A DNA stretch of 64,000 nucleotides. Source: a virus. Of this stretch, positions 1 to 64,000 are shown one piece after another (position 1 is the first letter of the stretch; each line of letters opens with the position of its first letter). The translations under genes were made by a program, and so were the position numbers. The notes below the pieces were generated by a model that did no database searches, had not been told where the DNA came from, and saw only the letters and a program-made list of their open reading frames with translations. The stretch lies in the IMG/VR virus record IMGVR_UViG_3300013120_000030, positions 1-64,000 of that record; one strand, 5' to 3'.

Positions 1-330
1 TATATGTAGATAAACATCTAGTACTAATGTTGAACCTTCGGTAAAAGATTCAATCTTTAGCCACCCTGTCATCATTATACGTTGTCCGAAGGACATATAA
101 AATAATTATCAATCATATATTTTAAATAATATATAATAAAGAACACTCATTAAGGGATTCTTCAAGCATGAGCTTGCGAATGCATATAAAGTCGATGAAG
201 CGAAGCGAATCAATACTAACCGTGAAATGCTTCAGCATGAACTTTTTTATTTAACTCTTGACTTTTCTAAGTAATGAGGTATACTTAGTTTATATGTTGA
301 ACCTTCGGTAAGAGTACCAAATGACCAAAT
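1..330. other. Non-coding region with short hairpins and one promoter
   Basis: No convincing gene on either strand. The stretch holds several short inverted repeats: TGTCC-GAA-GGACA near 86, CAAGC-ATGA-GCTTG near 163, ATGCT-TC-AGCAT near 228. An 18-base direct repeat (begins ATGTTGAACC, contains a TTCG loop) occurs at 27-44 and 294-311. A 16-base stretch at 195-210 (ATGAAGCGAAGCGAAT) resembles the repeats at 2133 and 2191. A plus-strand promoter lies at 258-285. The function of the hairpins is unknown; RNA processing, transcription pausing or protein binding are all possible. Confidence 0.6.
258..285 (+). promoter_or_regulatory. Sigma70-like promoter P1, conserved-spacer family
   Basis: TTGACT at 258-263 and TATACT at 280-285 are separated by 16 bases. 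The spacer ends AATGAGG, as in the promoters at 4494 and 7808, so this belongs to one promoter family in the phage. It points rightwards into the 3' end of a minus-strand gene with no plus-strand gene behind it. It could make a short RNA of about 80-90 nt or an antisense transcript. Confidence 0.65.
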
Positions 331-372
331 AAAAAGGGAGAAGCAACCTCAACCCTTAGGCTACTCCTCCCT
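331..372 (-). terminator. Intrinsic terminator of the minus-strand gene
   Basis: Read on the minus strand, a GC-rich stem (AGGGAG at 367-372 against CTCCCT at 335-340, extended inward by AGTAGCC/GGTTGCT-type pairing) is followed by TTTTT and a further T-rich stretch. It begins a few bases after the TAA at 378-380. The plus-strand reading has the same hairpin but a poor U-tract, so it is only weakly bidirectional at best. Confidence 0.75.
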
Positions 373-377
373 AAATC

Positions 378-1676
378 TTACATCCATACTGCAACATCAT
401 CACTTACAGTGTAATCATCCAATTCTTCTTCTATTCCTAAGACCTCATTAATTTTATCTGTTAGTACTTCATCATCTATATCATCTATAGATATTTCTTC
501 ATATACCTGGATGTTTGTATCTTCTACTTTATGGAGATACTTACGTTCTTGCCAAGACTCTTCCTTAAGTTGCTTTCTTCCTAACTCATCTAACCTAAGT
601 CTTAAAGCGTGTTTAATAACATCTACTTCATAGTCTCCATCGTTTGTAGTATCTTCTAGAAGCTCTCTAACTTCGTCTTCTTTAAGCTTCCATATAGGTG
701 TTCCATCTATCTTCCAGAAGTTTGTTACCCAATTGTGGTCTTCAGCTTCTGTAACGTCTTCTACTGGTTCATGCATTACCCATACTTTGTATTCGTGGTC
801 TTCCCCAGTAGGCACTGTTACTTCCTGATTCAATGCATTAAACCATACCCACTCTCTACTCTTATTACACTCTGATAAAGCTTCATATTCTGAAAACTCT
901 CTGCCGGTTCCCTTCTCAACGTATATGTGATATGTTTTCTCGTGGGCTCCATCTAAACTTGATACATAATCAGTCTTACCTATTCTCCATGGAGATCTCT
1001 TAACTGCACATTCATGTATTAACTTATCTTTAGTAGCAGTAAAAATAATTTGATTACTTCCACAACAAGGACACACTTTCTCAATTCCCTGAGTCTTTCT
1101 ATCATCATATTCAGGGTCATAATGGTCTAAAGGTATCCAATGTGTACTATCTAAAGGTACTATGCTATCATTCCATACTTCTACTGTGTCTATCACCCTG
1201 TTACTATGTGTTACACTATACCTATCTGCTTGATACTTCATGTACAAGTCACTTAGTACTCTATGCATTACCGGATACCATTTATTCTTCCTATCTTTGT
1301 TAGCATATAAGTGTGGCCTTTCATATAACTCAGGATTTCTTTGATGTAGAGCTTCTTCTTCCTGGAGTGCTTTCTTATTAGCTACAACATCTACCATGTT
1401 ATGGATATTAGTCCATTTACCTGTCTTGGTCATGAAACTTCCTGACTTATACTTACCATCTTCTCTCTTAGTCTGTTCCATCATTGGATTTACTATAAAA
1501 GGTATTCCGTTATAATGGCCTATAAGTCCTGCCTTTGACATGGTTTCCCATATGTTTCCTACTTCTTGAGATTCTTTCTCATCTCTTATTCTTGTGTGTC
1601 TTCCTGCTTCTGATACTAAACATGAATTGTCTGTACAGTTACTCATTGTTGTTTCTGACATTGATATTAAATTCAT
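378..1676 (-). CDS. Hypothetical protein with a zinc-ribbon-like Cys cluster
   Basis: A 432-residue protein that I do not recognise. The start at 1676 is chosen because it has an AGGAGT ribosome binding site at about 1681-1686, in the same leader pattern (TATAGGAGT) as the neighbouring minus-strand genes; the frame stays open 17 codons further up without such a site. Mid-protein there is a CPCCG followed about 20 residues later by HEC, which could bind zinc. The C-terminal third is very acidic (runs of D/E) and ends in VAVWM. No signal peptide or membrane segment is evident. It lies alone between a terminator and a long non-coding leader, opposite in direction to the virion module, which would suit an early or accessory gene. 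Function not inferred. Confidence 0.8.
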   Translation of the reverse strand: MNLISMSETTMSNCTDNSCLVSEAGRHTRIRDEKESQEVGNIWETMSKAGLIGHYNGIPFIVNPMMEQTKREDGKYKSGSFMTKTGKWTNIHNMVDVVANKKALQEEEALHQRNPELYERPHLYANKDRKNKWYPVMHRVLSDLYMKYQADRYSVTHSNRVIDTVEVWNDSIVPLDSTHWIPLDHYDPEYDDRKTQGIEKVCPCCGSNQIIFTATKDKLIHECAVKRSPWRIGKTDYVSSLDGAHEKTYHIYVEKGTGREFSEYEALSECNKSREWVWFNALNQEVTVPTGEDHEYKVWVMHEPVEDVTEAEDHNWVTNFWKIDGTPIWKLKEDEVRELLEDTTNDGDYEVDVIKHALRLRLDELGRKQLKEESWQERKYLHKVEDTNIQVYEEISIDDIDDEVLTDKINEVLGIEEELDDYTVSDDVAVWM

Positions 1677-2480
1677 AATAACTCCTATAAAAAATTGAAG
1701 ACCAATCTTAAGTGCGTTATTGCACATTCGATATATTCACTTAGACTTTACTGTCTATGTCTTCGTTTAAAACCGCTCTCTGTCGGCTTGCTTCCGACTC
1801 ACATTATGCGCGACTTGATGTCAAGATGTTAAATTGGGGGAACCGTGTTAGAGTTTGTTGTGGTCATACACGGTGAATGCGCTTAATGTCGACAGATAAT
1901 GTTCTTATCCATTGACCATTACTAACATCACATATGACCGCTACAAAGTCTTACATGGGGGAACCGATTTAATGTCTTTACATCAACCAAGGCATAATGT
2001 ATATTTTGGGAAGCCGAGAGAGAGAGAAACAATCTCTCAACCTACCAATGTGTTCTGTATTGTTCACTATATATCGCCTTACGAATCTACCACCACATAA
2101 GCCCATATGGCGTATGAATATATACATATATGATGAACGAAGTGAATCGATTCTTATGGGTGAGAAACTTTAGTTTCGAACGTAGTTCGCATGAACGAAG
2201 TGAATGTATAATATATCAATGAGGACTTCAGTCCGAATACATTCCTACAGTGGAGGAACTTTAGTTCCGACTATGCTTTGTCCGGGAGTCTCTACCTGTT
2301 AGTAGTGTCCGGGAGTTATGAAGAAAGGGGCTATTAACCCCTAATCTTCTAACCGTAATACTGCTCTGATGATTCATAATAGTTATTACGTATTCCAACA
2401 GTGTAATATCTACATTCAGAAGGCAGTATGGCATTACTCATTTAACTGTATCTGTAGTTGTTTCACTAACAGTTCGTCGT
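1677..2480. other. Long non-coding stretch with clustered hairpins and repeats
   Basis: About 800 bases with no supported gene. Hairpins: GTCGG/CCGAC at 1782-1798, CTTGA-TG-TCAAG at 1814-1825, CCGTGT/ACACGG at 1843-1873, GAAACT-TT-AGTTTC at 2164-2177, CGAAC-GTA-GTTCG at 2177-2189, GGACT-TC-AGTCC at 2223-2234, GGAACT-TT-AGTTCC at 2255-2268. Direct repeats: TGGGGGAACCG at 1835 and 1956, ATGAACGAAGTGAAT at 2133 and 2191, GTCCGGGAGT at 2280 and 2307. It lies between two minus-strand genes and may be a structured leader, a small-RNA region or a replication or packaging signal; the sequence alone does not decide. Confidence 0.55.
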
Positions 2481-2537
2481 TTAACGCTTGGTCTTGATTG
2501 TGATGTTTAATTCTTGTTTCATTGTAATATTGTTCAT
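2481..2537 (-). CDS. Possible 18-residue micro-ORF
   Basis: ATG at 2537 is preceded by TATAGGAGT, the same leader as at the confirmed minus-strand genes, and opens an 18-codon frame (MNNITMKQEL...) ending at TAA 2481-2483. Just downstream in another frame there is a Q/N/E-rich, protein-like stretch ending LQIQLNE without its own start. Either this is a leader peptide, or a longer small protein has been broken by a frameshift. Weak support beyond the ribosome binding site. Confidence 0.3.
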   Translation of the reverse strand: MNNITMKQELNITIKTKR

Positions 2538-2590
2538 TATAAACTCCTATAAAAGATTAAATATTTAGTTATATGTGATGATGGTCAATG

Positions 2591-3124
2591 TTACTCTACT
2601 ACAACTCTATTGGTATCACAGTACTTCATAAATGCAGCTACCTTATTCTTAAAGTTACAATCATTCACAGTTAGTACCTTAGTTGTTACTACGTATCCCT
2701 TATCTACCATAGCACCACTGATGTTACCACATGATACACTCCAAGTATCCTTAGGTACTTTCCTATAGAACGCTTTAGTAAGCGGGTTATTATATACCAT
2801 GATATGTCCATATAGTCCACATGTACCACTAGGTTCTAACATTACTATTGTACACCTCATATCTACTACTTTCTCTTGTGTGTGTACTTTAATGTCATCG
2901 TTCATTATACCATGTACTGCATCCTTCCTTACTTTGTACACATATGGCTTATCGGCTAGTATGTACGTGTTAGCTTTATTGTATGGTACTAGTACACGCC
3001 ACACATTATGCATCTTAGTAACTAGATATTTAATACCATCCTTGGATACTTCACGTCCGCTTCTTGTGTTGTATGTGTATGATATACTCTTACTGGTTGA
3101 TGTTATAACTGTAATAATAGACAT
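2591..3124 (-). CDS. Hypothetical protein
   Basis: A 177-residue protein, not recognised. The start at 3124 (MSIITVITS...) has an AGGAGT site a few bases upstream, whereas the 13-codon upstream extension has none. The sequence is rich in beta-branched residues and K/Y, with four scattered cysteines and no obvious catalytic motif, signal peptide or membrane helix. It sits in the same orientation as the 58-residue membrane gene and the 432-residue gene and shares their leader type, so the three are probably one minus-strand group of accessory or early genes. Function unknown. Confidence 0.75.
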   Translation of the reverse strand: MSIITVITSTSKSISYTYNTRSGREVSKDGIKYLVTKMHNVWRVLVPYNKANTYILADKPYVYKVRKDAVHGIMNDDIKVHTQEKVVDMRCTIVMLEPSGTCGLYGHIMVYNNPLTKAFYRKVPKDTWSVSCGNISGAMVDKGYVVTTKVLTVNDCNFKNKVAAFMKYCDTNRVVVE

Positions 3125-3192
3125 AGATACTCCTATGTTAAAAGGTTTAAATAATACATACATATATATGTGATTGATTTGGTTATGTTATA

Positions 3193-3369
3193 TTAATACG
3201 TACAGTACTCTACTAATGCCCATATAGCAGTGGCAGCCACTACTAACTTAAGGTAAGCCATTGATACTTTACATCTCTTCTTATTAGCATACTTATACTT
3301 ATATGTACGCTTAGTACTGTTAAATCTACCATTCTGTGCTCTTGATACTACATTACTTCTTTTAGACAT
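3193..3369 (-). CDS. Small single-pass membrane protein, hypothetical
   Basis: A 58-residue protein starting MSKRSNVV, with an AGGAGG site at about 3375-3380 on the minus strand. The first ~40 residues are strongly basic (KRTYKYKYANKKRCK), followed by a hydrophobic stretch LKLVVAATAIWALVEY that could be one membrane helix near the C-terminus, ending EYCTY. The basic N-terminus followed by a hydrophobic stretch suggests N-in topology. No family is recognised; phage small membrane proteins include holin-like, superinfection-exclusion and host-takeover factors, but nothing here picks between them. Confidence 0.65.
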   Translation of the reverse strand: MSKRSNVVSRAQNGRFNSTKRTYKYKYANKKRCKVSMAYLKLVVAATAIWALVEYCTY

Positions 3370-3575
3370 ACTGTCCTCCTATAAAGTTTAAACATTAAAG
3401 TTACAAAACAAAAGACCCCGTCACCGAGAAACGTTCTGTTTATTTTATCTATATTAATAATACCTAGTACACACAAACTATCCATTTTCTGTATTATGAA
3501 AAAAAAATCTTGTAAATATCACTATAAGAAGATTTCGCGTATACTATAAAATAGTACAATAATGTACTCGAAACA
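3370..3575. promoter_or_regulatory. Divergent intergenic region
   Basis: This 206-base AT-rich gap separates the minus-strand group from the plus-strand genes, so it should hold promoters for both. On the plus strand GTATACTATAAA lies at 3539-3550, and the same 12 bases recur at 39799-39810 ahead of another gene, but no good -35 box is spaced to it. AGTAC/GTACT at 3553-3568 forms an inverted repeat just downstream that could be an operator. Exact start sites cannot be assigned. Confidence 0.45.
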
Positions 3576-3590
3576 ATGAAAAGAGGTATA

Positions 3591-4202
3591 ATGCAAGTAG
3601 AACTTTACTGTAAAAAGTGTGGAAAAGAAGGCAATGAAAACTTTTGCACTTCTAAAGTAGCAAAGTATAAAAGACCTGGTCGGAAGTCTAACTATTGCAA
3701 AGAATGTCAGAAAGAAGTAGACAAAGTAAGAAGAGCATCAAAAGGCACTACCAATAAAGTTATAGAATGTAGACAATGTGGTGTTAAAGGTGGTAACGAG
3801 TTATTCACACCGTCTAGGTTTAAGTTAGCAAATAAGTATCTTACTTGTAATAAGTGTAGAAGAAAACATCAATCAAAAACAATTAACTATCGTATACGTA
3901 AAAATATGTCTAACCGTATAAAAAGTGCGTTTAAAAGGTATAAGGATCTAAAGAAAGACTACGGAACAATGCAGATGTATGTAGGATGCGATATGTACAC
4001 ATTCTTTAAACATATAGAAGATCAATGGACTGAAGGTATGTCATGGGATAACTACGGTAAGTGGCACTTAGACCACATACGTCCTATAGCATCATTTGAC
4101 CTTACAAAAGATGAAGAAGTAAAAGCTTGCTTTAACTATAAAAATGTACAACCATTGTGGGCAGAAGATAATCTCAAAAAAGGAGATAAATATGAAGAAT
4201 AG
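3591..4202 (+). CDS. Free-standing HNH endonuclease with Cys-rich N-terminus
   Basis: A 203-residue DNA endonuclease, most likely a homing enzyme. The C-terminal ~60 residues carry the phage HNH pattern: WHLDHIRPI (metal and catalytic histidines), then FDL, then NYKNVQPLWAEDNLKKGDK. The N-terminal half has paired cysteines (CKKCG...C, YCKEC, CRQCG...C, TCNKC) that probably form two zinc fingers for DNA binding. The start at 3591 is preferred because AGAGG lies 5-9 bases upstream; an in-frame ATG at 3576 is also possible. It overlaps the next gene by 11 bases. No intron or intein surrounds it, so it appears free-standing. HNH family membership is clear; the homing role is inferred from the abundance of introns and inteins nearby. 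Confidence 0.88.
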   Translation: MQVELYCKKCGKEGNENFCTSKVAKYKRPGRKSNYCKECQKEVDKVRRASKGTTNKVIECRQCGVKGGNELFTPSRFKLANKYLTCNKCRRKHQSKTINYRIRKNMSNRIKSAFKRYKDLKKDYGTMQMYVGCDMYTFFKHIEDQWTEGMSWDNYGKWHLDHIRPIASFDLTKDEEVKACFNYKNVQPLWAEDNLKKGDKYEE

Positions 4203-4485
4203 CTTATACTCTTTAAAAGGTCCCACCTATAGAAAGAGAGGAAAAATGTTTATAGAAGAAGGACTATCGTTACTACAAGAATACGCTTACACAGAGCGTC
4301 CAGAAGACCTAGAAGAAGCTTTAAAAGTACTACGAGAAGGTTCAAGCTCTTTTTTGCCGTCAGTGGCCTCAGAGGAGCTTTCAGAGATACTAGAAGACCT
4401 AGAAGGGCATAGAGCGTCAGGAACTTTAGAGACATTTGTACAAGAAGTAATAGATCGCTTAGATGTTATAGCAAAAGAACTTTAA
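4192..4485 (+). CDS. Hypothetical acidic helical protein
   Basis: A 97-residue protein starting MKNSLYSLKG at 4192 with AGGAG at 4181-4185, overlapping the end of the HNH endonuclease gene, so the two are probably co-translated. The sequence is rich in Leu/Glu with a regular spacing (LEEALKVLREG, LSEILEDLEG, FVQEVIDRLDVIAKEL), predicting an all-helical, perhaps dimeric protein. No recognised domain, signal or membrane segment. A promoter begins nine bases after the stop codon, so it ends its transcription unit or is read through. Confidence 0.6.
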   Translation: MKNSLYSLKGPTYRKRGKMFIEEGLSLLQEYAYTERPEDLEEALKVLREGSSSFLPSVASEELSEILEDLEGHRASGTLETFVQEVIDRLDVIAKEL

Positions 4486-4493
4486 AAAAGGTC

Positions 4494-4522
4494 TTGACTT
4501 TCTTAGGCTAATGAGGTATATT
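4494..4522 (+). promoter_or_regulatory. Sigma70-like promoter P2, conserved-spacer family
   Basis: TTGACT at 4494-4499 and TATATT at 4517-4522 are 17 bases apart. The spacer TTCTTAGGCTAATGAGG is nearly the same as in the promoter at 7808, and its right half is the same as at 258. It would drive the cluster of tiny genes and the tail fibre downstream. The match to host vegetative consensus suggests use by unmodified host RNA polymerase. Confidence 0.75.
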
Positions 4523-4594
4523 ATCAATGCCAGAGGGCTTTAAAAGAGATTAAACTTTGTAAGATAGCCTCCCATGGCTATCGGAAAGAACATT

Positions 4595-4708
4595 ATGGAG
4601 AAAGATATACAAGACATAGACCTAAGGTATGCATTTGCTTTATCAATGTCAGGAGTATCAGTAAGCTTTCAAGAAGAGCGTGAGAAATACAAAGGAGGAA
4701 CCAATTGA
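4595..4708 (+). CDS. Hypothetical small protein
   Basis: A 37-residue frame (MEKDIQDIDLRYAFALSMSG...) ending in a TGA that overlaps the TTG start of the next gene. An in-frame ATG at 4574 would add seven residues, but neither start has a good ribosome binding site; GGAAAG at 4582 slightly favours 4595. The strong AAGGAGG of the next gene lies inside its last codons. Its position just behind the promoter at 4494 and the tight overlap support it as a real gene; function unknown. Confidence 0.5.
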   Translation: MEKDIQDIDLRYAFALSMSGVSVSFQEEREKYKGGTN

Positions 4709-4905
4709 AAACTAACGGAAGGTTTTGCTCTGAGGTTTGTCCGTTTTTATATCCAAACGAATTTCAACAGAATCATATGGAAAAACCAACACAACAACAT
4801 TGGTGTTCCAGATTCAACAAAAGGGTTATACACAACGGGAACCATCCAAAAATCGAGCGTTGCCAAATGTGCTTTGAGCATGAAACAAAGACAACGCCAG
4901 AGTAA
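4705..4905 (+). CDS. Small Cys-rich protein, possible zinc binding
   Basis: A 66-residue protein with a TTG start at 4705, chosen because a near-perfect AAGGAGG lies at 4692-4698. It has five cysteines arranged CSEVC near the N-terminus, HWC in the middle and CQMC near the C-terminus, with histidines nearby, a pattern that fits one zinc site. Its ends overlap or abut both neighbours (4 bases upstream, none downstream), as in a translationally coupled small-gene operon. The family is not recognised. Confidence 0.6.
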   Translation: MKTNGRFCSEVCPFLYPNEFQQNHMEKPTQQHWCSRFNKRVIHNGNHPKIERCQMCFEHETKTTPE

Positions 4906-5061
4906 GTGTTTACTGGCATTATAGGCATGGTCTTTGACCTTCGAGATATTCATTCTCCTGAAGAGTTCACGTGGATGGTCAGAGAAGCTTCTAGTTATCA
5001 ATATTGTATCAAGTGGCAGGGTAAAGACCACGACGTAGGCCTAAAGCCTCAGAAGTTTTAA
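4906..5061 (+). CDS. Hypothetical small protein
   Basis: A 51-residue frame with GTG start at 4906, immediately after the TAA of the preceding gene; the alternative ATG at 4927 gives 44 residues (MVFDLRDIHSPEEFTWMVREASS...). Neither start has a strong ribosome binding site, so translation probably depends on coupling to the upstream gene. The residue composition is ordinary for a soluble protein, but no family is recognised. Confidence 0.5.
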   Translation: MFTGIIGMVFDLRDIHSPEEFTWMVREASSYQYCIKWQGKDHDVGLKPQKF

Positions 5062-5122
5062 ACCTTAAAGACATCAAGTCTAGTAACATATACGTAAAGA
5101 AAGGGACACAGGGAGGCTAGAC

Positions 5123-5278
5123 ATTCAGTGTATAAACGGACAGGAAATAGAAGTTTTTAAACTTCTAAAAGCCTATACTACTCTTTCAGATAGAGTTGAG
5201 CACCTAGAAAGAATAGAAGCTCAACAAAAAAAGATTATAGACGCTTTAGAGAAAGTTATAGAGTACGGGAGTGCCTAA
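5123..5278 (+). CDS. Putative small coiled-coil protein with ATT start
   Basis: The frame is open from a TAA at about 5083 to TAA at 5276-5278 and encodes a convincing heptad pattern (FKLLKAYTTLSDRVEHLERIEAQQ..., then KKIIDALEKVI). It contains no ATG, GTG or TTG. A strong GGGAGG at 5111-5116 is followed six bases later by ATT at 5123, which would give a 51-residue product. ATT starts are rare but known (translation factor IF3 genes). If the start is wrong the gene might be a fragment. Its neighbours are small plus-strand genes ahead of the tail fibre. Confidence 0.4.
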   Translation: MQCINGQEIEVFKLLKAYTTLSDRVEHLERIEAQQKKIIDALEKVIEYGSA

Positions 5279-5309
5279 TCTTCAAGAGTGTCTAAGATAA
5301 GGAGACTAA

Positions 5310-7316
5310 ATGGCATTATCATACACATCAGGTATTTACCTACACTTAGAAGGAACAGACGCACAGGTAACGTCTATACAACGTAATAGAGAGCTAGCCT
5401 GGACAACAGATCTAGAACTATTAAGGTACTTAGACTGTAACGGCCTTGCTCATTACATAGCCTCATCTGGTAGCGGAGGCAGTGGTCTGTGGGACAATCA
5501 TAACGACGAAAGAATAAGACCTAAGAATGGCAAGCAGACTTATGTTGCAGAAAGCTACCTCGCCGGTGTTGTCACAGACGAGACAAAGTTTGTACCTTTT
5601 AACACATTTGCTGACTCAGCAAGTCTATACCTTAGTAACGGTAGCTCAGACAATCCTCTTTACTTACACGCGTATAGTAACGACGGTGCTGACGAGTTCA
5701 TTATATCGAGGAACACTCGAGGAAATGGTACATACCTTAACGATGGACTAGACAAAGCTATTAGGTACTATCAAAGTATGTCAAACTTAGACAGTATTCA
5801 TGTGTTCGACACTGTTAACTCGTCTAACCCTGTGTCGTCCGGTGATGGGATATCTTGGGCTAATAGAGTCCTAATAACGTCTACGGCTACACACATGAAC
5901 GCACTTAACAACGATAGTAACTTTTATATCAAGAGTAACAATCCTGACGTATACTTAATGTATGGTAGTGGTGGCCAGTTAACAACAGGTGCACACGACG
6001 ACATCTTATTCGAGAATGTAAACATCGGTGGCGCTTTATACATGAGCGGCTACAGTACATTTGAGCTAGATGGCACACTAAGGTTCGTTCCTTCAGGCTG
6101 GTTCGAATTTAGAGAGTCAGGTGTATGGAAAACTTTGTCAGGCCAAGAGGTTGTTGGTGGATCTGATAAGCAGGTTCAGGTTAACAGTAATGGCTTCATA
6201 GCAGGATTTTCTGACTTTGTATGGGATTATGATAATGATAGACTAGGGGTAAACACTTCTTCTCCTAGTGTTACCTTAGACGTAAACGGTGTTATTAGAG
6301 GTGCTAAGATAAGAATTTGGGGTAACAATATCATAGAAGATGCTACTGATGCAGAGGCTAACTTACAGTTTAATGTGACAGGATACAATGATGGTTCTTC
6401 ACAGTACAGAAACTGTGGATGGTACGATGGAAAGTTTAATCGAGTAATGTTTTTAAAAGGTCAAACATCTTCTTTAAGATTAGGTGATAACCAAGAGCCT
6501 TCTCCAGGCGTTACTTTAGATGTTAACGGAACAATAGATAACGGATCACTAAGACTGTGGGGTAATAATTTTCTCGAAGCTGGATTTAACGGAGAAGCTA
6601 CTCTTCAAGTTAATCTGTTTGGTTATGATGAAGGAGCTACTCAGTTTAGAAACACTAAGTTTGGTGACGGGAAAGGTTCAGGTTTTGTGTTAATGAAAGG
6701 ATCTACTAAGAGTACTAGGTTCGGAGATGACTCTGACCCAAATTATACAGTAGATGTAGAAGGTGATTTTAAATCAGGATCTTCTTCTGATAACACTAAT
6801 ATAAGTATAAGCGGACTAATAGATCCTGTTGGCACTCGCGCAGGTTTAAGTAGAGCAGAACTATCTGTTTCTGGTGGTACAACCGGAACAACAATTTCAG
6901 CTCTAAATACATGGACAAAGTTAACAGGATGGACAAGTGCTTTAAATAACGGTAAACTTGTAGCTAATGTTACAGGTAATACCATAGATGTTGATAATGC
7001 AGGAATGTATAAAGTTCAAGCCGTAGTACATTATTACTACGATGCTCCAAGTGAAAATAGAGCACAGTACGAATTCATGATAAGAGAAACATCTGGCACT
7101 CCTGTTGAGTATGGTAAAACATTGATGAGAGATTGGCATGAAAATGGTGATGGTGGAACAGATGAAGCGTACGGTCCACCTGTTGTATTAAGTGCTCATA
7201 TACCTTGTACAGCTGGTGATGAACTAGAAGTAAGTGTTAAACAAATCTCTGGTACACTAGGAGTTGTACTAAATGGGGGCACGTTTACTGCAGAAAAAAT
7301 CGGAGGATTAACATAG
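5310..7316 (+). CDS. Tail fibre / virion surface protein
   Basis: A 668-residue protein beginning MALSYTSGIYLHLEGTD after an AAGGAGA site. The composition (Gly, Ser, Asn, Thr, few charged runs, no Cys except near 45, 370 and the C-terminus) is that of phage fibres. Two paralogous blocks of ~75 residues each open with VTLDVNG and contain RxWGNN(I/F) and a later FRNxxF-type stretch (about residues 325-400 and 405-475). The last ~130 residues (NTWTKLTGWTS... NAGMYKVQAVVHYYYD... GGTFTAEKIG) look like a C1q/TNF-type jelly-roll head, common at fibre tips. It probably contacts the host surface. Separated from the other fibres by the RNR region, which suggests the metabolic genes were inserted into an older adhesin region. 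Confidence 0.7.
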   Translation: MALSYTSGIYLHLEGTDAQVTSIQRNRELAWTTDLELLRYLDCNGLAHYIASSGSGGSGLWDNHNDERIRPKNGKQTYVAESYLAGVVTDETKFVPFNTFADSASLYLSNGSSDNPLYLHAYSNDGADEFIISRNTRGNGTYLNDGLDKAIRYYQSMSNLDSIHVFDTVNSSNPVSSGDGISWANRVLITSTATHMNALNNDSNFYIKSNNPDVYLMYGSGGQLTTGAHDDILFENVNIGGALYMSGYSTFELDGTLRFVPSGWFEFRESGVWKTLSGQEVVGGSDKQVQVNSNGFIAGFSDFVWDYDNDRLGVNTSSPSVTLDVNGVIRGAKIRIWGNNIIEDATDAEANLQFNVTGYNDGSSQYRNCGWYDGKFNRVMFLKGQTSSLRLGDNQEPSPGVTLDVNGTIDNGSLRLWGNNFLEAGFNGEATLQVNLFGYDEGATQFRNTKFGDGKGSGFVLMKGSTKSTRFGDDSDPNYTVDVEGDFKSGSSSDNTNISISGLIDPVGTRAGLSRAELSVSGGTTGTTISALNTWTKLTGWTSALNNGKLVANVTGNTIDVDNAGMYKVQAVVHYYYDAPSENRAQYEFMIRETSGTPVEYGKTLMRDWHENGDGGTDEAYGPPVVLSAHIPCTAGDELEVSVKQISGTLGVVLNGGTFTAEKIGGLT

Positions 7317-7344
7317 TACTAAAAACTTTAAAAGAGGAGACAAA

Positions 7345-7521
7345 ATGGACTTAATGTCATTGATAACAGAAACTGTAGACAAAAGTATAGACTTACTAAG
7401 TCTAGTAAAACTAATGAAACTAGAACTTATACGTATAGCTAACGAGAATACTGCATTGAAAGCAGAGATAGTACAGAAAGATCAAATTATTGAAAGACTA
7501 GGTAATGAAAGCGACGAATAA
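7345..7521 (+). CDS. Small coiled-coil protein
   Basis: A 58-residue protein (MDLMSLITETVDKSIDLLSL...) with an AGAGGAG site eight bases ahead. A long amphipathic helix follows (LKLELIRIANENTALKAEIVQKDQIIERL), so it is likely to form a coiled-coil oligomer. It overlaps the next gene by 17 bases. It follows the fibre gene closely and could be a small virion or chaperone-like accessory, but nothing in the sequence proves this. Confidence 0.55.
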   Translation: MDLMSLITETVDKSIDLLSLVKLMKLELIRIANENTALKAEIVQKDQIIERLGNESDE

Positions 7522-7654
7522 CGGTATTCAATTTAGTCCTCCTAAGAAGAAGGAGGCTGCACCTATGGTAGATCCACATAGTGTGTACCTTAAGACTATA
7601 ATTCGGCAGAATGCAGAGATTATAGAACTTTTAAGAGAGATAAAGGATAAGTAA
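7505..7654 (+). CDS. Small hypothetical protein
   Basis: A 49-residue frame overlapping the previous gene's end and the next gene's start (TAATG at 7652-7656). It has a basic, proline-containing N-terminus (FSPPKKKEAAP) and a C-terminal helix (YLKTIIRQNAEIIELLREIK). A second in-frame ATG (MVDPHSVYL) with AGGAGG upstream inside the gene may be the main start, giving 29 residues. The overlap on both sides supports translation; function unknown. Confidence 0.5.
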   Translation: MKATNNGIQFSPPKKKEAAPMVDPHSVYLKTIIRQNAEIIELLREIKDK

Positions 7655-7806
7655 TGAAAGAATTCCCTAAAGGACTAGACGGACTTTTTTCTCAACGCAA
7701 AGGTTCAGAAATAGAAAGAAAGACAGGAGGAAAATCCTGGAACTTCGATAAATGTTCTAACCATGGTAAGACAAAAAAAGCACCGATGAAAAAACGTAAA
7801 AAATAA
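7654..7806 (+). CDS. Small basic hypothetical protein
   Basis: A 50-residue, highly basic protein (MKEFPKGLDGLFSQRKGSEIERKTGG..., ending in KKAPMKKRKK) whose ATG overlaps the previous stop codon. The lysine-rich tail suggests nucleic-acid contact, and a lone Cys-x3-His (KCSNHGK) is present. It is the last gene before the promoter at 7808. No family recognised. Confidence 0.5.
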   Translation: MKEFPKGLDGLFSQRKGSEIERKTGGKSWNFDKCSNHGKTKKAPMKKRKK

Positions 7807-7807
7807 C

Positions 7808-7836
7808 TTGACATTCTTAGACGAATGAGGTATATT
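7808..7836 (+). promoter_or_regulatory. Sigma70-like promoter P3, upstream of nrdJ
   Basis: TTGACA at 7808-7813 and TATATT at 7831-7836, 17 bases apart, is the closest of the family to the vegetative consensus. The spacer TTCTTAGACGAATGAGG nearly repeats that at 4494. It starts directly after the preceding stop codon and should drive the ribonucleotide reductase gene. Confidence 0.8.
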
Positions 7837-7851
7837 ATACATGTCAAAAAG

Positions 7852-7874
7852 AGGCTCTCTTAGAAGAGCCTTTT
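7852..7874 (+). terminator. Terminator-like hairpin in the nrdJ leader
   Basis: AGGCTCT (7852-7858) pairs with AGAGCCT (7865-7871) around a six-base loop, flanked by A's on the left and TTTT on the right. It ends the upstream unit, but it lies about 16 bases past the -10 box of the promoter at 7808, inside that promoter's own leader and before the nrdJ ATG at 7895. It could therefore attenuate nrdJ, or be a stabilising 5' hairpin. Confidence 0.6.
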
Positions 7875-7894
7875 CTATCTAAACAGGAGACTAA

Positions 7895-10250
7895 ATGAAA
7901 AAAAATAAAGAGACTTTATCAAGAGATATCTTATCAGATATAACTGTCTATGGAAAGTACGGAAAGTATCTTCCGTTAAAAAGGACAAGAGAACAATGGT
8001 CAGATATAACTTTACGAAATATGGAGATGCATACAAAGAAGTATCCTCATTTAGCAAACGAAATAGCAGAAGCTTACTCGTACGTATTATCAAAGAATGT
8101 ATTCCCTTCTATGAGAGCATTAGAAGATTCGACCCCTATTAAGACTAAGAAAGGATGGTCTACAGCTGGAAATATTAAGATTGGAGATGTATTATATTCT
8201 TCAGACGGATTAGAAACAAATGTTATTGGTGTTCGTAAATTTAAGAATAAACAACTATTTAAAGTTAGTTTTTCGGACAAATCATCATTAACAGCATGTG
8301 ATGAACATTTATGGATTATATCTACTAATGATGATTTAAAAAATAATAAGACACGAGTTGTAGACACGAAATATTTAAGAACACATTTAAAGCAAGGTTC
8401 TAAAAATAATATAGTTATACATAATCCTAATCCTATTCATATGGAAGAAAAAAAGTTATATATTGATCCGTATATTTTAGGACATTGGTTAGGAGATGGA
8501 TATTCAAATGGTGTTCAATTATCTACAAGTGTTGAAGATGCTGAATTTATTACAAATGAGTATAAACTTGCTGGATATAACACTAAACCTTCTGATTCGT
8601 CAAATATATGGACACACTCTGTATATGGATTAAAATGTGATCTAACTAAGTATAATCTTATTAATAATAAACATATACCTGATGATTATATTAACTCTTC
8701 TATTAGACAACGATTAGATATTATACAAGGTTTGATGGACAGTGACGGTCATATTACACCAGATGGTAGATGTTGTTTTCATAATACTAACATGTCTATA
8801 ATTAATGGGTTAAAAGAGATACTAGCTAGTTTAGGAATTAAATATACTAGTGTAACAGTTCCTAAAAAACGAGAACACCATAAAGATGCAATTGTTATAT
8901 CATTCTTTACTACTTTACAAGTATCTAGAATGCCTAGAAAATCTAAACATATCAGATCAGTAATCACAAATCCAAGAACACAAAGACGACATATTATAGA
9001 TATAGAGTCTGTCGGAGTTGGTAATGCGTCTTGTTTTCATGTTGACTCACATGATCATAGTTTTCTTGCCGGAAAAAGAATGATAACAACACATAATAGT
9101 ATGCAGTTCGGTGGACTTCCTATAGAGTTGTCACCTAACAGAATGTTCAACTGCTATAAAAAATCTACAAGATTTATAACAAAAAACGGGGTATCTTCAT
9201 TTGAAGACTTTGAACATGGAGATAAGATAATTGTTCCATCACATACTGGTAAGATGCAGAATGCTATAGTAAGATCATATGGTACGCAAACTTTTAATAA
9301 AGTTACTCTTGTAAGAGCAAAAGTTAAAAAAGAATTAGAAGTAACTTCTGATCATAAATGGCTACTAAGAGATGGTACAGAGACAACTAATCTTAAAAAA
9401 GGAGATGTGATCCTTGGTTCACCAAAAATATTTCAGAATTTTTCTTGGGTAGAAGCATCTCCAATGGAAAAATTATATTGGTGTTATGGATTCGTGTATG
9501 GTGATGGAACCAGGGTTACTTCTGGTAATAATAAGTATTCTATGGTAAGGTTATGCGGAGATGACTTTAAGTACTTACCTAGATTTAAAGAGATGGGCTT
9601 TAAATCATCAGAACCTAATAGTTGCAATGGTGATACGATAGTGTATACAGGGAAGTATCAAAAGACATCTCCAAACCCAGATATAGATGATCATAATATG
9701 ATAAAAGCATTTGTTGTTGGTTATTTAGACGCAGACGGTTCAAAAAATCCAGATTGGTATATAAATAATGATCTTAGTCCATATAAATCTATCCAATCAT
9801 CTGAAAAAGATCACATAAAGTTTATAGAACAATGTTTTGAGTCTGTAGGGTTTTATATAACATCAGAAAAAGATTTAACTGGTCAGAAAACTAATTACGG
9901 GACGAGACCTTTTACAAAGACATTTAGATTAAGTACAAAAGTTGGAACAACTAATATAAATAATCATTGGGTAGTAGAATCGATAGTTCCATCCATAAGT
10001 AAAGATACAGCATGGTGTCTCGAAGTAGAAGAAGATCATAGTTTTATCTTATCCGGAGGTATAGTGACAGGTAACTGTAGCACATTAGCCTGTGATAATA
10101 TAGCATCCTTTAATGAAGCTATGTTTTTACTACTAGGAGGATCTGGCGTTGGTGTAAGTGTACAAAAGCACCATGTTGAAGAGTTGCCAGAATTAACAGG
10201 ACCAAAGAAACGACAACGAAGGTACTTGGTATCAGACTCAATCGAAGGAT
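7895..10250 (+). CDS. Class II ribonucleotide reductase, exon 1 (with two inteins)
   Basis: 5' exon of an adenosylcobalamin-dependent ribonucleotide reductase that makes deoxynucleotides for phage DNA synthesis. The start at 7895 has AGGAGA upstream. Of 785 residues, only about 150 are RNR: residues 1-74 (ending KNVFPSMR), 402-419 (SMQFGGLPIELSPNRMFN) and 728-785 (CSTLACDN... GGSGVGVSVQ... LVSDSIEG). The rest is two inteins (8117-9097, 9152-10075). The reading frame meets a stop codon just after the exon boundary; the Trp codon of the conserved SIEGWADAV segment is split as T (10250) and GG (11219-11220) by a group I intron. The CSTLACDN cysteine is the conserved N-terminal active-site cysteine of RNRs. 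The class II call rests mainly on exon 2. No small subunit or activase gene is present in this window, as expected for a B12 enzyme. Confidence 0.88.
8117..9097 (+). mobile_element. Intein 1 of NrdJ (class 3-like, LAGLIDADG)
   Basis: A 327-residue insertion between PSMR and SMQFGG. It begins with Ala (ALEDSTPIKT, then KGW) instead of Cys or Ser, and ends ITTHN before a Ser. The class 3 signature is complete: Trp in block B (CDEHLW), Cys at block F position 4 (SCFHVDS, then HSFL) and Thr in block G (TTHN). In class 3 inteins the block F cysteine makes the first acyl transfer. A LAGLIDADG homing endonuclease lies inside, with motifs LGHWLGDG (about 8478) and GLMDSDG (about 8731). The frame is continuous with the host gene and all splice motifs are intact, so it should be active. 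Confidence 0.9.
9152..10075 (+). mobile_element. Intein 2 of NrdJ (class 1, LAGLIDADG)
   Basis: A 308-residue insertion directly before the conserved active-site cysteine: MFN, then intein beginning CYKKST, ending IVTGN, then CSTLACDN. The N-terminal Cys and the +1 Cys fit a class 1 intein. The penultimate residue is Gly instead of the usual His, an uncommon variation that may slow Asn cyclisation. Block B has TSDHKW; block F has EVEEDHSFILSGG. LAGLIDADG motifs are YGFVYGDG (about 9486) and GYLDADG (about 9719). Only 18 RNR residues separate it from intein 1. Confidence 0.9.
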
Positions 10251-11218
10251 AAAATAGCCTGTCCTTTTAAAAGCCATTTAACTGCTGGGACGCCCTTAGA
10301 GCTATTCTTACTACAACATATCCCGTTAAGGGAAGGTGTGAACGTTTAAAAAAAGAGTAGATTGGGTAATCAGCATCTAAGTTCCAATAGTAAGGAGTAA
10401 AATGCTAACTGGAAAAAGATCATCGACTATCTCGAAAGAGAGTACTCATGATACTAAGACAATTCATGAGGAAAAGGTGGCATCATTCTATTTCTATATA
10501 CTAAAAGATCCAAGAGATGGACTGATAAAGTATGTAGGAAGAACAATAGACCTAACGTCTAGATATAGACAACATATATACGAGTCTAAGAAGAATAAAA
10601 GAACAAAGAAAGACCGATGGATAGTTTCGTTACTAAGACGAAACATGAAACCTATAATGCGTAAGATATATGCTAAAGAATGTACATTAATTGAAGCTAT
10701 CAATATAGAAGCTTTACTAGTTAAATCTTTTGGTAAAAGGTATACTCTTAAGAATATGCCAGATAATTATCTTGGTACAGTGTTAACAGGTACTACTGTA
10801 TATCAGTACACTTTAGATGGTAAATATGTGTGTAGACATTCTAACTCTAATCAAGCTATGATATCTACAGGCATAAAAGATTGTAATATCCTACGGTGTT
10901 GTAAGAATCAGAACGGTTATGGTTCTAAGACAGCAGGAGACCACTTTTGGTCTTTTATAAAGTACGACACTTATCCACATAAGTATGTTTCTGACTGGAG
11001 AAATCGTAAAGGAAAAACTGTTGTTCAATATTCTATAGATAATACACGTATAAGTGAATTTACTACTGCTCGCGAAGCTGAACGTCAGACTGGTGTATCT
11101 TATAAAAAGATATCATCTGTGTGTAATAAAAGGCAGAAGAGTGCTGGTGGATTTATATGGTCTTTTAAGAATGATAAGATATAGTCAGACATGTATAGAA
11201 ATATACATGAGAGCGTCG
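10251..11218 (+). mobile_element. Group I intron in nrdJ
   Basis: A 968-base self-splicing intron. P1: exon AAGGAT (10245-10250) pairs with GTCCTT (10261-10266), with the usual U-G at the 5' splice site. P10: GCCT (10257-10260) pairs with the 3' exon GGGC (11219-11222). P4: GCTG (10284-10287) with CAGC (10371-10374). P7: GACTAT (10435-10440) with ATAGTC (11181-11186), the latter inside the classic AAGATATAGTC element. A perfect P9-type hairpin spans 11191-11208, and the last base is G (11218). Splicing restores SIEGWADAV of the RNR. The endonuclease frame starts between Q and R and fills the P8 loop. Confidence 0.93.
10402..11184 (+). CDS. GIY-YIG homing endonuclease encoded in the intron
   Basis: A 260-residue endonuclease that should cut intron-less nrdJ alleles and so spread the intron. 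The N-terminal catalytic module has FYILKDPRDG then IKYVGRT (the GIY-YIG pair), followed by RYRQH and a later conserved Glu/Asn stretch. The C-terminal half has two NUMOD1-like DNA-binding repeats: VYQYTLDGKYV... GDHFWSF and VVQYSIDNTRI... GGFIWSF. ATG 10402 has a strong AAGGAG; a GTG at 10477 with GAGGA is an alternative. The first ~25 codons overlap the intron's R and P8 elements and the TAG stop lies within the AAGATATAGTC (S) element, so RNA structure and protein are encoded in the same bases. Confidence 0.9.
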   Translation: MLTGKRSSTISKESTHDTKTIHEEKVASFYFYILKDPRDGLIKYVGRTIDLTSRYRQHIYESKKNKRTKKDRWIVSLLRRNMKPIMRKIYAKECTLIEAINIEALLVKSFGKRYTLKNMPDNYLGTVLTGTTVYQYTLDGKYVCRHSNSNQAMISTGIKDCNILRCCKNQNGYGSKTAGDHFWSFIKYDTYPHKYVSDWRNRKGKTVVQYSIDNTRISEFTTAREAERQTGVSYKKISSVCNKRQKSAGGFIWSFKNDKI

Positions 11219-12654
11219 GGGCAGACGCTGTAAAAATGTTAATAGAATCGTATTTTCATAACAAGTCAAATGTGGTATTTGACTATAGAGATATAAGACC
11301 TAAAGGTTCTTTGCTTGTTACCTCAGGAGGAAAAGCTCCAGGGCCACAACCATTAAAAGATTGTATACATAATATAAGAAAAGTACTAGATAATGCTATA
11401 GAATCAAGAGGTAGAGGGACATCGTTAACTACATTAGAAACTCATGATATAATATGTTTCATAGCCTACTCAGTTCTTTCAGGAGGCATTCGTAGAGCTG
11501 CTATTATAAGTTTATTTAGTATAGATGATAACGATATGATGAACTGCAAAAATAGGTCTATTCTAGAGACAGAACCTCAGAGAATGTTAGCTAATAACAG
11601 TGTTGTACTTGTAAGACATAAGATTACTAAGAAAGACTTTTATAATGTATGGGAAAGAGTGAAACAATCAGGCTGTGGAGAACCAGGTATATATCTTACT
11701 AATGATAAGAATATAATACCAAATCCTTGTGTAGAAGCAACTATGCCACCTAACACATTCTGTAATCTTACAACAATAAACGTGTCAGATGTTAAAGATC
11801 AGAAAGATCTTAATGCACGGACTAAATCTGCCTCATTTATAGGAACGTTACAAGCTGGGTATACAGATTTCCATTATCTTAGATCTATATGGAAAAAGAA
11901 TACAGATAAACAAGCCTTGTTAGGAGTTTCTATGACAGGAATAGGTTCAGGAGCAGTTCTTGATCTAGATCTTAAAGAAGCGGCTAATGTAGCAGTAGAA
12001 GAGAATAAGAGGGTAGCTAAATTAATAGGAATAAATCCTGCATACAGAGTAACTTTAGTTAAACCTGAAGGTACATCATCTTGTGTAGCGGGATCAGCGT
12101 CAGGTATTCATGCGTGGCACGCACCTTACTTCATTAGAAGAATAAGACTAGGAAAAGATGAAGTACTCTATTCTTACCTTAAGAGTAAGATACCTCACTT
12201 AATAGAAGATGAATACTTTAATCCTAATAAACAAGCTGTTATTTCTATACCAGTAAAAGCTCCAGAAGGTTCTATACTCAGAACAGAAAAACCTTTAAAG
12301 TTATTAGGAAGAGTAAAACGTTTTCACGATGAATGGATAAGACCCGGACATATAAAAGGTATTAACACTTATAATGTAAGTGTAACAGTATCTATTAAAG
12401 ATGATGAGTGGGATGAAGTAGGCAAGTGGATGTGGGAGAATAAAGAATCTTATAACGGCATAAGTGTTCTGAACTACGATGGTGGTACTTATATACAGGC
12501 TCCTTTCAAAGAATGTACTAAAGACGAATACTATTCTCTTCTAGATCATGTTAAAAGTATAGACTTATCAGAGATAGTAGAAGAACAAGATACTACAAAT
12601 CTTAAAGGTGAGGTAGCGTGTGGTGGGGCTGGATGTGAGATCCAGAATATATAG
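11219..12654 (+). CDS. Class II ribonucleotide reductase, exon 2
   Basis: The 3' exon adds 477 residues after the split Trp codon, giving a spliced, intein-free protein of about 628 residues. Diagnostic RNR segments in order: IRPKGSLLVTSGGKAPGP, SGGIRRAA, NPCVEATMPP then FCNLTTINV, KPEGTSSCVAGSASGIHAW, and a C-terminal CGGAGCE pair that passes electrons from thioredoxin or glutaredoxin. PEGTSSC..SGIHAWH and YFIRRIR are typical of class II (NrdJ) enzymes. A frame open from an ATG at 11191 lies in the intron tail and is not the true start. The stop is eight bases ahead of the next gene. The dUTPase gene 0.6 kb downstream makes this a nucleotide-metabolism cluster. Confidence 0.88.
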
Positions 12655-12662
12655 AGGTTATC

Positions 12663-13007
12663 ATGAATTTAAGAATACTCGATGAAGATATGAGATATGA
12701 GAAGAGACTTTCAAAGTCTCTCTCAGGAATGAAGAAAGAACTAGGTTTCGGTGCTAAGAAAAAGATGAGAGAACGTATACGTCAGACATGGTCTGGGTAT
12801 GTGACGAAGTACGAAGACGTTCCTGTCACAGATGAGATACTAGAAGAGATAGCCGACGACTTAGGACAGGTCATAAGTAAGTACAAAGGAATAGATGTAG
12901 GAATAAAAGTTTTAAGAGAAGGATCCAAGTTTGTCATAGAACCTACTAACTATGAGACTTGGGAGTTCTTAGACGAAATATACAAGGAGACTAAAAATGA
13001 AAGCTAA
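12663..13007 (+). CDS. Hypothetical protein
   Basis: A 114-residue protein (MNLRILDEDMRYEKRLSKS...) starting eight bases after nrdJ with GAGGTT upstream. The first half is basic and probably helical (KKELGFGAKKKMRERIRQTW), the second half acidic with a DEILEEIADDLGQVISKYKGI stretch. No membrane segment or catalytic motif is seen. It overlaps the next gene by 11 bases, and its place between nrdJ and dut suggests co-expression during DNA synthesis, but no function can be assigned. Confidence 0.65.
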   Translation: MNLRILDEDMRYEKRLSKSLSGMKKELGFGAKKKMRERIRQTWSGYVTKYEDVPVTDEILEEIADDLGQVISKYKGIDVGIKVLREGSKFVIEPTNYETWEFLDEIYKETKNES

Positions 13008-13296
13008 TAAGGCAGAGATCCACGTAGGTAAGAATCCAGCTGAGTGCCATCTTATCATAGATGGTAAAGAAGTTAAGAACGTTGTAGAGATAAAACTCTC
13101 GTTAGACGTCGAAAATGGACCTATCTTACGTTACTACACTACAGTAGGTGGAGTTAAAGAGAATGTACACGATGTTGACTTTGATATCGTGGTAGATCAT
13201 GAAAAAAGAGAACGACAGTTTCAGCAAATTGAAGCAGAACAGAAACGAATATTAACAGTTAAAGAAGGTAAAGATGGCAAAAGATATTTCTCCTAA
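12997..13296 (+). CDS. Hypothetical protein
   Basis: A 99-residue protein (MKANKAEIHVGKNPAECHLIIDGKEVKNVVEI...) with AAGGAGA eleven bases before its ATG. The N-terminal ~65 residues look like a compact beta-rich fold (alternating hydrophobics, LIIDGKEVKNVVEIKLSLDV), and the C-terminus is a charged helix with KREREFQ-type composition. It overlaps its neighbours on both sides (11 and 23 bases), so it belongs to the nrdJ-dut operon. The family is not recognised with certainty; short phage proteins with this kind of opening are seen near metabolism genes. Confidence 0.65.
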   Translation: MKANKAEIHVGKNPAECHLIIDGKEVKNVVEIKLSLDVENGPILRYYTTVGGVKENVHDVDFDIVVDHEKRERQFQQIEAEQKRILTVKEGKDGKRYFS

Positions 13297-13834
13297 GCTT
13301 TTGATAGAAAGACTAGAGAATGGTATACTTCCAGAGAAACCAGGAGTACCAACTGATAGTGGATACGATTTATACGCATGTGATGTTAAACGTATATATG
13401 CTCACACAGGTAGTAATGGTGAAAGACTCTTAGAAGGTGAATGGATGGAACAAAAGTTTTCAGAACCTGGAGTGTTCGAGTTGCAATGCAACGAACGTGC
13501 TCTGATAGGAACAGGTATAAAAGCTACCATAGGTCCAGGGTATGAACTACAGATAAGATCTCGTAGTTCTCTAGCTCTTAAGAGAGGTTTAATTACAGCT
13601 AATAATCCTGGTACGGTAGACGAACAGTATAGAGGTGAGATATGTGTTATCATTTTAAACACTTCTAGAAAGTCACAGACGATAGAGTTAGGAGAAAGAA
13701 TAGCACAGTTAGTACCTGCTCTGGTATTACTTCCTGAGATAGAAGAGAGAGTATTACCAGCTACAAAAAGAGGCGATGGCGGATTCGGTTCCACTGACCA
13801 GAAGAAAGAAAAACCGTTTAATGTTGCTCAATAA
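13274..13834 (+). CDS. dUTPase (deoxyuridine triphosphatase)
   Basis: A 186-residue trimeric-type dUTPase that hydrolyses dUTP to dUMP and pyrophosphate, limiting uracil in DNA and supplying dUMP. All five family motifs are visible: DSGYDLYA (about residue 27), RSRSSLALKRGL (about 93), GTVDEQYRGEI (about 112, catalytic Asp), GERIAQLV (about 138) and RGDGGFGST (about 165). An insertion of ~20 residues between motifs 1 and 2 (HTGSNGERLLEGEW) makes it somewhat longer than the usual ~150. The start overlaps the previous gene and has AAGG nearby. It is the last gene of the nucleotide cluster, followed by a hairpin. Confidence 0.95.
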   Translation: MAKDISPKLLIERLENGILPEKPGVPTDSGYDLYACDVKRIYAHTGSNGERLLEGEWMEQKFSEPGVFELQCNERALIGTGIKATIGPGYELQIRSRSSLALKRGLITANNPGTVDEQYRGEICVIILNTSRKSQTIELGERIAQLVPALVLLPEIEERVLPATKRGDGGFGSTDQKKEKPFNVAQ

Positions 13835-13850
13835 CCTATACTAAGAACAC

Positions 13851-13870
13851 AAGTCCTCATTAGAGGGCTT
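13851..13870 (+). terminator. Hairpin after dut, weak terminator
   Basis: AAGTCCTC (13851-13858) pairs with GAGGGCTT (13863-13870) around ATTA, with one G-T pair. The tail is ACTTTTAATGG, a short U-run that is weak for an intrinsic terminator. It lies between the dut stop and the ribosome binding site of the next gene and may only partly stop transcription. Confidence 0.5.
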
Positions 13871-13888
13871 ACTTTTAATGGAGGAAAT

Positions 13889-14359
13889 ATGCCAGATATT
13901 AATATTACAACTAACCTTAGTATTACAGGAACTAAACTGTCCATAGATTCTAAGGATATTACAAAGAAAGAAAAAGTCGTAGGTATCTCGTTATACGCTA
14001 CATCACCACATAAAGATGATAAAGATTCACTTGGTTACATTAGTGTAGATGTTACGACTGTAGACGAAGAAGGGACTGTAGAGACTAAGTCTTATAGAAA
14101 AAGTCAGTACCTACAGAACAAACTTCCACTAGGAAAGATATTAAAAGATTGTTATAAAGACGATAAAGCGTTAACGTATATTGGCAATGATGTTCCAATT
14201 GTATTTGCTCAGTTAATTGATAAAATCATAGAACATTGTGACGCTAATAAAATAAAGTGTCCTGATAAAGAAGTTCTTTATCAACGCACACTAAGTAGCT
14301 TAAAAGATAAAGCTACCGACTTAGGTATAGAAAAGGTGGTCATAGATGGCGACAAGTAA
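13889..14359 (+). CDS. Hypothetical protein
   Basis: A 156-residue protein (MPDINITTNLSITGTKLSIDSKDITKK...) with GGAGG seven bases upstream. The N-terminal half is beta-rich with Thr/Ser/Val alternation, including YISVDVTTVDEEGTVETK; the C-terminal half contains helices with several Lys and two Cys. No recognised domain. It overlaps the next small gene by 14 bases. The place between metabolism genes and tail-fibre genes fits either a virion accessory or a replication-associated factor. Confidence 0.65.
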   Translation: MPDINITTNLSITGTKLSIDSKDITKKEKVVGISLYATSPHKDDKDSLGYISVDVTTVDEEGTVETKSYRKSQYLQNKLPLGKILKDCYKDDKALTYIGNDVPIVFAQLIDKIIEHCDANKIKCPDKEVLYQRTLSSLKDKATDLGIEKVVIDGDK

Positions 14360-14528
14360 TGTACAAACAACTATTGTCGGAGATTACGGAACACTTTTTA
14401 ACGGTTTTCCACCTAACTCAGGCAAGAAGAACGGTTATCCTTTCAAACAAGGAAAACAAACCGGCCCTATTAAAAAGAAACAGGGCAAAAGTCCATACCC
14501 AAATGGCACTTCGAAGAAATCGAAGTAG
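14346..14528 (+). CDS. Small basic hypothetical protein
   Basis: A 60-residue protein beginning MATSNVQTTIVGDYGTLFNGFPPNSG, with a Lys/Gly/Pro-rich low-complexity C-terminal half (KQGKQTGPIKKKQGKSP...KKSK). AAGG lies just ahead of its ATG inside the previous gene, with which it overlaps by 14 bases. The unstructured basic tail suggests binding to nucleic acid or to another protein. It closes the transcription unit: a strong terminator follows at 14562. Confidence 0.55.
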   Translation: MATSNVQTTIVGDYGTLFNGFPPNSGKKNGYPFKQGKQTGPIKKKQGKSPYPNGTSKKSK

Positions 14529-14561
14529 ATAGTCTCCTCCATTTAATCTCTCCTGTGATAT

Positions 14562-14596
14562 AGAGTGTGTCATCCTTTGACATGCTCTTTTTTTTT
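14562..14596 (+). terminator. Strong intrinsic terminator
   Basis: An 11-base-pair stem (AGAGTGTGTCA at 14562-14572 with TGACATGCTCT at 14578-14588, two G-T pairs) closes a five-base loop and runs into nine T's. It terminates the nrdJ-dut unit or its extension. The T-tract is shared with the -35 box of the next promoter. Confidence 0.88.
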
Positions 14597-14623
14597 GCCT
14601 TAACAATACTATTTGGCTATACT
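14595..14623 (+). promoter_or_regulatory. Probable sigma70-like promoter
   Basis: TTGCCT (14595-14600) and TATACT (14618-14623) are 17 bases apart, directly behind the terminator and ahead of the Vsr-like endonuclease and tail-fibre genes. The spacer differs from the conserved-spacer promoters at 258, 4494 and 7808, so it may be used at another time. The terminator-promoter arrangement supports it. Confidence 0.55.
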
Positions 14624-14651
14624 ATATTTGGATGGTTATCAAGGAGACAAT

Positions 14652-15143
14652 ATGCCATGTTTAATTTGTAGGAAAGAAGCAGAAGATAAGCTATGTCCAA
14701 GACATGCAAAGAAATACATGTGGGACGAACGTCTTAAAGGTATTAGATTAAGAAAACGTGGTGCGGGTTCGCGGTATACTAAGGCTAAGTATCATAAGAC
14801 TGAGATAGGACTTACAAAGATAGTAGAAAAGATTTATAGTAAGGACCGAGTTGTTACAGCTTGGCATCCTATGTGGGCTAAGAATAGAAAAGGCGTTCTC
14901 TACGAATTCGACATATATGTTCCTGAAAAGAAATTACTAATAGAATACAATGGTGCACAGCACTATAAGTATACTCCGTTTTTCCACAAGACAAAGAAAG
15001 CTTTTCAAAAGCAAAAGACTAGGGATAGAACTAAGAAACGGATGGCTGAACGAAATGGGTATACACTAGTGATCGTTAAGTATGATGAACCTATCATGTA
15101 CGATTACATTAAAACTAAATTAGGAGATAATAATGGCAATTAG
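14652..15143 (+). CDS. Vsr-like PD-(D/E)XK endonuclease, probably homing
   Basis: A 163-residue nuclease. The start at 14652 (MPCLICRKEAED) has AAGGAGA upstream; an upstream in-frame ATG lacks one. An N-terminal Cys/His knuckle (CLICR... LCPRH) is followed by a Vsr/DUF559-type catalytic core: EFDIYVPEKKLLIEYNGAQHY, with Asp, Glu and the Gln-His pair, then a C-terminal basic helix and YTLVIVKYDEP. Phage proteins of this type act as free-standing homing endonucleases or nickases. It sits just ahead of the tail-fibre cassette, overlapping the next gene by 11 bases, and might have promoted the fibre-gene rearrangements seen there (inference). Confidence 0.8.
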   Translation: MPCLICRKEAEDKLCPRHAKKYMWDERLKGIRLRKRGAGSRYTKAKYHKTEIGLTKIVEKIYSKDRVVTAWHPMWAKNRKGVLYEFDIYVPEKKLLIEYNGAQHYKYTPFFHKTKKAFQKQKTRDRTKKRMAERNGYTLVIVKYDEPIMYDYIKTKLGDNNGN

Positions 15144-17046
15144 AACAGATGCCGATCTAAGAGAATTATACTTCACAACAAGTGGAGTCTGGCCTGATAA
15201 TGTAGTCGGAGACATAAGTGCTGCTGATCTACGTGCAGGTGTCTTAGATACATATGATACGATAAATGATACTATAACTGACTCAGTCCAAGATTCTGAC
15301 TTCTCGGCTGATGGTCTTATGGCGCGAAATGGTGCTGGTGTTTATTACACTATTCCTTCTGGTAACTTTAATACAGCATATGACCATTCACAAGCTACAG
15401 GTAACCCTCACAGTGTTACACCAGAACAAATTGGAGCTATTCCATCTGGTATTGTATCTGGAAAAGGTGAGCTACTTGTAGGTATTAATGCGAATGACGT
15501 AGGAGTACTTGCTTCAGGAGTCGACACATATGTACTTACCGCTGACAGCACAGAAGGTACAGGTTTAAAGTGGGGATCACCTGGTGGGATAACATCTCAC
15601 GCAGCCACACACACTAACGGTGTAGACGATATACAAGATGCTACATCAGGACAAAAAGGTCTGATGACAACTGCGTACGCTACTAAGGTAGATGCTATAG
15701 AAGCAGGAGCTCAAGTTAACGTACAATCAGATTGGGACGCTTTATCAACAGAGACAAGTGGTATACTTAATAAACCTACTGTCCCTACAGTAGACGACAC
15801 AGCATATAATGCCACATCGTGGAATGCTAACACAGATGCAGCAACAAAGAATGCTATACGTGATAAGATAAATGCTATGGACACATCTATAGGAACAGCT
15901 ATCACACATGTAAGTAATAATGGTTCAGATCACTCATACATAGATCAAGATGTGACAACAGCAGGAAGTCCTACATTCGATAATCTTACAGCGACAAAAG
16001 ATATTACTGCTAATAGTGGTGTACTTAATTCATTGAAGTTAGATAACATTAACTTAAACGGAAATACAATCTCAACAACAGGAAATCTTTTAGATGTACA
16101 AGGCGATATAGATGTTACGGGCGATTTAACTACAGCAGGTATCAATTGGACTAGTAGAGTAAGTGCGGTGGATAATAATTGGTATGGTGTGACATATGGT
16201 GATGGATTATTTGTTGCCATAGCTAATTCAGGTACAGGCAACAGAGTAATGACTTCACCTGATGGTATTAATTGGACTAGCCGAACAAGTGCGACTGATA
16301 ATGGTTGGCTTGGTGTGACATATGGTAATGGATTATTTGTTGCCGTAGCTAATTCAGGTACAGGCAACAGGGTAATGACTTCTCCTGATGGCATTAATTG
16401 GACTAGTAGAGTAAGTGCGACTGATAATAATTGGCTTGGTGTGACATATGGTAATGGGTTATTTGTTGCCATAGCTTACTCAGGTACTGGTAACAGAGTA
16501 ATGACTTCTCCTGATGGCATTAATTGGACTAGTAGGACAAGTGCGACTGATAATGGTTGGTTTGGTATAACATATGGTAATGGATTATTTGTTGCCGTAG
16601 CAAGTACAGGTACAGGCAACAGGGTAATGACTTCACCTGATGGTATTAATTGGACTAGTAGGACAAGTGCGGCTGACAATAGTTGGAGAAGTATCACTTA
16701 TGGTAATGGGTTATTTGTTGCCGTAGCTAATTCAGGTACAGGCAACAGAGTAATGACTTCTCCTGATGGTATCAATTGGACTAGTAGAGTAAGTGCGGTG
16801 GATAATAATTGGCTTGGTGTGACATATGGTAATGGATTATTTGTTGCCGTAGTAAGTACAAGTACAGGCAACATAGTAATGACTTCAGGTAAGAAGTTAG
16901 AAAACACTATATCTGACAATAATATCCACCAAGGTGATCACACTTTTACCGGTGACTTAGTAATGACTAATTTACCAACAAGTGACCCATTAGTTGCTGG
17001 TGCATTGTGGAATGATAGTGGAACCGTTAAAGTTAGTGCTGGATAA
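15133..17046 (+). CDS. Tail fibre with six-fold propeller-like repeats
   Basis: A 637-residue adhesin. The N-terminal ~100 residues (MAIRTDADLRELYFTTSGVWPDN...) are probably the virion attachment domain, because the same start recurs as a fragment at 17137. Residues ~85-330 contain fibre-like segments (TNGVDDIQDATSGQKGLMTT; QDVTTAGSPTFDNLTAT). From about residue 336 come six 42-residue repeats with INWTSR, NNWxGVTYGNGLFVA and GTGNRVMTSPDG, nearly the same in each, likely one beta-propeller or a repeat stalk for host binding. The tail (LVMTNLPTSDP.. GALWNDSGTVKVS) is a common fibre C-terminus. The repeat DNA is an obvious site for expansion or contraction. Confidence 0.8.
   Translation: MAIRTDADLRELYFTTSGVWPDNVVGDISAADLRAGVLDTYDTINDTITDSVQDSDFSADGLMARNGAGVYYTIPSGNFNTAYDHSQATGNPHSVTPEQIGAIPSGIVSGKGELLVGINANDVGVLASGVDTYVLTADSTEGTGLKWGSPGGITSHAATHTNGVDDIQDATSGQKGLMTTAYATKVDAIEAGAQVNVQSDWDALSTETSGILNKPTVPTVDDTAYNATSWNANTDAATKNAIRDKINAMDTSIGTAITHVSNNGSDHSYIDQDVTTAGSPTFDNLTATKDITANSGVLNSLKLDNINLNGNTISTTGNLLDVQGDIDVTGDLTTAGINWTSRVSAVDNNWYGVTYGDGLFVAIANSGTGNRVMTSPDGINWTSRTSATDNGWLGVTYGNGLFVAVANSGTGNRVMTSPDGINWTSRVSATDNNWLGVTYGNGLFVAIAYSGTGNRVMTSPDGINWTSRTSATDNGWFGITYGNGLFVAVASTGTGNRVMTSPDGINWTSRTSAADNSWRSITYGNGLFVAVANSGTGNRVMTSPDGINWTSRVSAVDNNWLGVTYGNGLFVAVVSTSTGNIVMTSGKKLENTISDNNIHQGDHTFTGDLVMTNLPTSDPLVAGALWNDSGTVKVSAG
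16138..16893 (+). repeat. Six tandem 126-base coding repeats
   Basis: Starts at 16138, 16264, 16390, 16516, 16642 and 16768, each 126 bases (42 codons), in frame in the tail-fibre gene. The units differ at only a few positions, mostly in codons for the surface residues (VSAVDNN, TSATDNG, TSAADNS; ANSG, ASTG, VSTS). The high similarity at DNA level implies recent duplication or ongoing gene conversion. Confidence 0.95.
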
Positions 17047-17102
17047 ATAAGGTAATATTACAATAGATAAGATGAATTTTCAACTTCATCAACTATAATA
17101 AT

Positions 17103-17118
17103 GTGGGCTTCGGCCCAC
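17103..17118 (+). terminator. UUCG-loop hairpin after the tail-fibre gene
   Basis: GTGGGC-TTCG-GCCCAC is a perfect six-base stem with the very stable UUCG loop. Only TTCT follows, so termination may be incomplete; it may instead protect the fibre mRNA or insulate the following gene. Further left, GATGAA/TTCATC (17071-17090) makes another inverted repeat. Confidence 0.55.
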
Positions 17119-17136
17119 TTCTATAAGGAGATAATA

Positions 17137-17217
17137 ATGGCAATTAGAACAGATTCAGAACTTCGAGAGCTATACTTCACTAATAGTGGAGTCTGGCCAG
17201 ACAATATAGGGGTGTAA
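17137..17217 (+). pseudogene. Truncated copy of the tail-fibre gene start
   Basis: A 26-residue frame, MAIRTDSELRELYFTNSGVWPDNIGV, matches the first 23-24 residues of the tail fibre at 15133 (MAIRTDADLRELYFTTSGVWPDN) and keeps its ribosome binding site (AAGGAGATAATA). It stops one base before the next gene's ATG. This is a remnant of fibre-gene duplication or cassette exchange. It may still be translated and couple ribosomes into the following gene, whose own binding site is poor. Confidence 0.85.
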
Positions 17218-17218
17218 C

Positions 17219-17872
17219 ATGAGCGGATCTTTTTCTTCTGCCTTTTCATCAGCATTTAGTGTATATTCATCATTCGATATACTAACAACCGAGTTACCAG
17301 ATGCTCGATTACTAAGTGAGTATAGTCAGCAGATAGAATCGACTGGAGGTTCTGGAACTATATTCAGTGTATACTCCGGTGTACTACCTTCAGGTCTAAT
17401 CTTATCATCCGAAGGGTTAGTAAATGGTATACCAGAGGAATTAGGCAGTTCTGACTTTGCTATTTCTGGGATATATAATGGTTATAGTGATGTTTCGTAC
17501 TATACTATATCTGTATTACAATTGTATAATTTATCAACATCGAGTCCATTCATAGGACTAGAAGGAAGGATATACTGTCCTTGTACTATGGGGATAACTG
17601 TTATGGGTGTACAAAATGATGTAGAGGATCCGAATATCACAGATGTTTATGTAACATTGAGCGGAAGTTTAGGGACTTACTATAAGTTTAACGCGGTTGT
17701 ACCAATAGTTCTTGAGGCTAAGTTTAAGAGAGATGAACATATAGATGTGGCAACAAGTGGAAATATTATTAATACAATAATAAACTACATAAAGAGAGGT
17801 GATCAATCACCTTTTATGACTGGACATCCGTCCAGAGTTATAAGACCAGAGATAGGAAAATGGTATGAATAA
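17219..17872 (+). CDS. Tail fibre-associated protein with Ig-like domain
   Basis: A 217-residue virion protein. Residues ~27-95 match the He_PIG putative Ig domain pattern (LPDARLLSEYSQQIESTGGSGT..., SGVLPSGLILSSEGLVNGIP). Residues ~105-217 (FIGLEGRIYCP... GDQSPFMTGHPSRVIRPEIGKW) are paralogous to the whole 112-residue protein at 21716, so this C-terminal module is reused. It lies one base after the fibre-start remnant and overlaps the next gene by eight bases. It is probably a fibre adaptor, connector or small adhesin; the exact role is unknown. Confidence 0.65.
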   Translation: MSGSFSSAFSSAFSVYSSFDILTTELPDARLLSEYSQQIESTGGSGTIFSVYSGVLPSGLILSSEGLVNGIPEELGSSDFAISGIYNGYSDVSYYTISVLQLYNLSTSSPFIGLEGRIYCPCTMGITVMGVQNDVEDPNITDVYVTLSGSLGTYYKFNAVVPIVLEAKFKRDEHIDVATSGNIINTIINYIKRGDQSPFMTGHPSRVIRPEIGKWYE

Positions 17873-18170
17873 ATATATGTCGTGCTATGCGATGAGAGAA
17901 GATATTAAAGGAAAGTTGATATGTATACTACCTTATACAAACATTAGTGACCATGTTAACTTCTGGAAACTACAAGTCAGTAAAGAACAAAAAGTACACG
18001 CTGAAACTATACTTAAAACTCAAGATATATTTCTTAATGTAGATGTACTTAAAACTATAGATAGTTACTTCGAACAAGTGCCTACCGGTAAGATATTTGA
18101 TCTTAGCGGTATGGGTCTAGAGATATTTGACTATGTTACATATAAAGACATAGAATTACCAGGAGAATAA
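17865..18170 (+). CDS. Hypothetical protein in the adhesin cassette
   Basis: A 101-residue protein (MNKYMSCYAMREDIKGKLICILPY...) overlapping the preceding gene and ending directly at the start of the tailspike gene. It has no signal or membrane segment, a few Cys in the first 20 residues, and a mixed alpha/beta pattern (VDVLKTIDSYFEQVPTGKIFDLSG). Small genes between fibre genes are often fibre chaperones, but no family is recognised here. Tight packing supports that it is expressed with its neighbours. Confidence 0.55.
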   Translation: MNKYMSCYAMREDIKGKLICILPYTNISDHVNFWKLQVSKEQKVHAETILKTQDIFLNVDVLKTIDSYFEQVPTGKIFDLSGMGLEIFDYVTYKDIELPGE

Positions 18171-19841
18171 ATGGCAGATTTAGAAACATATAAAGGTTAT
18201 GAACTACCATTACCTAATGGACAACAAGGATCATCAACAGGAGATGATTGGGCCGATTACCTAATGGACTCAGTTAAACGTAAAATAGATGATACATCTA
18301 TCTTAGTAATAAATGAAAACTTTAATGTATATTCATCTACTGTTAGTGGATATGAAGATTACGATAATAGATCTGCAATAAACGCTGCTATTCAATATGC
18401 TCATCAACATAATATACCAGAAGTACATTTACCGTCAGGTTATTATAAAATATCAGTAAATGATCCTGCTGATACATCTTTAGAGGTGGATGATTTAGGT
18501 GGTATTTATATAAATGTTCCAATAACATTTACTATGCATAGAGATACTACTGTTAAGGCGTTACCTTCATCAGAACGTGGTTATGCAATGTTTAGTGTTG
18601 TTTCGTCAAATGTTCATATAAGAGGCGGTCAAGTAATAGGTGAGAGATACGAACATATTGGCAGTGCTGGTGCTCACGGACAAGGTGTGAAAGTAGATGG
18701 TGAAGTTGAAAATCCTGTTGAAAATGTTTCAGTCACAGATGTAATATTTAAAGAATTATGGGGCGATGGTATAAGATCAAGACCGTTAACTGAAAATATT
18801 AATGTGACTAATTGTTATTTTGAAGATAACAGACGAATGGGAGTTACGGTAGGTGCAACAGTAGGATTTTCTATCGATAACTGTTACTTTAAAAATCAAA
18901 ATGGTATTAATCCTCAAGCTGGGATTGATATTGAACCAAACTTAACCGAGGGATTTGCCGAAGATATTACAATCACTAATAGTACATTTGATGATAATGT
19001 AGGCGAAGGTATAATAGCAGGCGGTGGAGGTCATGGATTTAAACATTTAAAAATTTATAATAATAAGTTTATTAATACAAATCAAGAAGGCGCGATCTTA
19101 ATAGCTAATGTACCAACTACTTGTGAAGATGTAACTATTGACGGTAATGTAATTTATTTTAAAGACGATTTATTAGGTCATTCTGGGATTGGTACTGGAA
19201 ACTTTGAACATCTTTTAATAACTAATAATAAAGTTTATGGTGTTTCAGATCTATCAGGTGAAAATACTGGTGGCATTTCAGTAGGTAATACTGCTAATGG
19301 TATTATTGTTAAAAATAATACTATAAAAAATGTTCATATAGGTATATCGTTATCAGGTGGAGACTCTGAAAATTGTATAATTACACATAATAGAATATAC
19401 AATACTAATCGCGGTATCTTTGTTGTTACTAAAACTGAGAGGTTATTATTTAGCGAAAATATTATTGATGGAGTTTTACAATATAATTATTTTAGATGCG
19501 ACAATAGTGATCTTATTAATAACTTATTCTTAAATCATTATCAAACTGTTATTCAAGGCACTTGTAATTTTACAAAAATCGCTAATAATAGATTTGATAA
19601 TTGCGGATATAAAGCTAAAACGTCAAATGCTATCTTAGATTTTGCGCCAAATGGATGTATTATTGATAATAATCATTTCCAGTCTAATGAACCTTTACAG
19701 AAAGCAATAAAAGAATCAACTGTACCAACTAATAAGAATATATACAAGCAAAATATAGCTATGTATGGTACCAATGCTAATGTATATCTATTTGAAGTTG
19801 GAGCTATATTACGAGATAATTTATCTTCAGATTCAGTTTAA
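18171..19841 (+). CDS. Right-handed beta-helix tailspike
   Basis: A 556-residue protein of pectate-lyase-like architecture. After an N-terminal ~70 residues (MADLETYKGYELPLPNGQQG...) a helix cap follows: DYDNRSAINAAIQYAHQHNIPEVHLPSG, the standard opening of phage depolymerase spikes. From residue ~140 to ~500 there are many PbH1-type coils (ITNSTFDDN, IYNNKFINT, VKNNTIKNV, ITHNRIYNT, LFSENIIDG, IANNRFDNC). Such spikes bind and often cleave surface polysaccharide; the active site cannot be located with confidence from sequence. The gene starts immediately after the preceding stop with AGGAG upstream. Confidence 0.82.
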   Translation: MADLETYKGYELPLPNGQQGSSTGDDWADYLMDSVKRKIDDTSILVINENFNVYSSTVSGYEDYDNRSAINAAIQYAHQHNIPEVHLPSGYYKISVNDPADTSLEVDDLGGIYINVPITFTMHRDTTVKALPSSERGYAMFSVVSSNVHIRGGQVIGERYEHIGSAGAHGQGVKVDGEVENPVENVSVTDVIFKELWGDGIRSRPLTENINVTNCYFEDNRRMGVTVGATVGFSIDNCYFKNQNGINPQAGIDIEPNLTEGFAEDITITNSTFDDNVGEGIIAGGGGHGFKHLKIYNNKFINTNQEGAILIANVPTTCEDVTIDGNVIYFKDDLLGHSGIGTGNFEHLLITNNKVYGVSDLSGENTGGISVGNTANGIIVKNNTIKNVHIGISLSGGDSENCIITHNRIYNTNRGIFVVTKTERLLFSENIIDGVLQYNYFRCDNSDLINNLFLNHYQTVIQGTCNFTKIANNRFDNCGYKAKTSNAILDFAPNGCIIDNNHFQSNEPLQKAIKESTVPTNKNIYKQNIAMYGTNANVYLFEVGAILRDNLSSDSV

Positions 19842-19855
19842 TATAAAGAGGTTAT

Positions 19856-21700
19856 ATGAATTTTGGTGGTAATTCGTCATATTTCGGTGGAGATCAATCG
19901 AATTTAGGAGTTAAAACAATGAAATATTATGCAGTAGGAACAACAACAGCTTGGAACGCTTTAAGTCCTATAGAACAAGCAAAGTATGAAGATCACTTTG
20001 AGAACTACGCGTTGTGTGCTGCTGATCCTGACTTTTCTGGTACTATAACAGATAATTATACAATAGAACAAATAAGTGATATTACACAAAGTAGTCAAGC
20101 TATATTTAATTTTAATAGTGGCGGTTTTGAGATTACTTTTGATGGCAACAATTATTGGATATATGATAATGTTGCTGGTTCAGATTTGATTAGAGTTATT
20201 GACATAGATTCTACATTATGGATCAATTATAGATGTCAAAATATAGTAACAAAAAGCATTGGATATCATTCATTTTTGCGTTGTGAGGGTGTAGGTGTAA
20301 TAAATGTTAAAAATGTATTATTTGATGGCAATAGTAATAATGGAAGTTTATCATATTTATATGATAACGCGAGTGCTACATATGTTAATTGTGTTGTAAT
20401 AAATGGTTACAGAGGAATGTCAACTACATCAAGTGGTGACGTAGTTATTGAAAATGCTACTTTTATTGATAATACTAATAGGGGAGTTTTTAGATCTAAC
20501 GGTAATGTAACATTAAGAAATGTATATTTATCCAATACAGTTGATATTTTTGGTACTGTTATAGATGGCGGAGGCATAGTAACAAATGACGCTACTGCAC
20601 CAGAAGTTGCTAATAGAAATATAAATTTAGGATTTTTATTCGCATCTAATGACCCATCTAACTCTAACTATTTATTTGCAAGAGACGATACATTGTATAA
20701 AGGTGTAGATCCTCAAATATCAGAACATGTAAATTATTTAGATGGTGAACCTATTGTATTAGGAGATGTGTATGTTGGTGCTAGAAGTAATAAAGTTGCT
20801 ATTCCTGTAAAATATGCAGTAGGAACAACCACTGCATGGAATGCGTTAAGTCCTGCAGAACAAGCTGAATATGAAGATCACTTTGAGAACTACGCGTTGT
20901 GTGCTGCTGATAGTGATTTCACAGGCACTATTACCGATGATTATTTAGTAGAACAAATAAGTGATATTACTCAATCATCAATCGCATTATATGCATTTGA
21001 TATTAATGGATTTAATATTGAATTTAACGGTATGAATTATTTGGTTAGTGATAATTATAGTTCACAGTTAATTAGAATGCAAACCGAAAATGTTACATTT
21101 ATAAACTTTAATATTAAATCTATTATAGATAAAACTGTAGGATATAGAGGAAGTCTACAAACAGAAGGTTTTACTACATTTATAAACTGTGTTTTTGACG
21201 GTAATAGTAAATTAGGGTGCGCATTAACATACTATGATAAACATATAATGTCAAATTCAATCATATGTAATTACACTGGTGCCAATCTTGGAGCATCGAA
21301 TAGAAATAGTGCTTATCTAGGAGATTCAACAGTTTATGAAAATGTAACATTTAGTAATAATTTATCAGACTTTAGAGATACGATTACGTCTGATCATACA
21401 ATAAGGAATACATATTACAATTTTATTGGATCGCCAACTGATGGTGGTGGTAATGTGAATAATACTGTAGTTCTACCTATTTCAGCTTTTATAGATCTAG
21501 TCGATTTTTTACCTATAATGGATGGACCTTTAAAGGTTGGTGTAGATCCACAAATATCTGGACATACAACTTATCTAAATGGTCCTACTATACCAGTTGG
21601 TACGAATGAGATATATAGTGGGGCTAATGGTTACGGTCTAGGAGCATGGAGATCTAGAGGATCTTGGTATGACTTTAGATTAATAAGACGAATACCTTAG
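19856..21700 (+). CDS. Duplicated beta-helix adhesin
   Basis: A 614-residue virion surface protein made of two copies of one ~295-residue unit. Each begins KYAVGTTTAWNALSP, with EQAxYEDHFENYALCAAD and EQISDITQSS, at about residues 22 and 318. The middle of each copy has PbH1-like coils (NVLFDGNSNNGSL; INCVFDGNSKLG; ENATFIDNTN; ENVTFSNNL). Each ends with a KVGVDPQIS segment (20699-21560). ATG 19856 has AGAGG; an internal ATG at 19919 with AGGAG eight bases upstream could give a shorter form starting directly at the first repeat unit. Probably a host-binding spike or a fibre tip protein. Confidence 0.65.
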   Translation: MNFGGNSSYFGGDQSNLGVKTMKYYAVGTTTAWNALSPIEQAKYEDHFENYALCAADPDFSGTITDNYTIEQISDITQSSQAIFNFNSGGFEITFDGNNYWIYDNVAGSDLIRVIDIDSTLWINYRCQNIVTKSIGYHSFLRCEGVGVINVKNVLFDGNSNNGSLSYLYDNASATYVNCVVINGYRGMSTTSSGDVVIENATFIDNTNRGVFRSNGNVTLRNVYLSNTVDIFGTVIDGGGIVTNDATAPEVANRNINLGFLFASNDPSNSNYLFARDDTLYKGVDPQISEHVNYLDGEPIVLGDVYVGARSNKVAIPVKYAVGTTTAWNALSPAEQAEYEDHFENYALCAADSDFTGTITDDYLVEQISDITQSSIALYAFDINGFNIEFNGMNYLVSDNYSSQLIRMQTENVTFINFNIKSIIDKTVGYRGSLQTEGFTTFINCVFDGNSKLGCALTYYDKHIMSNSIICNYTGANLGASNRNSAYLGDSTVYENVTFSNNLSDFRDTITSDHTIRNTYYNFIGSPTDGGGNVNNTVVLPISAFIDLVDFLPIMDGPLKVGVDPQISGHTTYLNGPTIPVGTNEIYSGANGYGLGAWRSRGSWYDFRLIRRIP

Positions 21701-21715
21701 GAGAAGGGGATAACA

Positions 21716-22054
21716 ATGGAAAACAGTTTTGTAGGATTAAGTGGAAGTATATATGTACATCCTGGACATGCGGTAACTATGTTATCTGTTCAAGCAGATG
21801 TGTCAGATCCATCTGCTAGTGATGTTAATATCCACATAAGTGGAAGTTTAGGAACAGAATATAATTTTGGTGCAGTCATACCTATTGTGGCTAAACTTAA
21901 GTTTCAGTATGATGAACAGGTAGTAATATCGTCATCTGGAACAGCGTTAAATGTGATAGTAATAAACTATATATTTAGAGGTGATCAATCAGATTACATG
22001 ACAACAAGCCCATCTAGGGTACAAAGACCAAAGATAGGCAAATGGAACGTTTAA
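21716..22054 (+). CDS. Small virion protein, paralogue of the 17219 C-terminal domain
   Basis: A 112-residue protein (MENSFVGLSGSIYVHPGHAVTM...) that aligns along its length with residues ~107-217 of the protein at 17219: SGSLGTEYNFGAVIPIV versus SGSLGTYYKFNAVVPIV, and RGDQSDYMTTSPSRVQRPKIGKW versus RGDQSPFMTGHPSRVIRPEIGKW. AGGAG lies upstream. Having one copy free and one fused suggests a domain that docks on the virion or trimerises with different fibres. It ends the adhesin cassette. Confidence 0.6.
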   Translation: MENSFVGLSGSIYVHPGHAVTMLSVQADVSDPSASDVNIHISGSLGTEYNFGAVIPIVAKLKFQYDEQVVISSSGTALNVIVINYIFRGDQSDYMTTSPSRVQRPKIGKWNV

Positions 22055-22078
22055 CAAAGCAACAGGAAGTAGGCATCT

Positions 22079-22792
22079 ATGGAAACATGGTTTATTGCAT
22101 TGCCATTGGTATGGCAGATAATCCTACCTATTCTGGCCATGTTCTTTCTGACTATAATAGCCGTATACGGTCGTGTATGGATAGGATGGGGAAAGAAAAA
22201 GATTGGAATAGGACGCGAAGCAACAGTAAAAGAGAGGACATGTATGGATTGTTCATTACATCATAGGTCCGCTGCAGCTAAAGTTAACTTCAAGATTACA
22301 AGAATAGAGTCTAGTGTCATGAAGAACAAGATGAACAATGCTGAGCAAGAGTTATTAGATCTGAAGAGAAACATGTATACAAACTTTAGTAAGATACTAA
22401 AAGCTCGTAAAAAGACCGACATAGAGAGCGAACTAAAAGATTTTAACACACGTATACGTTTAATACTAAATGATGTTGTTAAAGATGAGATCCGACGCTC
22501 TATAAAAGAAAATGGATTTCACCAGAAAACTGGAGACACATTTATGAGGTATGTTGATGGTCAGATAAAGGTCATTAACGACATTATAGAAGACAGTCTC
22601 TTACTGTACTATACTAATGATGTGATACTGAAGATGTCTGATACTATTAAAGACAAACTTATGAAGGTAGTAAAATCTATATACAACGAAGCTAAAGATA
22701 TAGAGTTAAAAGCTAATACTACTATAAAAAAATACGAAAAGGAATACGACGATGAACTAGATAAGTTCATCACTAGCACAAAAGTAAAGTAG
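22079..22792 (+). CDS. Membrane-anchored coiled-coil protein
   Basis: A 237-residue protein with one long hydrophobic segment near the N-terminus (METWFIALPLVWQIILPILAM, then FFLTIIAVYG, residues ~3-31), then basic residues (GKKKIGIGR) and a CMDCSLHH motif, then ~170 residues of charged helix (NNAEQELLDLKRNMY..., IIEDSLLLYYTND..., KANTTIKKYEKEYDDEL). The N-out orientation follows from the positive charges after the helix. AGTAGG precedes the start; a frame opening at 22042 is discarded. It resembles neither a classical holin nor spanin, but a role in membrane contact or lysis is possible. First gene of a small cluster between adhesins and terminase. Confidence 0.6.
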   Translation: METWFIALPLVWQIILPILAMFFLTIIAVYGRVWIGWGKKKIGIGREATVKERTCMDCSLHHRSAAAKVNFKITRIESSVMKNKMNNAEQELLDLKRNMYTNFSKILKARKKTDIESELKDFNTRIRLILNDVVKDEIRRSIKENGFHQKTGDTFMRYVDGQIKVINDIIEDSLLLYYTNDVILKMSDTIKDKLMKVVKSIYNEAKDIELKANTTIKKYEKEYDDELDKFITSTKVK

Positions 22793-22798
22793 GTAAGA

Positions 22799-23455
22799 AT
22801 GAGTGATCTTAATTTAAGGCATGACCTTACTACCCAAGACGAGTTAACACTCCTTAAGGATAAGTATGCACTTGATGAACTATTAAGTGTATATCCTGAG
22901 GAAGCAGTTCATAAACTTGTTAAGAACAAAGAGAAGCTTTCAAAGATAGTTGAAATGTTTAGTAATAAGGTAGCAGGCATAGCAAAAAATGTAATGGTAA
23001 TGAAGTGTAACGTAACAGAATGTCCTTACATGAATTCCTGTATACTTTTAAAGAATGACATGGCTCCTAATGGTTATAGTTGTCCTATAGAGAGTAAACT
23101 TATAGTCGAGTTAGAATTATCTATTGTACAAGAACTAGAGATAGATGAGCAGAATACTATAGAGATGGAGTTACTATATGACTTCATAGACGCTAAACTT
23201 CTAGACATGAGAACGTCTGGTATGATGGCATCTACTTCTCTTACTCAAAGTATAAAGTCGCTAAGTGAAGGACAGATAATAGAGACTTCTAAAGATATTG
23301 CTCCTGAATTTAGGATAAAGATGGATTTAAAGAAACTTAAAGCTTCTATTATGGAAGAGTTTATGGCAACAAGGCGTGCTAAGAAAAAGTATGGTCTAGG
23401 CGGTGGTGATAAATCTTTCGAAAATATAATCAAAGCAGCAATGGGTAATAAGTAA
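22799..23455 (+). CDS. Hypothetical protein with a four-cysteine cluster
   Basis: A 218-residue protein (MSDLNLRHDLTTQDELTLLKDKYALDELL...). Near residue 70 it has C-x4-C-x4-C then 16 residues later another Cys (CNVTECPYMNSC ... YSCPIE), which could bind zinc or an iron-sulphur cluster. The rest is helical and acidic, and the C-terminus is basic (ATRRAKKKYGLGGGDKSFENIIKAAMGNK). It lies six bases after its upstream neighbour and overlaps the next gene by one base. The position ahead of terL would allow a small terminase subunit, but no DNA-binding helix-turn-helix is clear, so this is only a possibility. Confidence 0.55.
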   Translation: MSDLNLRHDLTTQDELTLLKDKYALDELLSVYPEEAVHKLVKNKEKLSKIVEMFSNKVAGIAKNVMVMKCNVTECPYMNSCILLKNDMAPNGYSCPIESKLIVELELSIVQELEIDEQNTIEMELLYDFIDAKLLDMRTSGMMASTSLTQSIKSLSEGQIIETSKDIAPEFRIKMDLKKLKASIMEEFMATRRAKKKYGLGGGDKSFENIIKAAMGNK

Positions 23456-24168
23456 TGATAGCCTCTCCTTTTAATAAGTTAGGCCGTATAAACGAGTTTG
23501 TAAGAAGACTCGATCCTTATAAAGTTCCTTATACTCCATTTAAAGAGTTTTCTCTAATGCCTAGAGAGGAACTAAGAACGCGTACAGACTACAGAAGACG
23601 TAATATAGATAAATCTACTAAGGCCAGAACAAGAGACAGTATAGCTAGATTAGAAGGTAGTACTCCAGGAGCTATAGATTCAGTTAAACCAGATAGAGGA
23701 TCTGTTAAGCGAGGTGTTTCGCATACAACGGTTAACAAATCTACAGTTAAGAGCGCTGCATCTTCTAGTCCAAGAAAGTTAGATCCTAAATCTTTTATGC
23801 AGAAAGCTAGAGGTTCTAAGTGGTTAAAGATAGGACTTGTTGTCGCAGGTATGGTTGTATCTTCTAATTTTCTTAACTCTTTTGCTGATAGAACATATGG
23901 ACATATAATGCCTACAGCTCAGAGAGTAGGTCTATGGTCAAGAGAAAGTACGTATATACCGGAAAAGTACTCAAGAGGATATGATACTATCAAACAATCG
24001 TTGACCGATTTCGGTTCAAGAGTTAACTTATCTAAGACTGCTATGAAGGTGAATGTAACGCCTCCTAGTAGTACCAGGAATGGTATGATAAGAACAACAG
24101 GATCTATTACAAGATCTAATATTGCGTTAAGGGCTCACTCTAACGCTATTCAACATACGAGGTACTAA
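23455..24168 (+). CDS. Basic protein with one membrane segment, possibly virion
   Basis: A 237-residue, Arg/Ser/Thr-rich basic protein (MIASPFNKLGRINEFVRRLDPYK...). Residues ~60-115 are low-complexity and likely disordered (KSTKARTRDSIARLEG... SSSPRKLDPK). A hydrophobic stretch KIGLVVAGMVVSSNFL (about residues 124-139) could insert in a membrane. The composition resembles the following two proteins, and the three form overlapping genes, so they are probably one functional group, perhaps internal virion proteins ejected into the cell membrane. This is inference from composition and place only. Confidence 0.55.
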   Translation: MIASPFNKLGRINEFVRRLDPYKVPYTPFKEFSLMPREELRTRTDYRRRNIDKSTKARTRDSIARLEGSTPGAIDSVKPDRGSVKRGVSHTTVNKSTVKSAASSSPRKLDPKSFMQKARGSKWLKIGLVVAGMVVSSNFLNSFADRTYGHIMPTAQRVGLWSRESTYIPEKYSRGYDTIKQSLTDFGSRVNLSKTAMKVNVTPPSSTRNGMIRTTGSITRSNIALRAHSNAIQHTRY

Positions 24169-24713
24169 TGATAGGCGGAACCAAAACTTTAATGAATCCA
24201 TGGGGATCGACACCTGTACACAGTAGAGGTACTATGGCTCAACGAACAACCGCTAAGATATTTCAAGCAAGTGAAAACAAAGCTGTAGGTTCTTCTATGC
24301 TTAGAAGAGCAGCAAGGAAGCCTGGCATGCGAGCAACTGTTGATAAGATTACTAACTTTATACAATCTTCTAATAGTAAGGTGGTAGCACCTGCTGGTAG
24401 AGGTTTATTTGCTACAGGAAATATGGGAGCAAAATCTGTAGGATCTTTTGGTAAGAAAGTTTTTTCTGTAGGAAGAAAGATGATGGGCGGTGGACTATTT
24501 GTCGCAGGTGCTGCTGCTATGGCAGCTGTTGCGATAATGAATGGTGGAATGTCTCAGGCTCAAGATATTATGTACGAAAGATACATGAGAGATGCTAGAT
24601 ATACTTCTAGACTTTTAAACAATACTAACGTTGGTTCTGCTTCTGGTAATAGTACGCTTAATACAGGGAATCATGTGGGATTATCGTTAGCACTACATAA
24701 GGGGAGGCACTAG
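24168..24713 (+). CDS. Basic Gly/Ala-rich membrane protein, possibly virion
   Basis: A 181-residue basic protein (MIGGTKTLMNPWGSTPVHSRG...). An N-terminal basic half is followed by a Gly/Ala hydrophobic stretch GGGLFVAGAAAMAAVAIMNGGM (residues ~109-130) able to cross or bind a membrane, then a polar C-terminus with SASGNSTLNTGNH. Its start overlaps the previous stop by one base. The pattern is like the neighbours at 23455 and 24828 and like the start of the giant protein at 52714, which also has a basic region around a short hydrophobic segment. Confidence 0.55.
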   Translation: MIGGTKTLMNPWGSTPVHSRGTMAQRTTAKIFQASENKAVGSSMLRRAARKPGMRATVDKITNFIQSSNSKVVAPAGRGLFATGNMGAKSVGSFGKKVFSVGRKMMGGGLFVAGAAAMAAVAIMNGGMSQAQDIMYERYMRDARYTSRLLNNTNVGSASGNSTLNTGNHVGLSLALHKGRH

Positions 24714-24714
24714 T

Positions 24715-24828
24715 TTGAGTAAATTGATGGACAAAAATACTATAATAGAAGAACAACAAAAGTGTTTTCATTGGAGCAACTTACAAATTCTCACTGCTGA
24801 AGAGAATATGCGTAAAGGAAGTAAATAA
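24715..24828 (+). CDS. Small hypothetical protein with TTG start
   Basis: A 37-residue frame (TTG read as Met, then SKLMDKNTIIEEQQKCFHWSNLQIL...) that starts one base after the preceding stop; GGGGAGG at 24701-24707 is at good distance for this TTG. The TAA overlaps the next gene's ATG (TAATG). An in-frame ATG at 24727 would give 33 residues. One Cys-Phe-His-Trp motif; no family recognised. Confidence 0.5.
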   Translation: MSKLMDKNTIIEEQQKCFHWSNLQILTAEENMRKGSK

Positions 24829-25799
24829 TGGCTTACGGATACCAAGATCAGATACCACAACAAGAGATGATAGGAGTAGGTGACATAGCTGGAGCTATGA
24901 TCAATCCTGTTAATTGGTATAAGTATAATCCTTCTATGTGGTCTGTAACCAGAGGACAAATAAAAGTTCCTTTAGTATCAGGAAGAAATATTAGACGTGT
25001 ATCTAACTTTGTTAGAAAATGGGGCGGTTCTATAGGTAATAGTACTGTTGACTTTATTAGAGACAAGTCTGGCCTTAAAGAGCTAGGCGGAGTAATGAAA
25101 TCCGAGAGTATCTGGGTAGGATCAGCTCCTATGAGTTCTGAAAACGTATTTGCTACGACTACAAAGTTCGGTCCTTTAAGAGAACAGCGTCTTGCAGCAG
25201 TGGTAGCTGAGAAATCAAGAAGAGCTAATATTGCTGCGTTTGACGACGTATTTAGTCCTACAACTCCTAGACAGTTTCCAGGACCTTATACTCCTCCTGA
25301 AAGTGTTGTAGCAAGAGCTAAGTTCGGAGCAGATAGAATACAGTATGTTAATGAGAACGTTTCTGCTTTAAAAAGGCAAGGTTATAAAGTTACAGATGAG
25401 TTGTACGATAGAAGTAGACGCTTTGGTAGAGAGTTAACCAGAAATATCAAGGGTACTTACACACGTATAAGTGGATTCGGTAAGGTAGGGATGAAGTTAG
25501 GTATGAGGGCTGGCGTTGCAATTGGCAAAGGGTTTGCTTATTATCAGATTGCGTCACTAATGTACAGCACAGCACAGATGGCATTCGAACCTTTAGGAAG
25601 AAAAGCTATTAGTACTATTGACTCTATTTTTAATGCTAAGACACAGATAGGAGTCCCAGAGTTAGGCGGTAACCTACCTATGCAATATTTAACAAGAGGT
25701 GCAGCAACAGAAAGACAACGAGCACTCCAAGCTATACAGAAGTCTAGACTTAATGCTAGACAAGCTATGGGTAATGAAGGTCAACTGTATCACCAGTAA
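24828..25799 (+). CDS. Basic membrane-associated protein, possibly virion
   Basis: A 323-residue basic protein (MAYGYQDQIPQQEMIGVGDIAGAMINPVNWYKYNPS...). A moderately hydrophobic region at residues ~221-250 (KVGMKLGMRAGVAIGKGFAYY, then QIASLMYSTAQMAF) could interact with membranes. The C-terminus (ATERQRALQAIQKSRLNARQAM) is Gln/Arg/Ala-rich. No enzymatic motif is seen. It closes the cluster of basic, partly hydrophobic proteins ahead of the terminase genes. Internal head or tail proteins that form a DNA-delivery channel have such properties, but homology is not evident. Confidence 0.5.
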   Translation: MAYGYQDQIPQQEMIGVGDIAGAMINPVNWYKYNPSMWSVTRGQIKVPLVSGRNIRRVSNFVRKWGGSIGNSTVDFIRDKSGLKELGGVMKSESIWVGSAPMSSENVFATTTKFGPLREQRLAAVVAEKSRRANIAAFDDVFSPTTPRQFPGPYTPPESVVARAKFGADRIQYVNENVSALKRQGYKVTDELYDRSRRFGRELTRNIKGTYTRISGFGKVGMKLGMRAGVAIGKGFAYYQIASLMYSTAQMAFEPLGRKAISTIDSIFNAKTQIGVPELGGNLPMQYLTRGAATERQRALQAIQKSRLNARQAMGNEGQLYHQ

Positions 25800-25867
25800 A
25801 GGAGTTATGCTGATACTTAGAGTCGATACCATAATACCGAATATAAACTTTAATGTAAGGAGTCTAC

Positions 25868-26553
25868 ATGAGTAAGATAAGTACGATACAAGGAATGGTA
25901 GATTTTCCTTTAAGAGATTACCAGATAGAAATATTGAATAATCTAGAAGAACATAAAATACAGCATTCTATTTAGGTAGACGAATGAGTAAGTCAACATT
26001 AATATGTTTAGACGCTATATACAATGCTATGACAGCTAATAGACCTACAAGAATACTTATGTATACACAGGTAAGAATGAAGGATGCATTATTTGATAAG
26101 ATTCTTGATTATAGTAGAGGTTTTGCTACACGTATAAGAAATAGTGATGTTAAAGAGGTGTTCTATGGTAATAACGTTATTAGGGTAGAAGGTATTTATC
26201 GACACGGTAATCCAACAAGTGCGATTGGACAATCCGCAGATTATATATACGTAGATGAGGCAGACTTTATTACTAATGACGCAATGGAGAATACTATATT
26301 ACCGATATCAAGTACATCTATTAATTGTAGAGTATGTATGATATCCACAATGTCTGGAATATCTAATACATATTTTAAACGATGGATGACCGACAGAAAC
26401 CTAACAAATGTATACAGTAATACATTTAATCATGTAAATACTGAACACAGTGTATATGTAGAAAACGATGAACTAGAATGGGAGTACTTAGGTTACTCTT
26501 ACTTAAAAGAAAATGTTTCTATTAGATGGCAAGGAAAAACACATGAAACATAA
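25868..26553 (+). pseudogene. Frameshifted, intein-free paralogue of the terminase ATPase domain
   Basis: Two frames together match the ATPase half of the TerL encoded next door. Frame 1 starts at 25868 with AAGGAG (MSKISTIQGMVDFPLRDYQIEIL...) and stops at 25975. A -1 shift at about 25961-25963 continues as AFYLGRRMSKST, the Walker A region, and runs to 26553 (open from ATG 25984). Shared with TerL are SDVKEV/SDVNEI, GQSADYIYVDEADFI/GQNADYIFLDECDYI (Walker B) and ILPIS.T...C. The nuclease half is absent. The P-loop is uninterrupted and reads GRRMSKS where TerL reads GRRMGKT. Most likely a decaying duplicate; a programmed frameshift is less likely, as no classical slippery heptamer is evident. 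Confidence 0.8.
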
Positions 26554-29500
26554 TACAGAACAATCAGAATGGTTCGCTGAAGTATGCGGAGATCCAGCGT
26601 TGTGGGCAGAGACATTCTTACGAGATCCTACTAACCCTCAAGAAGCTTTAAGTCTTAGATCATATCAACGAGAGATCTTAGAAGAGTCAAGAAACTATAA
26701 GTACATGGTCTTGAGGTACGGCAGGCGCATGGGAAAGTGTAGTAAGTATAGTGATATCACGCAGTTACACGATGGAACTAGGTTAACTATTCAAGAATTA
26801 TGGGAAAGATACAACAACGGTGAAGATTTAAGGTTAATGCAACTCGAGAAAGACTTAAGTATAACTTCTTCTATGCCTATCTTAATGGAAGACAATGGTA
26901 AGAAAAAGACTTTTGAAGTAAAGACTAAGAGTGGTAGAAAGATTAATGTTACCGAGAATCATCCTTTGTTAAGGATAGATGGTTGGCAACCTATTGCAGA
27001 TCTTACGGTAGGAGATCAGATACTTGTCCCTTCTAAGGTAGACTACGAAACTACCAAAGAGATAGACGATAGGCTTGTTAAGTTCTTAGGATACTTACTA
27101 GGCGATGGCATGATTACGTCTAGAATAGAACTAATAAATAAAGATATAAACATTATTAATGAGTTCGAACAATCCTCTAAATACTTTGATATTAATACAA
27201 GACATTGGTTAGAACGAGGATGTTACTATTCTAGAGTTGTACGTAAAGGTACAACTAATAATGAAGCTATAGACTATCTTAGAGAGTTAGGCTTGTTTGG
27301 TACTAACTCACATACAAAGTTTGTTCCTAATGTAATATTCGAACTTTCTAAAGACCAACAAGCTTTGTTCTTATCAAGACTTTACGCTTGTGATGGATGG
27401 GCTTCTGTTTCAAAGTCTAACAGGAAGTCTGGGAATTGTGAGATAGGTTATTGTTCTGTATCAGAAGATCTTATATACGGTGTGTCTGATATATTAGTTC
27501 GATTTGGTATTAAACACTTTATAACAGAAAAAAATATAAAGTATAAAGGTACACTTAAAAAAGCATTTCAAATACTTATATGTACAAAGGAAGACATCAC
27601 TACATTTATAAATGACATAGGTATCTTCTCAAAAGAAGAACAATGTAATAATGTTTTACATAATCTAAAAAATAGAAGTGATCTAAAGAATGGATACTTT
27701 TATCAAGTGCCAAAAGAAGCTATACATATATATGATATAAAAACGCCTCGTAAATATGAGATACGAAAAAATTACAATACATCTAAAGAAAAACTTCTCA
27801 GAGCAGCCAAAGATCAACGCATAGAAGACTTAGTTAATATATGTCATAGTGATACTTACTTTGATGAGATAGTTTCTATAACATCTACTGGTAATAATCA
27901 AACTTACGCTATAGAAGTTCCTAGAACTCATAACTATATAGTAGGTAATGTTATAACTCATAACACTGTAGCTTTCTGTGCAGACGCTTTATGGTGGACG
28001 TGCGCTCAACCTTTAGCGAGACTGTACGACGAAAGTGGTACTAAGCAGGTACCTTTAAAAGTCCTCGTTCTCACTCCTATGGACTCACAGATTAAGTTAA
28101 TATTCGATACACTACTAGAGCTATGCTCTGATTCGCCTTTTATACAAGAGTTAAATCCTAAGATAAGAAGATCAGACGTGAACGAGATATCATTTTCTAA
28201 TGGAAGCGTTATCAAAGGTATGACTATAGGTATATCTTCTGCTAACAAAGGAACATCTTGTCGTGGACAAAATGCTGACTATATATTTTTAGATGAGTGT
28301 GACTATATACCTAGAGAGATAATGGAAGAATCTATTCTACCTATTTCTAATACTAATCCTGATTGTAAGATAAGAGCTTGTTCTACTCCATCAGGTAAAC
28401 GTGACCTTTACTTCGAATGGTGTTTCACTAAAGGTAATAAAGTTAACACATCTAACGGATTCATTAACATAGAAGATATTAGACCTGGAGATAAAGTGTT
28501 CGGTGAAGATGGAGAAGAAGAGTTTGTTGTTAGACGTTATAAACAACCATATAAAGGTCAAGTATATTCCGTTGATACTTCTGTTGGTAAGTTTGAATGT
28601 ACTCCTAATCACGAAATTAAGACGTTCGAAGGTTTTAAAAGATGCGAAGATATAACTAAAAAAGATTATATAGCTATTCCTAAAGAGTCATATTCTAAAG
28701 AGAGAATTATTATAGATCCAAAAGTTTACTATAATGAATTTGATAAAGAAAGATGTAAAAACTTTAAAAGATATAAAGAGATTGGTTGTAAGACAACAGC
28801 AGCAAAAGAGATATATGGATCATCGTCGATGAGACGAATACTATTAAAATACGAGAATAATCAACGAGAGTATAGTGATCTATGGCCTATAGATAAACGA
28901 CGACGAGATAATATTATGCGTGCTCAGAAGTTTCTCGATAACATATATACAATAGATAGTAAGAAACTATATAGATTTCTAGGATATTATGTTGCTGAAG
29001 GAAATATACTAAAAGATTTCTCTGGAAATAGACACTACTATGCCGGTATTCAGCTAACATTTAATAGTAATGAGAAAGACTATATTAATGAGGTTATAGA
29101 TACTTCAACGTGTTTGTTTCCTGATGCCAAAATAAGTCAAACCAAGGATAGAACAGATAATTCAACATCTATTCTTATATACTCGTCTTGGATATCTTAT
29201 GCGTTCATAGAACTATGTGGAGAATATTCTAAGTATAAACGTATAAATCCTTCGTTATTATATCATGAGAACACTAAGTGTCTACTCGAGACAGCCATAC
29301 GTGGAGATGGAACAGGCAGTATAGATACTCATTGGACGTATGTGTCAAAATCTGAATCTTTGATTAATCAACTTTTATCAATAGCGTATAGATTTGGTAT
29401 GCCTGTTGGTAAATATTATAACGCAGCGTCTGACTCATATCAGTTAGGAAGAATATCTAGATTTGTTAGACACGAAGATGATACATACTTTATCAAGGTT

Positions 29501-30766
29501 AGAGATATAAAAGTTAGAGAATATGATGATTATGTTTATAATTTAGAAACTAATAGGACACACACATATAATGTTGAGTTTATGTGTACTCACAATTGTA
29601 CAAAGGCTGACGAACTAGGTTGGTGGCATAGACATTATCCTTCATGGCACGAAGATAACCCTAACTGGCTTTCTATCGACGAATGTCTTAGACAAGGGAG
29701 ACCTAAACATGAGAGTACAGAGTTTCAGTACAGATCTGTTATGTCTACAGAAGCATATAATCGTGAGTTCGGTGCAGAGTTCGGTGAAGAGAATCAAGGT
29801 GTTTATAAACATGAGTTATTAGATCGATCTATGGTACGGTATTGTAAAGAATACTTGTCACATAATACAGATGTATTCGATCCTGGGTTTCCTCAAAATC
29901 CTCATAACTTATACGTTATAGGTGTTGACTGGAACACTTACAAGAATGGCGGACAGGTCGTTATGATAGAGTATTGTAGAGAACCTACAATAGTTAACTA
30001 CTTTGACGACGAGAAAGGTGAAGATGTTTACATAGACTTCACTGGTAAGTTCAGACTCTTTTATAGAAAAGGTGTTAAGTCTAAACAGGCTACTCAACGT
30101 GAGACAAGAAAAGAGATCATAAGACTTTTAAAGAACTATAAAGTTGATCACGTATACGTTGACTATGGAGCTGGTGATACTAATATAGAAGAACTTACAC
30201 ATTACGGTAAAGATCATCCAGCACTTAACATAACTCAAAAACTTCATGTTGTAGACTCAGGTTCTAATATAGAACACTATGATCCCGTCCTAAAACAAAA
30301 AGTTAAGAAGAGAGCTAAGTCGATGATGATTAATACAAGTGTGGTATCTTTAGAAGAAGGCAGACTTGTACTTCCTAAAGAAGAAGATTCTAATCATAGA
30401 TTAGTGTCTCAGATGCGCGGTTACGTTATTAAGAGTACTACCATGAAAGGCGACTTTACATATGAAGGTGAAGACCACGTACTAGATGCATTTAATCTAG
30501 CTATATGGGGATTCCATCATCAGTATAGTCTTCTACTAACAAGTAACTATGATAACAAAGTAAGATTCATGGCAAATCCTCTACTAGATAGAGCACCTGT
30601 ACGACAACAAAAACCTCAGAGTCCTATACTAAGTGATTCAATGACGGTACTTAGGGATCCCGAGTTACCAGTTGTTAAAGATGGACCAAAAAAGAGACAA
30701 TTTAATCTTCCTTCGTGGGGTAAGCGATCGGTTGGTCTACAAAAAGGTTTTAGGAGACAGTTTTAA
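26543..30766 (+). CDS. Terminase large subunit, with two inteins
   Basis: ATP-driven DNA packaging motor and nuclease. The start at 26543 (MKHNTEQSEW) is used because AAGGAAA lies just upstream. The precursor of 1,407 residues contains inteins of 409 and 392 residues; the spliced protein has about 606, normal for TerL. Extein motifs: adenine-binding and Walker A (RSYQREIL... YGRRMGK|T), Walker B ADYIFLDECDYI, coupling motif CSTPSG, then RNase H-like nuclease with VIGVDWNTYKNGG, VYVDYGAGDT and GEDHVLDAFNLA supplying the acidic metal ligands. It overlaps the upstream paralogue by 11 bases and the next gene by one. A small subunit is not identified. Confidence 0.95.
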   Translation: MKHNTEQSEWFAEVCGDPALWAETFLRDPTNPQEALSLRSYQREILEESRNYKYMVLRYGRRMGKCSKYSDITQLHDGTRLTIQELWERYNNGEDLRLMQLEKDLSITSSMPILMEDNGKKKTFEVKTKSGRKINVTENHPLLRIDGWQPIADLTVGDQILVPSKVDYETTKEIDDRLVKFLGYLLGDGMITSRIELINKDINIINEFEQSSKYFDINTRHWLERGCYYSRVVRKGTTNNEAIDYLRELGLFGTNSHTKFVPNVIFELSKDQQALFLSRLYACDGWASVSKSNRKSGNCEIGYCSVSEDLIYGVSDILVRFGIKHFITEKNIKYKGTLKKAFQILICTKEDITTFINDIGIFSKEEQCNNVLHNLKNRSDLKNGYFYQVPKEAIHIYDIKTPRKYEIRKNYNTSKEKLLRAAKDQRIEDLVNICHSDTYFDEIVSITSTGNNQTYAIEVPRTHNYIVGNVITHNTVAFCADALWWTCAQPLARLYDESGTKQVPLKVLVLTPMDSQIKLIFDTLLELCSDSPFIQELNPKIRRSDVNEISFSNGSVIKGMTIGISSANKGTSCRGQNADYIFLDECDYIPREIMEESILPISNTNPDCKIRACSTPSGKRDLYFEWCFTKGNKVNTSNGFINIEDIRPGDKVFGEDGEEEFVVRRYKQPYKGQVYSVDTSVGKFECTPNHEIKTFEGFKRCEDITKKDYIAIPKESYSKERIIIDPKVYYNEFDKERCKNFKRYKEIGCKTTAAKEIYGSSSMRRILLKYENNQREYSDLWPIDKRRRDNIMRAQKFLDNIYTIDSKKLYRFLGYYVAEGNILKDFSGNRHYYAGIQLTFNSNEKDYINEVIDTSTCLFPDAKISQTKDRTDNSTSILIYSSWISYAFIELCGEYSKYKRINPSLLYHENTKCLLETAIRGDGTGSIDTHWTYVSKSESLINQLLSIAYRFGMPVGKYYNAASDSYQLGRISRFVRHEDDTYFIKVRDIKVREYDDYVYNLETNRTHTYNVEFMCTHNCTKADELGWWHRHYPSWHEDNPNWLSIDECLRQGRPKHESTEFQYRSVMSTEAYNREFGAEFGEENQGVYKHELLDRSMVRYCKEYLSHNTDVFDPGFPQNPHNLYVIGVDWNTYKNGGQVVMIEYCREPTIVNYFDDEKGEDVYIDFTGKFRLFYRKGVKSKQATQRETRKEIIRLLKNYKVDHVYVDYGAGDTNIEELTHYGKDHPALNITQKLHVVDSGSNIEHYDPVLKQKVKKRAKSMMINTSVVSLEEGRLVLPKEEDSNHRLVSQMRGYVIKSTTMKGDFTYEGEDHVLDAFNLAIWGFHHQYSLLLTSNYDNKVRFMANPLLDRAPVRQQKPQSPILSDSMTVLRDPELPVVKDGPKKRQFNLPSWGKRSVGLQKGFRRQF
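26738..27964 (+). mobile_element. TerL intein 1, in the Walker A motif
   Basis: A 409-residue class 1 intein between GRRMGK and TVAF, so the ATPase P-loop is split until splicing. It starts CSKYSDITQLHDGT and ends VITHN with Thr at +1. Block B is ENHPLL (TENHPLLRIDGW), block F EVPRTHNYIVG. LAGLIDADG motifs are LGYLLGDG (about 27087) and LYACDG (about 27379). All splice residues look intact. Confidence 0.93.
28421..29596 (+). mobile_element. TerL intein 2, after the ATPase coupling motif
   Basis: A 392-residue class 1 intein between DLYFEW and CTKADELGWW, just after motif STPSG. It starts CFTKGNKVNTSNG and ends MCTHN with Cys at +1. Block B is TPNHEI; block F NLETNRTHTYNVE. LAGLIDADG motifs are LGYYVAEG (about 28979) and AIRGDG (about 29295). 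It is unlike intein 1 in sequence, so the two were probably acquired separately. Confidence 0.93.
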
Positions 30767-32067
30767 TGGCAGATAATAAGAAGTTAACACAGTTAGATAA
30801 TCTTGTTGGTTCAGAGGTAACACCCGAGTTTCTTAATGAGATGATGATAGAGGGAAGGATAAGCTTCCCTTTTAAACCTACCACAACAGCAGCCGTGTCT
30901 ATTCCAGGAGATCAATCAGACGATGATGGGAATATTGAACAGTATATAGATGGTATTCTTAACAACGAAGATCAGATAAAACTTTTAGAAGACATGAGAG
31001 ACGATATGCTGCAAGGTATGAAGATTCCTCCTGCTAATGACGATATAGCAGATGCGGCTAAAAAGTTAGGCTCAGAAGATGGTACTATTACAAAGAAAGT
31101 TTTTGATACAGCTGAAGCTATCCTTGATCCTGATATATTTATACCTAATCAGATAGGTGTAGCCCCTGACATAGGAGCGCTTATCGGTGATAGTAACATA
31201 ACAGGCGACTTTGTTGCTTGTAGTGAGGTTACACAAGGTATAGCGGATAACTGGGAGATAACAGGCCAAGACACTGGTACTAACGTAGAAGGTGATAAAC
31301 ATAAGGTTAAGAATACTGTTCAAAAAGCTAAGAAAAAGTACGATAAGAAGTTATGGGATATGTTCGTATACATCTTCAGAATGTTATGGTGGAATGAGAT
31401 ATGGCCACGTGTTGTACTCTTTCACATAGAGATGACAGAGAAACTTGTAGCAGTTCCTATCGATATACCTTTCCTTATCCTACGATTCTTTAAGAAGTTC
31501 ACTAAGAAAAACTTCTACAAGTACGGACCTGTACACAGACTTCTTAATAAGTTGAAAATATTCTTACTATGTTCTCTTCCTAGAGCTATATTCAAAGACT
31601 ACGATCCTAGAAAAGAGATAAAAGTCTTTTACAACGATAAGATAACACCTGTTGTAGATATGTGTAGTATAGCTAAGCCTGTTAAAGAATGCTTAGAAAA
31701 TGATGCACATGCACCTAAGTCTTTTAATAGTAACGCTGAAGGTGATGAAGATGGATGGCCTAAAGATCAGAAGAAAGCCAGAGACATGCAAGAAGGTATA
31801 CGTGATACTATTAATAGAGAAACATCATCAACAGATGCTACATGTGCTCCTATGAAGTTCATGGAGTTACTAAAAGAAGAAGCTGTAGAAGGTCCAGGAC
31901 TTCCTCCTAACTGCGTAGAAGCAGCTAAGAAAGTTCTAGATGCTGTATACGAAGATGCTATAAAATTCGGTGAGTATGATGGTCTAGATGATAGTGCTAT
32001 AGATCAGATAAAGTCTACCTTAGATGGTAGTATTAAAGATGCGATTAAGGAGTCAAAGAATGGTTAA
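30766..32067 (+). CDS. Virion-region protein of unknown function
   Basis: A 433-residue protein (MADNKKLTQLDNLVGSEVTPEFL...) whose ATG overlaps the terL stop. The first ~190 residues are acidic. A central segment is rich in aromatic and hydrophobic residues (MFVYIFRMLWWNEIWPRVVLFHIEMTE, then VPIDIPFLILRFF) with basic flanks, which might be amphipathic or membrane-associated; the C-terminus is acidic again. Cysteines occur in the last 130 residues. It is encoded between terminase and portal, so a head or portal role is plausible, but I do not recognise a family. Confidence 0.6.
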   Translation: MADNKKLTQLDNLVGSEVTPEFLNEMMIEGRISFPFKPTTTAAVSIPGDQSDDDGNIEQYIDGILNNEDQIKLLEDMRDDMLQGMKIPPANDDIADAAKKLGSEDGTITKKVFDTAEAILDPDIFIPNQIGVAPDIGALIGDSNITGDFVACSEVTQGIADNWEITGQDTGTNVEGDKHKVKNTVQKAKKKYDKKLWDMFVYIFRMLWWNEIWPRVVLFHIEMTEKLVAVPIDIPFLILRFFKKFTKKNFYKYGPVHRLLNKLKIFLLCSLPRAIFKDYDPRKEIKVFYNDKITPVVDMCSIAKPVKECLENDAHAPKSFNSNAEGDEDGWPKDQKKARDMQEGIRDTINRETSSTDATCAPMKFMELLKEEAVEGPGLPPNCVEAAKKVLDAVYEDAIKFGEYDGLDDSAIDQIKSTLDGSIKDAIKESKNG

Positions 32068-32323
32068 GAATAAACACGGGTATACCCCAGCAGCTGTCAT
32101 GTTTAATAATGTGATCAAAGAGATGAGAGACTATATAGAGTATCAAAAATTCCTAGCGAGAACTATAATAGATAACGAGACTACAAGAGAGTTCAAGAAA
32201 AGAACAGATGAACATCCTCAGTCTAAGTATAGATTTAAGTATAATAATAAACTTGTTAATGCACATACAGCCGAAGGTAAGAAAGAGGTATTAGATGCCA
32301 CTACCGAACAATCAAGCGAATAA
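32060..32323 (+). CDS. Small hypothetical protein
   Basis: An 87-residue protein starting MVKNKHGYTPAAVMFNNVIKEMRDYIEYQKF at 32060, where AAGGAG lies 9-14 bases upstream; a longer in-frame reading from 32024 has no binding site. Basic and helical, no membrane segment. It overlaps the preceding gene by 8 bases and the next by 29, as part of the terL-portal operon. Function unknown. Confidence 0.6.
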   Translation: MVKNKHGYTPAAVMFNNVIKEMRDYIEYQKFLARTIIDNETTREFKKRTDEHPQSKYRFKYNNKLVNAHTAEGKKEVLDATTEQSSE

Positions 32324-33620
32324 ACAGAAAGAGATACAAGACAAGATTAGTAACTTTGCTGACCACTTAGGTCCAGCAGGAGCTAAGGGTGTTGTGGACT
32401 TGATAGGTCTTGCTACAGACTCTAAGTTAGACGCTATAGGTTTCTTGAAAAGACTTACTAACGACGTTAATGTTCCCGTCTTACAACCTCTTGCTAATGA
32501 CTTAATAGAAGTTTTAGGTTCATTTTATACATCAGAAGAAGTATTGTGTTGTTTAATAAAGAATCTACTTGTTACCACTAAATTAGGACAAGCTATAGAG
32601 GACGCTAAGAAGAAGTTAAAAGATGAGTTAGATAGACTGTCTGATAAAGAGAAAGCTGCAATTGTAGTAGGTACAGCTTCTGATCCTGTTACCTTATTAA
32701 CTTTTAGTGTAGCAGAGTTAGGCTTTATAGATACAATAGATCAACTTATATTTATAATAGATACTATCTTGGCTATTATGGGAACAAATATCACAGACAT
32801 AATGATCCCACCTTTAGATTTTTCTAAGTTACTATCTGATTCTATTGTTGGAATGATATGTATAGCGTTACAAGAAATTATATTCACGTTAAGAGATAGC
32901 GCTATTGCATGGATAGTAGACGCTTTAACAAAGAATGTTGGTAACCAGGCATGGATTAAGTGCTTCCCTTATATGGGTCTTATACAGATTCTGAAAGAAT
33001 ATATACACGACTATGGTCTTCTAGATAAGTTGTTCAAGTTAATAGAAGGATTTGTAGGCGGTAAGCATGCAAAGTTTAAGAAATATTTAGAGGCTAAGTA
33101 TCCAAAAAATGTTAAAGATATGGAGTTCTTGAAGTGGTTAAGAGATGTTCTTATAAAGATTAGGAATGCTGCTATTAGTTGGGAATTCTGTGTAGACTTA
33201 AATTTTGATCCTACCGATGCAGATGAAAAGACAGAAGTGCAAAAGAATATAGGTATAGAGATTCTTAAAGATGATTTCAAGAAAAAGATAACAGGAAAGC
33301 CAGATGATAATATAAACACGACATTAGGCGATAACAATACTATACTAATAAACGGAGATATAGAGAATCAAATTAATAAAGATAAGATCGGTGACTTTAG
33401 ACCTCCGTCTAACAGTGAAGTAAACACCTTTCTAGTCAATCATATGGGAATATCAAAAGATTTGGCTGATCAACTAACAGGTTTAACCGATAGAGACAAT
33501 GTTCAAGGTAGCCTTAGTAGTGATCCACATACGACGAATAACGATTGCGGTTATGTTCTAAGTGTTTCTGACCTTGATTCGCAGATTCGTAAACTATTAA
33601 GAAGTAATGGATTAGTGTAA
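32295..33620 (+). CDS. Virion-region protein of unknown function
   Basis: A 441-residue protein (MPLPNNQANKQKEIQDKISNFADHLGPAGAKG...) with AGAGG before its start. It is mostly helical, with long hydrophobic stretches (TIDQLIFIIDTILAIMGTNITDIMIPPLDF; DSIVGMICIALQEIIFTL), possibly buried helices or membrane contacts. The last ~90 residues are polar and low-complexity (GDNNTILINGDIENQINKDK). It overlaps the portal start by one base. It is paired with the similar-sized protein at 30766, with which it shares alternating hydrophobic and acidic regions; both may be internal head or portal-vertex proteins. Confidence 0.55.
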   Translation: MPLPNNQANKQKEIQDKISNFADHLGPAGAKGVVDLIGLATDSKLDAIGFLKRLTNDVNVPVLQPLANDLIEVLGSFYTSEEVLCCLIKNLLVTTKLGQAIEDAKKKLKDELDRLSDKEKAAIVVGTASDPVTLLTFSVAELGFIDTIDQLIFIIDTILAIMGTNITDIMIPPLDFSKLLSDSIVGMICIALQEIIFTLRDSAIAWIVDALTKNVGNQAWIKCFPYMGLIQILKEYIHDYGLLDKLFKLIEGFVGGKHAKFKKYLEAKYPKNVKDMEFLKWLRDVLIKIRNAAISWEFCVDLNFDPTDADEKTEVQKNIGIEILKDDFKKKITGKPDDNINTTLGDNNTILINGDIENQINKDKIGDFRPPSNSEVNTFLVNHMGISKDLADQLTGLTDRDNVQGSLSSDPHTTNNDCGYVLSVSDLDSQIRKLLRSNGLV

Positions 33621-35683
33621 TGTTTGAAGACCTTAAGTATAACAATACCATAAGAGAGCAAGATTACGATATGTATGGACAACCGCTAGCAGACGCTGCT
33701 AAGATAGGAGATCCTGTTATAAAGTTTTCTCGTCCTGTGTATATTAAAAGACAAAGTACCCAGTATCGTCCTGAAGGGGTTCAGTTTTATAGACCAGAGT
33801 ATGATCTTCCTACTATAGCAAACGCAGTCGCCTTAGATGGTATACTTAATAGATCGGTAGCTATATATGTAGAACAGATTATGAAGAACGGGTTTGAATA
33901 TGTATCAACGTCAGACAGAATGCAGAATCATGCTAACAAACGTATACGTGAGATAGAACTAGGTACTAATATTAAACTTACCGAGATAGTGTCTACGATT
34001 GCTAACCAGTTAGTTACATACGGTACTGCTTATCTTATTAAAGTAAGGAAAAACTCTAAGATAGGGAAAACTTATAAGTTGTATAATAGAAAAGTTAAAC
34101 CTGTAGTAGGAGTATTTGTTGCTGACGCTACTACCATGGAAGTTGGTCTTAACGCTAAACAAAAGGTTACTCATTACAGACAAAATCTTAATGGACAATG
34201 GAATACTTTTATGGTAGACGATGTTATTCAGTTTACTTATAATAAAGTTCCAGGACAGTTAACTGGAAGATCTAATATTAATCAAGTGTTAGACGATGTA
34301 AGAGCGTTAAGAAAACTAGAAGAAGAAGTAGAGATCTTAGGTTTTCAATATGCTATACCTTTATACTTATATAAAGTAGGAACAGACTCCCATCCTGCTG
34401 CACCTGGTGAAGTAGACGCTGTAAGTACTACTATTAATCATATGCCTACCTATGGTATGATGTGTGTACCTCATACACACGATATGGAAGCCGTATCTCA
34501 ATCTAATGCTAATATTGATATAATGCCGTTTATAGATCATTACAAGAATAGAATAAACGCTGGTCTTGGTATATCATCTGTTGCTATGGGACAGTCAGAT
34601 ACTTCTAATAGGAATACATCAGAGATACAAGATTTATCAATGCAGACTATTACAAAGTCTTACCAACAAATTATAAAGAACAAGTTAGACCTAGAGTTAT
34701 TCAAAGAGATAATACTTGATGCTGGCGCTAATCCAATGAACTTCGACCTAGAGATAAGATTCCCAGAGATAGATCTAGAAGCACAGATAAAGCATGAGAC
34801 ACATGTTCTACAAAAATATCAAGGTAACCTTATATCAAGAGAAGAAGCAAGATTACAAATAGATATGGAATCTAAGATAAACGAACAAGACTTTCACTTA
34901 GAAAATGTTCAGATACCTCTTATAGAAGCAGAAGCTAAAGCTAAGATGGGTATACAAGAACCTGCTCTTAAGACACAAGAAAAGATAGCACGTATGGGTG
35001 CTGCCGCTAAGCCAACAACGTCAACCGGTAGATCATCTAGTATAGGAGCTAAGGCTAAGTCTAAGACAACGAAGTCTACAAATAGTACTACATCTAAAAG
35101 TCAACCTTCTAATCAATCAGGTAAACAGTTATCTAGACCTAAGATTAAGAGAGACTTTATAGACAGTATGACTGATTACACAGATACTATCGGTGGTATC
35201 TTCATAGACGGTAACGGACATAAGTCAGACATTAACCGTAGTACATACCTTAAGAAGGTTAGAAACAATATAAAATCTAATGTTACAGAGTATTTGAACT
35301 ATACTATTAAAGACTATTCAGAGTATTATCATACAGACAGTGACATAGATAAATGTAAGGTCAGAGATGAGATAACAGACTACATAATGCTTCGAGTAGA
35401 AGATAAGGTTAAAAGACTTGCTAAAGTAGATTCATTAGCTATAGTAAGATATACGTTAGATTCTATTAAAGACGAAGTAGATTGTGAAGAACGTATAGAT
35501 AACTATGTTAGAGCATATTTCTTAAGAAGTATGGGTTACACAAGTATACTATATAATTCTGACGATTGTATATTACATTCTGACTATAATATAGATATAG
35601 AGAATGTGTCTATAGGCACAGTACCTCCATTAAAGTATGGATGTGGTTGTATAATAAAGGATCATACAGATGGCAATAGCTAA
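33620..35683 (+). CDS. Portal protein
   Basis: A 687-residue protein forming the DNA gateway at one capsid vertex. Position directly after terL and ahead of the scaffold/protease and capsid genes, and the sequence pattern, support this: N-terminal wing (SVAIYVEQIMKNGFEY), crown/stem region with an internal loop (VADATTMEVGLN.. VIQFTYNKVPGQLTGRSNI), helix RALRKLEEEVEIL and clip-like GLGISSVAMGQSDTSNRNTSEIQ. After residue ~460 an unusual Ser/Thr/Lys linker (TSTGRSSSIGAKAKSK...) leads to a ~180-residue helical C-terminal domain ending in YGCGCIIKDH, longer than in most portals. Overlaps the next gene by 14 bases. Confidence 0.82.
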   Translation: MFEDLKYNNTIREQDYDMYGQPLADAAKIGDPVIKFSRPVYIKRQSTQYRPEGVQFYRPEYDLPTIANAVALDGILNRSVAIYVEQIMKNGFEYVSTSDRMQNHANKRIREIELGTNIKLTEIVSTIANQLVTYGTAYLIKVRKNSKIGKTYKLYNRKVKPVVGVFVADATTMEVGLNAKQKVTHYRQNLNGQWNTFMVDDVIQFTYNKVPGQLTGRSNINQVLDDVRALRKLEEEVEILGFQYAIPLYLYKVGTDSHPAAPGEVDAVSTTINHMPTYGMMCVPHTHDMEAVSQSNANIDIMPFIDHYKNRINAGLGISSVAMGQSDTSNRNTSEIQDLSMQTITKSYQQIIKNKLDLELFKEIILDAGANPMNFDLEIRFPEIDLEAQIKHETHVLQKYQGNLISREEARLQIDMESKINEQDFHLENVQIPLIEAEAKAKMGIQEPALKTQEKIARMGAAAKPTTSTGRSSSIGAKAKSKTTKSTNSTTSKSQPSNQSGKQLSRPKIKRDFIDSMTDYTDTIGGIFIDGNGHKSDINRSTYLKKVRNNIKSNVTEYLNYTIKDYSEYYHTDSDIDKCKVRDEITDYIMLRVEDKVKRLAKVDSLAIVRYTLDSIKDEVDCEERIDNYVRAYFLRSMGYTSILYNSDDCILHSDYNIDIENVSIGTVPPLKYGCGCIIKDHTDGNS

Positions 35684-37214
35684 CATAGAAACATTTTGTG
35701 ACACAAAAGACTTTATAGATATTAAGATGAGAGCTACTCACTTAGAGTTTATTAATAGTAATAGTTTATGGTATACATTGAAAGCTGCTAAGAGATGCGG
35801 TAAGTCATGGGTTTCGCCTTACAATCTTCCGCAGTTACTTCATCATGATAAACGTAAAGATCCTGTTGGTCGAATTATCGACTACAAGATAAAGAATACA
35901 AAGAAAGATACTAATCCATTAGACGGCGAACCAGAGAACTTCGTTGAACTTACTGTGCGTATAAGTGACAAGAAAGCTATGGCAAATGTTTTACGTGGAC
36001 TATATAATACTGGATCAGTAGGTAGTTCTGCTGATAAAGTTATATGTAGTGAATGCGGACAGGTCATTACTGAAGAAGGACTTTGTGAACACGATAAAGG
36101 TACCCTTAATGATAAGGGACAAACTATATATTGGATTATAGATAATATAACATATAGGGAGAACTCGTTCGTTAATACTCCTGCTGACTCGTTCAGTAGA
36201 ATAGTAGATATTAATCTTGGTAACGGCTTTACTCCTTATAACGATTTCCTGGACAACCGGGAAGTAATAATAAAAGGAATAATCACGGAGGATTCGATGA
36301 TTAAAGATGCAAAACTCACTGCTGCGGCAAGAAAGAAACTTCCTGAGTCTATTTTTTGCGGTCCGGGACGCACTTTTCCATCACATGACGAAGCACATGT
36401 GAAGAGTGGTCTTAAACTAATAGATTCATTAGAACTATCTGATGAAACAAAGAATAAGATAAAAGGAACCTTGTATCGTAAAGGTAAGAGGTTTAATGTC
36501 ACTCCAACAGATGAAGAACTAACAACTAATCCAGAACTTCTAATGTATCGTAAAGATGAAGACTTCAGTGATGAAGAAAAGACATCTTTAGAAGATTACT
36601 TTAAGGCAAATCCTGAAGCAGATCTTCCTGTAGTAGAAGATACTATACCAGAAGTAAAAGATGAAGAAGTTAAAGACGAAATCAGTTTCGACGACATCAA
36701 GAAGAAAAATAAAGATGAAATCGTAGCATATACAGAAAACATTATAAAAGAACATAATGATGCAGTAAGTACGTATACTAAAGAAGTAACAGATCTTAAG
36801 ACTGAAAAAGAAAGATTAAGTACTGAATTATCTGACAAAGATAGTATACTAAATGCTAAAGAGGATGAAATTAGTAAGCTATTAGACGATAATGCAGTTT
36901 TAGAAAATAAGTATAAGAAAACTCTTGTTTCAACTATTCTAGATCTTAAAGAACTAGATGTAGAAGATAAGAAAGATGAGTTAGAAAATAAATATATGGC
37001 GCGTGGATTCGATAGTTTAATTGATACTATTAACGATCTACGAAGTCTTAATCTAGATAGCCCATCTGAAAAGGTTGATGATCCAACTATTACAGATGAT
37101 GGCCAAGGAGATAACAAAGGCACAAAACCAGAAGAACAAGAGGATAGTGAAGAACTCACACCACCTGAAACTCTTGATCCAAAGTTCGGTGTTTTTTACA
37201 CAAAACGAAACTAG
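35670..37214 (+). CDS. Prohead protease/scaffold-like protein
   Basis: A 514-residue protein. The first ~200 residues (MAIANIETFCDTKDFIDIKMRATHLEF..., VGRIIDYKIKN..., NITYRENSFVNTPADSFSRIVDI) resemble capsid-maturation protease or head-assembly N-terminal domains, with a Cys pair and CEH that may bind zinc. Residues ~215-270 have LPESIFCGPGRTFPSHDEAH plus VKSGL, a signature found in phage head-assembly proteins (DUF6582-like). From ~330 there is a long charged coiled coil, and the acidic tail ends TKRN, as in scaffold domains. Placement between portal and capsid genes agrees. I cannot identify the catalytic Ser/His with confidence, so protease activity is inferred. Confidence 0.65.
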   Translation: MAIANIETFCDTKDFIDIKMRATHLEFINSNSLWYTLKAAKRCGKSWVSPYNLPQLLHHDKRKDPVGRIIDYKIKNTKKDTNPLDGEPENFVELTVRISDKKAMANVLRGLYNTGSVGSSADKVICSECGQVITEEGLCEHDKGTLNDKGQTIYWIIDNITYRENSFVNTPADSFSRIVDINLGNGFTPYNDFLDNREVIIKGIITEDSMIKDAKLTAAARKKLPESIFCGPGRTFPSHDEAHVKSGLKLIDSLELSDETKNKIKGTLYRKGKRFNVTPTDEELTTNPELLMYRKDEDFSDEEKTSLEDYFKANPEADLPVVEDTIPEVKDEEVKDEISFDDIKKKNKDEIVAYTENIIKEHNDAVSTYTKEVTDLKTEKERLSTELSDKDSILNAKEDEISKLLDDNAVLENKYKKTLVSTILDLKELDVEDKKDELENKYMARGFDSLIDTINDLRSLNLDSPSEKVDDPTITDDGQGDNKGTKPEEQEDSEELTPPETLDPKFGVFYTKRN

Positions 37215-37226
37215 GAGGATTTAAAA

Positions 37227-38327
37227 ATGGCAGTAGGAAATTTTAGTTTGCCGTTCAATATCCATAATATCCAAGAACAACCTATCAGAAATAGACCGGA
37301 TAGATACGCACAGACTCCTTTAGCGGAAAGATTTCGCTTTGAAGTAAGTGAAGGTGTACGTCCTGCCGAATTTCTAGGCGTTTATAAGTATCTACCAGTA
37401 ATGCAAAAAGATGTTACTACAGAAGATTACATTGTTCTTCCTAAAGGTAGAATAGTCTCAGCAATAAGCTCTGAAGATTCAACACCAACAGGTGGAATGG
37501 TAACTCCATCGGGTGAAGGAACAATATACTCTTTTACTAGTGCTATCGATGGAACACTTAAAACACGTTCTATAGATAATTCTTTCTGGGGATATGACGA
37601 AGATATAAATGGATTAATCGTTCCATGTAATGGTGGAACAGATCACTTAGCATACTATAGTGCTAATGATGCTACTAACGAAACTATAACAAATTCCGGT
37701 ACAGTAGCAGCAGCTGGCGACGGCATTGTTATACCTGCTAACTATCCTATAGGTACAATCTATCATGATTGGTATCAAGATATACGTGGTAGAGACCTTA
37801 ACTATCAAATGTGGCCAGATGGTGGTCATGTACTTTGCGACTGGTACGTAGAAGTTCCTTTTGTTAAAGTTACAGATGGTGCTAATTGGACTCCACTTGG
37901 ATCTGGTATAACACCAGTAGCAGAAGCTTATAATCTTACAGATTACAATGCTAAGTATAATATAAATAAGAAGTTCACATACCTCGCAGTTAACATTGAC
38001 ACCGATACATTCAGACCAGGTGTTTTCATTCAGTCTGACCTTATAGGTAACTATACTTATCAAGGTGTTGGCAATAAAACTGTACAAACAGTCGGAAGGC
38101 TTATGAGTATCGATAATAGATACCCTAAAAATGGTATGGAAGATGTACAAACATATCCAGGCAGTGATATGCCAGGAACACAAACAGCAGGTTTACCTGG
38201 ATTCTTATTCGAATTCGTGTATGCTTGTCAATCATTAACTGGCACAGCGCCAACAGTTGAGGAAATCCTTAACTACGTGCAAGCTGGTTACTATGGCGTA
38301 GCCAAGATTCAACTTTCAATAGCATAA
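37227..38327 (+). CDS. Head structural protein, possibly decoration/vertex
   Basis: A 366-residue protein (MAVGNFSLPFNIHNIQEQPIRNRPD...) with a strong AGGAGG, between the scaffold-like gene and the major capsid gene, separated from the latter by six bases. The sequence is beta-rich with Gly/Thr/Asn loops, typical of virion proteins. An extended region DYIVLPKGRIVSAISSEDSTP and a later FTYLAVNIDTDTFRPGVFIQSDL suggest a lattice-binding fold. It is probably made in large amounts. Decoration protein, minor capsid protein or vertex protein are the candidates; no recognised family. Confidence 0.55.
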   Translation: MAVGNFSLPFNIHNIQEQPIRNRPDRYAQTPLAERFRFEVSEGVRPAEFLGVYKYLPVMQKDVTTEDYIVLPKGRIVSAISSEDSTPTGGMVTPSGEGTIYSFTSAIDGTLKTRSIDNSFWGYDEDINGLIVPCNGGTDHLAYYSANDATNETITNSGTVAAAGDGIVIPANYPIGTIYHDWYQDIRGRDLNYQMWPDGGHVLCDWYVEVPFVKVTDGANWTPLGSGITPVAEAYNLTDYNAKYNINKKFTYLAVNIDTDTFRPGVFIQSDLIGNYTYQGVGNKTVQTVGRLMSIDNRYPKNGMEDVQTYPGSDMPGTQTAGLPGFLFEFVYACQSLTGTAPTVEEILNYVQAGYYGVAKIQLSIA

Positions 38328-38333
38328 GGAGTT

Positions 38334-39671
38334 ATGATGAGTATGTATATTAGAGACGAAGTAGCGATAAAGGCTTTTCCGAAAGCAAAAGAAAGAAATG
38401 CATTTTATAATGTATACAATGCTTTTACTAATCGCGGACTTATGAAAGATGACAAAGGCGATGCTGATTACTTTGAACTTCGAGATTTAGTTACTCAGCA
38501 AGGTCTTACACGTTTTATACCACAAAGTATAGAAGTAGTTGTAAGAGAAGCTTTAGAACCTAATCTATTCATCGTTGATAGACTCTTTCAACCTGTTCAC
38601 ATTCCTCGTGGAACACGTATCCAAATCGGTGCGGTCGGAGCAATGGAAGCAGCAAGAGTTGATCAAGGTGGTGAATACAAGGAAAAGTTCATGGACTTAG
38701 ACGGTGGGAACATGATCGGACTCACAACTCATAAACATGGTCTTAAGATCTCTATGACTCAAGAAGTCTTAGATGATAACCTTTTCGATGTCGTTGGAAT
38801 CTGGCTTAGAGCAGCTGGTAGAGCATTAGCTCGTCACAAAGAACGTCAAGGTGCGAAGATTATAAATGAAATAGGTTATGACGTATACGATAATATGGAT
38901 CCTCTAAATTCATATCTAGGTAATACTACAGGTAGAGATATCTCTGGTACACCTAATGGTACAATGACTGTAAACGATGTATTCGGTATGTATACATACT
39001 TACTACACCGTGGATTCAATCCTAATGTACTTATGATGCACCCATTTGCTTGGAAAACATTTATGACTGACACAGAAATGCGTGAAGTCGTTCTCCAAGG
39101 ATCAACAGTAACAAGTGTAAGAAATCCTGCTGGATCATACGCTGAAAACTGGGGAACATCACATGAAGGATATGGTCTAAGAACAACTGCAACAGGTTAT
39201 AGTGAAACATCTGGCAACCAAGTTAAGGGTGGAAACGCTTGGACACAAACACTTAACCCTCTAGGTGCTACATTTAATATAGCCCCATCATACTTACCTT
39301 CTCCAGTAGAAGTGATTGTTACACCATACATTCCTTTCAGAGTTGGTAACAGAGGCGATGCTAGTGCAGGTAATGAATCTACAAGAGGTTCAATGTCTAA
39401 CCTTGTCATGGTTGATTCAAGCAACTGTGGTATAATCGGACAATCAATGCCAGTAACAGTAGATAAGTGGACAGACCCAGAACGCGATATCGAAAACGTT
39501 AAGTTAAGAGAAGCGTATGGATTTGCAGTACTTGAACAAGGTAAGAGTATAGCAGTAGCTCGTAATGTAAGTACAGAACGTAACTACAACTTTGAAAATA
39601 GTAATAATCAAACTCTTAGTGAAATAACTAAGGATAGTGGTATCATACCTAACTTAGGTAACTCTCTGTAA
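38334..39671 (+). CDS. Major capsid protein
   Basis: A 445-residue protein of HK97-fold type. The order portal, scaffold-like gene, this gene, strong terminator is the usual one. N-terminal helical region ends in GLTRFIPQSIEVVVREALEPNLF; an E-loop/P-domain-like segment follows (RGTRIQIGAVGAMEAARVDQGGEYKEK, KHGLKISMTQEVLDDNLFDVVGIWLRAAG), then A-domain residues LLHRGFNPNVLMMHPFAWKTFM. ATG 38334 is followed by further Met codons at 38337 and 38343; AAGGAG favours the first two. The downstream terminator at 39702 limits read-through, allowing high expression of this gene. Confidence 0.85.
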   Translation: MMSMYIRDEVAIKAFPKAKERNAFYNVYNAFTNRGLMKDDKGDADYFELRDLVTQQGLTRFIPQSIEVVVREALEPNLFIVDRLFQPVHIPRGTRIQIGAVGAMEAARVDQGGEYKEKFMDLDGGNMIGLTTHKHGLKISMTQEVLDDNLFDVVGIWLRAAGRALARHKERQGAKIINEIGYDVYDNMDPLNSYLGNTTGRDISGTPNGTMTVNDVFGMYTYLLHRGFNPNVLMMHPFAWKTFMTDTEMREVVLQGSTVTSVRNPAGSYAENWGTSHEGYGLRTTATGYSETSGNQVKGGNAWTQTLNPLGATFNIAPSYLPSPVEVIVTPYIPFRVGNRGDASAGNESTRGSMSNLVMVDSSNCGIIGQSMPVTVDKWTDPERDIENVKLREAYGFAVLEQGKSIAVARNVSTERNYNFENSNNQTLSEITKDSGIIPNLGNSL

Positions 39672-39701
39672 AATAGAAGTAGTTAGTTAAATATATATAA
39701 G

Positions 39702-39730
39702 AGGGGCGTACAATAGTACGTCCCTTTTTT
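39702..39730 (+). terminator. Strong terminator after the major capsid gene
   Basis: AGGGGCGTAC (39702-39711) pairs fully with GTACGTCCCT (39716-39725) around AATA (one G-T pair), followed by a run of T's. It is a classic intrinsic terminator and isolates capsid from neck and tail genes. Confidence 0.93.
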
Positions 39731-39823
39731 GTTGTCTTATTACTTATGATCTAAAGTTACTATACTAATTCATTAGGTGCTCTACACCTATATACGAAGT
39801 ATACTATAAACATTGGAGATAAT

Positions 39824-40522
39824 ATGGGAAAAGCAAAAACAATAAAGTTGCCTAAGTATCTTAAACTAGCAAAGGGATTAATGTGGTTTGATATAGATGG
39901 CGAGAACGCAAGTGGCGTTCAACTTATAGCAACAGATGAGCAATTTGTTGGAAGAGGATATAACACTGATTCTGAATGGAATAAGTACAAACAAGATGGT
40001 TATATGTCGGTGAAACCTGTGGTTAACGATCTTAACGATAATAAGAATTCAGAAGATGGTCAGTATGGATACGTTAAATTACAAAAAGATAGATCATATT
40101 TTTGTACAACAAATATACCTAATACGAAGTTAGGTCATATACTTACTGCTTATCAAAATGGAATACTTGTTAAGTATGATCCTAAGAAAGCGACTAAAAT
40201 TAGATCAGAAGATGAAAAAGATCGCGAAATATTTCCTACACAACAAAAAGACTTCGCTTATAGACATGATGGAGACATAGTGTTCGAAGGAAATAATAAG
40301 GAAATATTTAGTAAGCTTCAAACTCTTAGTTATGAGAAACTTTGTAAGTTTATAGACGATTGCACACCAAGGTCTAGAGAACACTTACAAGATATGCTCG
40401 AATATGAACAAAAGGGTTATAATCCTCTATCAAGACCAAGAGATGAAGTTCTTAGATATATAAGAAAGAAACTTAATTCTTTTGGTAGCGGAATATCATC
40501 TATACGTGTAGATGAAGATTAA
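39824..40522 (+). CDS. Hypothetical protein at head-tail junction
   Basis: A 232-residue protein (MGKAKTIKLPKYLKLAKGLMWFDIDGENASG...) with TTGGAGA upstream, first gene after the capsid terminator; GTATACTATAAA at 39799 may be part of its promoter. N-terminal part beta-rich (FVGRGYNTDSEWNKYKQDGYMSVKP), C-terminal part helical and basic (CTPRSREHLQDMLEYEQKGYNPLSRPRDEVLRY). Neck or head-completion proteins are usually encoded here; no family is recognised. Confidence 0.55.
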   Translation: MGKAKTIKLPKYLKLAKGLMWFDIDGENASGVQLIATDEQFVGRGYNTDSEWNKYKQDGYMSVKPVVNDLNDNKNSEDGQYGYVKLQKDRSYFCTTNIPNTKLGHILTAYQNGILVKYDPKKATKIRSEDEKDREIFPTQQKDFAYRHDGDIVFEGNNKEIFSKLQTLSYEKLCKFIDDCTPRSREHLQDMLEYEQKGYNPLSRPRDEVLRYIRKKLNSFGSGISSIRVDED

Positions 40523-40533
40523 AGGTTGTAACA

Positions 40534-41232
40534 ATGGCAAACTTCTATGTATCTGGACATTATCCTAATATAAATCAAGAGGCTATTCCTCGTAACCCTG
40601 AGATAAGGGTTATTTTTAACAAGGCATTAAGAACGAGTTCTATAGACTATAGAACTATTAGTGTTCATGATGATCTTTACACTACTATACCTGGTACAGA
40701 AGGATGGGACTATACTAGTCGCGGCACATCGAGTGGTATGGCTAACATCTTAACTTTTACACCTTCTATCTTGTTAGCTTCTAATACAAGATATACTGTA
40801 TATGTTCATAGAAAACCAGATTCTGTTATAAGTATGTATGATGATCAGTTAGATGATTCTTATACATTCTCTTTTATAACAGGAAGTGGTAGTATAGAAG
40901 GTCAACATCTTACACGAGAAGAACAATTAGAACTAGACCTTCAACGAGCTATAGATCTAGAAGATTGGGAGTTAGCTGCACAAATACAGGCGTTACTAGA
41001 TAGTGTTGACGAAAGCGGAGTTCTTCCGACTGAACCTGTTATAAGTGGACAACCTGTACCAGAAGTAATAGAAGACCTAGCGTTAACTTCTTCCTATCCT
41101 ACTAACGGACAAGGAAATGTTTCCTTGACTAATCTTAAGTTTATAAAACTAGGATTTAATGATGTAATTTATTCGTCAGGTATTGCATTCGAACGATACA
41201 TCTCAGTAGTTAAACGTAACGTTCTTAGTTAG
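40534..41232 (+). CDS. Virion protein with SbsA-like Ig domain(s)
   Basis: A 232-residue protein. Residues ~5-115 fit the bacterial Ig-like (SbsA/Big_5) pattern: YPNINQEAIPRNPEIRVIFNKALRTSSIDY..TISVHD, then LTFTPSILLASNTRYTVYV and YTFSFITGSG. After a Glu/Leu helix (REEQLELDLQRAIDLEDWELAAQIQAL) a second such domain begins (SSYPTNGQGNVSLTNLKFIKLGFND) but is cut short by the stop codon; its expected continuation seems to lie in the next gene. Structural role at neck or tail surface. AGGTTGTAAC precedes the ATG, a modest ribosome site. Confidence 0.65.
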   Translation: MANFYVSGHYPNINQEAIPRNPEIRVIFNKALRTSSIDYRTISVHDDLYTTIPGTEGWDYTSRGTSSGMANILTFTPSILLASNTRYTVYVHRKPDSVISMYDDQLDDSYTFSFITGSGSIEGQHLTREEQLELDLQRAIDLEDWELAAQIQALLDSVDESGVLPTEPVISGQPVPEVIEDLALTSSYPTNGQGNVSLTNLKFIKLGFNDVIYSSGIAFERYISVVKRNVLS

Positions 41233-41240
41233 GAGATATA

Positions 41241-42383
41241 ATGGACACATTTATAAAGCAAGAAAGTGGAATATACTCATTAGTCCACAACTATCAGTAT
41301 CAATTCAATCCTGGTGAAGTTATACAATCATTTAATATATATATAGATGATGTAGATCCTGTAGACGCGGCAGCGTCAGGATTATACTCTAGTGGTATGG
41401 TATACAACTACGCTAAATACGACGCTACAAGTCTCGTATTTACAATAGCGAGCGGTGTCCATGAATCAGGATACTATATAAAGAGTGAAGTTACAACTAA
41501 TGCTGGTAACTCGTATGATAGAACAACATATCTATATGTAGATGAAACGAACTATCCTAATGTATACGAAGACTTTTACTATAGATTTCAACACTCTATC
41601 TATGATAGAAATTTATACATTGTTCCTGACTTAAATCACACGTTTATTTATAATCACGAATATCATGTTAATATACTAGCTGGTCTTTCAGGTGTTTACA
41701 ATGGATATATGGAAGAGAGTGATAAGTTCTGGTTTACTTCACAGTACTGTCCGTTATTTGCTACTATAACTACAATAGAGTTAATGGGTGGACCTACTAT
41801 AGAGAATTTCTCTGAAGATACTGTTTATAGAATGATACATAAGAATTCTATAGACGTGATAGATATTTATAATCTAGGTAATGGAACAAGTTATCCTTAT
41901 AGTTATTGGGGATGCACGCCTCAGAACGTACCATTCTTAATGAGAAGATATGTAGAATGTAAGACTACTTATGATCTTCTTAATATAGCAGAGAACTATG
42001 TAGGTGTATCTAATACAGTTGGTCAGACTAAACACTTAGGTGATCTTGATATCAAGTATACAGGAACTCCAGGATCAAGTGGATCTAAAGAACTTACTGC
42101 TCCTGATATAAAGAAAAGATTGTTTGATTGCTTTAACTCTATTATAGATTACTTCTCTAGAGGAGTATCAATAGCTATTAAAGGTATATACGATTGTTCT
42201 AAAGGTTATCCTCATCCTGTATTAGATGTAGGACATAACAGAGTTATTAAAGGAATAGATCCATGGCTAGAATCATCTTCTGGACCAGGATTTAATGGAC
42301 TAGGGTGGAGGTATGTAGATAAAGGTGGTTCACGTATACATTCTAGATCTAGGTATTATAGAACTGGAAGAGGAACATTCTAA
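41241..42383 (+). CDS. Virion protein, possible neck/tail adaptor
   Basis: A 380-residue protein (MDTFIKQESGIYSLVHNYQYQF...) with AGGAGA upstream, eight bases after the previous stop. Residues ~5-170 contain Ig-like beta segments, including a Big_5-type end (YNHEYHVNILAGLSGVYNG... DKFWFTSQYCP) that looks like the missing half of the neighbour's second domain. The second half is different: a helical part (DIKKRLFDCFNSIIDYFSRGVSIAIKGIYDC) and an Arg/Ser/Gly-rich C-terminus (HSRSRYYRTGRGTF). It may bridge capsid and tail. Overlaps the next gene by one base. Confidence 0.5.
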   Translation: MDTFIKQESGIYSLVHNYQYQFNPGEVIQSFNIYIDDVDPVDAAASGLYSSGMVYNYAKYDATSLVFTIASGVHESGYYIKSEVTTNAGNSYDRTTYLYVDETNYPNVYEDFYYRFQHSIYDRNLYIVPDLNHTFIYNHEYHVNILAGLSGVYNGYMEESDKFWFTSQYCPLFATITTIELMGGPTIENFSEDTVYRMIHKNSIDVIDIYNLGNGTSYPYSYWGCTPQNVPFLMRRYVECKTTYDLLNIAENYVGVSNTVGQTKHLGDLDIKYTGTPGSSGSKELTAPDIKKRLFDCFNSIIDYFSRGVSIAIKGIYDCSKGYPHPVLDVGHNRVIKGIDPWLESSSGPGFNGLGWRYVDKGGSRIHSRSRYYRTGRGTF

Positions 42384-42919
42384 TGGGAGTATTCACAGAC
42401 CAAGTTATAACAACCAACGAGTTTATACGTGAAAGTATGTACTCTACTACTTCAGAAGCCGATGGTATCGATCTTAGAGTAGAGATGAATTGGTTACTTT
42501 ACGGAGATGGCGTTAACAAACCTAAAGGTCATTGGGTAGTAGTAAGACACTTCAATAGAACTGAAAAGTCTAAGTATTGGAATAAGTTTTCTAAAGAAGG
42601 TGTAGGAGGACCTGCTCACCCTTATACGGATTACCTTGTTAGATCAAGACGTATGCCTTATCCTATGACTGATACGAGTGATTACACTAAAGTCGGTGAT
42701 ATCTTTAGTGATAAGTTTATTTACTGGATAGAGTATACTGTTAATATTCACGCTGGCGATCAAATATTCGAGTTAAATGTTGTAGATCATAAAGTCGAAC
42801 CTACTTCTTACAAGTTCGACGAGAAGTATAATGTTAAAAGATTACATCCTTACAGATTAGAGAATGGTAATGTACAATACTATGCTGCTCTCTGCGAACT
42901 TGATCATATTGACTACTAG
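42383..42919 (+). CDS. Neck / head-closure-like protein
   Basis: A 178-residue protein (MGVFTDQVITTNEFIRESMYSTTSEADGIDL...). It lies between the adaptor-like gene and two genes that lead into the sheath, a place usually held by head-closure or tail-completion proteins. Motifs visible: HWVVVRHFNRTEKSKYWN and FIYWIEYTVNIHAGDQIFELN. No catalytic motif or membrane segment. The start overlaps the preceding stop; the following gene has its own AGGAGG. Assignment rests on gene order. Confidence 0.5.
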   Translation: MGVFTDQVITTNEFIRESMYSTTSEADGIDLRVEMNWLLYGDGVNKPKGHWVVVRHFNRTEKSKYWNKFSKEGVGGPAHPYTDYLVRSRRMPYPMTDTSDYTKVGDIFSDKFIYWIEYTVNIHAGDQIFELNVVDHKVEPTSYKFDEKYNVKRLHPYRLENGNVQYYAALCELDHIDY

Positions 42920-42927
42920 GAGGAAAT

Positions 42928-43905
42928 ATGGTAGTAACTAATACATCAGCATCACCACAAATACTTTTACCGGAGGTTACTCCGGACCTTAAGTTTACGT
43001 TATATGAACCTATTAGTAATAAGATATACGAGTATAATCGTGACACTAATAATAGACTCACAAGTGTAGGTAATTTACAATCAGTGTTTGAGATGATGTG
43101 CTTACTAGAGAAGTCTATAAGAATAGTTAATCCTAGTGTTGTTTTTAGTCCAGACTTTCCCGACTATATGTTAGACAGAGATGATCCTAAGTATCTAAAA
43201 GATTACCCTATTATACAGACAACTGATGTGGGAAAGCTTCCTCATCATAGAACAGATATGTTCCAGAGGAACTACGATGAGTATAAGACGGTAGATAGAA
43301 TTCCTGCTCCTCATATAACATGGGCAACTGTTAGACAAGAGGCTGGAGGAACAGAACCTTTTAGAGGTACACAAGAAAGAAAACCTAGACAACGTAATTT
43401 TATAGGAAGATATGAACCGACTTATAAGATATACGATGATGGGCGACAAGAACTTATTAGTAAGTATGGAGATAAAGTAGGATACTATCAGATAGAAGGT
43501 CAGACTTTTGATAATCTTGTACAGTTTAATATGTGGGCCCAGAGTGGATGGGAAGCAGAAGAACTTACTGATTGGTTTGAAGAATATATGAAGAAATATA
43601 CAGGAATGTTCAGGGAAGCAGGAATAGTACAGATGTGGTTTGATAGACGTGTACGAGACGATAGACTTGTACAAATAAAAAACAAGTACCATATACGTTC
43701 GTTCCTATACTATGTTAGAACTGAACGTATTGATATAAACACTATTAATCCTATTAAGCGGATTGAGGCCAAGTTTCACGTTGACGCAGGTGGTGACGGA
43801 GGACCTTTCCTTGATTCTTATGAATATGTCGCAAATAATTTTGACGACAAACTGTTAAGAAAGTGGCATGGTGAATACTTTCTTCACGTTAATAATAAAA
43901 TATAG
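42928..43905 (+). CDS. Neck / tail-completion-like protein
   Basis: A 325-residue protein directly before the tail sheath, with AGGAGG upstream. The C-terminal half has a conserved-looking block WFEEYMKKYTGMFREAGI and MWFDRRVRDDRL, then FLYYVRTERIDINTINPIKRIEAKF; I believe comparable blocks occur in proteins next to sheath genes of large Firmicute myoviruses, but cannot confirm it here. The N-terminal part is low in cysteine and rich in Asp/Pro/Tyr loops. Likely tail terminator or neck protein from position. Confidence 0.55.
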   Translation: MVVTNTSASPQILLPEVTPDLKFTLYEPISNKIYEYNRDTNNRLTSVGNLQSVFEMMCLLEKSIRIVNPSVVFSPDFPDYMLDRDDPKYLKDYPIIQTTDVGKLPHHRTDMFQRNYDEYKTVDRIPAPHITWATVRQEAGGTEPFRGTQERKPRQRNFIGRYEPTYKIYDDGRQELISKYGDKVGYYQIEGQTFDNLVQFNMWAQSGWEAEELTDWFEEYMKKYTGMFREAGIVQMWFDRRVRDDRLVQIKNKYHIRSFLYYVRTERIDINTINPIKRIEAKFHVDAGGDGGPFLDSYEYVANNFDDKLLRKWHGEYFLHVNNKI

Positions 43906-43916
43906 AGGAGTACAAC

Positions 43917-46823
43917 ATGGCAAGAGAACATGCAATACCGAGTACTTCTACGTTCATCCAGGACTTTGGACTGAATGTTACACCACAACCTGTTACTAAG
44001 AACAGACGTGTTGTAATAATCGGAACTGGCGAAGACGGTCCAATGTATGAACCAGTCTTAGTGGATAAACCAGAAGATTCTGAAATCATATGGGGACGCA
44101 GCGGCGCAGGAACATTAGTTCGTGGAATATTCGAATGTTGGGAAGCGCAAGCAGGAAGTCCTGATGTGGTTGGACTTAGAATAGGTAACGGCGTTAACGC
44201 GTATGTTGATATACTAGAAACAGATTCGTATGGGGTTCATGAGGAACAGCCAGATAATAATGGTGATGGCGTTAGTTCATTACGATTAGATGCTCGCTTT
44301 CCAGGTGGAATCTATAATCAAATAACAGTACGTTACGACGATAGACGTAACGTTGCTATATATAACCCTAAGACAGGACTAACATCGGTATTTACAGTTG
44401 ATATAAATAACCCTAATAACACAAGTGTTGATACGCATAATGTTCAAGAGCTAGTAGATGCTATAAACGCAGATCCTAATCTTAACAGTGTGTTAACAGC
44501 TTCAACATCTGGAGTACTAACTGATTACGAACTAAAAGTAAGAAGTACTACCCCTGGTGTTAATGTTACTGATAATGGAGTTAAGCTTGATCTTAATACT
44601 ATTATACAGGAATCAGAGATCATAGCTACAGAGAACGACGCGTTCTTAGTACCTTCTCCTATACTCCCTTACGGGTCTGGAGAAATAGGTAACGGTAAGT
44701 TAAAGATCTTAACAGTAACAAATAACCTTTTAGACGTAGAAGCTATTGAATCAGTTTCTTATTCTGAATGGGAAAAGATAGACTTTACTGGAACAACAGG
44801 TAAGTTTGACTATACACCATTAGACGGTAAGGGAACAAGCCGGTGGGATACTATACAATGTATGTATGACTATGGTGATGGAGAAAATGTTATACCTGGC
44901 GATACAAAACTTGGAACACCAGACTCTAAGTACATGCATTCACCTTCAGGTAATGTTAAATCTGAGTATACTTATTACTTAGGTAACGTACTAATAGATG
45001 AGGTACCGACTGATCCAGCTGGTAAAGATGGCGCTAATGAATTTACAATTAAATGCGACCTTCCTTTAGATGAAACTGAAGAGTTAGTTAATAGCGGGGT
45101 TACAGAAGCTTGGTTATCTACTAACGGCGCAACATACGCAGACTATTACGATACAGCACTATCTGGTTATCTTTGGGCAACAAATCAGTATGTAGAAACA
45201 AAGACAGTAAATGGTATAGAAGTAAGACCTTCCGGACATATACATGTATACGTTAGTGAAGATTTAGATCCTAACGGAAATTGGGTAGAAGTACCTTACG
45301 ATAATGTGTCTGGTGTTTACATGAAGTCTTATACAGATCCTGATGGAATCGATCCAGGTGTTATAACTTTTGGTATTGGTCCTAATGCTTACCTTGCGAA
45401 TTCAGGTGGATACGCAACTCAATACTCAGGTAAGACAGGAACAGGTGACTATATCAAGTTTACTAATATGGCTATACTTGTTGATGGTAATAATGATATT
45501 CGCGAGAATAGATATGTACGTATTACTGGTAGTACAGTAAAAGGTTTCATAAACGAAGTAGAAACTTTACCACAACTAGAAGCGAATACAAGTGCTTCTC
45601 TTACTCACTATTTCACGAGAGGACCTGAGTTGTTAATGAATACACCACCTCAGTATCCTATACAATGTAACTATGGAACACGTATAACTTATGAACTAGA
45701 TAGTAATGTTGCTATAAGTGATGCACTTAACGGCGAAATAGCTTTCACTAATCCTGAGCTACTTCCTGGACCAGGTGGTGGACCACTAGCTAGTGATAAA
45801 GATTCACATATAAGACTTAGGTATAAATACCTGCCTAACTTCCCTGCTATTACAACAGCAGCTATCTCTTTAAAGCATGGTACTAATGGTGCTAAACTTA
45901 CACCAAAAGAGAAAGAAGAAGAATTTAAAAAGGTATATGAATATCTAAGAGACTTTGAAGCAACTTTATGGGTTCCTATGGAAGCTTATATAGATGATAT
46001 CAAAGAAGATTACAATGCTATAACAGGACTTAAAGAACAATTGAGTACAACATATGCTCAAGATATGCAGGACTTCTTAGAAGAACTATCTATTAACTCT
46101 ATACAACCACATGCAGTGTTTGGTGTTACACCTATTGTTGGTAATACATTAGGTGATAGAGATAATTGGGTGAAGAATCTTACAGAAGTAGATCTTAATG
46201 ATGGTACAAGAGCAGCGAACGTGATGATAAATATACAAAGTAAGTTTGTATCTGTGTCAGCGTTTGAACCTATCTTCCTTAATCTTGGAAGAGGTAATCC
46301 CTATGCAGCAAATGGTCAAGCTGCTTACGCTGGTATGCTTGCTTCATTACCTTACGATATAAGTCCAACAAATAAAGAGCTTGCTAATGTAACAGCATTA
46401 CGTAAAGAGTTCTCTATGAGACAGTACGAAGCGCTTAATAATATGAGATATGTTGCTATGAAAACCAGAGCAACAAGACCTGTAATAGTCAATGACGTTA
46501 CAGCAGCTCCTTATGGAAGTGACTTTGTGACTTGGAGTACTTACAGTATAACAGCCGAAGCTGCTGATAGAGTAAAGAGAATCGCTGACGCTTATCTAGG
46601 TCAACCTAATAGTGTTGTTCTTAGAAACGCAATGGACCAAGAGATTGCTCAAACTTTAAACAATATGTCTGGACTACAAGCGTCTAATCATGTCATTACT
46701 TCAACAATCGAACAACAAGTTCGTGGAATTGTAGAAATCGATATAATCCTAGTACCTATCTTCCCCATGAAGAAGATTCGTACTACTGTTAAACTCCGTA
46801 AGAGTTTACCAACTAACGAATAA
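43917..46823 (+). CDS. Contractile tail sheath protein
   Basis: A 968-residue sheath protein; many copies form the contractile sleeve. The N-terminus (IPSTSTFIQDFGLNVTPQP, RRVVIIGTGEDGPMYEPVLV, EIIWGRSGAGTLVRGIFECW, VVGLRIGNG) is the standard opening of sheath proteins of large myoviruses. The C-terminal domain (VSAFEPIFLNLGRGNPYAANGQAAYAGMLASLP, ALNNMRYVAMKTRATRPVIVNDVTAA, VRGIVEIDIILVPIFPMKK) is the conserved core with the last strand used for inter-subunit linking. It is longer than common sheaths (~480-660) because of a large central, beta-rich insertion (residues ~270-640). AGAGGAG precedes the ATG. Confidence 0.92.
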   Translation: MAREHAIPSTSTFIQDFGLNVTPQPVTKNRRVVIIGTGEDGPMYEPVLVDKPEDSEIIWGRSGAGTLVRGIFECWEAQAGSPDVVGLRIGNGVNAYVDILETDSYGVHEEQPDNNGDGVSSLRLDARFPGGIYNQITVRYDDRRNVAIYNPKTGLTSVFTVDINNPNNTSVDTHNVQELVDAINADPNLNSVLTASTSGVLTDYELKVRSTTPGVNVTDNGVKLDLNTIIQESEIIATENDAFLVPSPILPYGSGEIGNGKLKILTVTNNLLDVEAIESVSYSEWEKIDFTGTTGKFDYTPLDGKGTSRWDTIQCMYDYGDGENVIPGDTKLGTPDSKYMHSPSGNVKSEYTYYLGNVLIDEVPTDPAGKDGANEFTIKCDLPLDETEELVNSGVTEAWLSTNGATYADYYDTALSGYLWATNQYVETKTVNGIEVRPSGHIHVYVSEDLDPNGNWVEVPYDNVSGVYMKSYTDPDGIDPGVITFGIGPNAYLANSGGYATQYSGKTGTGDYIKFTNMAILVDGNNDIRENRYVRITGSTVKGFINEVETLPQLEANTSASLTHYFTRGPELLMNTPPQYPIQCNYGTRITYELDSNVAISDALNGEIAFTNPELLPGPGGGPLASDKDSHIRLRYKYLPNFPAITTAAISLKHGTNGAKLTPKEKEEEFKKVYEYLRDFEATLWVPMEAYIDDIKEDYNAITGLKEQLSTTYAQDMQDFLEELSINSIQPHAVFGVTPIVGNTLGDRDNWVKNLTEVDLNDGTRAANVMINIQSKFVSVSAFEPIFLNLGRGNPYAANGQAAYAGMLASLPYDISPTNKELANVTALRKEFSMRQYEALNNMRYVAMKTRATRPVIVNDVTAAPYGSDFVTWSTYSITAEAADRVKRIADAYLGQPNSVVLRNAMDQEIAQTLNNMSGLQASNHVITSTIEQQVRGIVEIDIILVPIFPMKKIRTTVKLRKSLPTNE

Positions 46824-46829
46824 TAAGGT

Positions 46830-46850
46830 AGTGGGAGAGATCCCACTTCC
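46830..46850 (+). terminator. Hairpin between sheath and tube genes
   Basis: AGTGGGA (46830-46836) pairs with TCCCACT (46841-46847) around GAGA, followed by TCCATTTAC, a weak U-tract. It probably gives partial termination or protects the sheath mRNA so that sheath and tube levels can differ. Confidence 0.65.
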
Positions 46851-46869
46851 ATTTACTTGGAGGTAAAAA

Positions 46870-47583
46870 ATGGCAAATGGAATAGGTGGCGCTAACACTT
46901 TAAGTGATACACTTACAAGAACGTATAACGCGTTCTCAGGGTGTGACATAGTTGCTACAATCAATGGAGTTGTGGTTGGTAACCTGAATGGTATATCTTA
47001 TTCATCTACTAGAGAAAAGGCACCTATCTATACGATGGGTAATGTAGATGCTGTAGCTTTTGGTAGAGGTAAACGTGGTCATGCTGGCTCGTTAATCTTC
47101 ACTAATTTCGACGCATCTCCTTTAACTGACATAATGGACGAAGCAGAAAAGAGCGGAAGACCACTTCATTATTACGCTAAAGGTAGTGATGTTCCAGCTG
47201 GAGGCAGAAGCTTCTTACTAGGACAACAAATCGACGAAGGTGATCTACGAGCATTCGGACATTCTAAACTTGCAAGACCGAACTACGCTGACCAACTTCC
47301 ACCGTTTACTATAACTTTAACAGGACAAAACGAATACGGTAATACATCTGTGATGGCAATCTTAGGTGTAGAACTTATAAACGAAGGTTCTGGTATGAGT
47401 ATAGACGACATCGTCACAGAGACACAAATGACGTTTGTGGCTCGTGGTATTATACCTTGGAGACGTGTGGTAGGTGGAGATCTAAGAGCTTTTGATCCTG
47501 CTACAGTAGGACCATCATCTCCTCTAGCAGCAGTTAGAGCAGCATGGGCAGCACGAAGAGTACAAGAACAACAAGGTAACTAA
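46870..47583 (+). CDS. Tail tube protein
   Basis: A 237-residue tube subunit encoded directly after the sheath, with a strong GGAGG. Motifs typical of large-myovirus tube proteins: FSGCDIVATINGVVVGNLNGISYS, REKAPIYTMGNVD, GRGKRGHAGSLIFTNFD, and DQLPPFTITLTGQNEYGNTSVMAI, a beta-sandwich that assembles into hexameric rings. The C-terminus is Ala/Arg-rich (AAVRAAWAARRVQEQQGN). The next two genes contain a diverged copy of the same domain. Confidence 0.85.
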   Translation: MANGIGGANTLSDTLTRTYNAFSGCDIVATINGVVVGNLNGISYSSTREKAPIYTMGNVDAVAFGRGKRGHAGSLIFTNFDASPLTDIMDEAEKSGRPLHYYAKGSDVPAGGRSFLLGQQIDEGDLRAFGHSKLARPNYADQLPPFTITLTGQNEYGNTSVMAILGVELINEGSGMSIDDIVTETQMTFVARGIIPWRRVVGGDLRAFDPATVGPSSPLAAVRAAWAARRVQEQQGN

Positions 47584-47589
47584 TCATAA

Positions 47590-47615
47590 TAGCCCGGGTA
47601 ACTGGGCTACTTTTT
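47590..47615 (+). terminator. Terminator after the tube gene
   Basis: TAGCCCGG (47590-47597) pairs with CTGGGCTA (47602-47609) around a GTAA tetraloop (one G-T pair), then ACTTTTTCTCC. Good stem, short U-tract: a moderately efficient terminator between tube and the tube-like gene. Confidence 0.8.
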
Positions 47616-47631
47616 CTCCAAAGGAACAGAT

Positions 47632-48972
47632 ATGGCAAGAAAGTTCTACACAAAGAATTTCTTAGATCCTGCTGAAGATTTACTAAAAAATGTAGAGCTT
47701 CGCGGAACAAATGTAGTGGCTGGAGGTCCTATAGCTACAAAAACTATAGGTGAGTATTCTCCTATACAACAAGCTAAGGATGTACAAAATCTGGGCGGAC
47801 AGACTGTAGCAGGTAATATGCAAGACGGTCCTCTACAGAGTCGTGTTCCTTTTCAAGAAGATATGTTACATACATATAGTGGTACAGATGTTACTGTAGC
47901 TATAGTATATAACGAGCATATACTTTTACTTAATAATGTTGAGACATTCGCTTGGTCTATTCATAGAGAGAAGGTTCCTGTGAGAAGATTAGGTGATACT
48001 AACGCTAAGAATTATACGTATGGATCCAGGACAATAGCTGGTTCTATAGTTTTTGTACAGTTTGACGAGCATCCTTTATACGGTCTTTTTCAGTTCCTTA
48101 ATGAACGTACCGCTAAGAATACACGATATAGTTCGCCATTATCAGACGATATCCCTCCTTTTGATATTATACTATACTTTTCTAACGAAGCTGGTGCTGG
48201 ATCTATAATGAGATTCTACGCAATAGATATAGCTGATGAAGGTGGAGTTGTAAGTATCAATGATATATACTCTGAGAATACAATGCAGTGGGTATGTAAA
48301 GATATGGATCCTATGATATCTGAAGGCGAAGTAGGTTCTTGGAAAGCACTTTTATTTCAGAAGCAACTAGAAGGTAAGGTTGTAGATGAACAGTTTACTG
48401 CTATGCTTAGATATAGACAGAAACTAGAAAATGATGTATCAAGACTCTCTGCGGAGATACAGACTATTGATAAACAAATAATAGAGTTAGGTACAAGAAA
48501 TACCGACGTGAACGGCATAGGAACTATGGCTCGTACAAATATGGTTAACTCTGATCCGGGTATCACACAAAGAAGAAACGCACTTACCAAACAAGCTAAT
48601 ATAAAACAAAGTAAGATAGATAGATTGGTAGCAGAGATATCTAAAGTAGATGCATCTATCGCGGCTTACGAACAATCTAATATGACTTGGGACATGGACG
48701 CTAACCTATATGGTATGACTAGGTCGGAAAGGTATATTAAACCGTATACCACTAATAATGTCGACGGAACTATAGCTCCAGGATATCAACCTTATGGAGA
48801 CTATGATGACATTGTTACTAATAAACCTGAAGATGAATCACCTCTCCAATATCAAGGAGGAGCTAAAGGTAGTAATCCTCCGTACTATAAGAAGGGCGGT
48901 TATAAGCCTAGACCTTATGTAGATCAAAGACGTCCACCTCGTAGAGGGGATCAACGTTATCCATCTCAATAG
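47632..48972 (+). CDS. Tube-like baseplate/tail protein
   Basis: A 446-residue protein. Residues ~80-225 are a diverged copy of the tube domain: YSGTDVTVAIVYNEHILLLNNVETFAWS, HREKVPVRRLGD, GSRTIAGSIVFVQFDEHPL, DDIPPFDIILYFSNEAGAGSIM. An N-terminal ~75-residue arm precedes it. A helical, coiled-coil region follows (LRYRQKLENDVSRLSAEIQTIDKQI...), ending in a Pro/Arg/Tyr-rich tail (YKPRPYVDQRRPPRRGDQRYP). It is probably a tail-tube tip or tube initiator in the baseplate. GGAAC serves as its ribosome site. Confidence 0.7.
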   Translation: MARKFYTKNFLDPAEDLLKNVELRGTNVVAGGPIATKTIGEYSPIQQAKDVQNLGGQTVAGNMQDGPLQSRVPFQEDMLHTYSGTDVTVAIVYNEHILLLNNVETFAWSIHREKVPVRRLGDTNAKNYTYGSRTIAGSIVFVQFDEHPLYGLFQFLNERTAKNTRYSSPLSDDIPPFDIILYFSNEAGAGSIMRFYAIDIADEGGVVSINDIYSENTMQWVCKDMDPMISEGEVGSWKALLFQKQLEGKVVDEQFTAMLRYRQKLENDVSRLSAEIQTIDKQIIELGTRNTDVNGIGTMARTNMVNSDPGITQRRNALTKQANIKQSKIDRLVAEISKVDASIAAYEQSNMTWDMDANLYGMTRSERYIKPYTTNNVDGTIAPGYQPYGDYDDIVTNKPEDESPLQYQGGAKGSNPPYYKKGGYKPRPYVDQRRPPRRGDQRYPSQ

Positions 48973-48981
48973 GAGACCTAA

Positions 48982-51663
48982 ATGCCTTACGATATAAGAA
49001 AAAATGAAGAAAAGTTAGCAAATCTTCAACAACAACACAAGAATGGACAGACACGAGGAGATCTATTAGCCCCAGACGTTAACGATATACGTCATAACTA
49101 TAATACATATAGATATGATTACTTTAGTGGAGCACAGGCTAAAGTGTTTTTCGGTGATGTACTAGTGGACGATATTGTTACGCTTAGTTATGCAATGAGA
49201 CAGACTAAAGAACCCATATACGGTTATGCTTCTCAAAGGTACGATGCGGTTGCTATGGGAACTGTAATAGGAGAGGGTTCACTTACTATAGCTTTTAAAG
49301 AGGTAGGTTATCTTAATGTTATACAGTCTTACTTAGAAAACCAAAGAGAAGGTATAGATCTCGCGAAAGATAATGTTATCAGACGACTAACAAGTGGTAG
49401 AGAAAGAAACATTTCACAAGAGATACAGAATACGTCTACTTTATCAGCAGTGATGGCTCCTAACCTTACTCCTTCTCTTGTAAGAAGATCAGAGAATATC
49501 GAGAAGATTCTAGACGATCTAAAAGAGAAAGATATATCTCCTTTTAAAGTTCGCGGTAGAGAAGATGGCACTATTACTACAGGTGCTCAAGACTTTGACG
49601 ATATGGCAGAACTCTTAGAAGATACTATCTGGGGAGATCACAATGGTAAACCATTTGATCTAAAAGATGTAGAGTTAAAGAGAGCAGATGAGTTCGATTA
49701 CAGGTATGGTCGTAGCGGTAAGATAGGTATCAAAGCTGGTAACAGAAATAACTACAGAGATACTTTAAATATAATGGTAATTTTTGGCGATATAAACGAC
49801 TTCAAAGCGGAGCATACATTTGTTTTATTAAACGATGTACACTTTAACTCACATTCAATGGTTATGGGTCCAACCGGTGATCCTATAGGAGAAACGTATA
49901 ACTTTTTCTTTCATGATATGAACAAGTCTTTATCTACACAAACTTTTAATGTTAACGGTATCAAGTTAAACGTAGGAACAAAGAATGAGGATATTACTCT
50001 TCCTAGAAAAGAAGACATGGAATACCTAAATGACTTTATAGGTAGACCTGAACAATTCTTTAAGATCAACGTAGTTTCTGCTTTTAGAGGCGGAGTATGG
50101 ACTAATGATATACCGTTATTCTTCGAAGATAAAGCTAGTAAAAATAATCAAGTAGGTTTTACTAGAAGAGACGATATACCTTATGTTCCTCAGTTAACAA
50201 AGTTTGTAGAACAAACTGTTACAGAGAAAGCGTTAGGACAAACAGATTTACCAGAGAAACTATTAGTAAAGATAGAAGCAGAAAGCAACGATATACAAGG
50301 CACAGAGACTATGCACTTTATCTTAGATAAAGGATCAGACTTCTCATCTTTATACGTTGTAACTGTTCCTACTAAGAATGACTTCTACGCTGTTAATCTT
50401 GTACAACGTGAAGACTTCTTTTTTAATCCTGCTCCACCTGAACCAATCTTAGAACCTATACAGTCACCTGATCTTAATAGTGAGACAACTGTTACAGATC
50501 CTAAGACTGGAGAAGTTTTCACATCTGCCGGTTCACAAGAAGATATTGATACAGGACCTAACGTCTCAACGTTTGCTGATACAGGTAAAGTAGATAATAC
50601 AGATCCAGTGTCTCCGTTAGATAAGACACAACAAGATATTATAAATGAACAACAACAACTTCTAGATCAACAAGTGCAAACACTTAATCAACAAGTTAAG
50701 AGTGAAGGTCTCACACAAGCTGAGTATGATGCTAGGATTAAAGCTCTACAGATTAGTAATCAAGCATTACTACAATCTCAGGTTAATGCATTAGAAGCTG
50801 ATAAGAAGTTAATACAAGATTTAGGTAGTACTCCAGAATCAAGAGGACAACTTCTAGGGGACAGGACAGCAAAAGAGAAAGCATCTTTTGAAGCTATATA
50901 CGGTCCAGGAAGCTATGAAACTTCTCTACAAAAACGTAATAAAGAGATTATAGAATCACAAACAAGAGGTAATAATCCAGATCCTTCAGATGTTCAACAA
51001 ATATTACCTGATAGTTATCAACTTGAAGGGATAAGTAATAAGCAAGAGTATAATGGTACTTACTCAGAGACTCCAGGTACCGATGCTCCAGGATTTGTTC
51101 CTAGAACATCACCTATAGATAAACATTTACCTCAGTTAGATAAGGTAAGAGAAGACTACGGAGAAATAGCAGATAGAACTGCACAAAACTATCCAGACAT
51201 AGATAAAGAAACTTTACTAGCTATTATATACCAAGAGTCTAAAGGTTTTAGATATGCTAGACCGCAAGATCCTAGAACTGGTAAATTCTTATCAAGCTCA
51301 AGAGGTGTTGGTCAGTTTAAAGAAGGAACAGGTAAAGATGTAGGTTTTGAGAAAAGACCTTCTAACTATAGGAAAGGTACAACAGAGTGGGATAGAGAAG
51401 TTTATGCAGATTGGTATGATCCTAATAAAGCTATTCCAGCTATAGCTACTTATCTACAACGCAATGGAGATAAGAAGTGGTTGGAAGATCTTAAGTACTC
51501 TAATCCTAAAGCTTATCAACAGGTAAGGAATTCTTTTCATCACTCAGGACCATATGGTAAGTTACAAAGACAAGGTCAGATTAATACAGCAGACCCTAAT
51601 ACAGTTAATTGGTTATCAAATGTTGAAGCATGGAAAGAGTATTATAAACAATCATCACAATAG
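48982..51663 (+). CDS. Tube-like protein fused to a lytic transglycosylase domain
   Basis: An 893-residue tail-tip protein that could open the cell wall at infection. Residues ~45-330 have a third, diverged tube-like domain (YFSGAQAKVFFGDVLVDDIVTLSYAMRQTKEPIYGYASQ; LTIAFKEVGYLNVI). A variable Gln-rich coiled linker (residues ~540-640) joins it to a C-terminal SLT/goose-lysozyme-like domain: DKETLLAIIYQESKGF, with Glu 752 (51235-51237) the likely catalytic acid, then SSRGVGQFKEGTGKDVGF and NPKAYQQVRNSF. The enzyme would cleave peptidoglycan glycan strands. AGGAGA precedes the start. A hairpin follows the stop. Confidence 0.82.
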   Translation: MPYDIRKNEEKLANLQQQHKNGQTRGDLLAPDVNDIRHNYNTYRYDYFSGAQAKVFFGDVLVDDIVTLSYAMRQTKEPIYGYASQRYDAVAMGTVIGEGSLTIAFKEVGYLNVIQSYLENQREGIDLAKDNVIRRLTSGRERNISQEIQNTSTLSAVMAPNLTPSLVRRSENIEKILDDLKEKDISPFKVRGREDGTITTGAQDFDDMAELLEDTIWGDHNGKPFDLKDVELKRADEFDYRYGRSGKIGIKAGNRNNYRDTLNIMVIFGDINDFKAEHTFVLLNDVHFNSHSMVMGPTGDPIGETYNFFFHDMNKSLSTQTFNVNGIKLNVGTKNEDITLPRKEDMEYLNDFIGRPEQFFKINVVSAFRGGVWTNDIPLFFEDKASKNNQVGFTRRDDIPYVPQLTKFVEQTVTEKALGQTDLPEKLLVKIEAESNDIQGTETMHFILDKGSDFSSLYVVTVPTKNDFYAVNLVQREDFFFNPAPPEPILEPIQSPDLNSETTVTDPKTGEVFTSAGSQEDIDTGPNVSTFADTGKVDNTDPVSPLDKTQQDIINEQQQLLDQQVQTLNQQVKSEGLTQAEYDARIKALQISNQALLQSQVNALEADKKLIQDLGSTPESRGQLLGDRTAKEKASFEAIYGPGSYETSLQKRNKEIIESQTRGNNPDPSDVQQILPDSYQLEGISNKQEYNGTYSETPGTDAPGFVPRTSPIDKHLPQLDKVREDYGEIADRTAQNYPDIDKETLLAIIYQESKGFRYARPQDPRTGKFLSSSRGVGQFKEGTGKDVGFEKRPSNYRKGTTEWDREVYADWYDPNKAIPAIATYLQRNGDKKWLEDLKYSNPKAYQQVRNSFHHSGPYGKLQRQGQINTADPNTVNWLSNVEAWKEYYKQSSQ

Positions 51664-51681
51664 ACATATACTATATGTGTC
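51663..51681 (+). other. Imperfect palindrome after the transglycosylase gene
   Basis: GACATATA (51663-51670) pairs with TATGTGTC (51674-51681) around CTA. There is no U-tract after it, so it is not a terminator; it may be an mRNA 3' hairpin or a processing site ahead of the chaperone-like gene. Confidence 0.4.
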
Positions 51682-51706
51682 CCTGATGAATTAACAAGGA
51701 GAAACT

Positions 51707-52012
51707 ATGGGAAAAGAAGTTACACAAGACATGATTAATGAATGGAAAGTTCAACACGGTAGTGTTTTTAGAGTTCCAGTTGGAGATATAGATATATACT
51801 TTACTACTCTAACTAGAGAGAACTACGTAGAGATCATGGGTAGACAAAATACAATTCCTACATTCGATCCAGAGGTAGAGACTGTGAAGATATGCGTTCT
51901 AAATGAACTACCAGATGGTGCTCTTGATAATAAAGGCGGAATCGCGACTGTTGTCCATGAACATATCATGGTAAAGAGCGGTTTTGTTGTAGTAGAATCT
52001 GAAGAACTATAA
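51707..52012 (+). CDS. Tail assembly chaperone-like protein 1
   Basis: A 101-residue protein (MGKEVTQDMINEWKVQHGSVFRVPVGDIDIYF...) with AAGGAGA upstream. Its position, two genes ahead of the tape-measure-position gene, and features such as a short TLTRENYVEIM helix after a beta pair fit the first of the two small tail chaperones seen in many myoviruses (by gene order, not clear homology). Unlike the usual pair it is not linked to the next gene by a frameshift: an intrinsic terminator separates them. Confidence 0.6.
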   Translation: MGKEVTQDMINEWKVQHGSVFRVPVGDIDIYFTTLTRENYVEIMGRQNTIPTFDPEVETVKICVLNELPDGALDNKGGIATVVHEHIMVKSGFVVVESEEL

Positions 52013-52035
52013 CGACCAAATATTAATTAGGTAAT

Positions 52036-52070
52036 AAGGGGACGGGAGTTATATTCCCTTCCCCTTTTTT
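52036..52070 (+). terminator. Strong terminator between the chaperone-like genes
   Basis: AAGGGGACGGGA (52036-52047) pairs with TCCCTTCCCCTT (one internal mismatch) around a short loop, and runs into a T-tract. It is a strong intrinsic terminator lying immediately before the ribosome site of the next gene, so the second chaperone and the giant gene are expected at a lower level. Confidence 0.9.
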
Positions 52071-52084
52071 TGTATGGAGGAAAC

Positions 52085-52711
52085 ATGACAAAAAATACAA
52101 AGTTCTATAAAGCTAAAGTAGAAGGTTCAGACGATACTATTATATACAGAACTCTTACTGTTAAAGAGTTAGGTATTGTAAATGGTATACAAAATCCTGC
52201 TTATAAAAATGAACTTACTGCAAAGCTTGGAATAACAGAAGGATACTCTACAGACTTACATTACACTGCTATTAATCAGATAGGTATAGATATACTTAAT
52301 AAGTCTACAGAAATAATGACCGACAAAGATTTGTTCGATATAGTAGTAGATACTTACAGAGCATCTGTTCAAGACGATACTACATTAGAGTTAATAAAAC
52401 ATATACTTACTGTGATGCCTAATCTTTCGATACAATATCTTTTAGATCAGACATACGCAGATCTGATAGAGTTAGTATGTTTTTGTGAGAACGTAAGTGG
52501 TAAGAAAATCTTTCAACGTAAATCGTTTACACAACCACCGATGCCAGCAGATCCTTTTCAGGATAATAGTAGTAAAACATTAAATCTACAAGGCGTAGAT
52601 CATACACTTTCTCCTATCCAAGAGTTCGACGGGAAGAAGTATCTTCATGAAGATAAAGAGAAGTCTCTTGTCGATAAGATGAAGGAAGATCAAAAATTCT
52701 TTAAGGATTAA
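52085..52711 (+). CDS. Tail assembly chaperone-like protein 2
   Basis: A 208-residue protein; ATG 52085 has GGAGG upstream, whereas an in-frame ATG at 52070 lies in the terminator tail. Residues 1-150 are helical with YRTLTVKELGIVNGIQNP, a common opening of tail chaperones, followed by an acidic, polar tail. It ends three bases before the giant gene. Such chaperones hold the tape measure while the tube polymerises; here assignment rests on position and length. Confidence 0.6.
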   Translation: MTKNTKFYKAKVEGSDDTIIYRTLTVKELGIVNGIQNPAYKNELTAKLGITEGYSTDLHYTAINQIGIDILNKSTEIMTDKDLFDIVVDTYRASVQDDTTLELIKHILTVMPNLSIQYLLDQTYADLIELVCFCENVSGKKIFQRKSFTQPPMPADPFQDNSSKTLNLQGVDHTLSPIQEFDGKKYLHEDKEKSLVDKMKEDQKFFKD

Positions 52712-52713
52712 CT

Positions 52714-55700
52714 ATGGCTTATTACGATCCAAGAACAAGTGACGAAAGATACTATGATCCTCATAGGAATACTAGTGGTAGTCTTACTAGTAGCGTCACG
52801 TCTGGTATAGGTTCATTTGCTAAAAATGCTGTAGGATACATGGTTATGTACTCTGCTATGACGTTCGCGGGTGGCGTCACTAGTAAGTTCATAGGTAATA
52901 TAGCTAAAACGCAAGCTCTTAAAGGTACAGGTACTATAGCTAAAAGAATATCTGCCCTAAAGGCTCCTACCTTAGGTAAGATAGCTAAGCAATTCACACC
53001 TGTGCGTCACGCTGCTACAAGAGTGAGGATGGCCACGCGTCCTTTAAGACAAGCCTATAAAAAGAGAGCTAGACTTCTCGAACGAGTTAATAGGAAAGAT
53101 TCGTTATTAGGAGATAAAGCAAGATTTACTAGTGCTTTTAGAAACGGTAAGACATTAGCAGCAACAGCAGGAAATCTTTTATATAAACATGGAATCAAAG
53201 GATCTGTAGCAGGATATGCTTGGGATAGTGTAGCCGGTAACCTTCCTATGTATGGCTTAGAAGAAAAGGCTGCTTGGAATGTTCCTGGACACGTAATGAA
53301 TTACGCTAAATATATGAAGGATAATATCATTACATTTAGCGCGTTTGGCGCTATCGGTCCTATATATAAAGGTGCTAGGGGTACTATAGGTCTAGGTCTA
53401 AGAAACGTAATGGAGAAGAATACTGCGTTTAGAGATAAGATTTTAGGTAACTTAGCTAAGATTACAAGACCTAGATACTCGTCAGTTCAAGCTCCTACAA
53501 AAGCTACTAATTCTATATTCAAAGAAGATGTTAATAATTTTAATACTGCTAATTCTTATAATGTCTTTAATAAAGCTATAGATGCAACAAAGGCTGCTGG
53601 TAAAACGTTTTACTCTGCGTTTATAGAGAATGCTAGAACAATGTTCGCCGAAGCTGGTAGACATGGTTCTCATAATATTCATAAACCTACAAAAGGAAGT
53701 GTTACATCTTTCTTATCAAGGTTTAAGAAGAATATAACTGATCATTGGCAAATGCATCGCGAGCAAGCAAGGTATGGAAGAACTGTAGGTGTTCTTGAGT
53801 CCGAAGGTATGCGCACAATGAAGACCTTTGAACACTTAGGTAACATTGAAAGTACAGCCGGACAAGCATTAGAACAGACTACAGCTAAGAATACCAACAT
53901 GAATCTCATTAACTCTATACGTGACGATCAGTTAAAACCTAAGAATTTTTTAGCACAAGTCCTAAGTCTTAGACCTACTGTTACTGGTGATGTTATGAAT
54001 ACCGACTATATCAGTAGAGTAGGTAGTAACTTCGCTAAGTACTTTCCTAAGAGCAAAGCTCATGTTGTTGATCAGGCTATGAGTAATGTTAGAATGGGTA
54101 ATGATTATTATTCAAGAGGTAAGTTCAATGTAGACTTATCAATGCTTAGTCCTCTACATCAGTTAAAGAGGGTTACTAATAAGATAATGGGTCTTAATCT
54201 TTCTTTTATGATCGGACTACCTCCTGTAGGAAGAGATCTATCTCTAGGTAACATAACTGGTTGGAACTCATTAATGGGCGGTAGTGTAAGATCTACTCCT
54301 TTTAATAAAGATACGACAGGACTAGGTCTCATAGTTAAGTCTGGTGGAGTAACAGATACTAGAGGCAATCTTGTACAACGTGGAACTCCTAGAACATTAC
54401 AACAACTAGCTGCCGATACTTTAGGTGAGAACATGAGTGATAACCTAAACGTATCTCTTATTAATGGGAAGTTCTATGCTGCTGATGGAGTCAACCTTAC
54501 CAATCTTAATTCAATGAATACTGTTCTTAAATATTCTCATCCTGAGATCTTTGGTAAAGCAGGAGAAGCAAAACTTTCTAATATTAAAGAATGGATTTAT
54601 CATAGCTCTAGAGAACCTGGTAGTATCATGGAAGCTAATAAGTGGTTAACAGACGCTAATAGAAATACTGCGTCTAATCCTTTTCAATGGGCAATGAAGA
54701 AACTTGATTGGGGAGTACCAGAAGCTATTCCTAATGCGTGGAGAAAACTCAAAGAAATACTAACACCAGGACGTATACGTCATGCTGGTAAGAACTTGAA
54801 TCACTCTCAAGATCTACAGGCAGAAATGTGGGAAAATTTATTAAGTAAAAGAATCGATTACGATAAACTTAAAGCACATATACCTATTATGCGTGACTCT
54901 ATGGAACATACTGGGCAAGAAGTCGGTATGTTGATGCAATCTCCTACTATATACCAAGAGATTGCTCATAATAGCAGATACCTTCAAGCTAATCAAATGG
55001 ACTCAGCTATATTTCATAGCGATGAGAAGTTTATGACAAAACTTTTCAATATGCAAGAGAGTGCATTAGATCAAAATGATGTCTTCTGGAAACTAATGAA
55101 GAACCCTGATTCTAAAGCTATTTACGAGACAGCATTATGGAATCCTAAAAAAGCCAAGGATGCTATTCCTTTTAAGAGACAAGGACGATTATCTGATTAT
55201 AACTCAATGAATGTACTGAAGACTCAGTTTGTGACAGAAGGTCTTAATGTTGACTATTCTATGACTAATATGCATCCATTCGTAGATGCAGCTGATACTT
55301 TGTTTAAACAAGGACATATATCTGGTACTCAATCTACTGCTATGAAGATGTATGGTTTTGTTAGTACGTTATTCGCTGATGGCAATCTAGATAACTTCGC
55401 TAAAGGAACTCCTACACCTCAAGATAAGACAGCCTTAGGTGCTGTTATTAATACTTTTAAAAAGAGACACAATATTGAACTAGAGCACGCTATGGACTAC
55501 ATTAGTAGAACAGAGTTTAGAACTCCTAGTAGAGATGGTAAGTTGTTTCAAACTTTGAAAGAGACAATCTTAGATCCTAGACTTCTTCCTAGTGTAAGAG
55601 AACAAGTTTATGATAAGAGTCCTTTCTTTGCTTTAAGTGTAGGCGATAACGGATCTGGTAAGTTTCAAACCGGCATTAAGAAAGCATTAGATATTGGAGC

Positions 55701-58700
55701 AGAGCGTCTTACTAACCTTATTAAGATGACAACAGGTCTTAGGAGAGATCCTTTTAAGTACGGTGACGGTGTACGCGGTGCAGCCAGATTTATTAGTACA
55801 AGAGGTGGACAGTTAGCTGCAGCAGGACTTGCTTATAAAGCGTTAGATGCGCTCATAGCAGATAATCCTATGCTCGACGAGACAGCTCTTGATCAAGGTA
55901 TAACAGGATTTATCGCCGATAATGTAGCTAAGACTCATTTACTATCATCAAGAATAGCTAATATGACAGGTATAGCTGGCGTAGGTAGATACTTAGACGG
56001 TTTAATGCCAGGGTTTGTATCTAGTGCTCCTGGGGCTATTGTCGGAGCTGCTCTAAACTGGCGACGAGGAATAACTGAGACAGCTGTAGGAGCTGTTAAA
56101 GGTGCTATCTCTAATAGAGTTCTTTCGCCATTAATGCCTGATATGACTAAAACTTACGATCAGTTAGAAGCCGAGTACTCAGGTAAAGAAGAAGTTCCTA
56201 TCATCGAAGGTAGAATGTGGCTCATGGGTACTACTCCATGGCAAGGTAAAAGAGTTATTGGATGGAGACCTAACTGGTATCAACGTATGCATTCGAGATG
56301 GAAAGCTTCTGATAGTTTATACGGTAGTGAATTAAGAAAGCTTTTACATGAGCCTATATTCCCGGTTGGAATAAGTGTTGGAGACATTATCGACCCTTAC
56401 TACATGGAACGAAAACACTACTTCTCAAGGCCTTATGCGGAATGTATTTATCCGCAAGCATTTGTTCAAATACATAATGGTATTAAAATGGTTAAGGATA
56501 TTGTAAAAGGTGATAAGATATACGATGTGGATGGTGTGATTTATAATGTTAAAGATGTTACTAGTAGAAATGTTAAAAATAATGAGAATATTCACTCTGT
56601 TAATTTGGTAGGTATTCATGAACCATTAATAATAAGCGAAGATCATAAACAACCAATTATAAAAGATATTAAATGTAAGTATAAGTCAGCATCGAATAAA
56701 TCATGTGTAGGAGAACACAAAGGGATATGTAAAAAATGTAAAAGTAAAAGAACCTCGTTTGAAATTGATTGGGTTGAAACAAAAGATATAAATGTTGGTG
56801 ATTTTCTAGTTAAACCTATAGTTAGACCAGTGTATAATGGTGATGTTATACAATTATCAAAATATATCAACTTTCGTAACTATGTTGTTGAAAAAGATAT
56901 ATGTTATATTATCGATAAGAATAATAAAAAAACAAAAACAAATGCACAAAATACATTCCGTATTGATGACAAAATAGCTTATTATTTTGGATTGTATCTT
57001 GCTGAAGGTTGGATAAACTTTGGAAGAAACAAACCTCATACAGTTAATACTGTTCATAATATGAAAGAATATGATTATGTTAAAACATATATTACACATA
57101 TGTGTTCAGTATTCAAATGTAGTTACTCAGAGGAAAAACATGATAACTATGTAACATTTCATATACATAATGTTCTGTTAGCTGAATTAATATTTGGTCT
57201 ATTTAATAAAGCATCTGATAAAAAATGTATTCATTTTACTAAGGAAATAGATAGAAAAATAGTGGCTGGAATTATATTCGGTGATGGTCATTATGATATA
57301 TCAAATGTTGTCTTAACTAATACATCATTAAATATTCATGGATATGTTACAACTGTTCTTGAAAATGATATGATTCCAATATGTATTAAAAAACATTGTA
57401 ATAACGGAAAACAATCATATAGAACTTCATTCCCATATTCGTATCTAGATGAGTATAGAATGAAGTATGATTCTAACTATAAAAATAAATGTATACAAAC
57501 TCCTAAAGGGCGATCTAATAGAATATATTTTCGTAATGGATCAATACTAAGACGGGTATTATCTAATGATATTATAGAGTATAAAGATAAACTATACGAT
57601 ATAGTAACAGATTCACCAAAGCAAAGTTTCACTTTATTATCTCATTGTATACATAATTCTGCAGACTTTGGTGCAGATATACCGTTAGGATTAGGACCTA
57701 TAGTTAGTGCTACATTAGGACAAGTTATTAAACCTAAGAAACAGATGCATAGAGAGTTCATGGAAGGTGACGATGTTATAGGTGACTCAGACTTCGCGGC
57801 CAATCCGCCTCCTACGTATAAAGAGATGAGAGGTATGATGAAGACTGGTACATGGAATTCTAATAGTATTGGCAGCAGATCATCATTTATGGGAACAGCT
57901 AGATATGGTGGAACAAAACTATATGGACAACGTATGGCTGACCAAGTACTAGATAACTTTGAAAGTGCAATGGGTCTTGTAGGTTTCGCAGGTCATTCTA
58001 TTAGACAAGGTCTTACCTCGGACGCTGCTATTATTCCGACTGTTGAAACTGCTGGTAGAATAGCTTCACAGTCAAGGTCTTACTATGATATGAATCTTGG
58101 TGGTCTCGGTGTATACTGTTTACCTTATGATGGTAAGGTTCTAACACCTAACGGACTAACTAATATAGGTGAGATTAATAGTGGTGACATAGTTTACGAT
58201 CAATGTTATAGTAAAAAAAAGGTAACGAATACATTCTCACGTATATGTGATGATGATGAGCGAATGTATACCTTTACTTTAAACGCTGGCAAAACGCAAA
58301 TTGATTGTACATGGAATCATCCATTAGCTATATATAGGAAAGAAACATGTCATGACGGTAAAGTAAAACCATGTATACCTAATAGTAAAAAACATTGCAC
58401 TATATGTACGAAACAAGATAAAGAAGTTTATTGGGATTGGGTCCAAGCTCAAGATGTTAAAGTCGGTGATTACGCAGTGATGCCTCTGCCTAAATCAGAT
58501 ACTAGTGTTGAAACTGTTGATCTTAGTGCTTATTCAGACTATTCTTTTTCTGATAAATATATATATACGAGAGCAGGTAACGGATATATAACTGCATTAG
58601 AGATGCTAGAACATAATCCATCATTAACAAGAAAACAACTAAGAGAGTATGTAGATGATAAAGATGCTAAAGAAGCACTATATTCTATTAGAAAAAATAA

Positions 58701-61700
58701 AATACCTACTAGATACGGTAGATATTTAGATATTACACATAATATTGCTTGGTTTATAGGATGGTGGTTAGCTGAGGGATCATCTAACATTAGGAATGAA
58801 GAAGTGATGTTTTCATTAAATATTAATGAACTACATATAGCTAAAACTCTGGGGAAGATATATGCTGAATCGTTCGGTGGAAAGTTTAGAATATATGAGT
58901 ATCCAGATAGAACAATATGTGTGTTAGTTATAAAGAATAAAGTATTAGCATCTTATCTTAAGTCGTTTGGTAACGTTTATACTAAATCTATGAACTCACT
59001 AGTTCATCTATCTGATAATAAACTTAGAGCTTTAATCGATGGAATAATTCAAGGTGATGGTTGGATAAATCATAAGTTACAGCGAGGAGGATTTAAGAGT
59101 GCATCATCTAAACTTGTTAGAGATGTGTGGTTATCGTTATTTAGACTTGGTATTCAATCATCTATAACTATAGATTATCTCGAAAAAGCTAATGGCAGAT
59201 TGTTAAATGGAAAAGTTAGAAAAGATCATGTAAGATCTGAACTTCAGATGTCTAGAGGTGGTTATACCAATTATAGTGATGTTGTTCTAAATCATAAAAA
59301 ATCTAAAGATGTCTCAACTGGTAGAGTGTTTACTAGAGATGGAAACTTATACATTAAGATATCAAATATATCTTCTCTTGATTGTTCAGGAACAAAGGTA
59401 TATGATATAGAAGTAGAAGAATCTCATTGTTTCATAGGAAACTATTTACTACTTCATAACTCTGAAGCATTAAGAAGGTTTGTTACTAAACCTGATTGGA
59501 GAGAATACGGAGTTAATCCTATTCCTAATTTGATGCCTAACTGGCTTCCTGGAAAGTTCTTAAAGGGTGATCCTTTTTGTGTAACAGCGTCAACTATGAT
59601 AGAAGTCAATGGTAATAATCTTAAGCGAGCGGAAGATGTTACAACAGACGATCTTATAAGAACGCACACTGGTAAACTAGTAAAACCATCTTTTATAAAG
59701 AAAAGAAGTATGAAAAATAGTGAATCATTATATAGATTAAAAGTATCATCGTTAAGTTCGTTTCCAATAGAAGCATCTGAAGAGCATCCTATATGGACCG
59801 AATCTGGGTGGAAACATATTAAGGATATTAATATCGGCGAATATGTAGGATATCCTATTTCTGATATTAACGATCTTACTACAACTGATAAGATATTAGA
59901 CTGTTCTAAACTCACACCATATCCATTTGATCATAAATATATATATACGTCTGGTTGTGATCAAGAATTCGTAGATATGATAAGTTATATCGAAACTATT
60001 CAATCTTCATTCAAAAGAGGAGAACTTAAAAATCTTCTATTTAAGAATAACTGGGATCGTAGAAAGTTCGAAAGAGCACAAGTTGCAGTGAGAAATAATA
60101 TAAATAGACGTATTCCTCGCTATATAGATATAAGTTCGCCAGAATGGGGATCGCTGATTGGTTATTATTTGTCTGAAGGATGTATAAATATAAAAGATGA
60201 TAAGTTTATTGGGGTAGGATTCGCTTTTAATATTAATGAGAAAGAATATCATGATGAAGTAATGTCGTGTTTAAAATCAGTATTTAATATTCATTCTAAG
60301 TTATATCAAGCGAAAGGAACCAATGGTTGTAGTGTAATAGTTAATAATTTAGCAATCCCACATATACTATGTGGTTTGTTCGGCAGATACTTTGATGAAA
60401 AACATATAGGTTTGCAGCATATTGATTCTATAAAAGAAACAGTTAGAACCTTGATAAATGGCGATGGATCTTATTATTTTGATAGAGGAAAACCAAGACT
60501 ATCATTGAAGTTAGAGAATCACCAACTACTATATCAGATAAGACAAATATTATTAAGTTATGGGTATGTTGGATATATAAATGATAATAATTTAATAATT
60601 AGAGGTCAAGCAGCTAAAGAATGCGCTTTGTTTATTAATACAACCAAATATAAGGACACAAAGGACTCATCTTATACTTGTAGACACACGTATATAAAAG
60701 ATGGATACGTATGGATGAGGGTATTTGATAACATAGTTATTAAGAATGAAAATGTTTATGGTTTTCAAGTGGACACAGATGACTCATTTTGTACAGCTGG
60801 GATAGCTACTCATAACACAAAGATAAATAATGGAGAGTTAAGACTTCCTGGTCCTGCATACGAGAAGACACACGCTGGTGTAGATAAGTCAATGCCCGCT
60901 AGAGCGTCTATGTTGGGAAGTCCTACTGAACATAGTATTCAGTACTTTACTGGATTGTTACCTCCTCATTTAAAAGAACAGTACGATATTCTTGAGACAG
61001 GAACTAGATACCATGAACAAATACAACAATGGTTAGCAGCCGAAAATCTTTTAGTACAAGCTGAAGCTCTAGTGTATGACGAGAAGAATAATATCTCTGG
61101 TCACGTCGATGCTATCATTAAAGACGGTATGGGTGGTAGAGGTAAGAAAGCTCTTGAAATTAAAACTATAAGTGAAGAAGGCCTTAAGAGATTAGACGGT
61201 CCTAAGTGGCAACACGTTGGACAGATAAACTTTTATATGAACCAGTTAAAGCTTAAGAAGGGTGGCATCCTATATGTGTCTAGAGACAATCCTGCTAACT
61301 TTAAGATGTTTGATGTTAACTATAGTCATAATAGACTAGAGAAAGACTTAGAGAAACTTCATAAAGCTAGATCTGTATCTTCTCAAATGCTTGCTAAGAG
61401 TATAGAAGGTGACGGGTATGGATTTTCTTATTCTTGGTTAGACAGACTTTATATCTTATCTGACGTAGCTCCTACCTCTAAAGAATATAAAGAAGCTAAG
61501 TTCATAGTAGAAAGACAGATAAAAGCTGGTATGCTAGATCCTGATGGAATAGCTAAGTATCACAGAGCTAAGAAACACAGAGATGCTACTGTTAGAAAGT
61601 ACGAATTGTATCCTCTAAGATTTAAAGGAAGAGTCATGTCTCCTGATACAGAAGCTAATATAATGTCTATCAATGATAATATAAAAGCTGGAGCAGAGTA

Positions 61701-64000
61701 CAGTCTTCCTGAAAGATGTTTCGATAAAGATACCAATATTGAAACTGATAAAGGAATAAAGCGTATATGTGATGTATTGATTGGTGACTATGTGAGAACA
61801 CATGATAACAAGTGGAAACAAGTATATAACACTTCTAATAGGAATGTTGATCATAATGAAAAGGTGTATGAAGTTAAAGTTCAATCAAGAGAAAAAGTTA
61901 AAGTTACAGAAGAGCATCCATTCTATGTAATAGAATCTAAACAATGTCATAATTGGTCTCATAAAGATTCTGTTTGCGTTCTAAAGAATAATAAGAAATG
62001 TAGTAAATGTAAACACACATATTATAAAGAATATGAACATCAATGGATACCAGTTAAAGACCTAACTAATAACCACTTTGTAGCAACTCCAATATTGGAT
62101 ATAACTGAAAACTCAGAACCTATCGATGTGTATTCATTATTAAAAGAATATACAAATATAGAAACAGTTGATAATATTATACGATTCTCAAATTATAATG
62201 TTAAAGGAAAAAAACAAGGGATTCAGATACCAAGATATATAGAACGAACACCAGAACTATATGAGTTATTTGGATGGTATCTTGCTGAAGGATCAAGAAA
62301 TTCTGCAAAATACCCATATAATGGCTTAAACTTCGCTCTTAATTCATCAGAAGAGAATATAGCACAACGAATATGTTACTTATTTAATCGTATCTTTGGA
62401 GTTCGTTCTTTCTCTATTAAGAATGTATCAGATAATGGAATAAATGTAAGAATATATTCATCTCTGGTTTCGTTAGTGTTTCAGAAGTTATTTAAACATG
62501 GCTCAAATAATAAATATATTCCATCACTTATATATAATACATCTGAAGATAATCTTAAATCTATGATTAACGCTGTATGGTTAGGTGATGGTTGTTATAA
62601 TAAGAATAGAAAAATAATAAAAGTTATATCATCTTCTTTAATATACGATATAAATAACTTGTTATTAACATTAGGATATATGCCGAGTGTTAACTTTATT
62701 AAAGGTGGAAAGAAAAAAAAGATATATCGTAATAATAAAGAGTCAGTTATTAGTGACTGTTGGACTGTTGAGTGGATTGAGAATCCAAAATGTACAAAAG
62801 ATAGATATATACATGATGATTATTATTATACACGAGTATTATCTAAAAAAAACATATCAATAGATGAAGTATATAATATCGATGTTATTGATTCTAATTC
62901 ATATATAGCTAATGGTTTGGCTGTTCATAACAGTATTGGGGCTGCTTGGGAAAACTTCACTAACACTAATACGTTTCTTGTCAACAAGTTCTTTGCTTAC
63001 AAAGATCCGTTAGAGCATTACAAACAGTATCAATTGTACGGTCAAGAATATACACCATGGACAGATCCTTATGGAAGTTTTATAGCTCCTCAAACTAGAA
63101 CTATGATGGCTCAAGAGAATCCTATAAGTGCTGCAATTAATTGGGGTTTTGGACTTCCTTATCTATTAGGTGGAAGAGCTGGAGGTATATATGGAGCAGT
63201 TGCAGGAGGTGCATATGGTGCTATTCATGGTATGGTAAGAAAAGCTTCTGGAACAATTTATACACCAGAACATATGCAGAAAGAGCGCCAGATAAATGAC
63301 TATTTCGATCAGTTAAAATTCGACAGGAACATGAGAATGGCGTCTTTATCAGAAGGTCTTACTAGGAAAGAATATAGTAATCAAGCAAGATCTACAATGA
63401 CAAGTATACTATCTCAAGGTGGTAAGTATACAGATATGTTTAGAGCTGCTCAGTCTAGCGAGAAACCATATCTAGCTGCATGGTTAGATGAAACTAATCC
63501 AGAACGTAGAGATGAGATAGCTAGATTCTTACCTGAGAAGATGGGTCATGCAATGAGAACATTTTGGCATTCAACTGATAACAAGATGTCTACAAGAGAT
63601 TTCTTAGAATCTACTAGTGCTGACTTGGCTAACGGAAGAAAGACCACGCCTTATAGTATGAATATGTTAGATCCTACTGTAGAACTAGAGGATATAAAAC
63701 TTAAAACTATACAAAATCAAGGTCTTAATCAACACGATTTTGGTCTTGGATGGCAAGAACAAATGCTTAGGGTACAGAATCAGATAGATGATATGCAGAT
63801 AGCTGAGATATCAGCCAGACCTTTAGAACCTGTAAATGTTAATACAGCTGGTATGAAAGCAGCTATATACGAGATGCTTAATCAGATGGGACTTAGTGGA
63901 CGTGTACAATTATATGTTAATAATCATAGTACTAATAATAACAAAGTAACGTTGACTGTTCAACGAGACAGATTACAAACTTTAAAGCGAAGTTTTAATT
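52714..64000 (+). CDS. Giant tape-measure-position protein (partial), with four inteins and a nuclease domain
   Basis: The frame is open from ATG 52714 to the right edge: more than 3,760 codons, incomplete at the 3' end. Four inteins (56443-57657, 58117-59460, 59578-60816, 61717-62931) remove 1,671 residues, leaving about 2,090 of host protein so far. The N-terminus (MAYYDPRTSDERYYDPHRN...) is basic with a short hydrophobic segment. Further regions have Gly/Ala hydrophobic stretches (GGRAGGIYGAVAGGAYGAIHGM near 63170). Between inteins 3 and 4 lies a RecB/Cas4-like PD-(D/E)XK nuclease pattern (60997-61240). The place after two chaperone-like genes suggests a tape measure; an ejected internal protein is the alternative. 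Confidence 0.75.
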   Translation, partial: MAYYDPRTSDERYYDPHRNTSGSLTSSVTSGIGSFAKNAVGYMVMYSAMTFAGGVTSKFIGNIAKTQALKGTGTIAKRISALKAPTLGKIAKQFTPVRHAATRVRMATRPLRQAYKKRARLLERVNRKDSLLGDKARFTSAFRNGKTLAATAGNLLYKHGIKGSVAGYAWDSVAGNLPMYGLEEKAAWNVPGHVMNYAKYMKDNIITFSAFGAIGPIYKGARGTIGLGLRNVMEKNTAFRDKILGNLAKITRPRYSSVQAPTKATNSIFKEDVNNFNTANSYNVFNKAIDATKAAGKTFYSAFIENARTMFAEAGRHGSHNIHKPTKGSVTSFLSRFKKNITDHWQMHREQARYGRTVGVLESEGMRTMKTFEHLGNIESTAGQALEQTTAKNTNMNLINSIRDDQLKPKNFLAQVLSLRPTVTGDVMNTDYISRVGSNFAKYFPKSKAHVVDQAMSNVRMGNDYYSRGKFNVDLSMLSPLHQLKRVTNKIMGLNLSFMIGLPPVGRDLSLGNITGWNSLMGGSVRSTPFNKDTTGLGLIVKSGGVTDTRGNLVQRGTPRTLQQLAADTLGENMSDNLNVSLINGKFYAADGVNLTNLNSMNTVLKYSHPEIFGKAGEAKLSNIKEWIYHSSREPGSIMEANKWLTDANRNTASNPFQWAMKKLDWGVPEAIPNAWRKLKEILTPGRIRHAGKNLNHSQDLQAEMWENLLSKRIDYDKLKAHIPIMRDSMEHTGQEVGMLMQSPTIYQEIAHNSRYLQANQMDSAIFHSDEKFMTKLFNMQESALDQNDVFWKLMKNPDSKAIYETALWNPKKAKDAIPFKRQGRLSDYNSMNVLKTQFVTEGLNVDYSMTNMHPFVDAADTLFKQGHISGTQSTAMKMYGFVSTLFADGNLDNFAKGTPTPQDKTALGAVINTFKKRHNIELEHAMDYISRTEFRTPSRDGKLFQTLKETILDPRLLPSVREQVYDKSPFFALSVGDNGSGKFQTGIKKALDIGAERLTNLIKMTTGLRRDPFKYGDGVRGAARFISTRGGQLAAAGLAYKALDALIADNPMLDETALDQGITGFIADNVAKTHLLSSRIANMTGIAGVGRYLDGLMPGFVSSAPGAIVGAALNWRRGITETAVGAVKGAISNRVLSPLMPDMTKTYDQLEAEYSGKEEVPIIEGRMWLMGTTPWQGKRVIGWRPNWYQRMHSRWKASDSLYGSELRKLLHEPIFPVGISVGDIIDPYYMERKHYFSRPYAECIYPQAFVQIHNGIKMVKDIVKGDKIYDVDGVIYNVKDVTSRNVKNNENIHSVNLVGIHEPLIISEDHKQPIIKDIKCKYKSASNKSCVGEHKGICKKCKSKRTSFEIDWVETKDINVGDFLVKPIVRPVYNGDVIQLSKYINFRNYVVEKDICYIIDKNNKKTKTNAQNTFRIDDKIAYYFGLYLAEGWINFGRNKPHTVNTVHNMKEYDYVKTYITHMCSVFKCSYSEEKHDNYVTFHIHNVLLAELIFGLFNKASDKKCIHFTKEIDRKIVAGIIFGDGHYDISNVVLTNTSLNIHGYVTTVLENDMIPICIKKHCNNGKQSYRTSFPYSYLDEYRMKYDSNYKNKCIQTPKGRSNRIYFRNGSILRRVLSNDIIEYKDKLYDIVTDSPKQSFTLLSHCIHNSADFGADIPLGLGPIVSATLGQVIKPKKQMHREFMEGDDVIGDSDFAANPPPTYKEMRGMMKTGTWNSNSIGSRSSFMGTARYGGTKLYGQRMADQVLDNFESAMGLVGFAGHSIRQGLTSDAAIIPTVETAGRIASQSRSYYDMNLGGLGVYCLPYDGKVLTPNGLTNIGEINSGDIVYDQCYSKKKVTNTFSRICDDDERMYTFTLNAGKTQIDCTWNHPLAIYRKETCHDGKVKPCIPNSKKHCTICTKQDKEVYWDWVQAQDVKVGDYAVMPLPKSDTSVETVDLSAYSDYSFSDKYIYTRAGNGYITALEMLEHNPSLTRKQLREYVDDKDAKEALYSIRKNKIPTRYGRYLDITHNIAWFIGWWLAEGSSNIRNEEVMFSLNINELHIAKTLGKIYAESFGGKFRIYEYPDRTICVLVIKNKVLASYLKSFGNVYTKSMNSLVHLSDNKLRALIDGIIQGDGWINHKLQRGGFKSASSKLVRDVWLSLFRLGIQSSITIDYLEKANGRLLNGKVRKDHVRSELQMSRGGYTNYSDVVLNHKKSKDVSTGRVFTRDGNLYIKISNISSLDCSGTKVYDIEVEESHCFIGNYLLLHNSEALRRFVTKPDWREYGVNPIPNLMPNWLPGKFLKGDPFCVTASTMIEVNGNNLKRAEDVTTDDLIRTHTGKLVKPSFIKKRSMKNSESLYRLKVSSLSSFPIEASEEHPIWTESGWKHIKDINIGEYVGYPISDINDLTTTDKILDCSKLTPYPFDHKYIYTSGCDQEFVDMISYIETIQSSFKRGELKNLLFKNNWDRRKFERAQVAVRNNINRRIPRYIDISSPEWGSLIGYYLSEGCINIKDDKFIGVGFAFNINEKEYHDEVMSCLKSVFNIHSKLYQAKGTNGCSVIVNNLAIPHILCGLFGRYFDEKHIGLQHIDSIKETVRTLINGDGSYYFDRGKPRLSLKLENHQLLYQIRQILLSYGYVGYINDNNLIIRGQAAKECALFINTTKYKDTKDSSYTCRHTYIKDGYVWMRVFDNIVIKNENVYGFQVDTDDSFCTAGIATHNTKINNGELRLPGPAYEKTHAGVDKSMPARASMLGSPTEHSIQYFTGLLPPHLKEQYDILETGTRYHEQIQQWLAAENLLVQAEALVYDEKNNISGHVDAIIKDGMGGRGKKALEIKTISEEGLKRLDGPKWQHVGQINFYMNQLKLKKGGILYVSRDNPANFKMFDVNYSHNRLEKDLEKLHKARSVSSQMLAKSIEGDGYGFSYSWLDRLYILSDVAPTSKEYKEAKFIVERQIKAGMLDPDGIAKYHRAKKHRDATVRKYELYPLRFKGRVMSPDTEANIMSINDNIKAGAEYSLPERCFDKDTNIETDKGIKRICDVLIGDYVRTHDNKWKQVYNTSNRNVDHNEKVYEVKVQSREKVKVTEEHPFYVIESKQCHNWSHKDSVCVLKNNKKCSKCKHTYYKEYEHQWIPVKDLTNNHFVATPILDITENSEPIDVYSLLKEYTNIETVDNIIRFSNYNVKGKKQGIQIPRYIERTPELYELFGWYLAEGSRNSAKYPYNGLNFALNSSEENIAQRICYLFNRIFGVRSFSIKNVSDNGINVRIYSSLVSLVFQKLFKHGSNNKYIPSLIYNTSEDNLKSMINAVWLGDGCYNKNRKIIKVISSSLIYDINNLLLTLGYMPSVNFIKGGKKKKIYRNNKESVISDCWTVEWIENPKCTKDRYIHDDYYYTRVLSKKNISIDEVYNIDVIDSNSYIANGLAVHNSIGAAWENFTNTNTFLVNKFFAYKDPLEHYKQYQLYGQEYTPWTDPYGSFIAPQTRTMMAQENPISAAINWGFGLPYLLGGRAGGIYGAVAGGAYGAIHGMVRKASGTIYTPEHMQKERQINDYFDQLKFDRNMRMASLSEGLTRKEYSNQARSTMTSILSQGGKYTDMFRAAQSSEKPYLAAWLDETNPERRDEIARFLPEKMGHAMRTFWHSTDNKMSTRDFLESTSADLANGRKTTPYSMNMLDPTVELEDIKLKTIQNQGLNQHDFGLGWQEQMLRVQNQIDDMQIAEISARPLEPVNVNTAGMKAAIYEMLNQMGLSGRVQLYVNNHSTNNNKVTLTVQRDRLQTLKRSFN
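56443..57657 (+). mobile_element. Intein A of the giant protein (LAGLIDADG)
   Basis: A 405-residue class 1 intein between RPYAE and SADFGADIP. It starts CIYPQAF and ends HCIHN with Ser at +1. LAGLIDADG motifs: YFGLYLAEG (about 56985) and AGIIFGDG (about 57265). After block B (SEDHKQP) there is an insertion with C-x9-C-x3-H-x3-C-x2-C (from CKYKSA to CKKC, about 56672-56737), then the normal block WVETKDINVGD. The extra motif looks like a zinc ribbon. Confidence 0.9.
58117..59460 (+). mobile_element. Intein B of the giant protein (LAGLIDADG)
   Basis: A 448-residue class 1 intein between GGLGVY and SEALRRF. It starts CLPYDGKVLTPNG and ends LLLHN with Ser at +1. Block B is TWNHPLA; block F EVEESHCFIGNY. 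LAGLIDADG motifs: FIGWWLAEG (about 58750) and DGIIQGDG (about 59035). A four-Cys insertion (CHDGKVKPC...HCTIC, about 58348-58410) follows block B in the same place as in intein A. Only 39 host codons separate it from intein C. Confidence 0.92.
59578..60816 (+). mobile_element. Intein C of the giant protein (LAGLIDADG)
   Basis: A 413-residue class 1 intein between KGDPF and TKINNGEL. It starts CVTASTMIEVNG and ends IATHN with Thr at +1. Block B is SEEHPIW, directly followed by GWKHIKDINIGEY with no Cys insertion, unlike inteins A, B and D. Block F is QVDTDDSFCTAG. LAGLIDADG motifs: IGYYLSEG (about 60153) and LINGDG (about 60454). Confidence 0.92.
61717..62931 (+). mobile_element. Intein D of the giant protein (LAGLIDADG)
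   Basis: A 405-residue class 1 intein between YSLPER and SIGAAWENF. It starts CFDKDTNIETDKG and ends LAVHN with Ser at +1. Block B is TEEHPFYV, followed by a C-x9-C-x6-C-x2-C insertion (QCHNWSHKDSVC...CSKC, about 61945-62015) and then WIPVKDLT. LAGLIDADG motifs: FGWYLAEG (about 62270) and VWLGDG (about 62577). Confidence 0.92.

Follow-up and report, generated by a model that had tools for sequence, protein, structure and literature searches.

A phage genome with a group I intron and at least twelve inteins, the latter most likely gained one at a time by homing

Twelve inteins in a 140-kb phage genome

The virus record IMGVR_UViG_3300013120_000030 (140,183 bp; G000 below) belongs to a phage, i.e., a virus of bacteria, and contains at least twelve inteins and a group I intron, which interrupt several key genes at their active sites. 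With high confidence, there are twelve full-length LAGLIDADG inteins, most likely gained singly by homing, and one group I intron encoding a GIY-YIG enzyme; protein splicing would restore the exteins. Each type of insert is already familiar, and what is unusual in G000 is the intein load, the tight packing and the use of several host sites.

The window analyzed here is the first 64 kb (64,000 nucleotides) of the record, with the same numbering. The initial annotation had reported eight inteins in this window, and all eight are in frame and stop-free, lie each inside one ORF and have junctions exactly as it gave them; their sum is 9,321 bp, or 14.6% of the 64 kb, which it had rounded to about 15%. 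The eight inteins occupy three genes, as it said, but the whole contig holds 12 inteins in seven genes, amounting to 13,824 bp (9.9% of the 140 kb) with no broken ORF in these 13.8 kb of inserted coding sequence. The description of an exceptionally dense set of homing elements is thus supported, and the count behind it was even too low. Outside the window, in contig coordinates, the additional inteins interrupt a helicase/primase (Hel, 113947-114969), a glycosyltransferase (GT1, 118299-119450), a CapD-like nucleotide-sugar epimerase (123080-124156) and a second glycosyltransferase (GT2, 129520-130770). The splice sites can be very close to each other, with 54 bp between the two inteins of the ribonucleotide reductase (RNR1 and RNR2), 175 bp between RNR2 and the intron, and 117 bp between the second and third inteins of a giant protein (G2 and G3).

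Of the eight window inteins, seven are recognized by Pfam/NCBIfam models for inteins or LAGLIDADG enzymes. A custom profile made from the splice blocks at both ends of the 12 inteins found all of them again and no convincing 13th one in the contig. PF14890 alone detects about 7 of the 12, and because of this low sensitivity the intein counts given for other records are minimum values. When 24 kb of the DNA were compared with named phages, no match was obtained.

Other homing enzymes accompany the inteins. The HNH enzyme of the initial annotation is present as a free-standing HNH/endonuclease VII-like ORF (3576..4202, + strand; phrog_1035, 1.6e-12) with two paralogues elsewhere in the contig, and the enzyme that it called Vsr-like is a free-standing ORF that matches homing-endonuclease families (14613..15143, + strand; phrog_559, 5.6e-18; phrog_9084, 1.5e-13). 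Beyond the window, two ORFs are of the GIY-YIG type (110489-111487 and 136975-137829) and three are HNH/EndoVII-like (71548-72216, 95124-95783 and 134551-135342). The C-terminal halves of the 71548-72216 and 95124-95783 ORFs are 81% identical, which suggests that a free-standing endonuclease was copied recently.

Empty sites and allelic relatives

Uninterrupted homologues were found in relatives at all 12 intein sites. The most informative relative is G002 (IMGVR_UViG_3300033146_000946, 147 kb), which is syntenic with most of G000 (protein identities of roughly 23-70%) and has no insert at 11 of the 12 sites, namely, the four of the giant protein, both of the terminase large subunit (TerL1 and TerL2), those of the RNR and of the glycosyltransferases, and that of the helicase. 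The epimerase is missing from G002 and uninterrupted in two other phage records. Counted per locus, with a few loci on the same contig, the RNR sites are empty in 22 cases, TerL1 in 17 and TerL2 in 25, while each giant-protein site is empty in five phages. The inserted segments could have been ordinary extein domains, an outcome that the initial annotation had named as its refutation; the homologues, at 25-64% amino acid identity, lack the segments and are contiguous at every site, and the segments bear HINT/LAGLIDADG signatures, so that this reading is refuted by the empty homologues and retains practically no probability.

Some relatives carry an intein at exactly the G000 site. For TerL1 these alleles are in the loci L059/L060 and L054 (47-52% identity), for TerL2 in L059/L060, L067 and L048 (45-46%), while the Hel and GT1 alleles (38% and 42%, respectively) both come from G044, a record of 213 kb. 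In a maximum-likelihood tree the inteins group by site (TerL1 100/99, TerL2 100/100, Hel 100/99, GT1 100/99) and not by genome. For the other sites, i.e., the four of the giant protein, the two of the RNR, GT2 and the epimerase, the search revealed no allelic intein.

These data bear on the possibility that a single founder, or a few, multiplied within G000 through ectopic copying. G3 and G4, which share a gene, are the only well-supported pair among the G000 inteins (98/97), and several giant-protein and glycosyltransferase inteins form a loose family, as such copying might produce; against it, any two inteins of G000 are mostly 20-31% identical, and alleles elsewhere are far closer (38-52%). 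Ectopic copying as the general source is accordingly quite unlikely, and recent in-genome duplication is ruled out for most inteins by their low mutual identity and allelic grouping. The site-wise grouping of alleles, along with the low identity within G000, favors instead separate arrivals by site-specific homing. Most likely, the inteins entered one at a time: during mixed infection, the endonuclease would cut the intein-free allele of a related phage, and repair of the cut allele would copy the intein in. The clusters in the RNR and giant-protein genes were probably built up stepwise, because neighboring inteins of the haloarchaeal MCM hinder the homing of each other into empty alleles (PMC10643990).

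The intein load differs sharply among the relatives. Pfam detects no intein in 21 RNR-bearing records, G051 has about three and G044 a minimum of five or six, as compared with twelve in G000; the values for the relatives are lower bounds. G002 has zero Pfam matches but is not intein-free, since the splice-block profile and reading by eye reveal an intein in its PolB gene (G002:109796-113218, - strand). This is a divergent Ser1 intein at motif C (LVELD/SVTGDT...VLHN/TDGLA, where a slash marks a splice junction here and below) whose endonuclease motifs look degenerate, and it is not seen by PF14890. Furthermore, G051 has an intein in a Radical-SAM-like protein (L080, 2515-4695), and its endonuclease, as judged by eye, appears to be of the HNH and not of the LAGLIDADG type.

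The interrupted ribonucleotide reductase, terminase and giant protein

The gene for the B12-dependent (class II) RNR (7895..12654, + strand) is interrupted by RNR1, RNR2 and the intron, and is uninterrupted in relatives. RNR1 (8117..9097, + strand; 327 aa; PSMR/A...TTHN/SMQF) has a LAGLIDADG endonuclease and, by its residues, is a class 3 intein: alignment locates the WCT triplet (Trp B:12, Cys F:4, Thr G:5) in EHLW, SCFHV and TTHN, and its first residue is Ala, which makes the class 3 route obligatory. Its closest relative found is a class 3-type TerL intein (L104) from a Porphyromonas MAG, with W, C and T at equivalent places. RNR2 (9152..10075, + strand; 308 aa; MFN/C...VTGN/CSTL) has the triplet as well (DHKW, WCLEV, VTGN), yet begins with Cys and has Gly as penultimate residue, a mixed signature that probably goes with class 3 splicing. 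The class 3 criteria were taken from PMC7664689 and PMC5050341.

The residue at which RNR2 is inserted is a Cys invariant across 22 RNR loci. Such a position would suit an adaptive splicing switch, responsive for example to redox state or temperature, that coordinates maturation of the RNR, the packaging machinery and structural proteins, and conditional splicing has been reported for mycobacterial DnaB inteins (PMC6195587). However, the relatives live without these inteins, and occupancy is patchy among phages, as expected of parasites, which leaves the switch highly improbable.

The group I intron of the initial annotation is real. It is 968 nt long (10251..11218, + strand) and encodes a homing endonuclease with GIY-YIG and NUMOD1 domain matches (10402..11184, + strand), confirming the GIY-YIG enzyme that had been described there. 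Pieces of RF00028 lie on both sides of this ORF, at 10273-10481 and 11176-11206 (28.1 and 22.4 bits; E 1e-4 and 5e-3); since the ORF splits the intron, neither piece alone attains the gathering score of 50 bits. Intron-free RNR relatives read GAAGGA-TGGGC contiguously across the site. By this comparison, the 5' exon ends with T10250 and the intron, whose terminal omega-G is G11218, spans 10251-11218. Reading of the sequence suggests a possible P1, formed by the exon end AAGGAT with GTCCTT just inside the intron, and a possible P7 (GACUA/UAGUC, the two strands). The RNR gene of G002 has an interruption of about 1.1 kb (G002:102801-103897) at a position unlike those of the G000 inserts, and Rfam detects no group I intron in it.

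The terminase large subunit (26513..30766, + strand; 616 aa when spliced) contains TerL1 (26738..27964, + strand; 409 aa; GRRMGK/C...THN/TVAF), inserted in the Walker A motif, and TerL2 (28421..29596, + strand; 392 aa; LYFEW/C...THN/CTKA). Just upstream of the gene, an intein-free segment resembling the TerL ATPase (25867-26553) is 34% identical to TerL and is split by a frame break, so that LRDYQIEIL... and GRRMSKST... are read in different frames; in G002 the segment matches TerL alone, and a separate copy was not seen. This segment is perhaps a decayed second terminase ATPase. The terminases of L008 (6033-6470) and L010 carry a mini-intein of about 146 aa, devoid of endonuclease, whose insertion point precedes the Walker A site used in G000 by a few residues.

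The precursor of the giant protein (ORF 52714-64029, + strand, which ends beyond the 64,000 limit of the window) is 3771 aa long, and 2100 aa remain after in silico removal of its four inteins; in four relatives that are empty at these sites the protein has 2033-2101 aa. The inteins are G1 (56443..57657; 405 aa; RPYAE/C...HN/SADF), G2 (58117..59460; 448 aa; GLGVY/C...HN/SEAL), G3 (59578..60816; 413 aa; KGDPF/C...HN/TKIN) and G4 (61717..62931; 405 aa; SLPER/C...HN/SIGA), all on the + strand, as is the Cas4/PD-(D/E)XK-like domain located between G3 and G4 (60817-61716). G1 is the only window intein lacking a Pfam/NCBIfam family match; it is similar to the neighboring inteins (BLASTP against G2, 7e-14), and a Foldseek search with the structure that AlphaFold predicts for it (mean pLDDT 78) retrieves the solved structures of the full-length inteins TliVMA and PI-SceI, with E values down to 4e-15, and the LAGLIDADG enzyme I-DmoI. 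Single-sequence scans for relatives of the giant protein and of G4 returned few matches. The giant-protein homologue of G051 (L079) has 2820 aa and carries two inteins, neither of which is at a G000 site, although one lies only 10 residues upstream of that of G1.

Residues for splicing and homing

Class 1 residues (Cys1 or Ser1, C-terminal His-Asn, and Cys, Ser or Thr at +1) are present in 10 of the 12 inteins, and 11 have the residues expected for either class 1 or class 3, the exception being RNR2. The claim that the terminal splice residues are intact therefore needs qualifying for RNR1, with the Ala1 of class 3, and for RNR2, in which Gly replaces the penultimate His; Gly at this position is tolerated in some phage inteins (PMC5050341). 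Thus, protein splicing would restore the host proteins by the class 1 route for ten inteins, by class 3 for RNR1 and probably for RNR2.

The LAGLIDADG pairs also hold up in the alignment, in which both acidic motifs are kept in all eight window inteins and both motifs have the catalytic acid in all 12 inteins of the contig. The His of block F is replaced in G1, G3, G4, GT1 and GT2, and for these five splicing efficiency should not be assumed; some inteins of the group formed by these and RNR2 may splice slowly. A more extreme reading is that the inteins are mostly relics, either still splicing out of necessity with dead endonucleases or in part not splicing at all, with some host proteins lost. 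The odd block F residues and the penultimate Gly of RNR2 would fit this, and the mini-intein without endonuclease and the degenerate PolB intein in relatives indicate that decay occurs in the group; nevertheless, the motif pairs are intact in every intein and none of the inserted ORFs is broken, and the relic reading is unlikely. The window inteins are probably active, as the initial annotation had put it, judging from their intact motifs and ORFs. In all 12 inteins GC3 is lower than in the exteins of the same gene, and codon usage shifts at the splice junctions; an interpretation of the low GC3 as recent arrival was dropped, as most TerL inteins checked in relatives show this difference too.

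At four sites, most empty homologues carry a +1 residue that could not serve as the nucleophile. They have E, E, E, V and S at G3; A, A, I, M and T at G4; G, H and E at GT1; and L, L, A and E at GT2, where G000 has the nucleophiles T, S, C and C, respectively; G044, which is intein-bearing at GT1, also has C there. The GT1 and GT2 sites fall between the two Glu of what we take to be the EX7E motif of GT-B enzymes, so that the mature enzymes would retain a Cys scar inside it. The residues suggest either that the +1 codon was co-converted on invasion or that only suitable alleles were invaded; in the haloarchaeal MCM, a +1 Pro was co-converted to Ser (PMC10643990).

Significance and comparison with known systems

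Twelve inteins in 140 kb raise the question of how much splicing load a phage can bear and how such a load accumulates. The paired empty and occupied alleles make the order of homing, the co-conversion of the +1 residue and the interference between neighbors directly testable, and the interference described for MCM (PMC10643990) predicts poor joint homing of packed sets such as RNR1, RNR2 and the intron. For protein engineering, G000 is in addition a source of new inteins of both classes, 1 and 3.

Phage inteins, group I introns and free-standing endonucleases are already well known. There is about an even chance that G000 is the most intein-loaded virus yet, combining two splicing classes, host genes new for inteins (the giant Cas4-domain protein, the two glycosyltransferases and the epimerase) and lasting Cys/Ser/Thr scars left by intein invasion in the mature proteins, with the glycosyltransferases cut in the predicted catalytic motif. 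No report of a phage near 12 inteins was found in open-access text, and the claim of a record is provisional.

The zeta and delta crAss-like phages likewise have large genomes dense in inteins and introns, and a TerL with two inteins; the load of the zeta group, up to 14 introns and 3 inteins, was termed unprecedented (PMC7886860), whereas the 140 kb of G000 hold 12 inteins and a single detected intron. The lineage of G000 differs from these phages, its distant TerL/MCP relatives being MTATph1, ME3 and KLEB27-3. Mycobacteriophage inteins share the TerL ATPase sites, both classes 1 and 3, and penultimate residues other than His, including Gly (PMC5050341), and to these G000 adds the giant protein, the glycosyltransferases, the epimerase and the WCT-type RNR pair. 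Haloarchaeal MCM genes also hold several inteins per gene, with intact endonucleases and a non-nucleophilic +1 residue that needs co-conversion (PMC10643990); compared with their double inteins, G000 has four in one gene and an RNR with two inteins plus an intron. Chrysochromulina ericina virus has many inteins too, eight, a number called unusual, but it is a giant virus of protists and its inteins, unlike those of G000, are biased to DNA-processing enzymes (PMC12550674). Finally, SPbeta, Twort and Brochothrix phage A9 likewise have RNR genes with introns and/or an intein (PMC3653736), whereas the RNR of G000 is of the B12 type, with its inteins 54 bp apart and the intron 175 bp farther on.

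Follow-up and report, generated by a model that had tools for sequence, protein, structure and literature searches.

How does a virus come to carry, upstream of the gene for its large terminase subunit (TerL), a second TerL ATPase domain that is split over two reading frames? This domain lies at 25868-26553 of the window, which covers the initial 64,000 bases of an IMG/VR virus record 140,183 bases long; the copy, terL and the gene preceding them are on the plus strand. A sequence-only reading had described it as a decaying copy and proposed that it could be left over from a terminase since replaced, a decoy or a repair donor, and that its DNA may resist the endonuclease of a terL intein. The decaying copy is supported, whereas the relic, immunity, donor and decoy proposals are not.

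The copy and its relationship to TerL

The gene upstream of the copy (323 aa, 24828-25799) is syntenic in relatives, where it is located directly 5' of terL. The spacer that follows (25800-25867) contains the old ribosome-site position (aaaggag-tt-ATG) with a 22-codon ORF, followed by the ribosome site of the copy itself (gtaaggag), elements identified by direct reading of the sequence and comparison with the junctions of relatives. The N part of the copy (25868-25975) begins with ATG 25868, preceded by this aaggag-type site, and consists of 35 codons and a stop; it includes the LRDYQ stretch and matches the phrog_5989 terminase (E 0.0017). The C part (25957-26553), a diverged TerL ATPase domain of 198 codons, terminates with a stop at 26551-26553, its last 11 bases being shared with the beginning of terL. 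The frame of the C part has a stop at 25954-25956 and that of the N part a stop at 25973-25975, and therefore the frame change, which amounts to one base and precedes Walker A, lies within the stretch 25957-25975 that these stops bound on both sides. The C part contains the Walker A position, GRRMSKS (25975-25995), where the G before K has become S and where a possible internal ATG is found at 25984; Walker B, YIYVDE (26242-26259), with the acidic pair DE kept; and the motif III position, STMSG (26344-26358), which reads STPSG in the family. The adjoining terL (26543-30766, its start judged from relatives) is intact and contains two inteins, one between the K and T of Walker A (26738-27964), with a LAGLIDADG_3 domain, and one just 3' of motif III (YFEW^C; 28421-29596). 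The copy spans both intein sites, the second being after YFEW, and is intein-free at each; it also lacks the RNase H-like nuclease half that is C-terminal in TerL. In a phrog_2 search of the entire 140,183-base record, no other nuclease half was detected, the matches being the copy, TerL and one chance-level match inside the terL frame. Frames, alignment and this search thus agree with the sequence-only reading on a copy with neither intein nor nuclease half and with a frame change.

The homology of the copy to TerL is, by sequence comparison, far above chance level. When the inteins are removed from the virus's own TerL, the C part of the copy is 34% identical to it over 161 columns (E 2e-22), and LRDYQIEIL of the N part aligns with LRSYQREIL (E 0.012 alone). 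The profile comparison also recovers the relationship: the C part matches the phrog_2 terminase over residues 3-178 (E 1.2e-14), and the match to Pfam Terminase_6N (E 1.9e-4, 21.6 bits) falls just below the cut-off of 22. These matches bear out the earlier assignment of the copy to the TerL ATPase half, including the Walker A and B positions, and the alignment likewise sets GRRMSKS against GRRMGK^T, with intein 1 sitting between K and T. Among the PHROG 2/Terminase_6N large terminase subunits (those of the window's virus family, Moorella phage MTATph1, Bacillus phage KLEB27-3 and Acinetobacter phage ME3 serve as comparison), the copy is alike in the ATPase half from Walker A to motif III and falls in the TerL clade, but differs in the absence of the nuclease half, the broken frame, the G to S change in Walker A, the P to M change in motif III and several in-frame gaps. 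The structure model of the copy is of low confidence (mean pLDDT 66.5, residues 156-198 below 50) and is not main evidence; its best matches in the PDB are the terminase ATPase domains 4znl and 5oe8 (E about 1e-5 to 1e-4, TM below 0.6), mixed with Arf GTPases.

Distribution and descent

With the nuclease half of TerL as query, 9 related IMG/VR contigs were obtained (58-64% identity), and the junction 5' of terL is readable in all of these except L013, which begins inside TerL. At none of these 8 junctions is there a copy upstream of terL, intact or otherwise, and the spacing between the upstream gene and terL is about 9-39 bases there versus 743 here. When the copy was searched against the full length of 12 related records, most of them fragments in which absence covers only the sequenced parts, 11 gave one match, TerL itself, and the twelfth, the record of L013, gave none. 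Barring intein-split TerLs, there is no second TerL ATPase region at any locus outside the window's record among the loci inspected. With the copy alone as query, no orthologue was confirmed in IMG/VR and no match was obtained among GTDB genome contigs; with queries A1 (10 loci) and A2 (8 loci), all IMG/VR matches were in TerL frames. A tblastn search of phages with the copy gave no match at a threshold of 0.01 and, at 10, weak matches, mostly to annotated terminases, the best with E 0.3. The plasmid search produced one match (E 4e-6), to a TerL-like protein of 673 aa from Cetobacterium somerae plasmid p3. This protein (L029, 8578-10599 of 188,661 bases) is annotated as hypothetical, and the plasmid may be a phage-plasmid. 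Scans with the portal and with the Cetobacterium TerL yielded no locus. A narrow search of open-access literature brought up no description of TerL ATPase paralogues in tandem.

The descent of the copy was addressed with trees of the ATPase domain, the fullest of which contains 20 rows, namely 19 TerLs, 8 of them from the window's virus family, and the copy. L010, whose tblastn matches are the same as those of L008, and L013 were left out of the trees, and the L009 TerL row ends at the tblastn end. In the 20-row tree, the copy groups with the 8 family TerLs with starred support of 97/99; its pairing with the virus's own TerL has support of 65/95, unstarred. Over successive trees, the support for the copy within the family was 95/87, 89/98 and 97/99; the very long outgroups Brizo and Manatee were present in the first tree only and later dropped. 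The end branch of the copy is 2.47 long, compared with 0 to 0.4 in the family TerLs of the 20-row tree, and an alternative tree in which the 8 family TerLs stay together with the copy outside is unrejected (AU p 0.398 with 20 rows and 0.512 with 16). For private residues shared with the copy, the own TerL shows 9 versus 5, a small count but the sole clear excess among 8 rows (9 versus 8 for L012 and 9 versus 16 for L008). A stretch of roughly 13 residues after Walker A is found in all family TerLs and is missing from the copy and from most outgroups, which points either to a deletion or to a position of the copy beyond the family. Overall, the copy belongs to the TerL lineage of the window's family, most simply as a lineage-specific partial duplicate that may derive from the virus's own terL or from that of a near relative.

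These data also bear on the relic proposal, in which the copy would be what remains of an earlier or foreign terminase whose place the intein-bearing TerL has taken. A foreign source would fit the 34% identity, the long branch and the absence of the insert that family TerLs have after Walker A, but the copy sits in the family clade at the support given above, and the present TerL, 58-64% identical to those of relatives in the nuclease half, is their syntenic orthologue, to which the copy is an addition. We consider such a replacement very unlikely.

Divergence of the copy and the break in its frame

The copy has lost residues that nearly all other TerLs retain. Where one residue accounts for 90% of a column in the other TerLs (the 15 in the 16-row alignment), it is retained by the copy in 15 of 24 cases, compared with 20-24 of 24-27 in each of the others. 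The losses include the Walker A glycine (G before K, present in all 15 other TerLs), the motif III proline (STP to STM) and the RGQ arginine; the acidic Walker B pair is retained despite these catalytic changes. Because these three residues are lost, ATP hydrolysis by the copy is unlikely, and the ATPase activity has probably disappeared.

The copy nevertheless looks like coding sequence. Its codon score in frame is 0.26 bits per codon, compared with 0.28-0.48 for genes and 0.27 for the corresponding piece of the own TerL, and is clearly negative in the other frames; for the N part, which offers only 30 codons, the score is 0.18. In a simulation, with substitutions only, of neutral drift from the TerL ATPase DNA down to 36% identity, none of 1000 sequences remained free of stops, the mean being 10.6. 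The gene-like codons and the outcome of the simulation therefore indicate that the copy diverged as a translated protein, and we infer that the frame break came late.

The reality of the break was approached through the remainder of the record. A scan with 205 relative ORFs, covering 53,546 of the 140,183 bases, found zero other frame switches; a second version, which flagged 36 bins when 39 one-base losses were planted, again found zero. Neither version is able to detect the break in the copy, for which the set contains no close relative. Given the zero counts, the contig is not rich in frame errors and general sequencing sloppiness can be dismissed where relatives allow comparison, although a single base error at the break may exist. 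Within 25957-25975, there is by reading no slippery heptamer (X XXY YYZ) in register, and the RNA fold at the frame change is not unusual (z 0.50); with neither slippery site nor stimulating structure, programmed frameshifting was rejected. Rfam returned zero matches on 24500-31000, and introns and other RNAs of known families were rejected on this ground; promoter- and terminator-like sites occur at shuffle level only.

It is against this background that a working gene has to be considered, one encoding an ATPase-dead, TerL-like pseudoenzyme that could, for instance, dock on the portal or on TerL; its frame change would then stem from faulty assembly, mark a minority variant or be bypassed. 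The long stop-free frame, the gene-like codons, the good ribosome site and the stop overlapping the terL start are what such a gene would show; the drift simulation points to change under coding constraint, and alteration of near-universal catalytic residues with retention of the Walker B pair is in keeping with a pseudoenzyme. An assembly error fits poorly with the lack of other frame switches in the bases covered, and bypass with the lack of a slippery heptamer or unusual fold; in addition, no relative has the copy. On balance, a working gene seems unlikely. A related scenario, in which ribosomes stop at the end of the N part and re-initiate at ATG 25984 to make a 189-aa product, with translation coupled into terL, draws on the position of this ATG 8 bases past the stop at 25973-25975 and on the overlap of the product's stop with the terL start. 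However, this start is inside Walker A (MSKS), so that GRR is lost, its ribosome site is weak and comparative support is absent, which makes re-initiation distinctly improbable.

Compared with an intact homologue, the copy carries a disabling lesion, the frame change with the stop that follows it, and this lesion together with the loss of near-universal residues upholds the earlier description of the copy as decaying. The explanation that we favour, and consider reasonably probable, is that the copy is a decaying pseudogene, a partial duplicate of the ATPase half of terL that is lineage-specific among the contigs seen and has no packaging role. The duplicate would have been inserted 5' of terL, directly behind the upstream gene and equipped with a separate ribosome site, would have changed fast while it was translated, losing residues needed in ATP hydrolysis, and would have been broken lately by the one-base frame change before Walker A. 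The good ribosome site, the 198 stop-free codons that remain, the unrejected tree position outside the family and the missing stretch after Walker A count against this explanation. At present, the copy probably has no function.

Inteins and possible roles of the copy

The inteins of terL had suggested that the copy, which aligns with both of their sites and is empty at each, serves them as an uncut decoy or as a repair donor at the homing site. Over the 42 bases around the intein 1 site, the copy is identical to the own TerL at 24, inside the range of 19 to 31 found for seven ordinary intein-free TerLs, and immunity to the endonuclease is accordingly neither special nor shown. LAGLIDADG enzymes recognise DNA, so that the amino-acid change from G to S is in itself without relevance to the endonuclease. 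There is no long identical DNA tract between the copy and the homing target: outside their physical overlap, the longest exact word shared by the copy and the terL gene is 10 bases, compared with a mean of 11.2 and a maximum of 14 for shuffled copies. A tract of 10 bases is too short for recombination. The site match and the word length led us to reject a homing-site role; neither immunity nor a donor function appears supported by the sequence, nothing was found in favour of a decoy, and service to the inteins is extremely improbable.

The intein-free state of the copy is the ordinary condition. Among the 8 relatives with a readable junction, 6 have no intein in Walker A; in the remaining 2, L008 and L010, whose tblastn matches are identical, a small intein occupies an earlier position. 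A small intein at this place, GRR^C...HN^xGK, is present in the TerLs of L008 (5844-8084), L010 and Acinetobacter phage ME3 (L004, 4068-6350), three residues before the GK^T site of the window. "Classic" TerL1-a P-loop inteins insert between the Walker A Lys and Thr (PMC5050341), the same site as that of intein 1 of the window's terL and of the inteins of KLEB27-3 and L047; this likeness belongs to the adjoining terL and not to the copy.

The virus is rich in inteins. Several intein-splicing matches (G000:C1, about 59278-62931) are located in an open frame reported as 3774 codons, apparently a giant gene with inteins, which extends over 53000-64000 of the window and beyond, passing its end, and hence is missing from the window's ORF list. 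More such matches are found at G000:C1:118323-119450, the record's strongest, and at 123986-124156. A 785-aa ORF at 7895-10252 has a further intein-like match, and a nearby ORF at 11191-12654 matches ribonucleotide reductase (Ribonuc_red_lgC, E 4.7e-6, 26.0 bits against a cut-off of 23.9). Elsewhere in the window, a 614-aa protein (19856-21700) has an internal repeat, YAVGTTTAWNALSP...EDHFENYALCAAD, present twice, and a weak beta-helix match.

Damaged terminase-like proteins are known from other phages. The terminase-like Pham3880 protein of cluster C1 mycobacteriophages, according to PMC5050341, retains only 75 ATPase residues and no P-loop. By description alone, it resembles the copy in that its ATPase domain is damaged, but Pham3880 is without the P-loop region and has an intein at the ATPase end, whereas the copy is nearly whole in this domain, intein-free and frame-broken. 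T4 motors tolerate inactive gp17 subunits, packaging less well (PMC8589836). A rather improbable scenario is that the copy is an expressed, ATPase-dead TerL paralogue, retained next to terL as a regulatory or spare subunit of the packaging-motor ring, with the frame break or re-initiation determining its amount.

The copy is ordinary in kind, and mildly unusual in that an essential motor gene was partly duplicated beside itself and the frame was long kept. If the pseudogene explanation is true, the partial duplication of a motor gene has been caught after losing its chemistry, at about the time when its frame broke. If the copy is expressed, one would ask whether inactive motor subunits serve viruses as brakes.
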